A stretch of DNA of 64,000 nucleotides from Ophiura sarsii (taxonomy: Eukaryota; Echinodermata; Ophiuroidea; Amphilepidida; Ophiuridae). Below the pieces are notes generated by a model, which saw only the letters and a list, made by a program, of their open reading frames with translations, did not search any database and had not been told where the DNA came from. The DNA lies in contig CM069443.1 of the NCBI GenBank assembly GCA_035610835.1, forward strand, positions 85,868,690-85,932,689. The letters run 5' to 3'. The translations under genes and the position numbers were made by a program. Positions 1 to 64,000 of the stretch are shown here, one piece after another (position 1 is the first letter of the stretch; each line of letters opens with the position of its first letter).

Positions 1-83
1 TTTTTTGACCAATTCTGACAATCATAGATCATTTCCTCTCGGACAAGTAGCATTTTGAGTGAATGGGGTGAACATGTACATTT

Positions 84-117
84 TGACCCCTAGTGACCTT
101 TTCTTGACCTTTGACCT
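84..117. promoter_or_regulatory. Representative four-half-site composite (nuclear-receptor-like, spacings 4/5/1)
   Basis: On the plus strand TGACCC (84-89), CTAG, TGACCT (94-99), 5 nt, TGACCT (105-110), 1 nt, TGACCT (112-117). Read on the minus strand this is AGGTCA-n1-AGGTCA-n5-AGGTCA-n4-GGGTCA, a DR1, DR5 and DR4 in series. A type-1 monomer holds about four copies, one inverted in the fold-back. Type-2 units hold about four more or less complete copies. Half-site identity is seen directly; binding by nuclear receptors is inference only. Confidence 0.5.
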
Positions 118-356
118 TAACGGTATGATTGACTTTTGTTCTTGTCTCATCAATGCCCACAAAATCAAACAAACCCGGTTAAAATCGGAGCATGTCTTAC
201 ATTTTCCCCCTGTAAAGTTCAATGACCCCTTGTGACCCCTGTGCGACATGTGACACCTTGTGCTTTAAAACCTGAGTAGTGGTGCACATAAGAGTACTTC
301 TGACCAAACATGGTCAACATCGGCTCAATGGTGACGGAGCTATAGGTCCCATGACA

Positions 357-380
357 GAAGAAGAAGAAGAAGAAGAAGAA
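357..380. repeat. (GAA)8 microsatellite within the type-1 monomer (representative)
   Basis: Eight GAA triplets follow the conserved GGTCCCATGACA. The tract has 8 or 10 copies in the first array and about 7 in the last copies near 20620 and 21705. The variation in copy number is what sets monomer length. Confidence 0.95.
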
Positions 381-395
381 ACAGGACGAATACAG

Positions 396-423
396 TATAT
401 TAGTCGTTGACACGACTAATATA
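396..423. other. 12-bp-arm perfect hairpin in the type-1 monomer (representative)
   Basis: Arms TATATTAGTCGT and ACGACTAATATA flank a TGAC loop. The hairpin recurs in every type-1 monomer. Type-2 units that end in the same tail have an 11-bp version with loop TTTCT (for example 18434-18460). The motif ATATTAGTCG also occurs just inside the opposite (CTAG) end of type-2 units, as expected of subterminal inverted repeats in Helitron-like elements. Confidence 0.9.
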
Positions 424-431
424 AAGACACA

Positions 432-702
432 CAGGGTAAAATTTAAGACTTGCTCCGATTTTGACCGGTCATTCATGGCTCATTTTGTAGGCATTGATGA
501 GACAATAATTTTTTTGGGGTCAAAGGTCAAGAAAAGGTCACTAGGGGTCCTAATGTAGTAAAAATGTACATTTCGACCCCTAGTGACCTTTTTTTGACCT
601 TTGACCCCAAAGAAATGATTGACTTTTTTGCTTGTCTCATCAATGCCTACAAAATGAGCCATGATTGGTCAATATCGGAGCATGTCTTACATTATATCCC
701 TG
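432..702. repeat. Long fold-back (inverted module pair) in the type-1 monomer (representative)
   Basis: The left arm (432-549) is an inverted copy of the module forming the right arm (575-702), with a ~25-nt loop. Arms start at CAGGG on each strand and meet at AGGGGTC/GACCCCT. In most monomers the left arm lacks 13 bp; the copy at 20687-20970 is complete. Confidence 0.85.
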
Positions 703-1102
703 TTTAGGTCAATGACCTCTAGTGATCCCATTTGACATGTCACTTTTAATCGCTGAGCAGCCTATATGAACATGGATCCAAGGAATCTTTTGACCAATTC
801 TGACAATCATAGGTCATTTCCTCTCGGACAAGTAGCATTTTGAGTGAATGGGGGTGAACATGTACATTTTGACCCCTAGTGACCTTTTCTTGACCTTTGA
901 CCTTAACAGTATGATTGACTTTTGTTCTTCTCTCATCAATGCCCACAAAATAAAACAAACCCGGTCAAAATCGGAGCATGTCTTACATTTTCCCCCTGTA
1001 AAGTTCAATGACCCCTAGTGACCCCATGTGACATGTCACTTTTAGTGGAGAAGCAACCTATATGAACATGGATGGGAGGAATTTTTTGACCAATTCTGAC
1101 AA

Positions 1103-4100
1103 TCATAGATCATTTCCTCTCGGACAAGTAGCATTTTGAGTGAATGGGGTGAACATGTACATTTTGACCCCTAGTGACCTTTTTTTGACCTTTGACCTTA
1201 ACGGTATGATTGACTTTTGTTCTTGTCTCATCAATGCCCACAAAATCAAACAAACCCGGTTAAAATCGGAGCATGTCTTACATTTTCCCCCTGTAAAGTT
1301 CAATGACCCCTTGTGACCCCTGTGCGACATGTGACACCTTGTGCTTTAAAACCTGAGTAGTGGTGCACATAAGAGTACTTCTGACCAAACATGGTCAACA
1401 TCGGCTCAATGGTGACGGAGCTATAGGTCCCATGACAGAAGAAGAAGAAGAAGAAGAAGAAGAAGAAACAGGACGAATACAGTATATTAGTCGTTGACAC
1501 GACTAATATAAAGACACACAGGGTAAAATTTAAGACTTGCTCCGATTTTGACCGGTCATTCATGGCTCATTTTGTAGGCATTGATGAGACAATAATTTTT
1601 TTGGGGTCAAAGGTCAAGAAAAGGTCACTAGGGGTCCTAATGTAGTAAAAATGTACATTTCGACCCCTAGTGACCTTTTTTTGACCTTTGACCCCAAAGA
1701 AATGATTGACTTTTTTGCTTGTCTCATCAATGCCTACAAAATGAGCCATGATTGGTCAATATCGGAGCATGTCTTACATTATATCCCTGTTTAGGTCAAT
1801 GACCTCTAGTGATCCCATTTGACATGTCACTTTTAATCGCTGAGCAGCCTATATGAACATGGATCCAAGGAATCTTTTGACCAATTCTGACAATCATAGG
1901 TCATTTCCTCTCGGACAAGTAGCATTTTGAGTGAATGGGGGTGAACATGTACATTTTGACCCCTAGTGACCTTTTCTTGACCTTTGACCTTAACAGTATG
2001 ATTGACTTTTGTTCTTCTCTCATCAATGCCCACAAAATAAAACAAACCCGGTCAAAATCGGAGCATGTCTTACATTTTCCCCCTGTAAAGTTCAATGACC
2101 CCTAGTGACCCCATGTGACATGTCACTTTTAGTGGAGAAGCAACCTATATGAACATGGATGGGAGGAATTTTTTGACCAATTCTGACAATCATAGATCAT
2201 TTCCTCTCGGACAAGTAGCATTTTGAGTGAATGGGGTGAACATGTACATTTTGACCCCTAGTGACCTTTTCTTGACCTTTGACCTTAACGGTATGATTGA
2301 CTTTTGTTCTTGTCTCATCAATGCCCACAAAATCAAACAAACCCGGTTAAAATCGGAGCATGTCTTACATTTTCCCCCTGTAAAGTTCAATGACCCCTTG
2401 TGACCCCTGTGCGACATGTGACACCTTGTGCTTTAAAACCTGAGTAGTGGTGCACATAAGAGTACTTCTGACCAAACATGGTCAACATCGGCTCAATGGT
2501 GACGGAGCTATAGGTCCCATGACAGAAGAAGAAGAAGAAGAAGAAGAAACAGGACGAATACAGTATATTAGTCGTTGACACGACTAATATAAAGACACAC
2601 AGGGTAAAATTTAAGACTTGCTCCGATTTTGACCGGTCATTCATGGCTCATTTTGTAGGCATTGATGAGACAATAATTTTTTTGGGGTCAAAGGTCAAGA
2701 AAAGGTCACTAGGGGTCCTAATGTAGTAAAAATGTACATTTCGACCCCTAGTGACCTTTTTTTGACCTTTGACCCCAAAGAAATGATTGACTTTTTTGCT
2801 TGTCTCATCAATGCCTACAAAATGAGCCATGATTGGTCAATATCGGAGCATGTCTTACATTATATCCCTGTTTAGGTCAATGACCTCTAGTGATCCCATT
2901 TGACATGTCACTTTTAATCGCTGAGCAGCCTATATGAACATGGATCCAAGGAATCTTTTGACCAATTCTGACAATCATAGGTCATTTCCTCTCGGACAAG
3001 TAGCATTTTGAGTGAATGGGGGTGAACATGTACATTTTGACCCCTAGTGACCTTTTCTTGACCTTTGACCTTAACAATATGATTGACTTTTGTTCTTCTC
3101 TCATCAATGCCCACAAAATAAAACAAACCCGGTCAAAATCGGAGCATGTCTTACATTTCCCCCTTGTAAAGTTCAATGACCCCTAGTGACCCCATGTGAC
3201 ATGTCACTTTTAGTGGAGAAGCAACCTATATGAACATTGATGGGAGGAATTTTTTGACCAATTCTGACAATCATAGATCATTTCCTCTCGGACAAGTAGC
3301 ATTTTGAGTGAATGGGGTGAACATGTACATTTTGACCCCTAGTGACCTTTTCTTGACCTTTGACCTTAACGGTATGATTGACTTTTGTTCTTGTCTCATC
3401 AATGCCCACAAAATCAAACAAACCCGGTTAAAATCGGAGCATGTCTTACATTTTCCCCCTGTAAAGTTCAATGACCCCTTGTGACCCCTGTGCGACATGT
3501 GACACCTTGTGCTTTAAAACCTGAGTAGTGGTGCACATAAGAGTACTTCTGACCAAACATGGTCAACATCGGCTCAATGGTGACGGAGCTATAGGTCCCA
3601 TGACAGAAGAAGAAGAAGAAGAAGAAGAAACAGGACGAATACAGTATATTAGTCGTTGACACGACTAATATAAAGACACACAGGGTAAAATTTAAGACTT
3701 GCTCCGATTTTGACCGGTCATTCATGGCTCATTTTGTAGGCATTGATGAGACAATAATTTTTTTGGGGTCAAAGGTCAAGAAAAGGTCACTAGGGGTCCT
3801 AATGTAGTAAAAATGTACATTTCGACCCCTAGTGACCTTTTTTTGACCTTTGACCCCAAAGAAATGATTGACTTTTTTGCTTGTCTCATCAATGCCTACA
3901 AAATGAGCCATGATTGGTCAATATCGGAGCATGTCTTACATTATATCCCTGTTTAGGTCAATGACCTCTAGTGATCCCATTTGACATGTCACTTTTAATC
4001 GCTGAGCAGCCTATATGAACATGGATCCAAGGAATCTTTTGACCAATTCTGACAATCATAGGTCATTTCCTCTCGGACAAGTAGCATTTTGAGTGAATGG

Positions 4101-7100
4101 GGGTGAACATGTACATTTTGACCCCTAGTGACCTTTTCTTGACCTTTGACCTTAACAGTATGATTGACTTTTGTTCTTCTCTCATCAATGCCCACAAAAT
4201 AAAACAAACCCGGTCAAAATCGGAGCATGTCTTACATTTTCCCCCTGTAAAGTTCAATGACCCCTAGTGACCCCATGTGACATGTCACTTTTAGTGGAGA
4301 AGCAACCTATATGAACATGGATGGGAGGAATTTTTTGACCAATTCTGACAATCATAGATCATTTCCTCTCGGACAAGTAGCATTTTGAGTGAATGGGGTG
4401 AACATGTACATTTTGACCCCTAGTGACCTTTTCTTGACCTTTGACCTTAACGGTATGATTGACTTTTGTTCTTGTCTCATCAATGCCCACAAAATCAAAC
4501 AAACCCGGTTAAAATCGGAGCATGTCTTACATTTTCCCCCTGTAAAGTTCAATGACCCCTTGTGACCCCTGTGCGACATGTGACACCTTGTGCTTTAAAA
4601 CCTGAGTAGTGGTGCACATAAGAGTACTTCTGACCAAACATGGTCAACATCGGCTCAATGGTGACGGAGCTATAGGTCCCATGACAGAAGAAGAAGAAGA
4701 AGAAGAAGAAACAGGACGAATACAGTATATTAGTCGTTGACACGACTAATATAAAGACACACAGGGTAAAATTTAAGACTTGCTCCGATTTTGACCGGTC
4801 ATTCATGGCTCATTTTGTAGGCATTGATGAGACAATAATTTTTTTGGGGTCAAAGGTCAAGAAAAGGTCACTAGGGGTCCTAATGTAGTAAAAATGTACA
4901 TTTCGACCCCTAGTGACCTTTTTTTGACCTTTGACCCCAAAGAAATGATTGACTTTTTTGCTTGTCTCATCAATGCCTACAAAATGAGCCATGATTGGTC
5001 AATATCGGAGCATGTCTTACATTATATCCCGGTTTAGGTCAATGACCTCTAGTGATCCCATTTGACATGTCACTTTTAATCGCTGAGCAGCCTATATGAA
5101 CATGGATCCAAGGAATCTTTTGACCAATTCTGACAATCATAGGTCATTTCCTCTCGGACAAGTAGCATTTTGAGTGAATGGGGGTGAACATGTACATTTT
5201 GACCCCTAGTGACCTTTTCTTGACCTTTGACCTTAACATTATGATTGACTTTTGTTCTTCTCTCATCAATGCCCACAAAATAAAACAAACCCGGTCAAAA
5301 TCGGAGCATGTCTTACATTTTCCCCCTGTAAAGTTCAATGACCCCTAGTGACCCCATGTGACATGTCACTTTTAGTGGAGAAGCAACCTATATGAACATG
5401 GATGGGAGGAATTTTTTGACCAATTCTGACAATCATAGATCATTTCCTCTCGGACAAGTAGCATTTTGAGTGAATGGGGTGAACATGTACATTTTGACCC
5501 CTAGTGACCTTTTTTTGACCTTTGACCTTAACGGTATGATTGACTTTTGTTCTTGTCTCATCAATGCCCACAAAATCAAACAAACCCGGTTAAAATCGGA
5601 GCATGTCTTACATTTTCCCCCTGTAAAGTTCAATGACCCCTTGTGACCCCTGTGCGACATGTGACACCTTGTGCTTTAAAACCTGAGTAGTGGTGCACAT
5701 AAGAGTACTTCTGACCAAACATGGTCAACATCGGCTCAATGGTGACGGAGCTATAGGTCCCATGACAGAAGAAGAAGAAGAAGAAGAAGAAGAAGAAACA
5801 GGACGAATACAGTATATTAGTCGTTGACACGACTAATATAAAGACACACAGGGTAAAATTTAAGACTTGCTCCGATTTTGACCGGTCATTCATGGCTCAT
5901 TTTGTAGGCATTGATGAGACAATAATTTTTTTGGGGTCAAAGGTCAAGAAAAGGTCACTAGGGGTCCTAATGTAGTAAAAATGTACATTTCGACCCCTAG
6001 TGACCTTTTTTTGACCTTTGACCCCAAAGAAATGATTGACTTTTTTGCTTGTCTCATCAATGCCTACAAAATGAGCCATGATTGGTCAATATCGGAGCAT
6101 GTCTTACATTATATCCCTGTTTAGGTCAATGACCTCTAGTGATCCCATTTGACATGTCACTTTTAATCGCTGAGCAGCCTATATGAACATGGATCCAAGG
6201 AATCTTTTGACCAATTCTGACAATCATAGGTCATTTCCTCTCGGACAAGTAGCATTTTGAGTGAATGGGGGTGAACATGTACATTTTGACCCCTAGTGAC
6301 CTTTTCTTGACCTTTGACCTTAACAGTATGATTGACTTTTGTTCTTCTCTCATCAATGCCCACAAAATAAAACAAACCCGGTTAAAATCGGAGCATGTCT
6401 TACATTTTCCCCCTGTAAAGTTCAATGACCCCTAGTGACCCCATGTGACATGTCACTTTTAGTGGAGAAGCAACCTATATGAACATGGATGGGAGGAATT
6501 TTTTGACCAATTCTGACAATCATAGATCATTTCCTCTCGGACAAGTAGCATTTTGAGTGAATGGGGTGAACATGTACATTTTGACCCCTAGTGACCTTTT
6601 CTTGACCTTTGACCTTAACGGTATGATTGACTTTTGTTCTTGTCTCATCAATGCCCACAAAATCAAACAAACCCGGTTAAAATCGGAGCATGTCTTACAT
6701 TTTCCCCCTGTAAAGTTCAATGACCCCTTGTGACCCCTGTGCGACATGTGACACCTTGTGCTTTAAAACCTGAGTAGTGGTGCACATAAGAGTACTTCTG
6801 ACCAAACATGGTCAACATCGGCTCAATGGTGACGGAGCTATAGGTCCCATGACAGAAGAAGAAGAAGAAGAAGAAGAAACAGGACGAATACAGTATATTA
6901 GTCGTTGACACGACTAATATAAAGACACACAGGGTAAAATTTAAGACTTGCTCCGATTTTGACCGGTCATTCATGGCTCATTTTGTAGGCATTGATGAGA
7001 CAATAATTTTTTTGGGGTCAAAGGTCAAGAAAAGGTCACTAGGGGTCCTAATGTAGTAAAAATGTACATTTCGACCCCTAGTGACCTTTTTTTGACCTTT

Positions 7101-10100
7101 GACCCCAAAGAAATGATTGACTTTTTTGCTTGTCTCATCAATGCCTACAAAATGAGCCATGATTGGTCAATATCGGAGCATGTCTTACATTATATCCCTG
7201 TTTAGGTCAATGACCTCTAGTGATCCCATTTGACATGTCACTTTTAATCGCTGAGCAGCCTATATGAACATGGATCCAAGGAATCTTTTGACCAATTCTG
7301 ACAATCATAGGTCATTTCCTCTCGGACAAGTAGCATTTTGAGTGAATGGGGGTGAACATGTACATTTTGACCCCTAGTGACCTTTTTTTGACCTTTGACC
7401 TTAACAGTATGATTGACTTTTGTTCTTCTCTCATCAATGCCCACAAAATAAAACAAACCCGGTCAAAATCGGAGCATGTCTTACATTTTCCCCCTGTAAA
7501 GTTCAATGACCCCTAGTGACCCCATGTGACATGTCACTTTTAGTGGAGAAGCAACCTATATGAACATGGATGGGAGGAATTTTTTGACCAATTCTGACAA
7601 TCATAGATCATTTCCTCTCGGACAAGTAGCATTTTGAGTGAATGGGGTGAACATGTACATTTTGACCCCTAGTGACCTTTTCTTGACCTTTGACCTTAAC
7701 GGTATGATTGACTTTTGTTCTTGTCTCATCAATGCCCACAAAATCAAACAAACCCGGTTAAAATCGGAGCATGTCTTACATTTTCCCCCTGTAAAGTTCA
7801 ATGACCCCTTGTGACCCCTGTGCGACATGTGACACCTTGTGCTTTAAAACCTGAGTAGTGGTGCACATAAGAGTACTTCTGACCAAACATGGTCAACATC
7901 GGCTCAATGGTGACGGAGCTATAGGTCCCATGACAGAAGAAGAAGAAGAAGAAGAAGAAACAGGACGAATACAGTATATTAGTCGTTGACACGACTAATA
8001 TAAAGACACACAGGGTAAAATTTAAGACTTGCTCCGATTTTGACCGGTCATTCATGGCTCATTTTGTAGGCATTGATGAGACAATAATTTTTTTGGGGTC
8101 AAAGGTCAAGAAAAGGTCACTAGGGGTCCTAATGTAGTAAAAATGTACATTTCGACCCCTAGTGACCTTTTTTTGACCTTTGACCCCAAAGAAATGATTG
8201 ACTTTTTTGCTTGTCTCATCAATGCCTACAAAATGAGCCATGATTGGTCAATATCGGAGCATGTCTTACATTATATCCCTGTTTAGGTCAATGACCTCTA
8301 GTGATCCCATTTGACATGTCACTTTTAATCGCTGAGCAGCCTATATGAACATGGATCCAAGGAATCTTTTGACCAATTCTGACAATCATAGGTCATTTCC
8401 TCTCGGACAAGTAGCATTTTGAGTGAATGGGGGTGAACATGTACATTTTGACCCCTAGTGACCTTTTCTTGACCTTTGACCTTAACAGTATGATTGACTT
8501 TTGTTCTTCTCTCATCAATGCCCACAAAATAAAACAAACCCGGTCAAAATCGGAGCATGTCTTACATTTTCCCCCTGTAAAGTTCAATGACCCCTAGTGA
8601 CCCCATGTGACATGTCACTTTTAGTGGAGAAGCAACCTATATGAACATTGATGGGAGGAATTTTTTGACCAATTCTGACAATCATAGATCATTTCCTCTC
8701 GGACAAGTAGCATTTTGAGTGAATGGGGTGAACATGTACATTTTGACCCCTAGTGACCTTTTCTTGACCTTTGACCTTAACGGTATGATTGACTTTTGTT
8801 CTTGTCTCATCAATGCCCACAAAATCAAACAAACCCGGTTAAAATCGGAGCATGTCTTACATTTTCCCCCTGTAAAGTTCAATGACCCCTTGTGACCCCT
8901 GTGCGACATGTGACACCTTGTGCTTTAAAACCTGAGTAGTGGTGCACATAAGAGTACTTCTGACCAAACATGGTCAACATCGGCTCAATGGTGACGGAGC
9001 TATAGGTCCCATGACAGAAGAAGAAGAAGAAGAAGAAGAAACAGGACGAATACAGTATATTAGTCGTTGACACGACTAATATAAAGACACACAGGGTAAA
9101 ATTTAAGACTTGCTCCGATTTTGACCGGTCATTCATGGCTCATTTTGTAGGCATTGATGAGACAATAATTTTTTTGGGGTCAAAGGTCAAGAAAAGGTCA
9201 CTAGGGGTCCTAATGTAGTAAAAATGTACATTTCGACCCCTAGTGACCTTTTTTTGACCTTTGACCCCAAAGAAATGATTGACTTTTTTGCTTGTCTCAT
9301 CAATGCCTACAAAATGAGCCATGATTGGTCAATATCGGAGCATGTCTTACATTATATCCCTGTTTAGGTCAATGACCTCTAGTGATCCCATTTGACATGT
9401 CACTTTTAATCGCTGAGCAGCCTATATGAACATGGATCCAAGGAATCTTTTGACCAATTCTGACAATCATAGGTCATTTCCTCTCGGACAAGTAGCATTT
9501 TGAGTGAATGGGGGTGAACATGTACATTTTGACCCCTAGTGACCTTTTCTTGACCTTTGACCTTAACAGTATGATTAACTTTTGTTCTTCTCTCATCAAT
9601 GCCCACAAAATAAAACAAACCCGGTCAAAATCGGAGCATGTCTTACATTTTCCCCCTGTAAAGTTCAATGACCCCTAGTGACCCCATGTGACATGTCACT
9701 TTTAGTGGAGAAGCAACCTATATGAACATGGATGGGAGGAATTTTTTGACCAATTCTGACAATCATAGATCATTTCCTCTCGGACAAGTAGCATTTTGAG
9801 TGAATGGGGTGAACATGTACATTTTGACCCCTAGTGACCTTTTCTTGACCTTTGACCTTAACGGTATGATTGACTTTTGTTCTTGTCTCATCAATGCCCA
9901 CAAAATCAAACAAACCCGGTTAAAATCGGAGCATGTCTTACATTTTCCCCCTGTAAAGTTCAATGACCCCTTGTGACCCCTGTGCGACATGTGACACCTT
10001 GTGCTTTAAAACCTGAGTAGTGGTGCACATAAGAGTACTTCTGACCAAACATGGTCAACATCGGCTCAATGGTGACGGAGCTATAGGTCCCATGACAGAA

Positions 10101-13100
10101 GAAGAAGAAGAAGAAGAAGAAGAAGAAACAGGACGAATACAGTATATTAGTCGTTGACACGACTAATATAAAGACACACAGGGTAAAATTTAAGACTTGC
10201 TCCGATTTTGACCGGTCATTCATGGCTCATTTTGTAGGCATTGATGAGACAATAATTTTTTTGGGGTCAAAGGTCAAGAAAAGGTCACTAGGGGTCCTAA
10301 TGTAGTAAAAATGTACATTTCGACCCCTAGTGACCTTTTTTTGACCTTTGACCCCAAAGAAATGATTGACTTTTTTGCTTGTCTCATCAATGCCTACAAA
10401 ATGAGCCATGATTGGTCAATATCGGAGCATGTCTTACATTATATCCCTGTTTAGGTCAATGACCTCTAGTGATCCCATTTGACATGTCACTTTTAATCGC
10501 TGAGCAGCCTATATGAACATGGATCCAAGGAATCTTTTGACCAATTCTGACAATCATAGGTCATTTCCTCTCGGACAAGTAGCATTTTGAGTGAATGGGG
10601 GTGAACATGTACATTTTGACCCCTAGTGACCTTTTCTTGACCTTTGACCTTAACAGTATGATTGACTTTTGTTCTTCTCTCATCAATGCCCACAAAATAA
10701 AACAAACCCGGTCAAAATCGGAGCATGTCTTACATTTTCCCCCTGTAAAGTTCAATGACCCCTAGTGACCCCATGTGACATGTCACTTTTAGTGGAGAAG
10801 CAACCTATATGAACATGGATGGGAGGAATTTTTTGACCAATTCTGACAATCATAGATCATTTCCTCTCGGACAAGTAGCATTTTGAGTGAATGGGGTGAA
10901 CATGTACATTTTGACCCCTAGTGACCTTTTCTTGACCTTTGACCTTAACGGTATGATTGACTTTTGTTCTTGTCTCATCAATGCCCACAAAATCAAACAA
11001 ACCCGGTTAAAATCGGAGCATGTCTTACATTTTCCCCCTGTAAAGTTCAATGACCCCTTGTGACCCCTGTGCGACATGTGACACCTTGTGCTTTAAAACC
11101 TGAGTAGTGGTGCACATAAGAGTACTTCTGACCAAACATGGTCAACATCGGCTCAATGGTGACGGAGCTATAGGTCCCATGACAGAAGAAGAAGAAGAAG
11201 AAGAAGAAACAGGACGAATACAGTATATTAGTCGTTGACACGACTAATATAAAGACACACAGGGTAAAATTTAAGACTTGCTCCGATTTTGACCGGTCAT
11301 TCATGGCTCATTTTGTAGGCATTGATGAGACAATAATTTTTTTGGGGTCAAAGGTCAAGAAAAGGTCACTAGGGGTCCTAATGTAGTAAAAATGTACATT
11401 TCGACCCCTAGTGACCTTTTTTTGACCTTTGACCCCAAAGAAATGATTGACTTTTTTGCTTGTCTCATCAATGCCTACAAAATGAGCCATGATTGGTCAA
11501 TATCGGAGCATGTCTTACATTATATCCCTGTTTAGGTCAATGACCTCTAGTGATCCCATTTGACATGTCACTTTTAATCGCTGAGCAGCCTATATGAACA
11601 TGGATCCAAGGAATCTTTTGACCAATTCTGACAATCATAGGTCATTTCCTCTCGGACAAGTAGCATTTTGAGTGAATGGGGGTGAACATGTACATTTTGA
11701 CCCCTAGTGACCTTTTCTTGACCTTTGACCTTAACAGTATGATTGACTTTTGTTCTTCTCTCATCAATGCCCACAAAATAAAACAAACCCGGTCAAAATC
11801 GGAGCATGTCTTACATTTTCCCCCTGTAAAGTTCAATGACCCCTAGTGACCCCATGTGACATGTCACTTTTAGTGGAGAAGCAACCTATATGAACATTGA
11901 TGGGAGGAATTTTTTGACCAATTCTGACAATCATAGATCATTTCCTCTCGGACAAGTAGCATTTTGAGTGAATGGGGTGAACATGTACATTTTGACCCCT
12001 AGTGACCTTTTCTTGACCTTTGACCTTAACGGTATGATTGACTTTTGTTCTTGTCTCATCAATGCCCACAAAATCAAACAAACCCGGTTAAAATCGGAGC
12101 ATGTCTTACATTTTCCCCCTGTAAAGTTCAATGACCCCTTGTGACCCCTGTGCGACATGTGACACCTTGTGCTTTAAAACCTGAGTAGTGGTGCACATAA
12201 GAGTACTTCTGACCAAACATGGTCAACATCGGCTCAATGGTGACGGAGCTATAGGTCCCATGACAGAAGAAGAAGAAGAAGAAGAAGAAACAGGACGAAT
12301 ACAGTATATTAGTCGTTGACACGACTAATATAAAGACACACAGGGTAAAATTTAAGACTTGCTCCGATTTTGACCGGTCATTCATGGCTCATTTTGTAGG
12401 CATTGATGAGACAATAATTTTTTTGGGGTCAAAGGTCAAGAAAAGGTCACTAGGGGTCCTAATGTAGTAAAAATGTACATTTCGACCCCTAGTGACCTTT
12501 TTTTGACCTTTGACCCCAAAGAAATGATTGACTTTTTTGCTTGTCTCATCAATGCCTACAAAATGAGCCATGATTGGTCAATATCGGAGCATGTCTTACA
12601 TTATATCCCTGTTTAGGTCAATGACCTCTAGTGATCCCATTTGACATGTCACTTTTAATCGCTGAGCAGCCTATATGAACATGGATCCAAGGAATCTTTT
12701 GACCAATTCTGACAATCATAGGTCATTTCCTCTCGGACAAGTAGCATTTTGAGTGAATGGGGGTGAACATGTACATTTTGACCCCTAGTGACCTTTTCTT
12801 GACCTTTGACCTTAACAGTATGATTGACTTTTGTTCTTCTCTCATTAATGCCCACAAAATAAAACAAACCCGGTCAAAATCGGAGCATGTCTTACATTTT
12901 CCCCCTGTAAAGTTCAATGACCCCTAGTGACCCCATGTGACATGTCACTTTTAGTGGAGAAGCAACCTATATGAACATGGATGGGAGGAATTTTTTGACC
13001 AATTCTGACAATCATAGATCATTTCCTCTCGGACAAGTAGCATTTTGAGTGAATGGGGTGAACATGTACATTTTGACCCCTAGTGACCTTTTCTTGACCT

Positions 13101-14093
13101 TTGACCTTAACGGTATGATTGACTTTTGTTCTTGTCTCATCAATGCCCACAAAATCAAACAAACCCGGTTAAAATCGGAGCATGTCTTACATTTTCCCCC
13201 TGTAAAGTTCAATGACCCCTTGTGACCCCTGTGCGACATGTGACACCTTGTGCTTTAAAACCTGAGTAGTGGTGCACATAAGAGTACTTCTGACCAAACA
13301 TGGTCAACATCGGCTCAATGGTGACGGAGCTATAGGTCCCATGACAGAAGAAGAAGAAGAAGAAGAAGAAACAGGACGAATACAGTATATTAGTCGTTGA
13401 CACGACTAATATAAAGACACACAGGGTAAAATTTAAGACTTGCTCCGATTTTGACCGGTCATTCATGGCTCATTTTGTAGGCATTGATGAGACAATAATT
13501 TTTTTGGGGTCAAAGGTCAAGAAAAGGTCACTAGGGGTCCTAATGTAGTAAAAATGTACATTTCGACCCCTAGTGACCTTTTTTTTGACCTTTGACCCCA
13601 AAGAAATGATTGACTTTTTTGCTTGTCTCATCAATGCCTACAAAATGAGCCATGATTGGTCAATATCGGAGCATGTCTTACATTATATCCCTGTTTAGGT
13701 CAATGACCTCTAGTGATCCCATTTGACATGTCACTTTTAATCGCTGAGCAGCCTATATGAACATGGATCCAAGGAATCTTTTGACCAATTCTGACAATCA
13801 TAGGTCATTTCCTCTCGGACAAGTAGCATTTTGAGTGAATGGGGGTGAACATGTACATTTTGACCCCTAGTGACCTTTTCTTGACCTTTGACCTTAACAG
13901 TATGATTGACTTTTGTTCTTCTCTCATCAATGCCCACAAAATAAAACAAACCCGGTCAAAATCGGAGCATGTCTTACATTTTCCCCCTGTAAAGTTCAAT
14001 GACCCCTAGTGACCCCATGTGACATGTCACTTTTAGTGGAGAAGCAACCTATATGAACATGGATGGGAGGAATTTTTTGACCAATTCTGACAA
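1103..14093. repeat. Putative higher-order repeat: three blocks of four type-1 monomers (4330 bp)
   Basis: The monomers starting at 1103, 5433, 9763 and 14094 are the only ones in this array with a (GAA)10 tract and a 1087-bp length; the others have (GAA)8 and 1081 bp. These starts are 4330, 4330 and 4331 bp apart, the extra base being a T insertion near 13580. Three of the four also share a T in place of C in the first TGACCTTTT-TTGACC core (near 1192, 5512 and 14172; the 9763 monomer lacks it). Amplification in blocks of four monomers explains this, though few diagnostic variants exist. Confidence 0.6.
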
Positions 14094-15539
14094 TCATAGA
14101 TCATTTCCTCTCGGACAAGTAGCATTTTGAGTGAATGGGGTGAACATGTACATTTTGACCCCTAGTGACCTTTTTTTGACCTTTGACCTTAACGGTATGA
14201 TTGACTTTTGTTCTTGTCTCATCAATGCCCACAAAATCAAACAAACCCGGTTAAAATCGGAGCATGTCTTACATTTTCCCCCTGTAAAGTTCAATGACCC
14301 CTTGTGACCCCTGTGCGACATGTGACACCTTGTGCTTTAAAACCTGAGTAGTGGTGCACATAAGAGTACTTCTGACCAAACATGGTCAACATCGGCTCAA
14401 TGGTGACGGAGCTATAGGTCCCATGACAGAAGAAGAAGAAGAAGAAGAAGAAGAAGAAACAGGACGAATACAGTATATTAGTCGTTGACACGACTAATAT
14501 AAAGACACACAGGGTAAAATTTAAGACTTGCTCCGATTTTGACCGGTCATTCATGGCTCATTTTGTAGGCATTGATGAGACAATAATTTTTTTGGGGTCA
14601 AAGGTCAAGAAAAGGTCACTAGGGGTCCTAATGTAGTAAAAATGTACATTTCGACCCCTAGTGACCTTTTTTTGACCTTTGACCCCAAAGAAATGATTGA
14701 CTTTTTTGCTTGTCTCATCAATGCCTACAAAATGAGCCATGATTGGTCAATATCGGAGCATGTCTTACATTATATCCCTGTTTAGGTCAATGACCTCTAG
14801 TGATCCCATTTGACATGTCACTTTTAATCGCTGAGCAGCCTATATGAACATGGATCCAAGGAATCTTTTGACCAATTCTGACAATCATAGGTCATTTCCT
14901 CTCGGACAAGTAGCATTTTGAGTGAATGGGGGTGAACATGTACATTTTGACCCCTAGTGACCTTTTCTTGACCTTTGACCTTAACAGTATGATTGACTTT
15001 TGTTCTTCTCTCATCAATGCCCACAAAATAAAACAAACCCGGTCAAAATCGGAGCATGTCTTACATTTTCCCCCTGTAAAGTTCAATGACCCCTAGTGAC
15101 CCCATGTGACATGTCACTTTTAGTGGAGAAGCAACCTATATGAACATGGATGGGAGGAATTTTTTGACCAATTCTGACAATCATAGATCATTTCCTCTCG
15201 GACAAGTAGCATTTTGAGTGAATGGGGTGAACATGTACATTTTGACCCCTAGTGACCTTTTCTTGACCTTTGACCTTAACGGTATGATTGACTTTTGTTC
15301 TTGTCTCATCAATGCCCACAAAATCAAACAAACCCGGTTAAAATCGGAGCATGTCTTACATTTTCCCCCTGTAAAGTTCAATGACCCCTTGTGACCCCTG
15401 TGCGACATGTGACACCTTGTGCTTTAAAACCTGAGTAGTGGTGCACATAAGAGTACTTCTGACCAAACATGGTCAACATCGGCTCAATGGTGACGGAGCT
15501 ATAGGTCCCATGACAGAAGAAGAAGAAGAAGAAGAAGAA

Positions 15540-15577
15540 CTAGACATGACCTGTGATCGGAGATCACGAATATTAGT
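15540..15577 (-). other. Helitron-like 3' terminus: hairpin followed by CTAG (representative type-2 end)
   Basis: On the minus strand GTGATC-TCC-GATCAC (plus 15553-15567) is followed about 9 nt later by CTAG and then T. A short hairpin 10-15 nt before CTRR with a 3' flanking T is the usual Helitron 3' end. Equivalent ends begin at 16990, 21770, 23220, 24641, 26183, 27633, 29083, 30543, 31993, 33002, 34439, 55578, 56990, 58440 and 63493. Sequence beyond CTAG falls into four different tails, but an A (T on the minus strand) always precedes it. Confidence 0.65.
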
Positions 15578-18460
15578 CGGGTGTGTTACATGTTAACCCC
15601 TTCGAGTGGTAAAAGGAGTAAATAAATACAGTTGAACCCCTAGTGACCTTTTCTTGACCTCTGACCCAAAACTTGTAATTGACTTTTTTGCTTGGCTGAT
15701 CAATGCGCACAAGAAAAAGGTAGTCCCGTCAAAATCGGAGCATGTTTCAAGATTTTCACTTGTAAAGTTCAATGACCTCTAGTGACCCCGTGTGACATGT
15801 CACTTTTAGTGGAGAAGGACCCTATATGAACATGGATGAGAGGAACCTTTTGACTAATTCTGACAATCATAGGTCATTTCCTCTCGGACAAGTAGCATTT
15901 TGAGTGAATGGAGTGAAAATTTACATTTTGACCCCTAGTGACCCCAAATATTTTTTGATTTTAAAAACCGAACTATTGTACATGCGTACGGTCAAAAGGA
16001 ATATGTTGACCAATTCTGACGATCCTAGGTCATTTCACTAAATTGCAAATGCGTTTTTAGTGAAAATCACGTTTTGACCCCTAGTGACCTTTTCTTGACC
16101 TCTGACCTAAAACTTGTAATTGACTTTTTTGCTTGGCTGATCAATGCGCACAAGAAAAAAGTAGTCTTGTCAAAATCGGAGCATGTCTTAAGATTTTCAC
16201 CTGTATAGTTCAATGACCTCTAGTGACCTCGTGTAACATGTCACTTTTAGTGGAGAAGGACCCTATATGGACATGGATAAGAGGAATCTTTTGACCAATT
16301 CTGACAATCATAGGTCATTATCTCTTGGACAAGTAGTATTTTGAGTGCGAGGAGTAAAAATGTACATTTTGACCCCTAGTGACCTTTTATTGACCTTTGA
16401 TCTTAACGGTATGATTGACTTTTGTTCTTGTCTTATCAATGCCCACAAAATAAAAGAAACCCGGTTAAAATCGAAGCATGCCTTATATTTTTTCCCTGTA
16501 AAGTTCAATGACCCCTAGTGACCTTGTTTGACATGTCACTTTTAGTGTGGAAGGACCCTATATGAACATTGATCGAAGGAATCTTTTGACCAATTCTGAG
16601 TATCATCAGTCATTTTCCCTCGGACAAGTAGGGTTTTGAGTGAATGGAGTAAAATTTACATTTTGACCCCTAGTGACCCCAAATGAATTTCAATTTTAAA
16701 AACCGTTCTTTTGTACATGCGTACGGACAAAAGGAACATGTTGACCAATTCTGAAGATCCTAGGTCATTTCACTATATTGCAAATGCGTTTTAAGTGAAA
16801 ATCACGTTTTGACCCCTAGTGACCCCTGTGTGACCTTTGACCCCTTATGCTTTTCAACCTAAGTAGTGGTGCACACAAGGGTTCTTATGACCAAATATGG
16901 TTAAAATCGGGTCAATGGTTACGGAGCTATAGGTCCCATGACAGAAGAAGAAAGATTTCTTGTTTTTGTCAACCAAATACAAAAACATACTAGACATGAC
17001 CTGTGATCGGAGATCACGAATATTAGTCGGGTGTGTTACATGTTAACCCCTTCGAGTGGTAAATGGAGTAAATAAATACAGTTGAACCCCTAGTGACCTT
17101 TTCTTGACCTCTGACCCAAAACTTGTAATTGACTTTTTTGCTTGGCTGATCAATGCGCACAAGAAAAAGGTAGTCCCGTCAAAATCGGAGCATGTTTTAA
17201 GATTTTCACCTGTAAAGTTCAATGACCTCTAGTGACCCCGTGTGCCATGTCACTTTTAGTGGAGAAGGACCCTATATGAACATGGATGAGAGGAACCTTT
17301 TGACTAATTCTGACAATCATAGGTCATTTCCTCTCGGACAAGTAGCATTTTGAGTGAATGGAGTGAAAATTTACATTTTGACCCCTAGTGACCCCAAATA
17401 TTTTTTGATTTTAAAAACCGAACTATTGTACATGCGTACGGTCAAAAGGAATATGTTGACCAATTCTGACGATCCTAGGTCATTTCACTAAATTGCAAAT
17501 GCGTTTTTAGTGAAAATCACGTTTTGACCCCTAGTGACCTTTTCTTGACCTCTGACCCAAAACTTGTAATTGACTTTTTTGCTTGGCTGATCAATGCGCA
17601 CAAGAAAAAAGTAGTCTTGTTAAAATCGGAGCATGTCTTAAGATTTTCACCTGTATAGTTCAATGACCTCTAGTGACCTCGTGTAACATGTCACTTTTAG
17701 TGTAGAAGGACCCTATATGGACATGGATAAGAGGAATCTTTTGACCAATTCTGACAATCATAGGTCATTATCTCTTGGACAAGTAGTATTTTGAGTGCGA
17801 GGAGTAAAAATGTACATTTTGACCCCTAGTGACCTTTTATTGACCTTTGATCTTAACGGTATGATTAACTTTTGTTCTTGTCTCATCAATGTTCACAAAA
17901 TAAAAGAAACCCGGTCAAAATCGAAGCATGCCTTATATTTTTCCCCTGTAAAGTTCAATGACCTCTAGTGACCTCGTTTGACATGTCACTTTTAGTGTGG
18001 AAGGACCCTATATGAACATTGATCAAAGGAATCTTTTGACCAATTCTGAGTATCATCAGTCATTTTCCCTCGGACAAGTAGGGTTTTGAGTGAATGGAGT
18101 AAAATTTACATTTTGACCCCTAGTGACCCCAAATGATTTTTAATTTTAAAAACCGTTCTTTTGTACATGCGTACGGTCAAAAGGAATATGTGGACCAATT
18201 TTGACGATCCTAGGTCATTTCACTAAATTGCAAATGCGTTTTTAGTAAAAATCACGTTTTGACCCCTAGTGACCCCTGTGTGACCTTTGACCCCTTATGC
18301 TTTACAACCTGAGTAGTGGTGCACATAAGGGTTCTTATGACCAAATATGGTCAAAATCGGCTCAACGGTTACGGAGCTATAGGTCCCATGACAGAAAAAG
18401 AAAGAAGACGAAGAAGAAACAGGACGAATACAGTATATTAGTCGTTTCTCGACTAATATA
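15540..18460. repeat. Two type-2 (Helitron-end-bearing) repeat units
   Basis: Units start with CTAG at 15540 and 16990. Each is built of homologous modules: m1 (~300 bp), m2 (~165 bp, truncated), m3 (~285 bp), m4 (~285 bp), m5 (~165 bp) and m6, which ends in CGGAGCTATAGGTCCCATGA plus a purine-rich tail. The first unit's tail is AAGATTTC followed by an inverted repeat (TGTTTTTGT/ACAAAAACA). The second ends in the TATATTAGTCG hairpin at 18434-18460, next to the type-1 version of that tail. Confidence 0.9.
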
Positions 18461-21400
18461 AGAAGAAGAAACAGGACGAATACAGTATATTAGTCGTTGA
18501 CACGACTAATATAAAGACACACAGGGTAAAATTTAAGACTTGCTCCGATTTTGACCGGTCATTCATGGCTCATTTTGTAGGCATTGATGAGACAATAATT
18601 TTTTTGGGGTCAAAGGTCAAGAAAAGGTCACTAGGGGTCCTAATGTAGTAAAAATGTACATTTCGACCCCTAGTGACCTTTTTTTGACCTTTGACCCCAA
18701 AGAAATGATTGACTTTTTTGCTTGTCTCATCAATGCCTACAAAATGAGCCATGATTGGTCAATATCGGAGCATGTCTTACATTATATCCCTGTTTAGGTC
18801 AATGACCTCTAGTGATCCCATTTGACATGTCACTTTTAATCGCTGAGCAGCCTATATGAACATGGATCCAAGGAATCTTTTGACCAATTCTGACAATCAT
18901 AGGTCATTTCCTCTCGGACAAGTAGCATTTTGAGTGAATGGGGGTGAACATGTACATTTTGACCCCTAGTGACCTTTTCTTGACCTTTGACCTTAACAGT
19001 ATGATTGACTTTTGTTCTTCTCTCATCAATGCCCACAAAATAAAACAAACCCGGTCAAAATCGGAGCATGTCTTACATTTTCCCCCTGTAAAGTTCAATG
19101 ACCCCTAGTGACCCCATGTGACATGTCACTTTTAGTGGAGAAGCAACCTATATGAACATGGATGGGAGGAATTTTTTGACCAATTCTGACAATCATAGAT
19201 CATTTCCTCTCGGACAAGTAGCATTTTGAGTGAATGGGGTGAACATGTACATTTTGACCCCTAGTGACCTTTTCTTGACCTTTGACCTTAACGGTATGAT
19301 TGACTTTTGTTCTTGTCTCATCAATGCCCACAAAATCAAACAAACCCGGTTAAAATCGGAGCATGTCTTACATTTTCCCCCTGTAAAGTTCAATGACCCC
19401 TTGTGACCCCTGTGCGACATGTGACACCTTGTGCTTTAAAACCTGAGTAGTGGTGCACATAAGAGTACTTCTGACCAAACATGGTCAACATCGGCTCAAT
19501 GGTGACGGAGCTATAGGTCCCATGACAGAAGAAGAAGAAGAAGAAGAAGAAGAAGAAACAGGACGAATACAGTATATTAGTCGTTGACACGACTAATATA
19601 AAGACACACAGGGTAAAATTTAAGACTTGCTCCGATTTTGACCGGTCATTCATGGCTCATTTTGTAGGCATTGATGAGACAATAATTTTTTTGGGGTCAA
19701 AGGTCAAGAAAAGGTCACTAGGGGTCCTAATGTAGTAAAAATGTACATTTCGACCCCTAGTGACCTTTTTTTGACCTTTGACCCCAAAGAAATGATTGAC
19801 TTTTTTGCTTGTCTCATCAATGCTTACAAAATGAGCCATGATTGGTCAATATCGGAGCATGTCTTACATTATATCCCTGTTTAGGTCAATGACCTCTAGT
19901 GATCCCATTTGACATGTCACTTTTAATCGCTGAGCAGCCTATATGAACATGGATCCAAGGAATCTTTTGACCAATTCTGACAATCATAGGTCATTTCCTC
20001 TCGGACAAGTAGCATTTTGAGTGAATGGGGGTGAACATGTACATTTTGACCCCTAGTGACCTTTTCTTGACCTTTGACCTTAACAGTATGACTGACTTTT
20101 GTTCTTCTCTCATCAATGCCCACAAAATAAAACAAACCCGGTCAAAATCGGAGCATGTCTTACATTTTCCCCCTGTAAAGTTCAATGACCCCTAGTGACC
20201 CCATGTGACATGTCACTTTTAGTGGAGAAGCAACCTATATGAACATGGATGGGAGGAATTTTTTGACCAATTCTGACAATCATAGATCATTTCCTCTCGG
20301 ACAAGTAGCATTTTGAGTGAATGGGGTGAACATGTACATTTTGACCCCTAGTGACCTTTTCTTGACCTTTGACCTTAACGGTATGATTGACTTTTGTTCT
20401 TGTCTCATCAATGCCCACAAAATCAAACAAACCCGGTTAAAATCGGAGCATGTCTTACATTTTCCCCCTGTAAAGTTCAATGACCCCTTGTGACCCCTGT
20501 GCGACATGTGACACCTTGTGCTTTAAAACCTGAGTAGTGGTGCACATAAGAGTACTTCTGACCAAACATGGTCAACATCGGCTCAATGGTGACGGAGCTA
20601 TAGGTCCCATGACAGAAGAAGAAGAAGAAGAAGAAACAGGACGAATACAGTATATTAGTCGTTGACACGACTAATATAAAGACACACAGGGTAAAATTTA
20701 AGACTTGCTCCGATTTTGACCGGTCATTCATGGCTCATTTTGTAGGCATTGATGAGACAAGAAAAAAAGTCAATAATTTTTTTGGGGTCAAAGGTCAAGA
20801 AAAGGTCACTAGGGGTCCTAATGTAGTAAAAATGTACATTTCGACCCCTAGTGACCTTTTTTTGACCTTTGACCCCAAAGAAATGATTGACTTTTTTGCT
20901 TGTCTCATCAATGCCTACAAAATGAGCCATGATTGGTCAATATCGGAGCATGTCTTACATTATATCCCTGTTTAGGTCAATGACCTCTAGTGATCCCATT
21001 TGACATGTCACTTTTAATCGCTGAACAGTCTATATGAACATGGATCCAATGAATCTTTTGACCAATTCTGACAATCATAGGTCATTTCCTCTCGGACAAG
21101 TAGCATTTTGAGTGAATGGGGGTGAACATGTACATTTTGACCCCTAGTGACCTTTTTTTGACCTTTGACCTTAACAGTATGATTGACTTTTGTTCTTCTC
21201 TCATCAATGCCCACAAAATAAAACAAACCCGGTCAAAATCGGAGCATATCTTACATTTCCCCCTGTAAAGTTCAATGACCCCTAGTGACCCCATGTGTCA
21301 TGTCACTTTTAGTGGAGAAGCAACCTATATGAACATGGATGGGAGGAATTTTTTGACCAATTCTGACAATCATAGATCATTTCCTCTCGGACAAGTAGCA

Positions 21401-21769
21401 TTTTGAGTGAATGGGGTGAACATGTACATTTTGACCCCTAGTGACCTTTTCTTGACCTTTGACCTTAACGGTATGATTGACTTTTGTTCTTGTCTCATCA
21501 ATGCCCACATAATAAAACAAACCCGGTTAAAATCGGAGCATGTCTTACATTTTCCCCCTGTAACGTTCAATGACCCCTTGTGACCCCTGTGCGACATGTG
21601 ACACCTTGTGCTTTAAAACCTGAGTAGTGGTGCACATAAGAGTACTTCTGACCAAACATGGTCAACATCGGCTCAATGGTGACGGAGCTATAGGTCCCAT
21701 GACAGAAGAAGAAGAAGAAGAAGAAACAGGACGAATACAGTATATTAGTCGTTGACACGACTAATATAA
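18461..21769. repeat. Second type-1 tract, about three monomers
   Basis: Same monomer as at 1-15539, with equivalent points at 19193, 20280 and 21370. It starts with a GAA-rich tail and the TGAC-loop hairpin (18486-18513), directly after the TTTCT-loop hairpin of the preceding type-2 unit. The last monomers are the most diverged, with GAA7 tracts, and one keeps a 13-bp segment missing elsewhere. The tract ends at the CTAG of a type-2 unit at 21770. Confidence 0.92.
20687..20970. repeat. Complete fold-back copy (ancestral-looking)
   Basis: Left arm 20687-20817, 25-nt loop, right arm 20843-20970; roughly 90% identical by eye. The left arm keeps GAAAAAAAGTCAA after GATGAGACAA, which pairs with its counterpart in the right arm. 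All other type-1 monomers seen here lack these 13 bp. Because the arms match, near-identical short peptides can be read on both strands, which is why no gene is called. Confidence 0.88.
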
Positions 21770-24700
21770 CTAGACATGACCTGTGATCGGAGATCACGAA
21801 TATTAGTCGGGTGTGTTACATGTTAACCCCTTCGAGTGGTAAATGGAGTAAATAAATACAGTTGAACCCCTAGTGACCTTTTCTTGACCTCTGACCCAAA
21901 ACTTGTAATTGACTTTTTTGCTTGGCTGATCAATGCGCACAAGAAAAAGGTAGTCCTGTCAAAATCGGAGCATGTTATAAGATTTTCACTTGTAAAGTTC
22001 AATGACCTCTAGTGACCCCGTTTGACATGTCACTTTTAGTGGAGAAGGACCCTATATGAACATGGATGAGAGGAATCTTTTGACTAATTCTGACAATCAT
22101 AGGTCATTTCCTCTCGGACAAGTAGCATTTTGAGTGAATGGAGTGAAAATTTACATTTTGACCCCTAGTGACCCCAAATATTTTTTGATTTTAAAAACAG
22201 AACTATTGTACATGCGTACGGTCAAAAGGAATATGTTGACCAATTCTGACGATCCTAGGTCATTTAACTAAATTGCAAATGCGTTTTTAGTGAAAATCAC
22301 GTTTTGACCCCTAGTGACCTTTTCTTGACCTCTGACCCAAAACTTGTAATTGACTTTTTTGCTTGGCTGATCAATGCGCACAAGAAAAAAGTAGTCTTGT
22401 TAAAATCGGAGCATGTCTTAAGATTTTCACCTGTATAGTTCAATGACCTCTAGTGACCTCGTGTAACATGTCACTTTTAGTGGAGAAGGACCCTATATGG
22501 ACATGCATAAGAGAAATCTTTTGACCAATTCTGACAATCATAGGTCATTATCTCTCGGACAAGTAGTATTTTGAGTGCGAGGAGTGAAAATGTACATTTT
22601 GACCCCTAGTGACCTTTTTTTGACCTTTGATCTTAACAATATGATTGACTTTTGTTCTTCTCTCATCAATGCCCACAAAATAAAAGAAACCCGGTCAAAA
22701 TCGGAGCATGCCTTATATTTTCCCTCTGTAAAGTTCAATGACCTCTAGTGACCCCGTTTGACATGTCACTTTTAGTGTGGAAGGACCCTATATGAACATT
22801 CATCCAAGGAATCTTTTGATTAATTCTGAGTATCATCAGTCATTTTCCCTCGGACAAGTAGGGTTTTGAGTGAATGGAGTAAAATTTACATTTTGACCCC
22901 TGGTGACCCCAAATGATTTTTAATTTTAAAAACCGTTCTTTTGTACATGCGTACGGTCAAAAGGAATATGTGGACTAATTTTGACGATCCTAGGTCATTT
23001 CACTAAATTGCAAATGCGTTTTAAGTGAAAATCACGTTTTGACCCCTAGTGACCCCTCTGTGACCTTTGACCCCTTATGCTTTTCAACCTAAGTAGTGGT
23101 GCACACAAGGGTTCTTATGACCAAATATGGTTAAAATCGGGTCAATGGTTACGGAGCTATAGGTCCCATGACAGAAGAAGAAAGATTTCTTGTTTTTGTC
23201 AACCAAATACAAAAACATACTAGACATGACCTGTGATCGGAGATCACGAATATTAGTCGGGTGTGTTACATGTTAACCCCTTCGAGTGGTAAATGGAGTA
23301 AATAAATACAGTTGAACCCCTAGTGACCTTTTCTTGACCTCTGACCCAAAACTTGTAATTGACTTTTTTGCTTGGCTGATCAATGCGCACAAGAAAAAGG
23401 TAGTCCCGTCAAAATCGATGCATGTTTTAAGATTTTCACCTGTAAAGTTCAATGACCTCTAGTGACCCCGTGTGACATGTCACTTTTAGTGGAGAAGGAC
23501 CCTATATGAACATGGATGAGAGGAACCTTTTGACTAATTCTGACAATCATAGGTCATTTCCTCTCGGACAAGTAGCATTTTGAGTGAATGGAGTGAAAAT
23601 TTACATTTTGACCCCTAGTGACCCCAAATATTTTTTGATTTTAAAAACCGAACTATTGTACATGCGTACGGTCAAAAGGAATATGTTGACCAATTCTGAC
23701 GATCCTAGGTCATTTCACTAAATTGCAAATGCGTTTTTAGTGAAAATCACGTTTTGACCCCTAGTGACCTTTTCTTGACCTCTGACCTAAAACTTGTAAT
23801 TGACTTTTTTGCTTGGCTGATCAATGCGCACATGAAAAAAGTAGTTTTGTTAAAATCGGAGCATGTCTTAAGATTTTCACCTGTATAGTTCAATGACCTC
23901 TAGTGACCTCGTGCAACATGTCACTTTTAGTGTAGAAGGACCCTATATGGACATGGATAAGAGGAATCTTTTGACTAATTCTGACAATCATAGGTCATTA
24001 TCTCTTGGACAAGTAGTATTTTGAGTGCGAGGAGTAAAAATGTACATTTTGACCCCTAGTGACCTTTTTTTGACCTTTGATCTTAACGGTATGATTGCCT
24101 TTTGTTCTTGTCTCATCAATGCCCACAAAATAAAAGAAACCCGGTCAAAATCGGAGCATGCCTTATATTTTCCCCCTGTAAAGTTCAATGACCCCTAGTG
24201 ACCCCGTTTGACATGTCACTTTTAGTGTGGAAGGACCCTATATGAACATTGATCCAAGGAATCTTTTGACTAATTATGAGTATCATCAGTCATTTTCCTT
24301 CGGACAAGTAGGGTTTTGAGTGAATGGAGTAAAATTTACATTTTGACCCCTAGTGACCCCAAATATTTTTTGATTTTAAAAACCGTTCTTTTGTACATGC
24401 GTACGACCAAAAGGAATATGTTGACCAATTCTGACGATCATAGGTCATTTCACTAAATTGTAAATGCGTTTTAAGTGAAAATCACGTTTTGACCCCTAGT
24501 GACCCCTATGTGACCTTTGACCCCTTATGCTTTTCAACCTGAGTAGTGGTGCACACAAGGGTTCTTATGACCAAATATGGTCAAAATCTGGTCAATGGCT
24601 ACGGAGCTATAGGTCCCATGACAGAAGAAGAAAGAAGAAACTAGACATGACCTGTGATCGGAGATCACGAATATTAGTCGGGTGTGTTACATGTTAACCC

Positions 24701-27700
24701 CTTCGAGTGGTAAATGGAGTAAATAAATACAGTTGAACCCCTAGTGACCTTTTCTTGACCTCTGACCCAAAACTTGTAATTGACTTTTTTGCTTGGCTGA
24801 TCAATGCGCACAAGAACAAGGTAGTCCCGTCAAAATCGGAGCATGTTTCAAGATTTTCACTTGTAAAGTTCAATGACCTCTAGTGACCCCGTGTGACATG
24901 TCACTTTTAGTGGAGAAGGACCCTATATGAACATGGATGAGAGGAACCTTTTGACTAATTCTGACAATCATAGGTCATTTCCTCTCGGACAAGTAGCATT
25001 TTGAGTGAATGGAGTGAAAATTTACATTTTGACCCCTAGTGACCCCAAATATTTTTTGATTTTAAAAACCGAACTATTGTACATGCGTACGGTCAAAAGG
25101 AATATGTTGACCAATTCTGACGATCCTAGGTCATTTCACTAAATTGCAAATGCGTTTTTAGTGAAAATCACGTTTTGACCCCTAGTGACCTTTTTTTGAC
25201 CTCTGACCCAAAACTTGTAATTGAATTTTTTGCTTGGCTGATCAATGCGCACAAGAAAAAAGTAGTCCCGTGAAAATCGGAGCATGTCTTAAGATTTTCA
25301 CCTGTATAGTTCAATGACCTCTAGTGACCTCGTGTGACATGTCACTTTTAGTGGAGAAGGACCCTATATGGACATGGATAAGAGGAATCTTTTGACTAAT
25401 TCTGACAATCATAGGTCATTATCTCTTGGACAAGTAGTATTTTGAGTGCGAGGAGTGAAAATGTACATTTTGACCCCTAGTGACCTTTTCTTGACCTTTG
25501 ATATTAACAATATGATTGACTTTTGTTCTTGTCTCATCAATGCCCACAAAATAAAAGAAACCCGGTCAAAATCGGAGCATGCGTTATATTTTCCCACTGT
25601 AAAGTTCAATGACCCCTAGTGACCCCGTTTGATATGTCACTTTTAGTGTGGAAGGACCCTATATGAACATTGATCCAAGGAATCTTTTGACTAATTCTGA
25701 GTATCATCAGTCATTTTCCCTCGGACAAGTAGGGTTTTGAGTGAATGGAGTAAAATTTACATTTTGACCCCTAGTGACCCCAAATGATTTTTAATTTTAA
25801 AAACCGTTCTTTTGTACATGCGTACGGTCAAAAGGAATATGTGGACCAATTTTGACGATCCTAGGTCATTTCACTAAATTGGAAATGCGTTTTAAGTGAA
25901 AATCACGTTTTGACACCTAGTGACCCCTGTGTGACCTTTGACCCCTTATGCTTTACAACCTGAGTAGTGGTGCACATAAGGGTTCTTATGACCAAATATG
26001 GTCAAAATCGGGTCAATGGTTACGGAGCTATAGGTCCCATGACAGGAGAAAGAAGAAGAAGAAGAAGACGAAGAAAGAAACAGGACGAATACAGTATATT
26101 AGTCGTTTCTCGACTAATATAAGAAGAAAGAAGAAAGAAACAGGACAAATACAGTATATTAGTCGTTTCTCGACTAATATAACTAGACATGACCTGTGAT
26201 CGGAGATCACGAATATTAGTCGGGTGTGTTACATGTTAACCCCTTCGAGTGGTAAATGGAGTAAATAAATACAGTTGAACCCCTAGTGACCTTTTCTTGA
26301 CCTCTGACCCAAAACTTGTATTTGACTTTTTTGCTTGGCTGATCAATGCGCACAAGAAAAAGGTAGTCCCGTCAAAATCGGAGCATGTTTTAAGATTTTC
26401 ACTTGTAAAGTTCAATGACCTCTAGTGACCCCGTGTGACATGTCACTTTTAGTGGAGAAGGACCCTATATGAACATGGATGAGAGGAACCTTTTGACTAA
26501 TTCTGACAATCATAGGTCATTTCCTCTCGGACAAGTAGCATTTTGAGTGAATGGAGTGAAAATTTACATTTTGACCCCTAGTGACCCCAAATATTTTTTG
26601 ATTTTAAAAACCGAACTATTGTACATGCGTACGGTCAAAAGGAATATGTTGACCAATTCTGACGATCCTAGGTTATTTCACTAAATTGCAAATGCGTTTT
26701 TAGTGAAAATCACGTTTTGACCCCTAGTGACCTTTTTTTGACCTCTGACCCAAAACTTGTAATTGACTTTTTTGCTTGGCTGATCAATGCGCACAAGAAA
26801 AAAGTAGTCTTGTTAAAATCGGAGCATGTCTTAAGATTTTCATTTGTATAGTTCAATGACCTCTAGTGACCTCGTGTAACATGTCACTTTTAGTGTAGAA
26901 GGACCCTATATGGACATGGATAAGAGGAATCTTTTGACCAATTCTGACAATCATAGGTCATTATCTCTTGGACAAGTAGTATTTTGAGTGCGAGGAGTAA
27001 AAATGTACATTTTGACCCCTAGTGACCTTTTATTGACCTTTGATCTTAACGGTATTATTGACTTTTGTTCTTGTCTTATCAATGCCCACAAAATAAAAGA
27101 AACCCGGTCAAAATCGAAGCATGCCTTATATTTTTCCCCTGTAAAGTTCAATGACCTCTAGTGACCTCGTTTGACATGTCACTTTTAGTGTGGAAGGACC
27201 CTATATGAACATTGATAAAAGGAATCTTTTGACCAATTCTGAGTATCATCAGTCATTTTCCCTCGGACAAGTAGGGTTTTGAGTGAATGGAGTAAAATTT
27301 ACATTTTGACCCCTAGTGACCCCAAATGATTTTTAATTTTAAAAACCGTTCTTTTGTACATGCGTACGGTCAAAAGGAATATGTGGACCAATTTTGACGA
27401 TCCTAGGTCATTTCCCTAAATTGGAAATGCGTTTTAAGTGAAAATCACGTTTTGACCCCTAGTGACCCCTGTGTGACCTTTGACCCCTTATGCTTTACAA
27501 CCTGAGTAGTGGTGCACATAAGGGTTCTTATGACCAAATATGGTCAAAATCGGGTCAATGGTTACGGAGCTATAGGTCCCATGACAGAAAAAGAAAGATT
27601 TCTTGTTTTTGTCAACCAAATACAAAAACATACTAGACATGACCTGTGATCGGAGATCACGAATATTAGTCGGGTGTGTTACATGTTAACCCCTTCGAGT

Positions 27701-30700
27701 GGTAAATGGAGTAAATAAATACAGTTGAACCCCTAGTGACCTTTTCTTGACCTCTGACCCAAAACTTGTTATTGACTTTTTTGCTTGGCTGATCAATGCG
27801 CACAAGAAAAAGGTAGTCCCGTCAAAATCGGAGCATGTTTTAAGATTTTCACTTGTAAAGTTCAATGACCTCTAGTGACCCCGTGTGACATGTCACTTTT
27901 AGTGGAGAAGGACCCTATATGAACATGGATGAGAGAAACCTTTTGACTAATTCTGACAATCATAGGTCATTTCCTCTCGGACAAGTAGCATTTTGAGTGA
28001 ATGGAGTGAAAATTTACATTTTGACCCCTCGTGACCCCAAATATTTTTTGATTTTAAAAACCGAACTATTGTACATGCGTACGGTCAAAAGGAATATGTT
28101 GACCAATTCTGACGATCCTAGGTCATTTCACTAAATTGCAAATGCGTTTTTAGTGAAAATCACGTTTTGACCCCTAGTGACCTTTTCTTGACCTCTGACC
28201 CAAAACTTGTAATTGACTTTTTTGCTTGGCTGATCAATGCGCACAAGAAAAAAGTAGTCCCGTTAAAATCGGAGCATGTCTTAAGATTTTCACCTGTATA
28301 GTTCAATGACCTCTAGTGACCTCGTGTGACATGTCACTTTTAGTGGAGAAGGACCCTATATGGACATGGATAAGAGAAATCTTTTGACTAATTCTGACAA
28401 TTATAGGTCATAATCTCTTGGACAAGTAGTATTTTGAGTGCGAGGAGTGAAAATGTACATTTTGACCCCTAGTGACCTTTTTTTGACCTTTGATCTTAAC
28501 GGTATGATTGACTTTTGTTCTTGTCTCATCAATGCCCACAAAATAAAAGAAACCCGGTCAAAATCGGAGCATGCGTTATATTTTCCCCTTGTAAAGTTCA
28601 ATGACCCCTAGTGACCCTGTTTGACATGTCACTTTTAGTGTGGAAGGACCCTATATGAACATTGATCGAAGGAATCTTTTAACCAATTCTGAGTATCATC
28701 AGTCATTTTCCCTCGGACAAGTAGGGTTTTGAGTGAATGGAGTAAAATTTACATTTTGACCCCTAGTGACCCCAAATGATTTTTAATTTTAAAAACCGTT
28801 CTTTTGTACATGCGTACGGTCAAAAGGAACATGTTGACCAATTCTGAAGATCTTAAGTCATTTCACTAAATTGCAAATGCGTTTTAAGTGAAAATCACGT
28901 TTTGACCCCTAGTGACCCCTGTGTGACCTTTGACCCCTTATGCTTTTCAACCTGAGTAGTGGTGCACACAAGGGTTCTTATGACTAAATATGGTTAAAAT
29001 CGGGTCAATGGTTACGGAGCTATAGGTCCCATGACAGAAGAAGAAAGATTTCTTGTTTTTGTCAACCAAATACAAAAACATACTAGACATGACCTGTGAT
29101 CGGAGATCACGAATATTAGTCGGGTGTGTTACATGTTAACCCCTTCGAGTGGTAAATGGAGTAAATAAATACAGTTGAACCCCTAGTGACCTTTTCTTGA
29201 CCTCTGACCCAAAACTTGTAATTGACTTTTGCTTGGCTGATCAATGCGCACAAGAAAAAGGTAGTCCCGTCAAAATCGGAGCATGTTTTAAGATTTTCAC
29301 CTGTAAAGTTCAATGACCTCTAGTGACCCCGTGTGACATGTCACTTTTAGTGGAGAAGGACCCTATATGAACATGGATGAGAGGAACCTTTTGACTAATT
29401 CTGACAATCATAGGTCATTTCCTCTCGGACAAGTAGCATTTTGAGTGAATGGAGTGAAAATTTACATTTTGACCCCTAGTGACCCCAAATATTTTTTGAT
29501 TTTAAAAACCGAACTATTGTACATGCGTACTGTCAAAAGGAATATGTTGACCAATTCTGACGATCCTAGGTCATTTCACTAAATTGCAAATGCGTTTTTA
29601 GTGAAAATCACGTTTTGACCCCTAGTGACCTTTTCTTGACCTCTGACCCAAAACTTGTAATTGACTTTTTTGCTTGGCTGATTAATGCGCACAAGAAAAA
29701 AGTAGTTCCGTTAAAATCGGAGCATGTCTTAAGATTTTCACCTGTATAGTTCAATGACCTCTAGTGACCTCGTGTGACATGTCACTTTTTGTGCAGAAGG
29801 ACCCTATATGGACATGGATAAGAGGAATCTTTTGACTAATTCTGACAATCATAGGTCATTATCTCTTGGACAAGTAGTATTTTGAGTGCGAGGAGTAAAA
29901 ATGTACATTTTGACCCCTAGTGACCTTTTATTGACCTTTGATCTTAACGGTATGATTGACTTTTGTTCTTGTCTTATCAATGCCCCCAAAATAAAAGAAA
30001 CCCGGTCAAAATCGAAGCATGCCTTATATTTTTCATCTGTAAAGTTCAATGACCTCTAGTGACCTCGTTTGACATGTCACTTTTAGTGTGGAAGGACCCT
30101 ATATGAACATTGATCAAAGGAATCTTTTGACCAATTCTGAGTATCATCAGTCATTTTCCCTCGGACAAGTAGGATTTTGAGTGAATGGAGTAAAATTTAC
30201 ATTTTGACCCCTAGTGACCCCAAATGATTTTTAATTTTAAAAACCGTTCTTTTGTACATGCGTACGGTCAAAAGGAATATGTGGACCAATTTTGACGATC
30301 ATAGGTCATTTCACTAAATTGCAAATGCGTTTTTAGTAAAAATCACGTTTTGACCCCTAGTGACCCCTGTGTGACCTTTGACCCCTTATGCTTTTCAACC
30401 TGAGTAGTGGTGCACATAAGGGTTCTTATGACCAAATATGGTCAAAATCGGCTCAACGGTTACGGAGCTATAGGTCCCATGACAGAAAAAGAAGAAGAAA
30501 CAGGACGAATACAGTATATTAGTCGTTTCTCGACTAATATAACTAGACATGACCTGTGATCGGAGATCACGAATATTAGTCGGGTGTGTTACATGTTAAC
30601 CCCTTCGAGTGGTAAATGGAGTAAATAAATACAGTTGAACCCCTAGTGACCTTTTTTTGACCTCTGACCCAAAACTTGTAATTGACTTTTTTGCTTGGCT

Positions 30701-33700
30701 GATCAATGCGCACAAGAAAAAGGTAGTCCCGTCAAAATCGGAGCATGTTTTAAGATTTTCACCTGTAAAGTTCAATGACCTCTAGTGACCCCGTGTGACA
30801 TGTCACTTTTAGTGGAGAAGGACCCTATATGAACATGGATGAGAGGAACCTTTTGACTAATTCTGACAATCATAGGTCATTTCCTCTCGGACAAGTAGCA
30901 TTTTGAGTGAATGGAGTGAAAATTTACATTTTGACCCCTAGTGACCCCAAATATTTTTTGATTTTAAAAACCGAACTATTGTACATGCGTACGGTCAAAA
31001 GGAATATGTTGACCAATTCTGACGATCCTAGGTCATTTCACTAAATTGCAAATGCGTTTTTAGTGAAAATCACGTTTTGACCCCTAGTGACCTTTTCTTG
31101 ACCTCTGACCCAAAACTTGTAATTGACTTTTTTGCTTGGCTGATCAATGCGCACAAGAAAAAAGTAGTCTTGTTAAAATCGGAGCATGTCTTAAGATTTT
31201 CACCTGTATAGTTCAATGACCTCTAGTGACCTCGTGTAACATGTCACTTTTAGTGTAGAAGGACCCTATATGGACATGGATAAGAGGAATCTTTTGACCA
31301 ATTCTGACAATCATAGGTCATTATCTCTTGGACAAGTAGTATTTTGAGTGCGAGGAGTAAAAATGTACATTTTGACCCCTAGTGACCTTTTATTGACCTT
31401 TGATCTTAACGGTATGATTGACTTTTGTTCTTGTCTCATCAATGCCCACAAAATAAAAGAAACTCGGTCAAAATCGAAGCATGCCTTATATTTTCCCTCT
31501 GTAAAGTTCAATGACCTCTAGTGACCTCGTTTGACATGTCACTTTTAGTGTGGAAGGACCCTATATGAACATTGAACAAAGGAATCTTTTGACCAATTCT
31601 GAGTATCATCAGTCATTTTCCCTCGGACAAGTAGGGTTTTGAGTGAATGGAGTAATATTTACATTTTGACCCCTAGTGACCCCAAATGATTTTTAATTTT
31701 AAAAACCGTTCTTTTGTACATGCGTACGGTCAAAAGGAACATATTGACCAATTCTGAAGATCCTAGGTCATTTCACTAAATTGCAAATGCGTTTTAAGTG
31801 AAAATCACGTTTTGACCCCTAGTGATCCCTCTGTGACCTTTGACCCCTTATGCTTTTCAACCTGAGTAGTGGTGCACACAAGGGTTCTTATGACAAAATA
31901 TGGTTAAAATCGGGTCAATGGTTACGGAGCTATAGGTCCCATGACAGAAGAAGAAAGATTTCTTGTTTTTGTCAACCAAATACAAAAACATACTAGACAT
32001 GACCTGTGATCGGAGATCACGAATATTAGTCGGGTGTGTTACATGTTAACCCCTTCGAGTGGTAAATGGAGTAAATAAATACAGTTGAACCCCTAGTGAC
32101 CTTTTCTTGACCTCTGACCCAAAACTTGTAATTGACTTTTTTGCTTGGCTGATCAATGCGCACAAGAAAAAAGTAGTCTTGTCAAAATCGGAGCATGTCT
32201 TAAGATTTTCACCTGTATAGTTCAATGACCTCTAGTGACCTCGTGTGACATGTCACTTTTAGTGGAGAAGGACCCTATATGGACATGGATAAGAGGAATC
32301 TTTTGACTAATTCTGACAATCATAGGTCATTATCTCTTGGACAAGTAGTATTTTGAGTGCGAGGAGTGAAAATGTACATTTTGACCCCTAGTGACCTTTT
32401 CTTGACCTTTGATCTTAACAGTATGTTTGACTTTTGTTCTTGTCTCATCAATGCCCACAAAATAAAAGAAACCCGGTCAAAATCGGAGCATGTGTTATAT
32501 TTTCCCACTGTAAAGTTCAATGACCCCTAGTGACCCTGTTTAACATGTCACTTTTAGTGTGGAAGGACCCTATATGAACATTGATACAAGGAATCTTTTG
32601 ACCAATTCTGAGTATCATCAGTCATTTTCCCTCGGACAAGTAGGGTTTTGAGTGAATGGAGTAAAATTTACATTTTGACCCCTAGTGACCCCAAATGATT
32701 TTTAATTTTAAAAACCGTTCTTTTGTACATGCGTACGGTCAAAAGGAATATGTGGACCAATTTTGACGATCCTAGGTCATTTCACTAAATTGCAAATGCG
32801 TTTTAAGTGAAAATCACGTTTTGACCCCTAGTGACCCCTGTGTGACCTTTGACCCCTTATGCTTTTTAACCTGAGTAGTGGTGCACACAAGGGTTCTTAT
32901 GATCAAATATGGTTAAAATCGGGTCAATGGTTACGGAGCTATAGGTCCCATGACAGAAGAAGAAAGATTTCTTGTTTTTGTCAACCAAATACAAAAACAT
33001 ACTAGACATGACCTGTGATCGGAGATCACGAATATTAGTCGGGTGTGTTACATGTTAACCCCTTCGAGTGGTAAATGGAGTAAATAAATACAGTTGAACC
33101 CCTAGTGACCTTTTCTTGACCTCTGACCCAAAACTTGTAATTGACTTTTTTGCTTGGCTGATCAATGCGCACAAGAAAAAGGTAGTCCCGTCAAAATCGG
33201 AGCATGTTTTAAGATTTTCACCTGTAAAGTTCAATGACCTCTAGTGACCCCGTGTGACATGTCACTTTTAGTGGAGAAGGACCCTATATGAACATGGATG
33301 AGAGGAATCTTTTGACTAATTCTGACAATCATAGGTCATTTCCTCTCGGACAAGTAGCATTTTGAGTGAATGGAGTGAAAATTTACATTTTGACCCCTAG
33401 TGACCCCAAATATTTTTTGTTTTTAAAAACCTAACTATTGTACATGCGTACGGTCAAAAGGAATATGTTGACCAATTCTGACGATCCTAGGTCATTTCAC
33501 TAAATTGCGAATGCGTTTTTAGTGAAAATCACGTTTTGACCCCTAGTGACATTTTTTTGACCTCTGACCCAAAACTTGTAATTGACTTTTTTGCTTGGCT
33601 GATCAATGCGCACAAGAAAAAAGTAGTCCCGTCAAAATCGGAGCATGTCTTAAGATTTTCACCTGTATAGTTCAATGACCTCTAGTGACCTCGTGTGACA

Positions 33701-35888
33701 TGTCACTTTTAGTGGAGAAGGACCCTATATGGACATGGATAAGAGGAATCTTTTGACTAATTCTGACAATTATAGGTCATTATCTCTTGGACAAGTAGTA
33801 TTTTGAGTGCGAGGAGTGAAAATGTACATTTTGACCCCTAGTGACCTTTTCTTGACCTTTGATCTTAACAATATGATTGACTTTTGTTCTTGTCTCATCA
33901 ATGCCCACAAAATAAAAGAAACCCGGTCAAAATCGGAGCATGCGTTATATTTTCCCCCTTTAAAGTTCAATGACCCCTAGTGACCCTGTTTGACATGTCA
34001 CTTTTAGTGTGGAAGGACCCTATATGAACATTGATCCAAGGAATCTTTTGACTAATTCTGAGTATCATCAGTCATTTTCCCTCGGACAAGTAGGGTTTTG
34101 AGTGAATGGAGTAAAATTTACATTTTGACCCCTAGTGACCCCAAATGATTTTTAATTTTAAAAACCTTTCTTTTGTACATGCGTACGGTCAAAAGGAATA
34201 TGTGGACCAATTTTGACGATCCTAGGTCATTTCACTAAATTGGAAATAAGTTTTAAGTGAAAATCACGTTTTGACCCCTAGTGACCCCTGTGTGACCTTT
34301 GACCCCTTATGCTTTACAACCTGAGTAGTGGTGCACATAAGGGTTCTTATGACCAAATATGGTCAAAATCGGGTCAATGGTTACGGAGCTATAGGTCCCA
34401 TGACAGAAGAAGAAGAAAGAAGAAGAAAGAAGAAGAAACTAGACATGACCTGTGATCGGAGATCACGAATATTAGTCGGGTGTGTTACATGTTAACCCCT
34501 TCGAGTGGTAAATGGAGTAAATAAATACAGTTGAACCCCTAGTGACCTTTTCTTGACCTCTGACCCAAAACTTGTAATTGACTTTTTTGCTTGGCTGATC
34601 AATGCGCACAAGAAAAAGGTAGTTCCGTCAAAATCGGAGCATGTTTTAAGATTTTCACCTGTAAAGTTCAATGACCTCTAGTGACCCCGTGTGACATGTC
34701 ACTTTTAGTGGAGAAGGACCCTATATGAACATGGATGAGAGGAATCTTTTGACTAATTCTGCCAATCATAGGTCATTTCCTCTCGGACAAGTAGCATTTT
34801 GAGTGAATGGAGTGAAAATTTACATTTTGACCTCTAGTGACCCCAAATATTTATTGATTTTAAAAACCGAACTATTGTACATGCGTACGGTAAAAAGGAA
34901 TATGTTGACCAATTCTGACGATCCTAGGTCATTTCACTAAATTGCAAATGCGTTTTTAGTGAAAATCACGTTTTGACCCCTAGTGACCTTTTCTTGACCT
35001 CTGACCCAAAACTTGTAATTGACTTTTTTGCTTGGCTGATCAATGCGCACAAGAAAAAAGTAGTCCTGTCAAAATCGGAGCATGTCTTAAGATTTTCATC
35101 TGTATAGTTCAATGACCTCTAGTGACCTCGTTTGACATGTCACTTTTAGTGGAGAAGGACCCTATATGGACATGGATAAGAGACATCTTTTGACTAATTC
35201 TGACAATTATAGGTCATAATCTCTTGGACAAGTAGTATTTTGAGTGCGAGGAGTGAAAATGTACATTTTGACCCCTAGTGACCTTTTCTTGACCTTTGAT
35301 CTTAACGGTATGTTTGACTTTTGTTCTTGTCTCATCAATGCCCACAAAATAAAAGAAACCCGGTTAAAATCGGAGCATGCGTTATATTTTCCCCCTGTAA
35401 AGTTCAATGACCCCTAGTGACCCTGTTTGACATGTCACTTTTAGTGTGGAAGGACCCTATATGAACATTGATCCAAGGAATCTTTTGAATAATTCTGAGT
35501 ATCATCAGTCATTTTCCCTCGGACAAGTAGGGTTTTGAGTGAATGGAGTAAAATTTACATTTTGACCCCTAGTGACCCCAAATGATTTTTAATTTTAAAA
35601 ACCGTTCTTTTGTACATGCGTACGGTCAAAAGGAACATGTTGACCAATTCTGAAGATCCTAGGTCATTTCACTAAATTGCAAATGCGTTTTAAGTGAAAA
35701 TCACGTTTTGACCCCTAGTGACCCCTGTGTGACCTTTGACCCCTTATGCTTTTCAACCTGAGTAGTGGTACACACAAGGGTTCTTATGACCAAATATGGT
35801 TAAAATCGGGTCAATGGTTACGGAGCTATAGGTCCCATGACAGAAGAAGAAAGATTTCTTGTTTTTGTCAACCAAATACAAAAACATA
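21770..35888. repeat. Ten tandem type-2 units (about 1.0-1.54 kb each)
   Basis: Unit starts are 21770, 23220, 24641, 26183, 27633, 29083, 30543, 31993, 33002 and 34439. Lengths are mostly 1450 bp; exceptions are 1421, 1542, 1460, 1009 and 1437. All are in the same orientation, head to tail. They differ from each other more than type-1 monomers do. Tails vary from unit to unit: either GAAGAAAGATTTC with a TGTTTTTGT/ACAAAAACA inverted repeat, or a GAA-rich tract with or without the TATATTAGTCG hairpin (doubled at 26107-26180). Confidence 0.93.
31993..33001. repeat. Short type-2 unit: m1/m3 fusion with 441-bp deletion
   Basis: It begins as a normal m1, but after the shared stretch ending near 32168 it carries the m3-type variants (AAAAAAGTAGTC, later TGGACATGGATAAGAGG). 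The missing 441 bp equals the m1-to-m3 spacing in the neighbouring unit (30671 to 31112), as expected from recombination between the two homologous modules. Confidence 0.85.
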
Positions 35889-35926
35889 CTAGACATGACT
35901 GCGATCAGAGATCGCGGATATTAGTC
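35889..35926 (-). other. Probable 3' terminus of the autonomous Helitron
   Basis: CTAGACATGA, then hairpin arms GCGATC (35901-35906) and GATCGC (35910-35915) with loop AGA, then GGATATTAGTC. It is homologous to the type-2 ends but has GCGATC/GATCGC arms, and leads into unrelated sequence (AAGGGCTTTTGACC) instead of GGGTGTGTTACATG. Confidence 0.65.
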
Positions 35927-36056
35927 AAGGGCTTTTGACCTTGGTATATGGCTGTATGTTGTCAAAGGGCAATATAATCTTTTATCTTAAATTGTACTAT
36001 ATTTGATAATTGTTTTCTTAAATTTCAGCCCTGAAGTAGTCCAAAAAAATACGTTT

Positions 36057-36090
36057 TGACCCCTATTGACCTTTTCTTGACCGTTGACCC
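36057..36090. promoter_or_regulatory. Half-site composite within the Helitron's 3' region
   Basis: TGACCC, 4 nt, TGACCT, 5 nt, TGACCG, 1 nt, TGACCC. These are the same spacings as in the repeat modules, with diverged bases. It lies in otherwise unique DNA between the 3' terminus and the helicase gene, linking the satellite modules to the autonomous element. Confidence 0.5.
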
Positions 36091-36251
36091 CAAGGTCACG
36101 TTCGTGGTGATATGAACGTAAAGTGGGGGACGTTTTAATCCGTGAACCCCAACGCACGGAACCTTGAAAATGTCAAGGCTTTACTTGAAAGGTTACATAG
36201 ATTATTCCCAGAGATTAGCCCGTCTTGTTGCGGGCAAATCCCTTTCCAGCC

Positions 36252-36374
36252 AACATCGATCGTGGGCCCACAGTGGGCCCTTAATATTTTGTTCACTTTG
36301 GCCTGTTTCCGGGCCAAAGTGGACAAAATATTAAGGGTCCCATGAGGTCCCACTGTGGGCCCACGGTCGATGTT
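36252..36374. repeat. GC-rich fold-back (MITE-like hairpin)
   Basis: Left arm 36252-36303 and right arm 36311-36374 are inverted copies, both including TGGGCCCACAGTGGG (or complement), TTAATATTTTG and ACTTTGGCC, around a 7-nt centre. The right arm has about 10 extra bases. It lies between the Helitron 3' end and the helicase stop codon. Small ORFs on both strands reflect the inverted repeat. Confidence 0.8.
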
Positions 36375-36814
36375 CGTTAGCCTAAGCCTGAGATTCGGCC
36401 AGCCTTAAAATGTCACTATTAATTTACAAAATGACATTATTATTTGATTGCACTAAAATATCTATTAAAACAAATCACGTTCATAAATATAAATGGGAAT
36501 TACATTATATTGTGGTTCCTATATACAACTCTTTTAACTTTGTTGTTGTGAAACGCAAATTTTTAATCATTTACATTTCACGTTTATAAATATGTATACA
36601 TATTAATTTATATTATATTGTGGTTCCTATATACTACGGTTTAACACATTTTAATCAAACTATATATTATGGTTGCCATTTTGTTCAGATATAATTCCAG
36701 TACCCCTTGTGATATTGAATTGATAACAGATGTGTGCACTACAGGAAATATCTAGTAGTTCTTGGCTTTATTTGGAAGATGGAGAATTGCACAATTTCAT
36801 GAAAACGATGGTGA
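36375..36814. other. AT-rich 3' non-coding region of the Helitron
   Basis: No gene is seen. TTATATTGTGGTTCCTATAT recurs at about 36504 and 36615, each time after a CACGTT(C/T)ATAAATAT stretch, so the region holds a decayed ~110-bp direct repeat. Confidence 0.6.
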
Positions 36815-39328
36815 TTAATATTTTATTGCAATGAATACCGGGTCATGGTAGCTGTAGTATGTTGTTAATACTGAAGCTACATAGTGAGAAGGACGAGGCT
36901 TAATGTAGATGTGGTCAAGTAGTGTCCCTTTAGTAGTGGTTGGTTCAGATATTACTTGATGGTATTGCCTGAATGGAGGTAATATAGCATCCTTCAGTAA
37001 ATTGTGATTAAAGTCACCCGCAAACACGGCATAATCAGTATCTAGGACCTCAGTCTGTGCGGTAATGCTGTTCATTTCCATACAAAATGCGGTAGTGGTG
37101 GTTGTTACGGGTTTGTATACGGCAACTATCAATATGTTCGATGTTCCGTATGTTCTAATTGCAAGGGCATTGCAGTCTGTGCTTCTTACGAGGGGAAGGA
37201 CCATGTAGTTAACACTATTCTGAACATATATAGCTACGCCTTTACCTCTACCATAGTTAACTGTTTCAAGAGAATATCCGTCTATTAATATAGTGTTCTT
37301 GTCATCGTTATCTGTTAACCATGTCTCAGATAAACATATCACATGGGCTTTGCGGATCTCTGAATTCTTTCTCAGATCTTCAATATGGGCACGTAAGCTC
37401 TGTATGTTATGATGAGCGATAATGAAGTGTTTGTTGTGATCAACACTGACCAATGGATTGGCTCTGGAAACGTTGCAGGAAGGCATTTTGGCAGTTTCTT
37501 CGTCAATGTTTTCGTTACAAAAGATGCTTCGTGAATTAAAGTTCGTTAAATACAGTCCATTTAGAGTTGTGACTCGACTTAACGCTACGTAAGCCATTGC
37601 CGTCTTGAGACCTTTCATAGAAATGACAGCTTGTTCAGTCGTCTGTCCTTGTACTTTGTGAATGGTTACAGCCCATGCAAGTTTGAGAGGAACTTGTTCT
37701 CTCGTAATACTGTATGTCCGTCCTTTCATTTGGAATGTGTCTTTGCGAGGGACTATTGCTACACAGTCCGAATATTCTGGTGGCATACTTTGTGATCTCC
37801 TTGCATTCGCCCCAACTCGGTCATTGTCAAATTTAACGTACACAGCATTTGGCATATTTGGTGAATTGCCGAATTTGAATCCCTTGATAGTACCTGATAC
37901 ACCATTGCAGAGACCATCGGACACATCTACGTTAGTTATAAGCATTACTCGAGCATTCACTGCCAATTTAATTTCTGCCGCAAGATTCGTGTCTTTCCTG
38001 GACGTTTTGTGAGGTATGACATTGACTTTCAAAACTCTACCTCCCCTTTGGTCAACGTCAACAGCTGTTATGGTATGTTTCTCCGTATTCAAAGATTGAA
38101 GTTTTGCGTCATTGTGGGATTCAGCGTCTTTGTTGAGGTAGGACAAGTGCAACGCATCTGGAGGGGCTGGCAGTGTATTTGTGTCTACTATTCGTGATTT
38201 CAGCAGTGCCTCGTCTCCTTCATCAAGTGGTTTATCTTTGGTTCTGACACGGAGTCGGTTAAGCATTTGAGCAAACACAACGTCATCTTTTTGGCGCATT
38301 ATTTCTGTTAGTTCAACCACTTGAAAGCGAGGATTCCATATGTCTTTCAATGCTTGTTTATGTGGAAAGCACAGTGGTGTAGGAGGAAGTATCGGTGGTA
38401 ATTGATGGAAATCGCCTACTGCCAAGACGGAAATGTTACCAAACCATGTGGTATTGGAAGTGCCTTTGATTTGTTGCAGTCGTCCGTGTATGTATGATAG
38501 TTGTAGTGTGCTTACCATTGAAATCTCATCTATGATAAGAAGTTGTAGATGCTGGAACTTTGCACGCAATGTATTGACGGATTCTTCAGCAAGAGGTTTG
38601 TAGTCTGTTGTTGAGTTTGAGATGATTTTAAAGGCTGAGTTTATTGTTTGACCTGATATGTTGAATGCAGCTGTTCCTGTGTGAGCAACCAACAGCACTG
38701 TCACGTCATCAGCAGAATCTGTTATCGGTGCAAAAGCTTTTTGAGCGTGATATTTAATACATCGGATGACATGAGACTTGCCAGTGCCCGCACCTCCAGT
38801 TAAAAATATGTTGAATGGTTCAACTGTACCGTCTAGTGATTTATCATTGCACCATTTACTGATATGGTTGAAAAGTTGACGTTGCTCATTATTCAGCTGT
38901 CTCATCATAGAATGTGCTTGTTCCTCTGTCAATTCGGGGTTACGAGACTCAATTTGGCATCTCGGTAAATCTGTAGCTCTGTTTCGTGGCTGAAGGTCTG
39001 GTATATGTATTTCATCAAAGTCATCATCGGACTCACATGCTACATTTCGCATCAGTCTATCATTAAGACGTTGTTGTTCAGATTGTGGCGCAACAGCTGC
39101 CCAAGCATCTTCAATGTCTGCAGCTTCTTGTAGTGCTTCCCATGCATTATCGAGGTCATCTGTGGCAGGTTCAAAGTCCTTCATATTTTGTGCGACAATA
39201 TCTTTCACGGCTGCTCTTTTCCTGTTGACTGTTGTGACTCCAGTGAGGTGGTAACTTTGATATGTTACAAACTGATCGGGTTTGATGTTCTCATTGCGAT
39301 GAGGTAAATATAAACGAAGCATGTTCAT
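36815..39328 (-). CDS. Helitron Pif1-like SF1 helicase with C-terminal endonuclease/exonuclease/phosphatase domain
   Basis: An 837-residue protein expected to unwind DNA during rolling-circle transposition in the nucleus. Helicase motifs in order: Walker A GGAGTGKS (178-185), Walker B LLIIDEIS (263-270), GDFHQLPP (305-312), LTEIMRQ (340-346), WAVTIHKVQGQT (552-563) and VALSRVT (581-587). From about 635 an APE-like endonuclease follows: HNIQSL (640-645), CLSETW (665-670), GDFNHN (771-776), LLDHI (803-807) and a terminal SYHDP (826-830). The usual SDH motif reads SYH here. This reading frame is the same as that of the upstream Rep gene: after the Rep stop codon, six sense codons precede this ATG. 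The protein is therefore probably the C-terminal half of one Rep-helicase polypeptide, and the start is simply the first ATG after the stop. Several plus-strand ORFs over it are shadows. Confidence 0.93.
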   Translation of the reverse strand: MNMLRLYLPHRNENIKPDQFVTYQSYHLTGVTTVNRKRAAVKDIVAQNMKDFEPATDDLDNAWEALQEAADIEDAWAAVAPQSEQQRLNDRLMRNVACESDDDFDEIHIPDLQPRNRATDLPRCQIESRNPELTEEQAHSMMRQLNNEQRQLFNHISKWCNDKSLDGTVEPFNIFLTGGAGTGKSHVIRCIKYHAQKAFAPITDSADDVTVLLVAHTGTAAFNISGQTINSAFKIISNSTTDYKPLAEESVNTLRAKFQHLQLLIIDEISMVSTLQLSYIHGRLQQIKGTSNTTWFGNISVLAVGDFHQLPPILPPTPLCFPHKQALKDIWNPRFQVVELTEIMRQKDDVVFAQMLNRLRVRTKDKPLDEGDEALLKSRIVDTNTLPAPPDALHLSYLNKDAESHNDAKLQSLNTEKHTITAVDVDQRGGRVLKVNVIPHKTSRKDTNLAAEIKLAVNARVMLITNVDVSDGLCNGVSGTIKGFKFGNSPNMPNAVYVKFDNDRVGANARRSQSMPPEYSDCVAIVPRKDTFQMKGRTYSITREQVPLKLAWAVTIHKVQGQTTEQAVISMKGLKTAMAYVALSRVTTLNGLYLTNFNSRSIFCNENIDEETAKMPSCNVSRANPLVSVDHNKHFIIAHHNIQSLRAHIEDLRKNSEIRKAHVICLSETWLTDNDDKNTILIDGYSLETVNYGRGKGVAIYVQNSVNYMVLPLVRSTDCNALAIRTYGTSNILIVAVYKPVTTTTTAFCMEMNSITAQTEVLDTDYAVFAGDFNHNLLKDAILPPFRQYHQVISEPTTTKGTLLDHIYIKPRPSHYVASVLTTYYSYHDPVFIAIKY

Positions 39329-39346
39329 ATGGTATCTTTCACTATC

Positions 39347-42300
39347 TTACTTGACTGAAATGCGTGGATAACGAATGATTGCTGGTTTCCTCTCACGTTC
39401 TTTCATTTTCCCAAGATTATTTTGCAGTTGTATTGGGGAATTCCTCCGGCGTGTCCTTGCATCATGCTGTATGTCTTCATCTGCTTCGTCATCGGTCTCT
39501 TCTTGGTCTGAATCATTATTACGTGATGTTCTTGCCAGTTGATAATGTCTTGAGAAAAATGTGGCCATGCACATATCGTTGTACTTCTGTGTTGTTGGTC
39601 TGGATATGTATTTGTCAATTTGAGTTGGCATCCATACTTGATCACTCTTTCCGGCATTTGCTTGTAGAGTTTTAAGAGGCAGGGATATCTTTTGCCCATT
39701 CAAGTCTGTTTGCAAGAAGATGACATTGCGCGTACATTTTTTCAATGGCATACTACATGTCTGATAGATGGCACCCATAACACTGATTTCTCTGTTTTGA
39801 AGGTACGTGCTTCCTAGCTTTCTCAATTGAGATATAGCATCAACATTTCCTTCTGCTGCCTCTTTTTGTGCATTTTTGAGTAGGTCACCCATTTCTCTCT
39901 CGGCTTTGGTAATATATGATACCATGTACATGATGCAGGCGTATGGATCTAGCACATATTGAATATCCATGTTTCCATTCCAGCAACGTATTAGATCGGC
40001 GTTATAGTTATTGACCCATTGATCGTTGATACCACGTTTTAGATACATTGTCTTCCTCTTAGATAGCATCTCGAGGGATTCTTCAAATTCTGTTTGCGTG
40101 ATATTTGCTTGTCTGAGAACCTGATCAACTTCTTCAAAGTTGTGATCTTGACTTAAAATTAGTTCCCAAACAGACTCGAGTATTTGTCTTGCTTTGGCTT
40201 CTTTTTCTTTGAGAGCAGCTTGATCATCATTGTCATCTTCTCTTTGTTCATCTATTACCCCATTTGGTCTGCATATGAATGTTCGGTTACATGGCGGTTT
40301 CGGGAAAAGATATCGACATACGATCTTTGCTCTCAGTCTGTTTTTTCTGCATGATTTCGTGTGATTCTTGCTGTGCATTTGAACACTGGACACTATCTCG
40401 TACAATTCAGTATCAGTTTCGGGTGGCATTTCACATGTTATTTTGTCGTCTACAAATGTCACGATCTCATCATCGGGATCTACATCTAACTTTGGTGCAT
40501 CTTTTACCCATACAACCATATGTATATGCGGCCAACCTCTCTGCTGGAATTCAGTTCGGTAATAATAGTCGTCTACCTTTCCAATTGGCGCGGCTTTAGA
40601 CATTATGACGTCATTGATGAAAGATTGCGCTCTATTTTCAAACATTCTTGCTGCTGTAACTGGATTTGACATGATAATTCTACAGTGCTGGTCCCACGTC
40701 ATGTTTTTGTGTTGTTCAGCTGTCATTGGGGGTTTGCCTTGTTGTATAAGAATAGCGTTGTCTATTTCAATCCATCTACGATCGGCAGCACTAAATGTGA
40801 CAAAAAATGTGGGGATTCCTAGTTGTCGAACCATTGCAAACAAATCTCGTTTTGATTTCTCCCAATAGGCAGGTGTACCTCTTATACTAGCTAGAAATCT
40901 GTACCCTTCATCTCTTTTCATTATCTGCAGGACCTCGTCTCGATTTCGTAACATTGATGCAGTAATTTGTCTGCCACCTGCAAGCTGTGAGGAACCTATT
41001 CTTGTAGCAATAGATACATTTGAATGGATCATGTGGACTTCTGTTGCGTACAGAGCAAAGAATATATATTCAGGATTCCTTGCAAACCTATTATCAGCTG
41101 AGAATAACCTTGAGTTGAAGAATCGTGATGGCGAAACTTTAAGGTTTCTTTCTTCAATACATGTATTAGCACCATCAGGAAATTCCACAGGAAAACACTT
41201 GGCTTCCATGTTTAATACCTTTTCAGGAGTGTTACCTTCGCCTGGTGCTAGTGCTAGTATTGTAGTGTCGTGTTTGTCTGCTACGTACTGAGCAAAGTCA
41301 ACTGGATGTAAAAATGAGTAAAGAGGAGCCGATGTATTCGTTATGTCATCATTTTGATCTTGCTCTCCATCATTGTTTTCAAACTCATTCTCCTGAGATT
41401 GTGATGATTCTGGTACGATTTCCGATTCAGTGTTGTTTTCAATATTATCATTACCTGACACATCTTCCGATTGATCACCTTGAATCAATTGATCATCCAG
41501 CATGCCATTGAATTCTTCAAAATCTATATCAATATCTTCATACTCTGGGTTATTTTCCTTCAACCACAAGAGAGCTTGTCTTAATTTGTCCGGGTTTACA
41601 TCCTGACACATGTGATGTCCTTTGTATTGTAGTTTTCTTTTCAACTTTACTCTTATCAGGCTTTCATCCGATGGGAGTCTTGGTAGTGAATGAGCAGTGT
41701 TATTTATGTCAGCTTTAACACATACCACCTGTCCGTGTATTCCTTTTTGGCATCCTTTAATGAGTGAAATCATCTTCATGAATGGAATAGCAGGAGATAT
41801 GAGATGTCTTTCTAACATATTCAATTCGGACAGTTGAGGGGGCTGCTCGTGTAGATTCAGTTTGTTTACACAAGCTAATGTTGGTACAGTCAGTTTTGTT
41901 TTTATTGTTCGATGGCATGTTATACAAATCCATGCTTTACGCTCAGTATTACTATTGCTGGTCGGTAGTCTTTCGAACAGTGTTCCAGATGGCAGGGCTT
42001 TCCGTAACGCACGTTGATTGTACTTGTCTGTGTTTAATGCTATAACCTGTCGTTTGAAGTTAATACGCCGGCATATTTCGCACTTGTATATCAACTGTTG
42101 AGCGTGGCATGACTTCTGGAATTGTGCAATAACAGTTGCCATATTGGAATTCTTATTTACTCTATTGGTCTTTGTTTGTTGGATTTTTGCTCTTTTTATT
42201 ACAGGATCTGCATAAGATGTTTTTGATTGCTTGCGTTTTGCTTGCCCCTTTACAGGATCTGCATAGGATGCTTTTGATTGCTGGCGTTTTGCTTGCCCCT

Positions 42301-43477
42301 TTACAGGATCTGCATAGGATGTTTTGGATTGCTGACAATTGTGTTGCTTTTTTACAGGATCTGCATTTTTTCGTTTTGATTGCTGGAGTTTCCTTCTTTT
42401 TACATGTTGATATCCAAGTTTAGAATTTGCTCTCTTCTTAGCTAGCAGTTGATCGTGTTTTATTTGCGATTGATTTTTCGTAGCAGTTTGCTCTACGGGC
42501 ATCAAACCATTCCATGATGAACAACTCGGTTGATCTAAAGGTAATGGTATTGTCTGATCTAACTGATTGCAGAATTGTGGGGTTGAGACATTACAAATGT
42601 CTTCATTGGATTGCACTGTGATTGGTTGAATTGTTACCAGTGTCGATGATGGAAGGTTCAATGAATTGCACAAGCAGTGGATAAACTTATACAAGTTATG
42701 TATATCTGGAAAGAACAATGCTATTGCAGAGCCCTCTGAAGTACATAAGCCATTGTCATTTCTGGAATGCGAGTCAAAAAACAGGTATTGATCCGACTGA
42801 TCCTTGTACATAGCCATCATGTATGAAGTGCCCAAAATTAGAATATTCTTAGTATGATCAAGAAATGCTTGTTGCAATATAACATCCAATGGTTCAAAAG
42901 CACTACCAGGGGTTGAAGCAATTCTTCCGGTAACAGCAGTCTCATATTGTACATTATATATACGGTTTTCTAAAGCAAAAGTGGTAGGAAGTTGTTCAAT
43001 TTCCAGATATTTATCATCGGTGTTAAGTTCACCTTTGGCTTCCAATTCTGAAGCAATGATGTTGTACAGTTCATCTCCATTACGCAATACTTCATCGATA
43101 TCCTTTTGCAACAGTGTATCAAATTTCTCGTCAATTTCACATAACATTACAAGTGAATTACATGGACATTGGCGACCACTTGATTCTTCTGAAAATTGGT
43201 TATCACCTTGGTTAAAATGTCCCTGAACCTTCCTTGAAAACACCACTTCATCAATACTCGTTACATTTGGGATACATTGGATCACTTGAGCCTCGTGATT
43301 TCTGTTGGAAATGTTTGAGTTTGGAAATAGGGGAATCTCTTCTGAAGTAGACGCTAGTTCGACTCGTGCCTTTACTTTATGACGTGGCATTGAGGTGATC
43401 TGGTCGGCGTTTTTGTTGCTTTTGCGTGAAATGGATGAGAGTTTGGCAGCTCGTGATTTAGAGTTGCGGCGAGGCAT
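39347..43477 (-). CDS. Helitron Rep protein with N-terminal cysteine-protease-like domain
   Basis: A 1376-residue protein. Residues ~95-275 resemble a papain-fold cysteine protease of the C76/OTU-like type: GRQCPCN (101-107, candidate Cys104) and FFDSHSRN (233-240, Asp235 and His237). A Lys-rich linker (~360-437) has a basic KRRK and four 17-residue repeats ending YADPV or ADPV. Paired CxxC motifs follow at 465-468 and 518-521, then a conserved region with LISPAIPFMKM (559-569) and an acidic stretch (650-712). The Rep nuclease spans ~780-1195: RLFSADNRFARNP, RGTPAYW, the HUH motif GWPHIHM (981-987) and paired tyrosines Tyr1184 and Tyr1188 (YMVSYITK). Cysteines at 1043, 1054 and 1063 fit the usual zinc-binding part. 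Rep nicks and joins single-stranded DNA at the element ends. The start is the ATG at 43477; upstream lies a minisatellite. The stop codon is premature relative to a full Rep-helicase. Confidence 0.93.
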   Translation of the reverse strand: MPRRNSKSRAAKLSSISRKSNKNADQITSMPRHKVKARVELASTSEEIPLFPNSNISNRNHEAQVIQCIPNVTSIDEVVFSRKVQGHFNQGDNQFSEESSGRQCPCNSLVMLCEIDEKFDTLLQKDIDEVLRNGDELYNIIASELEAKGELNTDDKYLEIEQLPTTFALENRIYNVQYETAVTGRIASTPGSAFEPLDVILQQAFLDHTKNILILGTSYMMAMYKDQSDQYLFFDSHSRNDNGLCTSEGSAIALFFPDIHNLYKFIHCLCNSLNLPSSTLVTIQPITVQSNEDICNVSTPQFCNQLDQTIPLPLDQPSCSSWNGLMPVEQTATKNQSQIKHDQLLAKKRANSKLGYQHVKRRKLQQSKRKNADPVKKQHNCQQSKTSYADPVKGQAKRQQSKASYADPVKGQAKRKQSKTSYADPVIKRAKIQQTKTNRVNKNSNMATVIAQFQKSCHAQQLIYKCEICRRINFKRQVIALNTDKYNQRALRKALPSGTLFERLPTSNSNTERKAWICITCHRTIKTKLTVPTLACVNKLNLHEQPPQLSELNMLERHLISPAIPFMKMISLIKGCQKGIHGQVVCVKADINNTAHSLPRLPSDESLIRVKLKRKLQYKGHHMCQDVNPDKLRQALLWLKENNPEYEDIDIDFEEFNGMLDDQLIQGDQSEDVSGNDNIENNTESEIVPESSQSQENEFENNDGEQDQNDDITNTSAPLYSFLHPVDFAQYVADKHDTTILALAPGEGNTPEKVLNMEAKCFPVEFPDGANTCIEERNLKVSPSRFFNSRLFSADNRFARNPEYIFFALYATEVHMIHSNVSIATRIGSSQLAGGRQITASMLRNRDEVLQIMKRDEGYRFLASIRGTPAYWEKSKRDLFAMVRQLGIPTFFVTFSAADRRWIEIDNAILIQQGKPPMTAEQHKNMTWDQHCRIIMSNPVTAARMFENRAQSFINDVIMSKAAPIGKVDDYYYRTEFQQRGWPHIHMVVWVKDAPKLDVDPDDEIVTFVDDKITCEMPPETDTELYEIVSSVQMHSKNHTKSCRKNRLRAKIVCRYLFPKPPCNRTFICRPNGVIDEQREDDNDDQAALKEKEAKARQILESVWELILSQDHNFEEVDQVLRQANITQTEFEESLEMLSKRKTMYLKRGINDQWVNNYNADLIRCWNGNMDIQYVLDPYACIMYMVSYITKAEREMGDLLKNAQKEAAEGNVDAISQLRKLGSTYLQNREISVMGAIYQTCSMPLKKCTRNVIFLQTDLNGQKISLPLKTLQANAGKSDQVWMPTQIDKYISRPTTQKYNDMCMATFFSRHYQLARTSRNNDSDQEETDDEADEDIQHDARTRRRNSPIQLQNNLGKMKERERKPAIIRYPRISVK
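42201..42405 (-). repeat. 51-bp coding minisatellite in the Rep linker
   Basis: ACAGGATCTGCAT recurs at 42201, 42252, 42303 and 42354, exactly 51 bp (17 codons) apart, preserving the frame. The repeat encodes QSKxSYADPVKGQAKR-like units. The fourth copy has diverged (KRKNADPVKK). Confidence 0.92.
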
Positions 43478-43484
43478 TTTCGCT

Positions 43485-44133
43485 TTATTCTTTGTCTTAT
43501 TCTTTGTCTTATTCTTTGTTTTATTCTCTGTCTTATTCTCTGTCTTATTCTCTGTCTTATTCTCTGTCTTATTCTGTCTTATTCTCTGTTTCTGTTTCTC
43601 TGTTATTCTTGGTCTTATTCTTGGTCTTATTCTTGGTCTTATTCTCTGTCTTATTCTCTGTCTTATTCTCTGTCTTATTCTCTGTCTTATTCTCTGTCTT
43701 ATTCTCTGTTTCTGTTTCTCTGTTATTCTTGGTCTTATTCTTGGTCTTATTCTTGGTCTTATTCTTTGTTTTATTCTGTCTTATTCTCTGTCTTATTCTC
43801 TGTCTTATTCTCTGTCTTATTCTCTGTCTTATTCTATGTTTCTCTGTTATTCTTGGTCTTATTCTTGGTCTTATTCTTGGTCTTATTCTTGGTCTTATTC
43901 TTGGTCTTATTCTTGGTCTTATTCTTTGTCTTATTCTTTGTCTTATTCTTTGTCTTATTCTTTGTTTTATTCTCTGTCTTATTCTCTGTCTTATTCTGTC
44001 TGATTCTCTGTCTTATTCTCTGTCTTATTCTCTGTCTTATTCTCTGTCTTATTCTCTGTATTATTCTCTGTATTATTCTCTGTATTATTCTCTGTATTAT
44101 TCTCTGTCTTATTAGTCTTATTCTCTGTGTTAT
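43485..44133. repeat. 12-bp minisatellite (TCTTATTCTSTG-like), about 54 copies
   Basis: Units read TCTTATTCTCTG, TCTTATTCTTTG or TCTTATTCTTGG, arranged in runs of one type. The array starts about 8 bp upstream of the Rep start codon, so on the minus strand it would form the Rep leader (AATAAGACAAAG repeats). Long low-complexity ORFs on both strands arise only because the period is divisible by three. Confidence 0.95.
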
Positions 44134-44135
44134 TA

Positions 44136-44670
44136 GGTAGGGGAGAAGGAAGGTAGGGGAGAAGGAAGGTAGGGGAGAAGGAAGGTAGGGGAGAAGGAAG
44201 GTAGGGGAGAAGGAAGGTAGGGGAGAAGGAAGGTAGGGGAGAAGGAAGGTAGGGGAGAAGGAAGGTAGGGGAGAAGGAAGGTAGGGGAGAAGGAAGGTAG
44301 GGGAGAAGGAAAGTAGGAAAGAAGGAAAGTAGGGGAGAAGGAAGGTAGGGGAGAAGGAAGGTAGGGGAGAAGGAAGGTAGGGGAGAAGGAAGGTAGGGGA
44401 GAAGGAAGGTAGGGGAGAAGGAAGGTAGGGGAGAAGGAAGGTAGGGGAGAAGGAAGGTAGGGGAGAAGGAAAGTAGGGGAGAAGGAAAGTAGGGGAGAAG
44501 GAAAGTAGGGGAGAAGGAAAGTAGGGGAGAAGGAAAGTAGGGGAGATGGAATGTAGGGGAGAAGGAAGGTAGGGGAGAAGGAAGGTAGGGGAGAAGGAAG
44601 GTAGGGGAGAAGGAAGGTAGGGGAGAAGGAAAGTAGGGGGAAGGAGAGTAGGGGAGAAGGAAAGGTGGAA
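44136..44670. repeat. 16-bp purine-rich minisatellite (GGTAGGGGAGAAGGAA), about 32 copies
   Basis: It abuts the 12-bp array with only a few bases between. The plus strand is almost pure purine with repeated G runs, so G-quadruplex or triplex structure is possible. A block near 44465-44545 has AAAGTA in place of AAGGTA. Proline-rich ORFs on the minus strand are artefacts of the repeat. Confidence 0.95.
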
Positions 44671-44950
44671 GGGGAGAGAGAAGGTACAGGCAGACAGACA
44701 CAAGACCACGCCAACACCAAACAAACATAAAAACCAACATAATGTACATAAAAGGGGTGGGAAAACAGAGGTAATGAATTAAAGAAAAAAGAAAAAAATG
44801 GTTAGTACGTTATTCAATTTTACAATTATAAATGTTATTTATATAACGTGATAATTAGTCTGACATATTTTCGATTTGATTAGCAGTACGAGGACTTTCT
44901 TTCGTTGTTCATTTCGATTATGACCTGAGTGATGGACGTTTATGCAATAT
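44671..44950. other. AT-rich sequence, no gene seen
   Basis: It contains CAGACAGACACAAGACC and an A-rich stretch, then unremarkable AT-rich DNA. The Helitron 5' end could lie here, but no terminus could be recognised. Confidence 0.5.
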
Positions 44951-45726
44951 ATAAGCTGGTCTGGTTGATCCATTATGGATAATTATATACAGGACATAAC
45001 ATTGGCACTCACAACTGATCTTAAGATGTAAAAAGGAAATCTCTTGATTTGTCACTGGAGTGTATGAACATTGGGTCGACGTTGTTAAACATCTTAAGTT
45101 TAGTAATACCTTCAAAGATGGCTTAATACAAATCTTCCTGCACACTTTATATGGATAAATGCTGAAAGATGTGGTGACAGCTTGAAATTGTCTGTGTATT
45201 ATCACTGATGCTCAATTAGCAGCTGGCGATATTACTTGGCTTAGGATAACTATGGATGAAAAAGTAAGATAGATACAAACGAAGCAAATGCATTGTTAAA
45301 TTCGGCATCCATACAGCATTATAATAGTCAATACATTGTAAAGTTCGGCATTTCTTACAGCATTAGCGCCAATGCATTGTAAAGTTAAGCATTGAGTATT
45401 TCTACAGCATTACAGTCAATGCATTGTAAAGTTAGGCATTTCGTACAGCATTAAGAGTCAATATAAGCTGGCCTGGTTGATCCATTATGGATAATTATAT
45501 ACAGGACATAACATTGGCACTCACAACTGATCTTAAGATGTAAAAAGGAAATCTCTTGATTTGTCACTGGAGTGTATGAACATTGGGTCGACGTTGCTAA
45601 ACATCCTAAGTTTAGTAATACCTTCAAAGATGGCTTAATACAAATCTTCCTGCACACTTTATATGGATAAATGCTGAAAGATGTGGTGACAGCTTGAAAT
45701 TGTCTGTGTATTATCACTGATGCTCA

Positions 45727-45895
45727 CACTATGAAAACTCTCTCATTGCTTGCGTGGTAGATTTCGATCGCGACAGGAGCATGCGCAGATGCGATTTTTG
45801 TGTAAGTGGTCTGTGATTTTGTCAATATTATATTTTTACTGTGATTTGTCGATCTGCATTAAATGCAAAAAGTAACAACGCCCCCGGCTGGACTC

Positions 45896-45935
<40 letters not shown>

Positions 45936-46330
45936 AATTGCGCCACGGAGGTGATTATTACTAGGCTGTTTTGGTTTGTCATGTTCACCCGTACACTTCC
46001 CCGTACACTTTCTTGCAAAGTCGGTCATCGTTTTTTCTCAAATGTTGCTTGCATATTGCCTTTGCTGTCGCCTTTAATACATGTGCTGTTACTTGAACTT
46101 GGAACCAACGTTTAATTTGAACTGTCTATTTTCAATAAAAAAATACTCCAATACGGGAAAAAAATCAGAAAAGCTCACAGACAACAAATAAGAACATCAT
46201 TTTACTCGACCTAGAATTTCAATCAACGGATTTCAATCATCGGCAAAACCCGATGATGTGAGTGACGTCATTTAATGAGCTCATTAGCATAATTTATGTC
46301 CGTGAAATATACAATAGGGTTTTGGTAGTG
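45727..46330. mobile_element. Transib-like non-autonomous DNA transposon (604 bp) carrying a tRNA gene
   Basis: Termini are CACTATGAAAACTCT at the left and, inverted, CACTACCAAAACCCT at the right (12 of 15 match). It is flanked by GCTCA direct repeats (45722-45726 and 46331-46335). The uninterrupted site GATGCTCAATTAG is present in the neighbouring 512-bp copy at 45208-45220. Transib elements have CACWATG-type ends and 5-bp target duplications; the left end fits exactly, the right end less well. There is no transposase. A tRNA-Asn lies inside. Confidence 0.75.
45879..45952 (-). tRNA. tRNA-Asn(GTT), or a close tRNA-derived copy
   Basis: A 74-nt cloverleaf on the minus strand. The anticodon loop CTGTTAA is closed by TTCGG/CCGAA, with the anticodon at plus 45916-45918. 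The A box TGGCGCAATTGG and the B box GGTTCGAGTCC are both good. A TTTTT Pol III terminator lies 7 nt downstream (45867-45871). Two defects are visible: an A-C mismatch at the first acceptor pair and one G-G mismatch in the T stem. No intron or encoded CCA is seen. It sits inside the Transib-like element, so it may be a passenger copy. Confidence 0.85.
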
Positions 46331-46706
46331 GCTCAATTAGCAGCTGGCGATATTACTTGGCTTAGGATAACTATGGATGAAAAAGTAAGATAGATACAAA
46401 CGAAGCAAATGCATTGTTAAATTCGGCATCCATACAGCATTATAATAGTCAATACATTGTAAAGTTCGGCATTTCTTACAGCATTAGCGCCAATGCATTG
46501 TAAAGTTAAGCATTGAGTATTTCTACAGCATTACAGTCAATGCATTGTAAAGTTAGGCATTTCGTACAGGATTAAGAGTCAATATAAGCTGGCCTGGTTG
46601 ATCCATTATGGATAATTATATACAGGACATAACATTGGCACTCACAACTGATCTTAAGATATAAAAAGGAAATCTCTTGATTTGTCACTGGAGTGTATGA
46701 ATATGA

Positions 46707-47060
46707 ACATTGATATGGTTTAAATTGTTCTTGTAATTTTAACTTCACATATAAAACACTTTACACAAAACTAACATTTGTCAGTCTTAATCTAAACGTA
46801 AAAAAGAAAATTACACAAAGTGCACAGCAGTATTTGGTATAGTTTGGCTCATTACATGAAGTGTACAGTATAATATGGCATATGTGGTGTAGTTAGGCAA
46901 AAAATACACCGGGTGATTGGCATGTGTTGTGATTAGACAAACTTACACGGCACGTACAATACATGGCAAGGTCGAGTTAGATTTTTTACGAGGTTCACAG
47001 TTTTTTATAGTAAAATGTGATATGGTTATACTAAATTACACAGTGTACCGTATATATATA
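46707..47060. other. AT-rich decayed repeat, no gene seen
   Basis: Contains loose repeats of GGTATAGTTTGGC/GGTGTAGTTAGGCA with ACAC-rich stretches, similar in character to the sub-repeats of the 512-bp unit and to 47660-47997. It ends in a TATATA run at the LINE 3' tail. Confidence 0.5.
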
Positions 47061-47660
47061 TTTATTTATTTATTTATTTATTTGGACATACACTTTTGAA
47101 ACAGTGGCATGAGTCTTCTCGACTGATGCGTCCTTAACACATATTACACAATATTATCACATGTATAAATAAAAAGGCAGAATATATACAAATATTTACA
47201 TGATAACATAGAATCATACAAGTTGAATGCTACGTGCGGTCCATGCACGTTTTAAGTAGGATTTGCAGAACACATCAAATATTTGGAGTACGGGTAAATC
47301 ATCACCATGATCACATACAGTAAGAACATCATTTGAAAGACCTAGCATAAGACACATTTTAATAGTTAAATTACCAGACATAAATATTCTCCAAAACTCT
47401 TCTAAATTATGGAGTGATAGTTGATTTTCAAGTTTAAGGAATTCATCAACTCTGATATGATTTAACGCACTACAAATAAATAAGAAATGTCTAAGATCCT
47501 CAATATCTTTATCACATAATGGGCAGTAAATATTTACATCAGGTTTCCATGAATGAGCACGGCCATTGAGGGGTAAGGTATTGCACCGAGCTTTGAATTT
47601 CATTGTTGCACCATAAAAATCTAATTTACATAATAAGTAATCTTCCAAACCAGGTTTATA
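47061..47660 (-). mobile_element. 5'-truncated non-LTR retrotransposon (LINE) 3' end
   Basis: On the minus strand a reverse-transcriptase C-terminal ORF is followed by ~120 bp of 3' UTR and an (AAAT)n tail at 47061-47082. The surrounding GGTATAGTTAGGCA-type repeat resumes on both sides, showing an insertion into it. The 5' edge is approximate and no clear target duplication was found. Confidence 0.7.
47214..47648 (-). pseudogene. C-terminal fragment of LINE ORF2 (zinc-binding tail)
   Basis: A 144-residue open stretch containing FKARCNTLPLNGRAHSW and then CPLC (Cys42, Cys45), His54 and Cys59 (HFLFIC). This is the Cys-His tail typically found after the reverse transcriptase domain of animal non-LTR elements. 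The reading frame continues upstream of the listed start (a TTG) into ...YKPG, so the start is arbitrary and the protein is cut off by 5' truncation. No RT catalytic motif is present. Confidence 0.7.
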
Positions 47661-47997
47661 TAGTATGTGGTATAGTTAGGCAACAAAACACGAGGTGAAC
47701 TTGTGTGCAAAATTACAGGCAAACAGTATTGGCATTTGTGGCATAATTAGGGGAAATTACACGCGATGTAAGCCTAGAGCAATAATAATAACATTTGCCA
47801 ATCTTAGGCATTACTTAAGCATCACAATCATTGTATTTTAAAGTTAGGCATTTCTATAGCATTATATTCGATGCATTTTAAAGTTAGGCATTTTGTACAT
47901 AGTCATAATCAATACATTGTAAAGTTAGACATGTATTACAGGATTATGGCCAATGCATCGTTAAGATAGGCTTTTCTTAATACATAATGGCCAATAC
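47661..47997. repeat. Decayed ~42-bp minisatellite
   Basis: Units such as ATTGTAAAGTTAGRCAT with ACAGGATTATGGCCAATG recur four to five times with much drift. They match the sub-repeats inside the 512-bp unit (45290-45462). No gene is seen. Confidence 0.7.
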
Positions 47998-48254
47998 TAT
48001 TTTGACTTTTTAAGCCCGAATCATACGAAAAAAACCTTTTCCCATCCCATTTGAAGGCGATCGACATTTGAAGTGTCAAATTGGTTGCGGTTTTACCGGT
48101 TTGTAATGTAGATCAAAATGTGATAATATCCACAAAAACAAATTGGGTGTCATTATTGGCTATTTTGACTATTTTAGCCTGAATCGTACGGAAAAACCTT
48201 GTTATCCCATCCCCTTTGTAGGCGATCAACATTTGAGGCGTCAATTGGGTCACA
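47998..48254. repeat. ~163-bp tandem duplication, second copy split by an inserted element
   Basis: TTTTGACT-TTTTARCCYGAATC begins at about 48000 and again at about 48163, each followed by CCATCCC and a GGCGATC-ACATTTGA stretch. The second copy breaks at 48254 and seems to continue after 50850, where GATCAAAATGTGATA (first copy, near 48113) reappears near 50886. Confidence 0.75.
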
Positions 48255-48768
48255 CCCTTACCCAAAAAACAAGCAATCGCTAAGCAATCACCTTAGGCAT
48301 CACTAAAGCATCGATGCCTTGTTTGTACCGATTACTTATAAGCAATCGCTAAGGCCTCATACGGCCCGAAATATTTAAATGAGCTAAGCAATCGATTGCT
48401 TATTAAGCAATCAATGTATCATATGATGCCTTATATTAAGGCATCATATTAATTGATTGCTTATTTGATTGCTTATATTAAGCAATCGATTGCTTTTATG
48501 ATTGCTTATATTAAGCAATCGATTGCTTGAATGATTGCTTATATTAAGCAATCGATGGCTTATATTGTCGCGATTACTTATAAGCAATCGGTAAGGCATC
48601 ATACGGCCCGAAATATTTAAATGAGCTAAACAATCTTAAGGACAAGGCATCATATAAGGCATCGATTGCTTAATGCGAGGCATCATTATAAGGCATCGAT
48701 CGCTTAAATTAAGGCATCGATTGCTTAAATTAAGGCATCAATTGCTTAAATTAAGGCATCATATAATA

Positions 48769-48806
48769 TTATGGTCCTGGACCATAAGTTTCGTTTTTTA
48801 CGAAAC
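48769..48806. other. Two consecutive perfect hairpins
   Basis: TTATGGTCCTGGACCATAA (48769-48787, 9-bp arms, 1-nt centre) is immediately followed by GTTTCGT-TTTTT-ACGAAAC (48788-48806). They sit at the inner edge of the palindrome-rich left arm. Confidence 0.85.
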
Positions 48807-50520
48807 GTTTAAAAAAATTGGGCAATTCCACCCATGAGCACTTACCTGGGTTATATTGGTTTGGTACACTATGGATTGTATATTTATTTCCTTTCATAAA
48901 GTTATTCAATCTGCAACATGCATCATTTCATAATTAAATGGCAAATAAGAACATTACTTCACAAACACATGAACAATTTTGTTGGAGAATGTTAATAAAA
49001 AGCCAAATTATTGAATTGTTATTTAAATTGCCAGTTAATTATTAATTAATTATCAATTACCTAATATTGGTTTTCAAAACGTTTTATTTTGGTTTTAATT
49101 AGGTTTCGTGTTTGTGAAACGTTTTTAGAATGTGTTAAAAAACATGTTTTTAGATCGTTTTAAACATGTTTTTAAAACGTATTTAAAACATCTTGTAAGA
49201 CTTAATAATTTAAACATGGTTATTTTCACGTTTTCAAAAGGTTACATGGAAACGTTATTAAAAGATATACAACGAACAGTTCGCTTAAATTGTTGATATC
49301 CCATAATTATATGCACATTATATTAAGCAGTTCAATGATCATTCTCAATCTGCACCACATACCGAGACCAACAAATATTTTAAACATCGGATTTTCTTGC
49401 CTCCATGTGTGCATCCACGATGCCTATAAATGAGGTGACCGTTGTTTACATCCAATGAATGCAACATCTTTAAGGGACTTGATGAATCTTAACGCCACAG
49501 ATTAAGCATGTTTTATGAGTGAATAGTTTGCGTATAAACTTGTTTAACATCATATTTGGATAGAAATCAGTATAGTTTTAAGTGTTGCCAAAACTCCCAG
49601 AAAACCGAAGGTTTTTAATTTCAGTATTTGTCATTTTCAGAAAAATCGTACTACACTGTCTTATCCCTAAATAATTGCCCAAACAGTTTGCAGTTCTCTC
49701 AATCAGTTCTAATAAATTGATATTACGTGCTAAATTTGGGTAAAAGACATACATTTTTAATATTATAAAACTTCCAGTGTTGCCAGAGCCAAAAATAAGA
49801 CAAAAATAGAGTTGACGAGTTGGTATTACCTGTCAGTAAAGAAAGAAAGATATACAAGTTATGTATTAAATACATACTTGCAACACTCAAGTCCTCTAAT
49901 ATATCTTTTATACTTTCGAGTCATTGGAAGAACAGGGCATATTTTAACATATTTTATTCTTAGAAATGGGCAAAATAGCCCAAATAGCCCACAATAAAAA
50001 TTGTATTTTTAATTATTTTAAAAATTGCCGGGAAAATTGCATATTTCAATATGTTTAAGAGTAAGACCTATTCCACCATACCAATACGAAAAATCCATCA
50101 TATTTTGATCGTGCACATGACCTGGTGGTATAGGTGATATCTGTCTAACTTCTTAGAGACAACCCTGCTGATTAAAACACTGGAGTATTTTAAATGCAAA
50201 TTGTTAGAGGCTTGCAAATATTATGATATGGTCTATCCATATAATGTAAGCTTATTAAGCTTACTTGTGTAAGCGTACTAAATACATATTTTACACATGT
50301 CAGCCCTCTGCTTAGTGAAATATTCTATCCATAGATCTACTAAATACTATGGACATTCACAATTCACATAATAATGCCAAATACCTTATAAAGAAACTAA
50401 AATATCCACTGCATGCTCCACATCACAATAACTGCAACATGCAGCTAGCCAGAAAACAGCAAATTTGAATTGTCAGTTGGTGATGATCATGTGATCTTGG
50501 TGATGATCATGTGATCTTGA
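48807..50520. other. AT-rich core of the element, no gene seen
   Basis: Long AT-rich sequence with motifs such as TTTTTAAAACGT around 49070-49240 and a 19-bp direct repeat of TGGTGATGATCATGTGATC at about 50478. ORFs are no longer than about 61 codons and unrecognisable. Confidence 0.6.
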
Positions 50521-50849
50521 AGGTTAAAGGTCAGAGTTGAGTTGATTGCTTATTGCCATGATTGTTTAGGTAAAGTGATGGCTTAGTGTGATTGCTTATA
50601 GTGTGATTGCTTGCAGTAAATGTGATTGCTAAAATGATGCCTTAATTTTGTAGGATGTTCACATGATGCTTAATTTGCTGTATGATTGTTAACAGGATTC
50701 CTTATAAAGCAATGATTGCTAACAGGATTTCTTAAACAACAATGATTTTTAACAGGATGACTTAAAAGATTATGATTGTTAGCCGATTGCTTGTGATTGC
50801 TTGTTGATTGCTTGTTGATTGCTTATTAAGCAATCTTCTTTGGTAAGGG

Positions 50850-51189
50850 CAGTTTCAGCAGTTTGAAACAACAATATCTTACAAAGATCAAAATGTGATA
50901 TAATACACAATGTAAATGTAATGTAATCAATCATTAAAATGGCCTCAATTATGTGCATAGGTTATGTACAAACACTGTATCTCACTGAGTTAGTGTTTTG
51001 CAAAAAAAAACACTCATTTACACGCACACTCCACATTACACCAACATAAGGTGTTTTGCCAAAAACACACGCACTTATTTACATGCACACGTAACAAAGA
51101 CATACAGTGTTTTTCCACACAAAAATTGGTAAATGTGCATACAAACACCTGTATTAGGGGGGTGCTATCTCGAAAAGGCAGCACCTAGG
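50850..51189. other. Low-complexity spacer, no gene seen
   Basis: The end of the split ~163-bp duplication (to about 50930) is followed by AC-rich sequence with recurring GTGTTTT(T/G) and ACACGCACA motifs. Nothing coding is seen. Confidence 0.55.
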
Positions 51190-51214
51190 GAACTAGTTTC
51201 TCGTTAGTGTGTGA

Positions 51215-51599
51215 CCGAATGTGTACAACTGTTAGGTGACCCTTACGTGCAAAATATTTATGACAATATTCACATTGATGTGATTTTTCTTTGGTGTGTG
51301 ACCGAATGTGTTCTGCTAAATGACTCTTGTGTGCAAAGTCTTTCTGACAATATTCACATTGATAGGGTTTCTCTTTAGCGTGTGTCAGAAGTAAGCAAAA
51401 GCAAAAGTCAATTTGGTGTGTGACCGAATGTGTACAACTGTTAGGTGACCCTTCCGTGCAAAATATTTATGACAATATTCACATTGATGTGATTTTTCTT
51501 TGGTGTGTGACCGAATGTGTTCTGCTAAATGACTCTTGTGTGCAAAGTCTTTCTGACAATATTCACATTGATAGGGTTTCTCTTTAGCGTGTGTCAGAA
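51215..51599. repeat. ~185-bp direct duplication of two zinc fingers
   Basis: The stretch from GTGTGTGACCGAATGTGTAC to GCGTGTGTCAGAA occurs at about 51209-51390 and again at 51415-51599. The only difference I noticed is CTTACGTG versus CTTCCGTG. A purine-rich AGTAAGCAAAAGC spacer joins the copies, so the duplication is recent. Confidence 0.85.
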
Positions 51600-52337
51600 C
51601 ATGTACGGTCAGAGTACCCTTTTGTGCAAAGCATTTCTGACAATATTCACACTGATGTGTTTTTCTTTTGTGTGAGTAAATGAGTTAGAATGTGTTATGT
51701 CAAAGTACCCTTTTGTGCAAAACATTTCTGACAATATTTACACTGACGTGATTTTTCTTTGGTGTGAGTTAGAATGTGTTATGTCAAAGTACCCTTTTGT
51801 GCAAAACATTTCTGACAATATTCACACTGACGTGATTTTTCTTTGGTGTGAGTTAGAATGTGTTATGTCAAAGTAACCTTTTGTGCAAAACATTTCTGAC
51901 AAATATCACATTGATGTGGTTTCTCGTTGGTGTGAGTGAGACCGAATGTGCAATGTTAGGTGACTATTCCTTGCAAAATATTTCTGACAATATTGACATT
52001 GATATGGTTTCACTCTGCCGGTGTGACACCGAGTGCGTTCTGTAAGATGACTCTCCGTACCTAAAAGTTTTCTGACAATATTCACACTGATGTGGTTTCT
52101 CTTCGGAATGAGAAATGTGAGTAAGAATAGGTTTATCGTTTGTGCGAGACCGAAAATATGTCTTGTCAGATCACTTTTGTGTGCGAAATATTTCTGACAA
52201 TATTCACATTAATGCGTTTTCTCTTCAGTGTGAGACCAAATGTGTTGTGCTAGGTGACTATTAATTGCGAAGCATTTTGTACAATACTATACTGGTAGGG
52301 TTTCTCTTTGGTGTGAAACCGAATGTGCAAGTGCTAA

Positions 52338-53146
52338 GGGACCGTTCACAAATACTTTGGTGGGGGGGAGGGGGCTGGATAATTTTATTTTTGGTATATA
52401 AAAACTTTTTTGACCCCCCCTCTCGCCATGCCACAAACTTTTTTGACCCCCCCCCCCCACCCTGTATTACTGCCTGTACCTGAAACTTTCTTGCCCCCCC
52501 CCCCCCCCCCCCCCGTTCATTCTATATGTTATCTTTTATGGGATTTTTTACAGAATTTGACCGTGTATCAAATTCTATTTTGATGGACGCATCACATCTA
52601 GGAGGGCAGGTTGTAAAATCTAGAGTGAATCAGAACTCCCACTGCAGGTATCTTGGCCATGGTCTTTAACCCGGTCTTTAATCCCCTGAATAATTTCACA
52701 TATTTATGCACGGATCTCTCTCTGTTCATGAAACCAATTAGGATGCTCCCTCCAATTATATATCCTGGCTTTGAATACTATGTGCTCGCAATTGTTGTTT
52801 GCTATTGATATGAATTTGCCCTTCATTCTTTTTTGGGGGGGGGCTAGTACATGAACAGAGGTCCGTGGACATATTCGCGCGTAGCGCGCCAAAAAATTAG
52901 CTATTTTTACGTTGATTTATGAACGTTCCGTAAATAATGTGCATACAGGTAAAGCAGGGGTTTGGGGGCGAAGCCCCCAGAAAATGTTGGAAACTAATAA
53001 GTGTTTAAACTTTTTTGACCCCCCTTCTGTTGTGGTTCTCAAAACTTTTTTGACCCCCCCCCCCCCCTTTGCAGAGTATCAACACTTTTTGGGCCCCCCT
53101 ATAATTATCCAGCCCCCCCCCCACCAAAGTATTTATGAACGCTCCC
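52338..53146. mobile_element. Harbinger-like MITE (809 bp) inserted in the zinc-finger pseudogene
   Basis: Terminal inverted repeats of about 48 bp: GGGACCGTTCACAAATACTT at the left and, inverted, GGGAGCGTTCATAAATACTT at the right, both continuing into TGGTGGGGGGG and CTGGATAATT. It is flanked by TAA at 52335-52337 and 53147-53149. GGG ends with a 3-bp TWA duplication fit PIF/Harbinger. Removing the element and one TAA rejoins a zinc-finger segment. The interior has several long C tracts next to CTTTTTTGAC and no transposase. Confidence 0.8.
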
Positions 53147-53300
53147 TAAAGTACTCTTGTGTGCAGGCAAAGTCTTTTTGACAATATTCACACTGATAGG
53201 GTATCTCTTTAGTCATGTGGTGGGTGAGAACATGTACGGTCAAATTACTCTTTTGTGCGAAACATTTCGGACAATATTCACACTGATAATACATTTCAAA

Positions 53301-54284
53301 TGTGCTAGTTTTTATTTTGTTTTTAAAATCATGTTTGATTTTTTTGCAACGTTGGATGTAGGCCTAAGCCTTTTTGAAACAAAACTCTATCTGTTTGTAC
53401 ACAGAGAGAGAAAAATGAAAAGAAAAAGACCATTTATTTAAATCATTTAAAAAAATGAGTTTGATATGTATAGGTCACAATCATGTTTCAAGAAAGACCT
53501 ACATCTCATTGTATACAGCCATTGAAGTTGTTGTTTTGTTGCAAAAAGGCTAGTATCCATAATTAATTCAACAAAGCTCTTCAATTATAAATAATCAATT
53601 TATTTATTTGTAATTATTGAACAACAATTGTCACCATATCGCTGATATGGTTTATCTCTTGGTATAGATAATTTCATGACATGTCTTATGACTTTCATAA
53701 TCAATACCCCAATTCTGGATCTGGTTCTGGATTGGTGAACGGAAAGCACAAGACAACTATCACTCAGCTCATCATCATCATCATCATCATGATAGTACAT
53801 GGCTACAGAGCATAGAGTATAGTATATACTATACCGTTCCATGATGCTACGGCCCCTGGCGACATAGGCTTATTTTACGCTAAGTTTAAATATTAGAACG
53901 ACAGTGTGTTTACATGTAGTTTTCCCGATGAATAGTCGTCGAATTCAGCAGCACGGCATCAGTCCCCCCAGTCAGTTCCACATTTTAAAAATAATTTGCA
54001 ACCTTTAAATTGCCTATAATATGATGCTGACATTCACTTACCCTAACCAGACACTAAACACTTTTATCAAGAAGTGATTTTCAATACAAATTTTTAGTAT
54101 TTAAAACTGTTTGTCGTGTTTTTCGATCGTAGTGAATTTTGTGGAGGCGTTTCAACAAGAAAAGGTTGAATGAATGAATGGAGTGAACGTTCGATGTGTT
54201 TTTGTAACGTTGATTTGGTGATTCATATGTTTTTGACAAACAAAAATGTTCTTTAAAAAAGATAAACACAGCACTTTTAATAAA
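53301..54284. other. Unique AT-rich sequence, no gene seen
   Basis: Contains an (ATC)n run at about 53768-53790, a perfect palindrome TATAGTATATACTATA near 53817, and short unrecognised ORFs. The repeat modules resume abruptly at about 54285 in the middle of a module. Confidence 0.6.
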
Positions 54285-57200
54285 TGGAGTGCAAATTTAC
54301 ATTTGGACCCCTATTGACCTTTTTTGACCTTTGACGCCAAACTTATAATTGACTTTTTTTCTTGGCTTATCAATGCGCACAATAAAAAAGTAGTCCCGTC
54401 AAAATCGGAGCATGTCTTAAGATTTTCACCTGTATAGTTCAATGACCTCTAGTGACCCCGTGTGACATGTCACTTTTAGTGCAGGAGCAACCTATATGAA
54501 CATGGTCAAAGGGAATCTTTTGAATAATTCTGACGATCATCAGTCATTTCCCCTCGGACAAGTAGCATTTTGAGTGAATGGAGTGAACATTTACATTTTG
54601 ACCCTTAGTGACCTTTTCTTGACCTTTGACCCAAAACTTATGATTGACTTTTTTTCTTGGCTTATCAATGCGCACAAGAAAAAAGTAGTCCCGTTAAAAT
54701 CGAAGCATGTCTTAAGATTTTCACCTGTATAGTTCAATGACCTCTAGTGACCTCGTGTGACATGTCACTTTTTGTGCAGAAGGACCCTATATGGACATGG
54801 ATAAGAGGAATCTTTTGATTAATTCTGACAATCATAGGTCATTATCTCTTGGACAAGTAGTATTTTGAGTGCGAGGAGTAAAAATGTACATTTTGACCCC
54901 TAGTGACCTTTTATTGACCTTTGATCTTAACGGTATGATTGACTTTTGTTCTTGTCTTATCAATGCCCACAAAATAAAAGAAACCCGGTCAAAATCGAAG
55001 CATGCCTTATATTTTTCCTTTGTAAAGTTCAATGACCTCTAGTGACCTCGTTTGACATGTCACTTTTAGTGTGGAAGGACCCTATATGAACATTGATCAA
55101 AGGAATCTTTTGACCAATTCTGAGTTTCATCAGTCATTTTCCCTCGGACAAGTAGGGTTTTGAGTGAATGGAGTAAAATTTACATTTTGACCCCTAGTGA
55201 CCCCAAATGATTTTTAATTTTAAAAACCGTTCTTTTGTACATGCGTACGGTCAAAAGGAATATGTGGACCAATTTTGACGATCATAGGTCATTTCACTAA
55301 ATTGCAAATGCGTTTTTAGTAAAAATCACGTTTTGACCCCTAGTGACCCCTGTGTGACCTTTGACCCCTTATGCTTTTCAACCTGAGTAGTGGTGCACAT
55401 AAGGGTTCTTATGACCAAATATGGTCAAAATCGGCTCAACGGTTACGGAGCTATAGGTCCCATGACAGAAAAAGAAGAAGAAACAGGACGAATACAGTAT
55501 ATTAGTCGTTTCTCGACTAATATAAGAAGAAGAAACAGGACGAAAACAGTATATTAGTCGTTTCTCGACTAATATAACTAGACATGGACTGTGATCGGAG
55601 ATCACGAATATTAGTCGGGTGTGTTACATGTTAACCCCTTCGAGTGGTAAATGGAGTAAATAAATAAAGTTGAACCCCTAGTGACCTTTTCTTGACCTCT
55701 GACCCAAAACTTGTAATTGACTTTTTTGCTTGGCTGATCAATGCGCACAAGACAAAGGTAGTCCCGTCAAAATCGGAGCATGTTTTAAGATTTTCACTTG
55801 TAAAGTTCAATGACCTCTAGTGACCCCGTGTGACATGTCACTTTTAGTGGAGAAGGACCCTATATGAACATGGATGAGAGGAATCGTTTGACTAATTCTG
55901 ACAATCATAGGTCATTTCCTCTCGGACAAGTAGCATTTTGAGTGAATGGAGTGAAAATTTACATTTTGACCCCTAGTGACCCAAAAAAAATTTTTATTTT
56001 AAAAACCGAACTATTGTACATGCGTACGGTCAAAAGGAATATGTTGACTAATTCTGACGATCCTAGGTCATTTCACTAAATTGCAAATGCGTTTTTAGTG
56101 AAAATCACGTTTTGACCCCTAGTGACCTTTTCTTAACCTCTGACCCAAAACTTGTAATTAACTTTTTTGCTTGGCTGATCAATGCGCACAAGAAAAAAGT
56201 AGTCCTGTTAAAATCGGAGCATGTCTTAAGATTTTCATCTGTATAGTTCAATGACCTCTAGTGACCTCGTGTGACATGTCAATTTTAGTGGAGAAGGACC
56301 CTATATGGACATGGATATGAGGAATCTTTTGACCAATTCTGACAATCATAGGTCATTATCTCTTGGACAAGTAGTATTTTGAGTGCGAGGAGTGAAAATG
56401 TACATTTTGACCCCTAGTGACCTTTTCTTGACCTTTGATATTAATAATATAATTGACTTTTGTTCTTGTCTCATCAATGCCCACAAAATAAAAGAAACTC
56501 GGTCAAAATCGGAGCATGCGTTATATTTTCCCACTGTAAAGTTCAATGACCCCTAGTGACCCCATTTGATATGTCACTTTTAGTGTGGAAGGACCCTATA
56601 TGAACATTGATCCAAGGAATCTTTTGACCAATTCTGAGTATCATCAGTCATTTTCCCTCGGACAAGTAGGGTTTTGAGTGAATGGAGTAAAATTTACATT
56701 TTGACCCCTAGTGACCCCAAATGATTTTTAATTTTAAAAACCTTTCTTTTGTACATGCGTACGGTCAAAAGGAATATGTGGACCAATTTTGACGATCCTA
56801 GGTCATTTCACTAAATTGCAAATGCGTTTTAAGGTGAAAATCACGTTTTGACCCCTAGTGACCCCTGTGTGACCTTTGACCCATTATGCTTTACAACCTG
56901 AGTAGTGGTGCATACAAGGGTTCTTATGACTAAATATGGTCAAAATCGGGTCAATGGTTACGGAGCTATAGGTCCCATGACAGGAGAAACTAGACATGAC
57001 CTGTGATCGGAGATCACGAATATTAGTCGGGTGTGTTACATGTTAACCCCTTCGAGTGGTAAATGGAGTAAATAAATACAGTTGAACCCCTAGTGACCTT
57101 TTCTTGACCTCTGACCCAAAACTTGTAATTGACTTTTTTGCTTGGCTGATCAATGCGCACAAGAAAAAGGTAGTCCCGTCAAAATCGGAGCATGTTTTTA

Positions 57201-59888
57201 AGATTTTCACTTGTAAAGTTCAATGACCTCTAGTGACCCCGTGTGACATGTCACTTTTAGTGGAGAAGGACCCTATATGAACATGGATGAGAGGAATCTT
57301 TTGACTAATTCTGCAAATCATAGGTCATTTCCTCTCGGACAAGTAGCATTTTGAGTGAATGGAGTTAAAATTTACATTTTGACCCCTAGTGACCCCAAAT
57401 ATTTTTTGATTTTAAAAACCTAACTATTGTACATGCGTACGGTCAAAAGGAATATGTTGACCAATTCTGACGATTCTAGGTCATTTCACTAAATTGCAAA
57501 TGCGTTTTAAGTGAAAATCACGTTTTGACCCCTAGTGACCTTTTTTTGACCTCTGACCCAAAACTTGTAATTGACTTTTTTGCTTGGCTGATCAATGCGC
57601 ACAAGAAAAAAGTAGTCCTGTCAAAATCGGAGCATGTCTTAAGAATTTCACTTGTATAGTTCAATGACCTCTAGTGACCTCGTGTGACATGTCACATTTA
57701 GTGGAGAAGGACCCTATATGGACATGGATAAGAGGAATCTTTTGACTAATTCTGACAATCATAGGTCATTATCTCTTGGACAAGTAGTATTTTGAGTGCG
57801 AGGAGTGAAAATGTACATTTTGACCCCTAGTGACCTTTTTTGACCTTTGATCTTAACGGTATGATTGACTTTTGTTCTTGTCTCATCAATGCCCACAAAA
57901 TAAAAGAAACCCGGTTAAAATCGGAGCATGCGTTATATTTTCCCCTTGTAAAGTTCAATGACCCCTAGTGACCCTGTTTGACATGTCACTTTTAGTGTGG
58001 AAGGACCCTATATGAACATTGATCCAAGGAATCTTTTGACCAATTCTGAGTATCATCAGTCATTTTCCCTCGGACAAGTAGGGTTTTGAGTGAATGGAGT
58101 AAAATTTACATTTTGACCCCTAGTGACCCCAAATGATTTTTAATTTTAAAAACCGTTCTTTTGTACATGCGTACGGTCAAAAGGAACATGTTGACCAATT
58201 CTGAAGATCCTAGGTCATTTCACTAAATTGCAAATGCGTTTTAAGTGAAAATCACGTTTTGACCTTTAGTGACCCCTGTGTGACCTTTGACCCCTTATGC
58301 TTTTCAACCTGAGTAGTGGTGCACACAAGGGTTCTTATGACCAAATATGGTTAAAATCGGGTCAATGGTTACGGAGCTATAGGTCCCATGACAGAAGAAG
58401 AAAGATTTCTTGTTTTTGTCAACCAAATACAAAAACATACTAGACATGACCTGTGATCGGAGATCACGAATATTAGTCGGGTGTGTTACATGTTAACCCC
58501 TTCGAGTGGTAAATGGAGTAAATAAATACAGTTGAACCCCTAGTGACCTTTTCTTGACCTCTGACCCAAAACTTGTAATTGACTTTTGCTTGGCTGATCC
58601 ATGCGCACAAGAAAAAGGTAGTCCCGTCAAAATCGGAGCATGTTTTAAGATTTTCACCTGTAAAGTTCAATGACCTCTAGTGACCCCGTGTGACATGTCA
58701 CTTTTAGTGGAGAAGGACCCTATATGAACATGGATGAGAGGAACCTTTTGACTAATTCTGACAATCATAGGTCATTTCCTCTCGGACAAGTAGCATTTTG
58801 AGTGAATGGAGTGAAAATTTACATTTTGACCCCTAGTGACCCCAAATATTTTTTGATTTTAAAAACCGAACTATTGTACATGCGTACGGTCAAAAGGAAT
58901 ATGTTGACCAATTCTGACGATCCTAGGTCATTTCACTAAATTGCAAATGCGTTTTTAGTGAAAATCACGTTTTGACCCCTAGTGACCTTTTCTTGACCTC
59001 TGACCCAAAACTTGTAATTGACTTTTTTGCTTGGCTGATCAATGCGCACAAGAAAAAAGTAGTCCCGTTAAAATCGGAGCATGTCTTAAGATTTTCACCT
59101 GTATAGTTCAATGACCTCTAGTGACCTCGTGTGACATGTCACTTTTTGTGCAGAAGGACCCTATATGGACATGGATAAGAGGAATCTTTTGACTAATTCT
59201 GACAATCATAGGTCATTATCTCTTGGACAAGTAGTATTTTGAGTGCGAGGAGTAAAAATGTACATTTTGACCCCTAGTGACCTTTTATTGACCTTTGATC
59301 TTAACGGTATGATTGACTTTTGTTCTTGTCTTATCAATGCCCACAAAATAAAAGAAACCCGGTCAAAATCGAAGCATGCCTTATATTTTTCCCCTGTAAA
59401 GTTCAATGACCTCTAGTGACCTCGTTTGACATGTCACTTTTAGTGTGGAAGGACCCTATATGAACATTGATCAAAGGAATCTTTTGACCAATTCTGAGTA
59501 TCATCAGTCATTTTCCCTCGGACAAGTAGGGTTTTGAGTGAATGGAGTAAAATTTACATTTTGACCCCTAGTGACCCCAAATGATTTTTAATTTTAAAAA
59601 CCTTTCTTTTGTACATGCGTACGGTCAAAAGGAATATGTGGACCAATTTTGACGATCATAGGTCATTTCACTAAATTGCAAATGCGTTTTTAGTAAAAAT
59701 CACGTTTTGACCCCTAGTGACCCCTGTGTGACCTTTGACCCCTTATGCTTTTCAACCTGAGTAGTGGTGCACATAAGGGTTTTTATGACCAAATATGGTC
59801 AAAATCGGCTCAATGGTTACGGAGCTATAGGTCTCATGACAGAAGAAAAAAAGATTTCATCTTTTTGTCAACCAAATACAAAAACATA

Positions 59889-61793
59889 CTAGACATAAGC
59901 TGCGATCGGAGATCGCGGATATTAGTCTAGGTTTATAAGTGTTGCGGTCTTTGGATTTGGTAGTTAGAGAGCGGGGATGTGCGTATTTGTTGGAACCAAT
60001 CAGCGTTCAGTTTTGATTTTAAAAACCGAACTATTGTACATGCGTACGGTCAAAAGGAATATGTTGACCAATTCTGACGATCATAGGTCATTTCACTAAA
60101 TTGCAAATGCGTTTTTAGTGAAAATCACGTTTTGACCCCTAGTGACCTTTTCTTGACCTCTGACCCAAAACTTGTAATTGACTTTTTTGCTTGGCTGATC
60201 AATGCGCACAAGAAAAAAGTAGTCCTGTCAAAATCGGAGCATGTCTTAAGATTTTCACTTGTATAGTTCAATGACCTCTAGTGACCTCGTGTGATATGTC
60301 ACTTTTAGTGGAGAAGGACCCTGTATGGACATGGATAAGAGGAATCTTTTGACCAATTCTGACAATCATAGGTCATTATCTCTTGGACAAGTAGTATTTT
60401 GAGTGCGAGGAGTGAAAATGTACATTTTGACCCCTAGTGACCTTTTCTTGACCTTTGATCTTAACGGTATGCTTGACTTTTGTTCTTGTCTCATCAATGC
60501 CCACAAAATAAAAGCAACCCAGTCAAAATCGGAGCATGCGTTATATTTTCCCCCTGTAAAGTTCAATGACCCCTAGTGACCCCGTTTGACATGTCACTTT
60601 TAGTGTGGAAGGACCCTATATGAACATTGATCCAAGGAATCTTTTGACTAATTCTGAGTATCATCAGTCATTTTCCCTCGGACAAGTAGGGTTTTGAGTG
60701 AATGGAGTCAAATTTACATTTTGACCCCTAGTGACCCCAATTGATTTTCAATTTTAAAAACCGTTATTTTGTACATGCGTACGGTCAAAAGGAATATGTG
60801 GACTAATTTTGACGATCCTAGGTCATTTCACTAAATTGCAAATGCGTTTTTAGTGAAAATCACGTTTTGACCCCTAGTGACCTTTTTTTGACCTCTGACC
60901 CAAAACTTGTAATTGACTTTTTTGCTTGGCTGATCAATGCGCACCAGCAAAAAGTAGTCCCGTCAAAATCAAAGCATGTCTTAAGATTTTCACCTGTATA
61001 GTTCAATGACCTCTAGTGACCTCGTGTGATATGTCACTTTTAGTGAAGAAGGACCCTATATGGACATGGATAAGAGCAATCTTTTGACTAATTCTGACAA
61101 TCATAGGTTATTATCTCTAGGACAAGTAGTATTTTGAGTGCGAGGAGTGAAAATGTACATTTTGACCCCTAGTGACCTTTTCTTGACATTTGATCTTAAC
61201 GGTATGATTGACTTTTGTTCTTGTCTCATCAATGCCCACAAAATAAAAGAAATCCGGTCAAAATCGGAAAATGCGTTATATTTTCCCCCTGTAAAGTTCA
61301 ATGACCCCTAGTGACCCTGTTTGACATGTCACTTTTAGTGTGGAAGGACCCTATATGAACATTGATCCAAGGAATCTTTTGACCAATTCTGAGTATCATC
61401 AGTCATTTTCCCTCGGACAAGTAGGGTTTTGAGTGAATGGAGTAAAATTTACATTTTGACCCCTAGTGACCCCAAATGATTTTTAATATTAAAAACCGTT
61501 CTTTTGTACATGCGTATGGTCAAAAGGAATATATGGACCAATTTTGACGATCCTAGGTCATTTCACTAAATTGGAAATGCGTTTTAAGTGAAAATCACGT
61601 TTTGACCCCTTGTGACCCCTGTGTGACCTTTGACCCCTTATGCTTTACAACCTGAGTAGTGGTGCACATAAGGGTTCTTATGACTAAATATGGTCAAAAT
61701 CGGGTCAATGGTTACGGAGCTATAGGTCCCATGGCTGAAGAAAGAAAGAAACAGGACGAATACAGTATATTAGGCGATTCTCGACTAATATAA
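59889..61793. repeat. Long variant unit with GCGATC hairpin and a 735-bp internal duplication
   Basis: The left end is CTAG plus GCGATC (59902-59907) GGA GATCGC (59911-59916). Then come ~80 bp of sequence unlike other units (TAGGTTTATAAGTGTTGCGG and onward), then m3-m4-m5 twice (equivalent points 60366 and 61101, 735 bp apart) and m6. 735 bp equals the m3-to-m6 distance in the neighbouring unit (58921 to 59656). Confidence 0.85.
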
Positions 61794-63492
61794 CTAGACA
61801 TAAGCTGCGATCGGAGATCGCGGATATTAGTCTGGCGTATTACATTTAGATTCAAGTAAGGGCAGCCGAAGAATGAGCTATGGTTTGGTATGGTTTCCAG
61901 TTTTCAATACGATTTATTCCGTTAAGATATAGTACCGGGTTCCAAAGTGTCGGCATTCAATTATTTCCTTTCATCCTTCCGCGGCCCTTACCGAGGTTCA
62001 TTACATTTTGCCCCTTGACCCCAAGTTCACGATCAGAGGAATCTTTTGACCTATTCTGACAACCATCAGTCATTTTCACTCGGACAAGTAGCATTTTGAG
62101 TGAATTGAGTGAACATTTACATTTTGACCCCTAGTGACCTTTTCTTGACCTTTGACCCAAAACTTGTGCTTGACTTTTTTACTTGGCTGATCAATGCGCA
62201 CAAGAAAAAAGTAGTCCCGTCAAAATCGGAGCATGTCTTAAGAATTTCACTTGTATAGTTCTATGACCTCTAGTGACCCCGTGTGACATGTCACTTTTAG
62301 TGCAGGAGCAACCTATATGTACATGGTCAAGGGGAATCTTTTGACCAATTTTGACAATCATAGGTCATTTCCTCTCGGACAAGTAGCATTTTGAGTGAAT
62401 GGAGTGAAAATTTACATTTTGACCCCTAGTGACCCCAAATATTTTTTGATTTTAAAAACCTAACTATCGTACATGCGTACGGTCAAAAGGAATATGTTGA
62501 CCAATTCTGACGATCCTAGGTCATTTCACTAAATTGCAAATGCGTTTTTAGTGAAAATCACGTTTTGACCCCTAGTGACCTTTTCTTGACCTCTGACCCA
62601 AAACTTGTAATTGACTTTTTTGCTTGGCTGATCAATGCGCACAAGAAAAACATGGTCCTGTCAAAATCGGAGCATGTCTTAAGATTTTCACCTGTATAGT
62701 TCAATGACCTCTAGTGACCTCGTTTGACATGTCACTTTTAGTGGAGAAAGACCCTATATGAACATGGATGAGAGGAATCTTTTGACTAATTCTGACAATC
62801 ATAGGTCATTTTCTCTTGTACAAGTAGCATTTTGAGTGAATGGAGTGAAAATTTACATTTTGACCCCTAGTGACCTTTTCTTGACCTTTAACCTTAACAA
62901 TATGATTGACTTTTGTTCTTGTCTTATCAATCCCCACAAAATAAAAGAAACCCAGTCAAAATCGGAGCATGCCTTATATTTTCCGCCTGTAAAGTTCAAT
63001 GACCCCTAGTGACCCTGTTTGACATGTCAATTTTAGTGCAGAAGGACCCTATATGAACATTGATTAAAGGAATCTTTTGACCAATTCTGAGTATCATCAG
63101 TAATTTTCCCTCGGACAAGTAGGGTTTTGAGTGAATGGAGTAACAATTTACATTTTGACCCCTAGTGACCCCAAATATTTTTTGATTTTAAAAACCGAAC
63201 TATTGTACATGCGTACGGTCAAAAGGAACATGTTGACCAATTCTGAAGATCCTAGGTCATTTCACTAAATTGCAAATGCGTTTTAAGTGAAAATCACGTT
63301 TTGACCCCTAGTGACCCCTGTGTGACCTTTGACCCCTTATGCTTTACAACCTGAGTAGTGGTGCACATAAGGGTTCTTATGACCAAATATGGTCAAAATC
63401 GGGTCAATGGTTACGGAGCTATAGGTCCCATGGCTGAAGAAAGAAAGAAACAGGACGAATACAGTATATTAGGCGATTCTCGACTAATATAA
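61794..63492. repeat. Variant unit with GCGATC hairpin and unique ~200-bp subterminal segment
   Basis: After CTAG and the GCGATC/GATCGC hairpin (61807-61821), about 61833-62040 is unrelated to other units (includes GGGCAGCCGAAGAATGAGC and CCGCGGCCCTTACCGAGG). Ordinary modules follow from CTTTTGACCTATTCTGAC near 62043. Confidence 0.85.
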
Positions 63493-64000
63493 CTAGACAT
63501 GACCTGTGATCGGAGATCACGAATATTAGTCGGGTGTGTTACATGTTAACCCCTTCGAGTGGTAAATGGAGTAAATAAATACAGTTGAACCCCTAGTGAC
63601 CTTTTCTTGACCTCTGACCCAAAACTTGTAATTGACTTTTTTGCTTGGCTGATCAATGCGCACAAGAAAAAGGTAGTCCCGTCAAAATCGGAGCATGTTT
63701 TAAGATTTTCACCTGTAAAGTTCAATGACCTCTAGTGACCCCGTGTGACATGTCACTTTTAGTGGAGAAGGACCCTATATGAACATGGATGAGAGGAACC
63801 TTTTGACTAATTCTGACAATCATAGGTCATTTCCTCTCGGACAAGTAGCATTTTGAGTGAATGGAGTGAAAATTTACATTTTGACCCCTAGTGACCCCAA
63901 ATATTTTTTGATTTTAAAAACCGAACTATTGTACATGCGTACGGTCAAAAGGAATATGTTGACCAATTCTGACGATCCTAGGTCATTTCACTAAATTGCA

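Follow-up and report, generated by a model that had tools for sequence, protein, structure and literature searches.

Satellite arrays of Ophiura sarsii as head-to-tail Helentron stacks, probably grown by repeated insertion into resident 5' leaders

In Ophiura sarsii, satellite arrays, the longest of them hundreds of kilobases, consist of members of one Helentron family stacked head to tail, with intact-looking autonomous copies inside. We analysed a stretch of 64,000 nucleotides (the window; positions 85,868,690 to 85,932,689 of CM069443.1, assembly GCA_035610835.1), which we read as part of such a stack, grown by repeated insertion into the 5' leaders of resident elements (probability about 0.78). 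How mobile elements become satellite DNA is an open question, for which replication concatemers, unequal exchange and repeated insertion are the rival routes. The split monomers described here reveal the order of events and favour repeated self-insertion. The window is composed of the following parts:

1..15539, minus strand: type-1 satellite monomers (~1.08 kb each), almost identical to one another, whose 5' ends carry palindrome b
15540..18461, minus strand: insertion A, two type-2 units (15540, tail c; 16990, tail a) in the microsatellite of a type-1 monomer
18462..18514, minus strand: severed 5' end of the monomer that insertion A interrupts, with the type-1-specific palindrome b
18515..21769, minus strand: three type-1 monomers, the array resuming past insertion A
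21770..35888, minus strand: type-2 (HINE-like) units of about 1.0-1.5 kb, with 295-bp repeats between the 5' end and the 3' hairpin-CTAG end
35889..55525 (border T included), minus strand: coding Helentron, one array unit, with 5' palindrome, satellite repeats (54283-55476), a unique region, Rep-helicase-endonuclease ORFs and a 3' subTIR-hairpin-CTAG end
55578..64000, minus strand: more type-2 units, two of the AAGC 3'-end subtype (59889-61793 and 61794-63492); the final unit is cut by the window end

Nineteen unit starts in the window, the coding one included, have a hairpin, a spacer and CTAG, all on a single strand; none with this layout was found on the opposite strand of the window. Across 144 kb of C3, 54 of 54 ends pointed the same way. 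At least three ends in C1, among the matches listed, had the '+' orientation, opposite to the rest (the pattern used there allowed four bases before TG and missed the coding-type end, of which one variant was counted apart). Type-1 monomers, in which no 3' hairpin or CTAG was seen, are nearly identical, the last one before 21769 being more diverged.

The preliminary description had placed an autonomous Helitron adjacent to the satellite. Their relatedness held, but the coding element is not a neighbour: it is a unit within the array (35889-55525), joined to other units at both ends and sharing satellite repeats and the 5' palindrome with them. Its parts are:

39347..43477, minus strand: Rep ORF of 1376 aa with DUF6570 and Helitron_like_N (Rep) and an HIH motif in the translation
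36815..39328, minus strand: helicase ORF of 837 aa, in the same frame as the Rep ORF, with a PIF1-type helicase and a C-terminal Exo_endo_phos endonuclease
35889..35927, minus strand: 3' end, with subTIR GACTAATAT, a 6-bp hairpin, an 8-nt spacer and CTAG
55498..55524, minus strand: 5' end a, the palindromic subTIR TATATTAGTCG-AGAAA-CGACTAATATA (fold z -4.6)

The domain matches had E values of 3.5e-33 (Helitron_like_N), 2.7e-23 (PIF1 helicase) and 1.5e-8 (Exo_endo_phos, residues 640-814 of the helicase ORF). A single in-frame stop splits the two ORFs and is missing from two other copies compared; the genome does contain intact copies. The second C3 coding copy has one 2213-aa frame in which the endonuclease is fused to Rep-helicase. 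The second coding unit in the same array as the window's measures 15.9 kb, shows 98.4% identity in its 3'-most 6.4 kb and has the same design.

On the minus strand, the coding element ends in the hairpin GCGATC-TCT-GATCGC, an 8-nt spacer and CTAG at 35889-35892, followed by T (35888). The earlier claim that every type-2 unit has this layout held in the window for 19 of 19 ends. The reported variation past CTAG among four tails was also found: the 19 ends fell into four classes, namely hairpin c (nine), palindrome a (five), bare microsatellite (four) and type-1 palindrome b (one). Over its terminal 45 nt, the coding element matched type-2 units at 38/47 positions and the subtype at 59889 and 61794 at 40/46 and 40/47; among 1937 random 45-mers from the window, the best reached 62%. 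All six stem pairs were 100% paired over five 3'-end subtypes, with double-sided changes in four of the six, and the covariation score, computed from five sequences only, was reached by 0 of 500 shuffles. For the 3' fold alone, the type-2 end was not better than shuffles (z -0.5), while the coding end was (z -2.8). As a chance control, CTAGA with any 6-bp stem and 3-nt loop was counted: the window has 19 on the element strand and 2 on the other, and 144 kb have 54 and 7, respectively.

The 27-nt 5' palindrome is identical in the coding element and type-2 units, and 5' folds beat shuffles (z -4.6 and -7.6). The subterminal inverted repeats are ATATTAGTCG at the 5' end and CGACTAATAT (type-2) or TGACTAATAT (coding) at the 3' end; the published rule of 11-bp identity held between coding and type-2 5' ends and failed between 5' and 3' copies. 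In a separate family at the C1 edge, both ends differ together.

The accessible text of Thomas et al. 2014 (PMC4067079) defines a subfamily by 80% identity over the last 60 nt. With 46/64 over this stretch, the coding and type-2 units are related and belong to different subfamilies. The same shortfall would suit a coding Helentron with no kinship to the array, which simply landed there and whose shared ends are coincidental or due to recombination. We give this explanation hardly any weight: identity to type-2 units is as high as 95% in the 5' kilobase, the 5' palindrome is the same, the second coding unit shares the design, and the 3' end is common to all 20 coding copies sampled, none having unrelated ends.

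These copies come from the 1.57-Gb genome, in which 54 Rep-helicase matches were scored (99-100% identity; stop-to-stop frames over 2,100 aa in 46). The 20 whose 3' ends were examined were hand-picked and non-random; four flanks were assigned by visual inspection, and array duplication may have multiplied one event into several of the copies. Nineteen were identical over 38 nt and one had CTGG, which bears out the earlier expectation of a common end in other coding copies. Nineteen of the 20, and six of six further coding copies including that of the window, lie next to a related element, abutting its 5' end or leader, at about ten different junction positions by our reading. By our estimate, roughly 0.015% of random sites would fall in family leaders (2413 counted ends times 100 nt over 1.57 Gb). 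The solo copies with clean ends that the preliminary description had asked for were found as well: of 15 dispersed 5' ends sampled, 11 border DNA without visible family sequence, and both ends of one solo copy were seen. In viral contigs, three exact DNA patterns gave 0 matches, and three protein matches reached 26-28%.

According to the accessible part of PMC4067079, Helentrons encode Rep-helicase with an endonuclease, have a 5' subTIR that is palindromic and lies 2-4 nt from the end, a 3' subTIR with stem-loop and a T-T target, and their non-autonomous derivatives carry central tandem repeats or microsatellites. Judged by its Rep-helicase-endonuclease and subterminal inverted repeats, the coding element is a Helentron and not a canonical Helitron; the type-2 units, non-coding with Helentron-shared ends and central repeats, are by the same anatomy of the HINE type. 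The initial assignment to a canonical Helitron with A/T flanks thus gave way to the endonuclease domain, the subTIRs and the insertions in T-rich (TTC) leaders. A canonical element (Helitron1; 5' TC, A-T target) was rejected on the 5' ends observed here, which read TATATTAG or TTATATTAG, and on the TTC targets; CTAG does conform to the CTRR of canonical-type 3' ends. The base after the 3' end was T in 20 of 20 coding copies; with T on both sides the exact target step is ambiguous, and the 5' search pattern contained the border T.

The order of events is recorded where inserts, which start at CTAG and finish at a 5' palindrome, break the TTC microsatellite of a resident unit and the severed piece recurs on the far side. 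Insertion A is the clearest case: its flanks, 14503-15539 and 18462-18514, rejoin as one type-1 monomer end. Two further cases are likely:

24641..26122, minus strand: insertion B (likely), a single type-2 unit in the microsatellite of unit 23220-24640
26123..26182, minus strand: severed 5' end, assigned to the unit that insertion B interrupts
34439..55525, minus strand: insertion C (likely), in which the microsatellite of unit 33002-34438 contains the coding Helentron and a type-2 unit with tail c (34439-35888)
55526..55577, minus strand: severed 5' end, assigned to the unit that insertion C interrupts

Insertions B and C may instead be elements that have two 5' ends each, an arrangement proposed for Helitrons of Fusarium. 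Bare microsatellite borders 13 of the 54 units in 144 kb of C3 (one of the 13 by eye), where there are also 11 cut-off leaders; the C1 array with its edge, 62 kb in all, gives 8 of 31 units and 8 cut-off leaders, and three palindromes there have another neighbour. The microsatellite junctions lie at several different positions. Openers and closers are unequal in C3 (13 versus 11), in part because of a segmental duplication, a 4.3-kb block directly repeated at 99.9% identity (C3:85937832-85942125).

This duplication, together with the near-identical type-1 monomers and the greater divergence of the last one before 21769, would fit an array built wholly by unequal crossing-over or tandem duplication after few insertions. 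We consider such an origin of the whole array improbable. Type-2 neighbours were no more similar than non-neighbours (14 units; the observed value was reached by 8119 of 10000 shuffles; units 31993, 59889 and 61794 were left out for length or subtype, as were the coding unit and the cut unit 63493), so that tandem duplication after one insertion, offered earlier as an alternative, fails for these units. Insertion A breaks the type-1 array, and the microsatellite junctions do not share one position. Insertion A and the neighbour test contradict tandem duplication as sole cause; for the type-1 monomers, unequal crossing-over or tandem duplication is likely. Tail type did not track body similarity (same minus different 0.08, reached by 2466 of 10000 shuffles).

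Another class of junction involves the 5' end c, which folds as a hairpin:

16955..16989, minus strand: junction-only 5' end c, example; eight others end at 23219, 27632, 29082, 31992, 33001, 35888, 58439 and 59888

Genome-wide, exact copies of c were joined to CTAGA in 576 of 576 cases, compared with 918 of 3669 for the main 5' end a; plain leader targeting does not predict this. All 19 cut-off leaders of the two arrays (C3 and C1) follow an a or b palindrome and none follows c. Set against CTAG-joined ends, the counts are 19 versus 29 a ends for a/b and 0 versus 36 for c (Fisher p 6.6e-6, leaving out 18 palindromes preceding type-1 monomers and three others). It may be, therefore, that a c unit moves only when it follows a unit with an a end. 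A plain alternative 5' end was not supported as an identity for c (0 of 576 exact copies lack CTAGA), and a single fixed dimer junction was rejected since several 3'-end subtypes abut c.

Blocks with c ends could also be rolling-circle concatemers, in which replication overruns the 3' terminator repeatedly and multi-unit multimers insert in one event. Concatemers would account for the c-a and c-c-a blocks, for c never preceding a cut-off leader and for its being internal in every exact copy, and they are the explanation given for Helitron tandem arrays in the literature as far as it was accessible. A true concatemer junction, however, would be CTAG-to-a and not CTAG-to-c; c adjoins at least four 3'-end subtypes and is therefore not one copied junction; and adjacent units are not more alike than others. 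We regard concatemers as rather unlikely. The preliminary description was right in seeing arrays of non-autonomous elements, rolling-circle in type, with the same termini as a coding partner; that partner is a Helentron, and laying-down by rolling-circle replication is not needed at the main junctions.

The order of the units, read from the split leaders and insertion A, is therefore explained better by serial self-insertion than by concatemers or tandem duplication alone. We infer from the anatomy that elements target their own leaders. A new element would insert in the 5' leader (palindrome plus TTC microsatellite) of a resident one, where the Rep protein, cutting T-T steps, would find a landing pad in the T-rich sense strand. 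Since the strand targeted would be the sense strand of the element itself, orientation would be uniform. Every new 5' end would supply another landing site, and unequal exchange would then homogenise stretches such as the type-1 monomers. The stacks probably grew as each new copy went into the front end of an older one, and arrays are therefore predicted to be able to extend themselves.

Tentatively, and at somewhat short of even odds, we suggest that the own 5' leader is the preferred landing site of transposition, that megaarrays grow by one-way homing and keep dozens of intact autonomous copies, and that c is junction-only, c units being obligate followers that move only behind another copy. 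If true, a homing transposon kept to its own array would be a way to combine abundance with mildness for the host. Since the array contains an autonomous source with an apparently intact gene, the process is testable.

Tandem Helitrons and Helentron-borne satellites are already known, and the present arrays are a variant of these. They resemble the Helentrons and HINEs in the accessible part of PMC4067079 in the endonuclease-bearing Rep-helicase, the 5' palindromic subTIR, the 3' subTIR with stem-loop and the repeat-carrying non-autonomous units, but differ in the long same-orientation stacks of autonomous and non-autonomous copies and in the 3' end CTAG. The subTIR match is 10 bp here (coding 9/10), with the 3' subTIR 30 nt from the type-2 end, compared with 12-15 bp and 38-60 bp in the mite families of that text. 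Cg_HINE of the Pacific oyster likewise includes Helentron-type carriers of satellite-like central repeats; in the accessible text of PMC7492417 none of ten autonomous Helentrons could be related to HINEs, whereas the autonomous partner here shares ends and repeats. Truncated centromeric Helitrons of plants form tandem arrays (Xiong et al. 2016, as cited in the accessible parts of PMC12628747, PMC7492417 and PMC5148889). These too are arrays of rolling-circle elements, with inner copies that have no 3' ends, as in type-1; in contrast, type-2 units retain 3' ends, and the split leaders favour insertion over concatemers. The Helitron2-type FoHeli of Fusarium has multiple 5' termini put down to self-insertion and one three-copy tandem, a few cases in the accessible part of PMC5148889, whereas 19 cut-off leaders were counted here over two arrays, and coding copies that look intact lie in leaders of their own kind.

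The window, C3:85868690-85932689, consisted entirely of one head-to-tail array. All 19 hairpin-CTAG ends lay on the same strand and none on the opposite strand, and the element sense of the array was the minus strand. Besides the type-2 units (units with 295-bp repeats and a 3' hairpin-CTAG), it contained:

1-15539 and 18515-21769, minus strand: type-1 satellite monomers of ~1.08 kb
35889-55525, minus strand: the one gene-carrying unit in the window

Type-2 units occupied the remainder; among the 17 that were complete and non-coding, 8 had a length of 1450 bp. Beyond the window on C3 (85937832-85942125), a block of three type-2 units (4.3 kb) was duplicated with 99.9% identity. From 425 to 15539, type-1 monomer lengths recurred as 1087, 1081, 1081 and 1081 bp, a four-monomer period set by microsatellite length, to which single-base differences showed no clear fit. 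These near-identical monomers lack the 3' hairpin and look homogenised, either via exchange or via terminator-less replication.

In element sense, type-2 units open with the palindromic stretch (T)TATATTAGTCG-loop-CGACTAATATA and continue with leader, TTC microsatellite and 295-bp repeats; at the 3' end stand CGACTAATAT and a 6-bp hairpin, with CTAG beyond a spacer. All six hairpin pairs were kept in five 3'-end subtypes, with changes on both sides at four pairs. The coding unit is built likewise. At its 5' end, the 27-nt palindrome is identical to that of the units at 16990, 24641 and 29083, which carry the palindromic 5' end a, and over the first kilobase its identity to type-2 units reaches 95%. 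The last 45 nt match type-2 at 38/47 positions, confirming with the 19 window ends the common 3' layout of satellite units and coding element noted in the preliminary description. That account had placed an autonomous element adjacent to the satellite; the common terminus holds, but the element is itself a unit of the array. Because identity over the 3' 60 nt is 46/64, the published rule assigns the coding unit to a subfamily other than type-2. A further family at the edge of the array on contig C1 has a different subTIR at both its ends, with plan and CTAG unchanged:

C1:46831800-46833400 (L040-L041), edge of the C1 array: second Helentron family, stacked 5' ends, ACCTTGATTTTTT subTIR

Two ORFs of the coding unit together encode Helitron_like_N, DUF6570, PIF1 helicase and C-terminal Exo_endo_phos domains. 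Because of the C-terminal Exo_endo_phos domain and the subTIRs, we classify the element as a Helentron and not as a canonical Helitron. The nearest named helicase relatives came from the brittle star Amphiura filiformis (proteins at ~69% across the whole query part), which makes an echinoderm host probable. The single in-frame stop separating the ORFs was absent from two other copies compared, and a second coding unit ~30 kb further along the array (C3:85953864-85969758) has a single open frame of 2213 aa. Within the coding unit, a tRNA match (57.7 bits; 45879-45952, minus strand) lies between two similar stretches, and an inverted repeat with ~60-bp arms just downstream of the helicase gene (36230-36380) resembles, by eye, a small foldback element. 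Read on the minus strand, 84-bp repeats at 51197-52103 and 53150-53300 resemble, by eye, broken C2H2 zinc fingers and are perhaps a captured host fragment.

Genome-wide (1.57 Gb, 748 contigs), we scored 54 Rep-helicase matches among 1113 first-look candidates. All had 99-100% identity, 52 of them end-to-end; 46 had stop-to-stop frames >2,100 aa, one being flagged with an internal stop, and six sat among listed unit ends at C1 46.8-47.2 Mb.

Insertion into leaders was clearest for insertion A. The type-1 monomer starting at 14503 breaks off at 15539 within the GAA/TTC microsatellite, two type-2 units follow (15540-18461), and the absent monomer end appears beyond them (18462-18514), after which the type-1 array resumes. 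The loop in 18462-18514 is that of type-1 monomers and was not found in type-2 units here. Insertions B (24641-26122) and C (34439-55525, including the coding unit) are alike, with type-2 hosts. These two could instead be elements whose 5' ends are doubled, an arrangement suggested for Fusarium Helitrons (PMC5148889). In 144 kb around the window, 54 CTAGACAT ends comprised 20 after a palindrome, 21 after c (a second, hairpin 5' end) and 13 after bare microsatellite (one classed by eye), with 11 cut-off leaders, the 5' pieces of split resident units. Across 62 kb from the C1 array and its edge there were 31 ends, 9, 14 and 8 respectively, and eight cut-off leaders; at three palindromes the neighbour was of another kind.

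We also examined the 3' flanks of 20 coding copies that we picked from the 54. The preliminary description had suggested comparing 3' ends among coding copies, and the end was common to all 20: 19 were identical over 38 nt, one had CTGG as its last letters, and T followed directly in every case. The neighbour was a TTC microsatellite that ran on into a unit body (7) or an a palindrome (1), an a end (4), a c end (4), another leader position (2; L062, L071), an apparent second-family leader (L074) or DNA without family assignment (L073); the last three classes were called by eye and the others by script. Six further copies retrieved by the exact 3' end, the window copy included, all adjoined family ends (microsatellite, c and a, two each).

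The search for solo copies, likewise proposed earlier, was positive. We viewed ~90 nt by eye at 15 dispersed a ends on C1, chosen among the first 100 listed (3669 in all), and 11 adjoined DNA without family sequence over that distance; two lay inside second-family leaders and two after diverged 3' ends. One solo copy (L038, C1:37306292-37308035) possesses both ends. These are therefore real element ends. L038 is flanked on both sides by TTTGTTACT, the upstream one preceded by TCTAGT, as would be left by a short copy of the target or by the end of an older element. At L086, a dispersed a end comes straight after a hairpin-type 3' end without CTAG, a diverged tandem junction.

All genome counts rest on exact matches in an assembly that may not contain the arrays in full. 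By such counts, 918 of the 3669 a ends but all 576 c ends were joined to CTAGA. None of the 19 cut-off leaders in the 144 kb and 62 kb followed c. Judging from these junctions, c units seem either to depend on a leading unit for movement or to be joined solely to CTAG ends. At L045:6716-6754, c is joined to a differing 3' end (CTAGAATT..., hairpin GTCGTC/GACGAC) with the subTIR unchanged.

The C3 array combines common ends, split leaders and a single orientation, and near-identical coding copies adjoin leaders of their own kind. Rep may cut at T-T steps, with the sense-strand leader, rich in T, as landing pad; such a pad would fix insert orientation, and each insertion would supply a new one. 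Arrays made by own-leader insertion with intact autonomous copies inside were not found in the portions of the open-access literature searched, where satellites carried by Helentrons, Helitrons in tandem and individual self-insertions are described (PMC4067079, PMC7492417, PMC5148889, PMC12628747).
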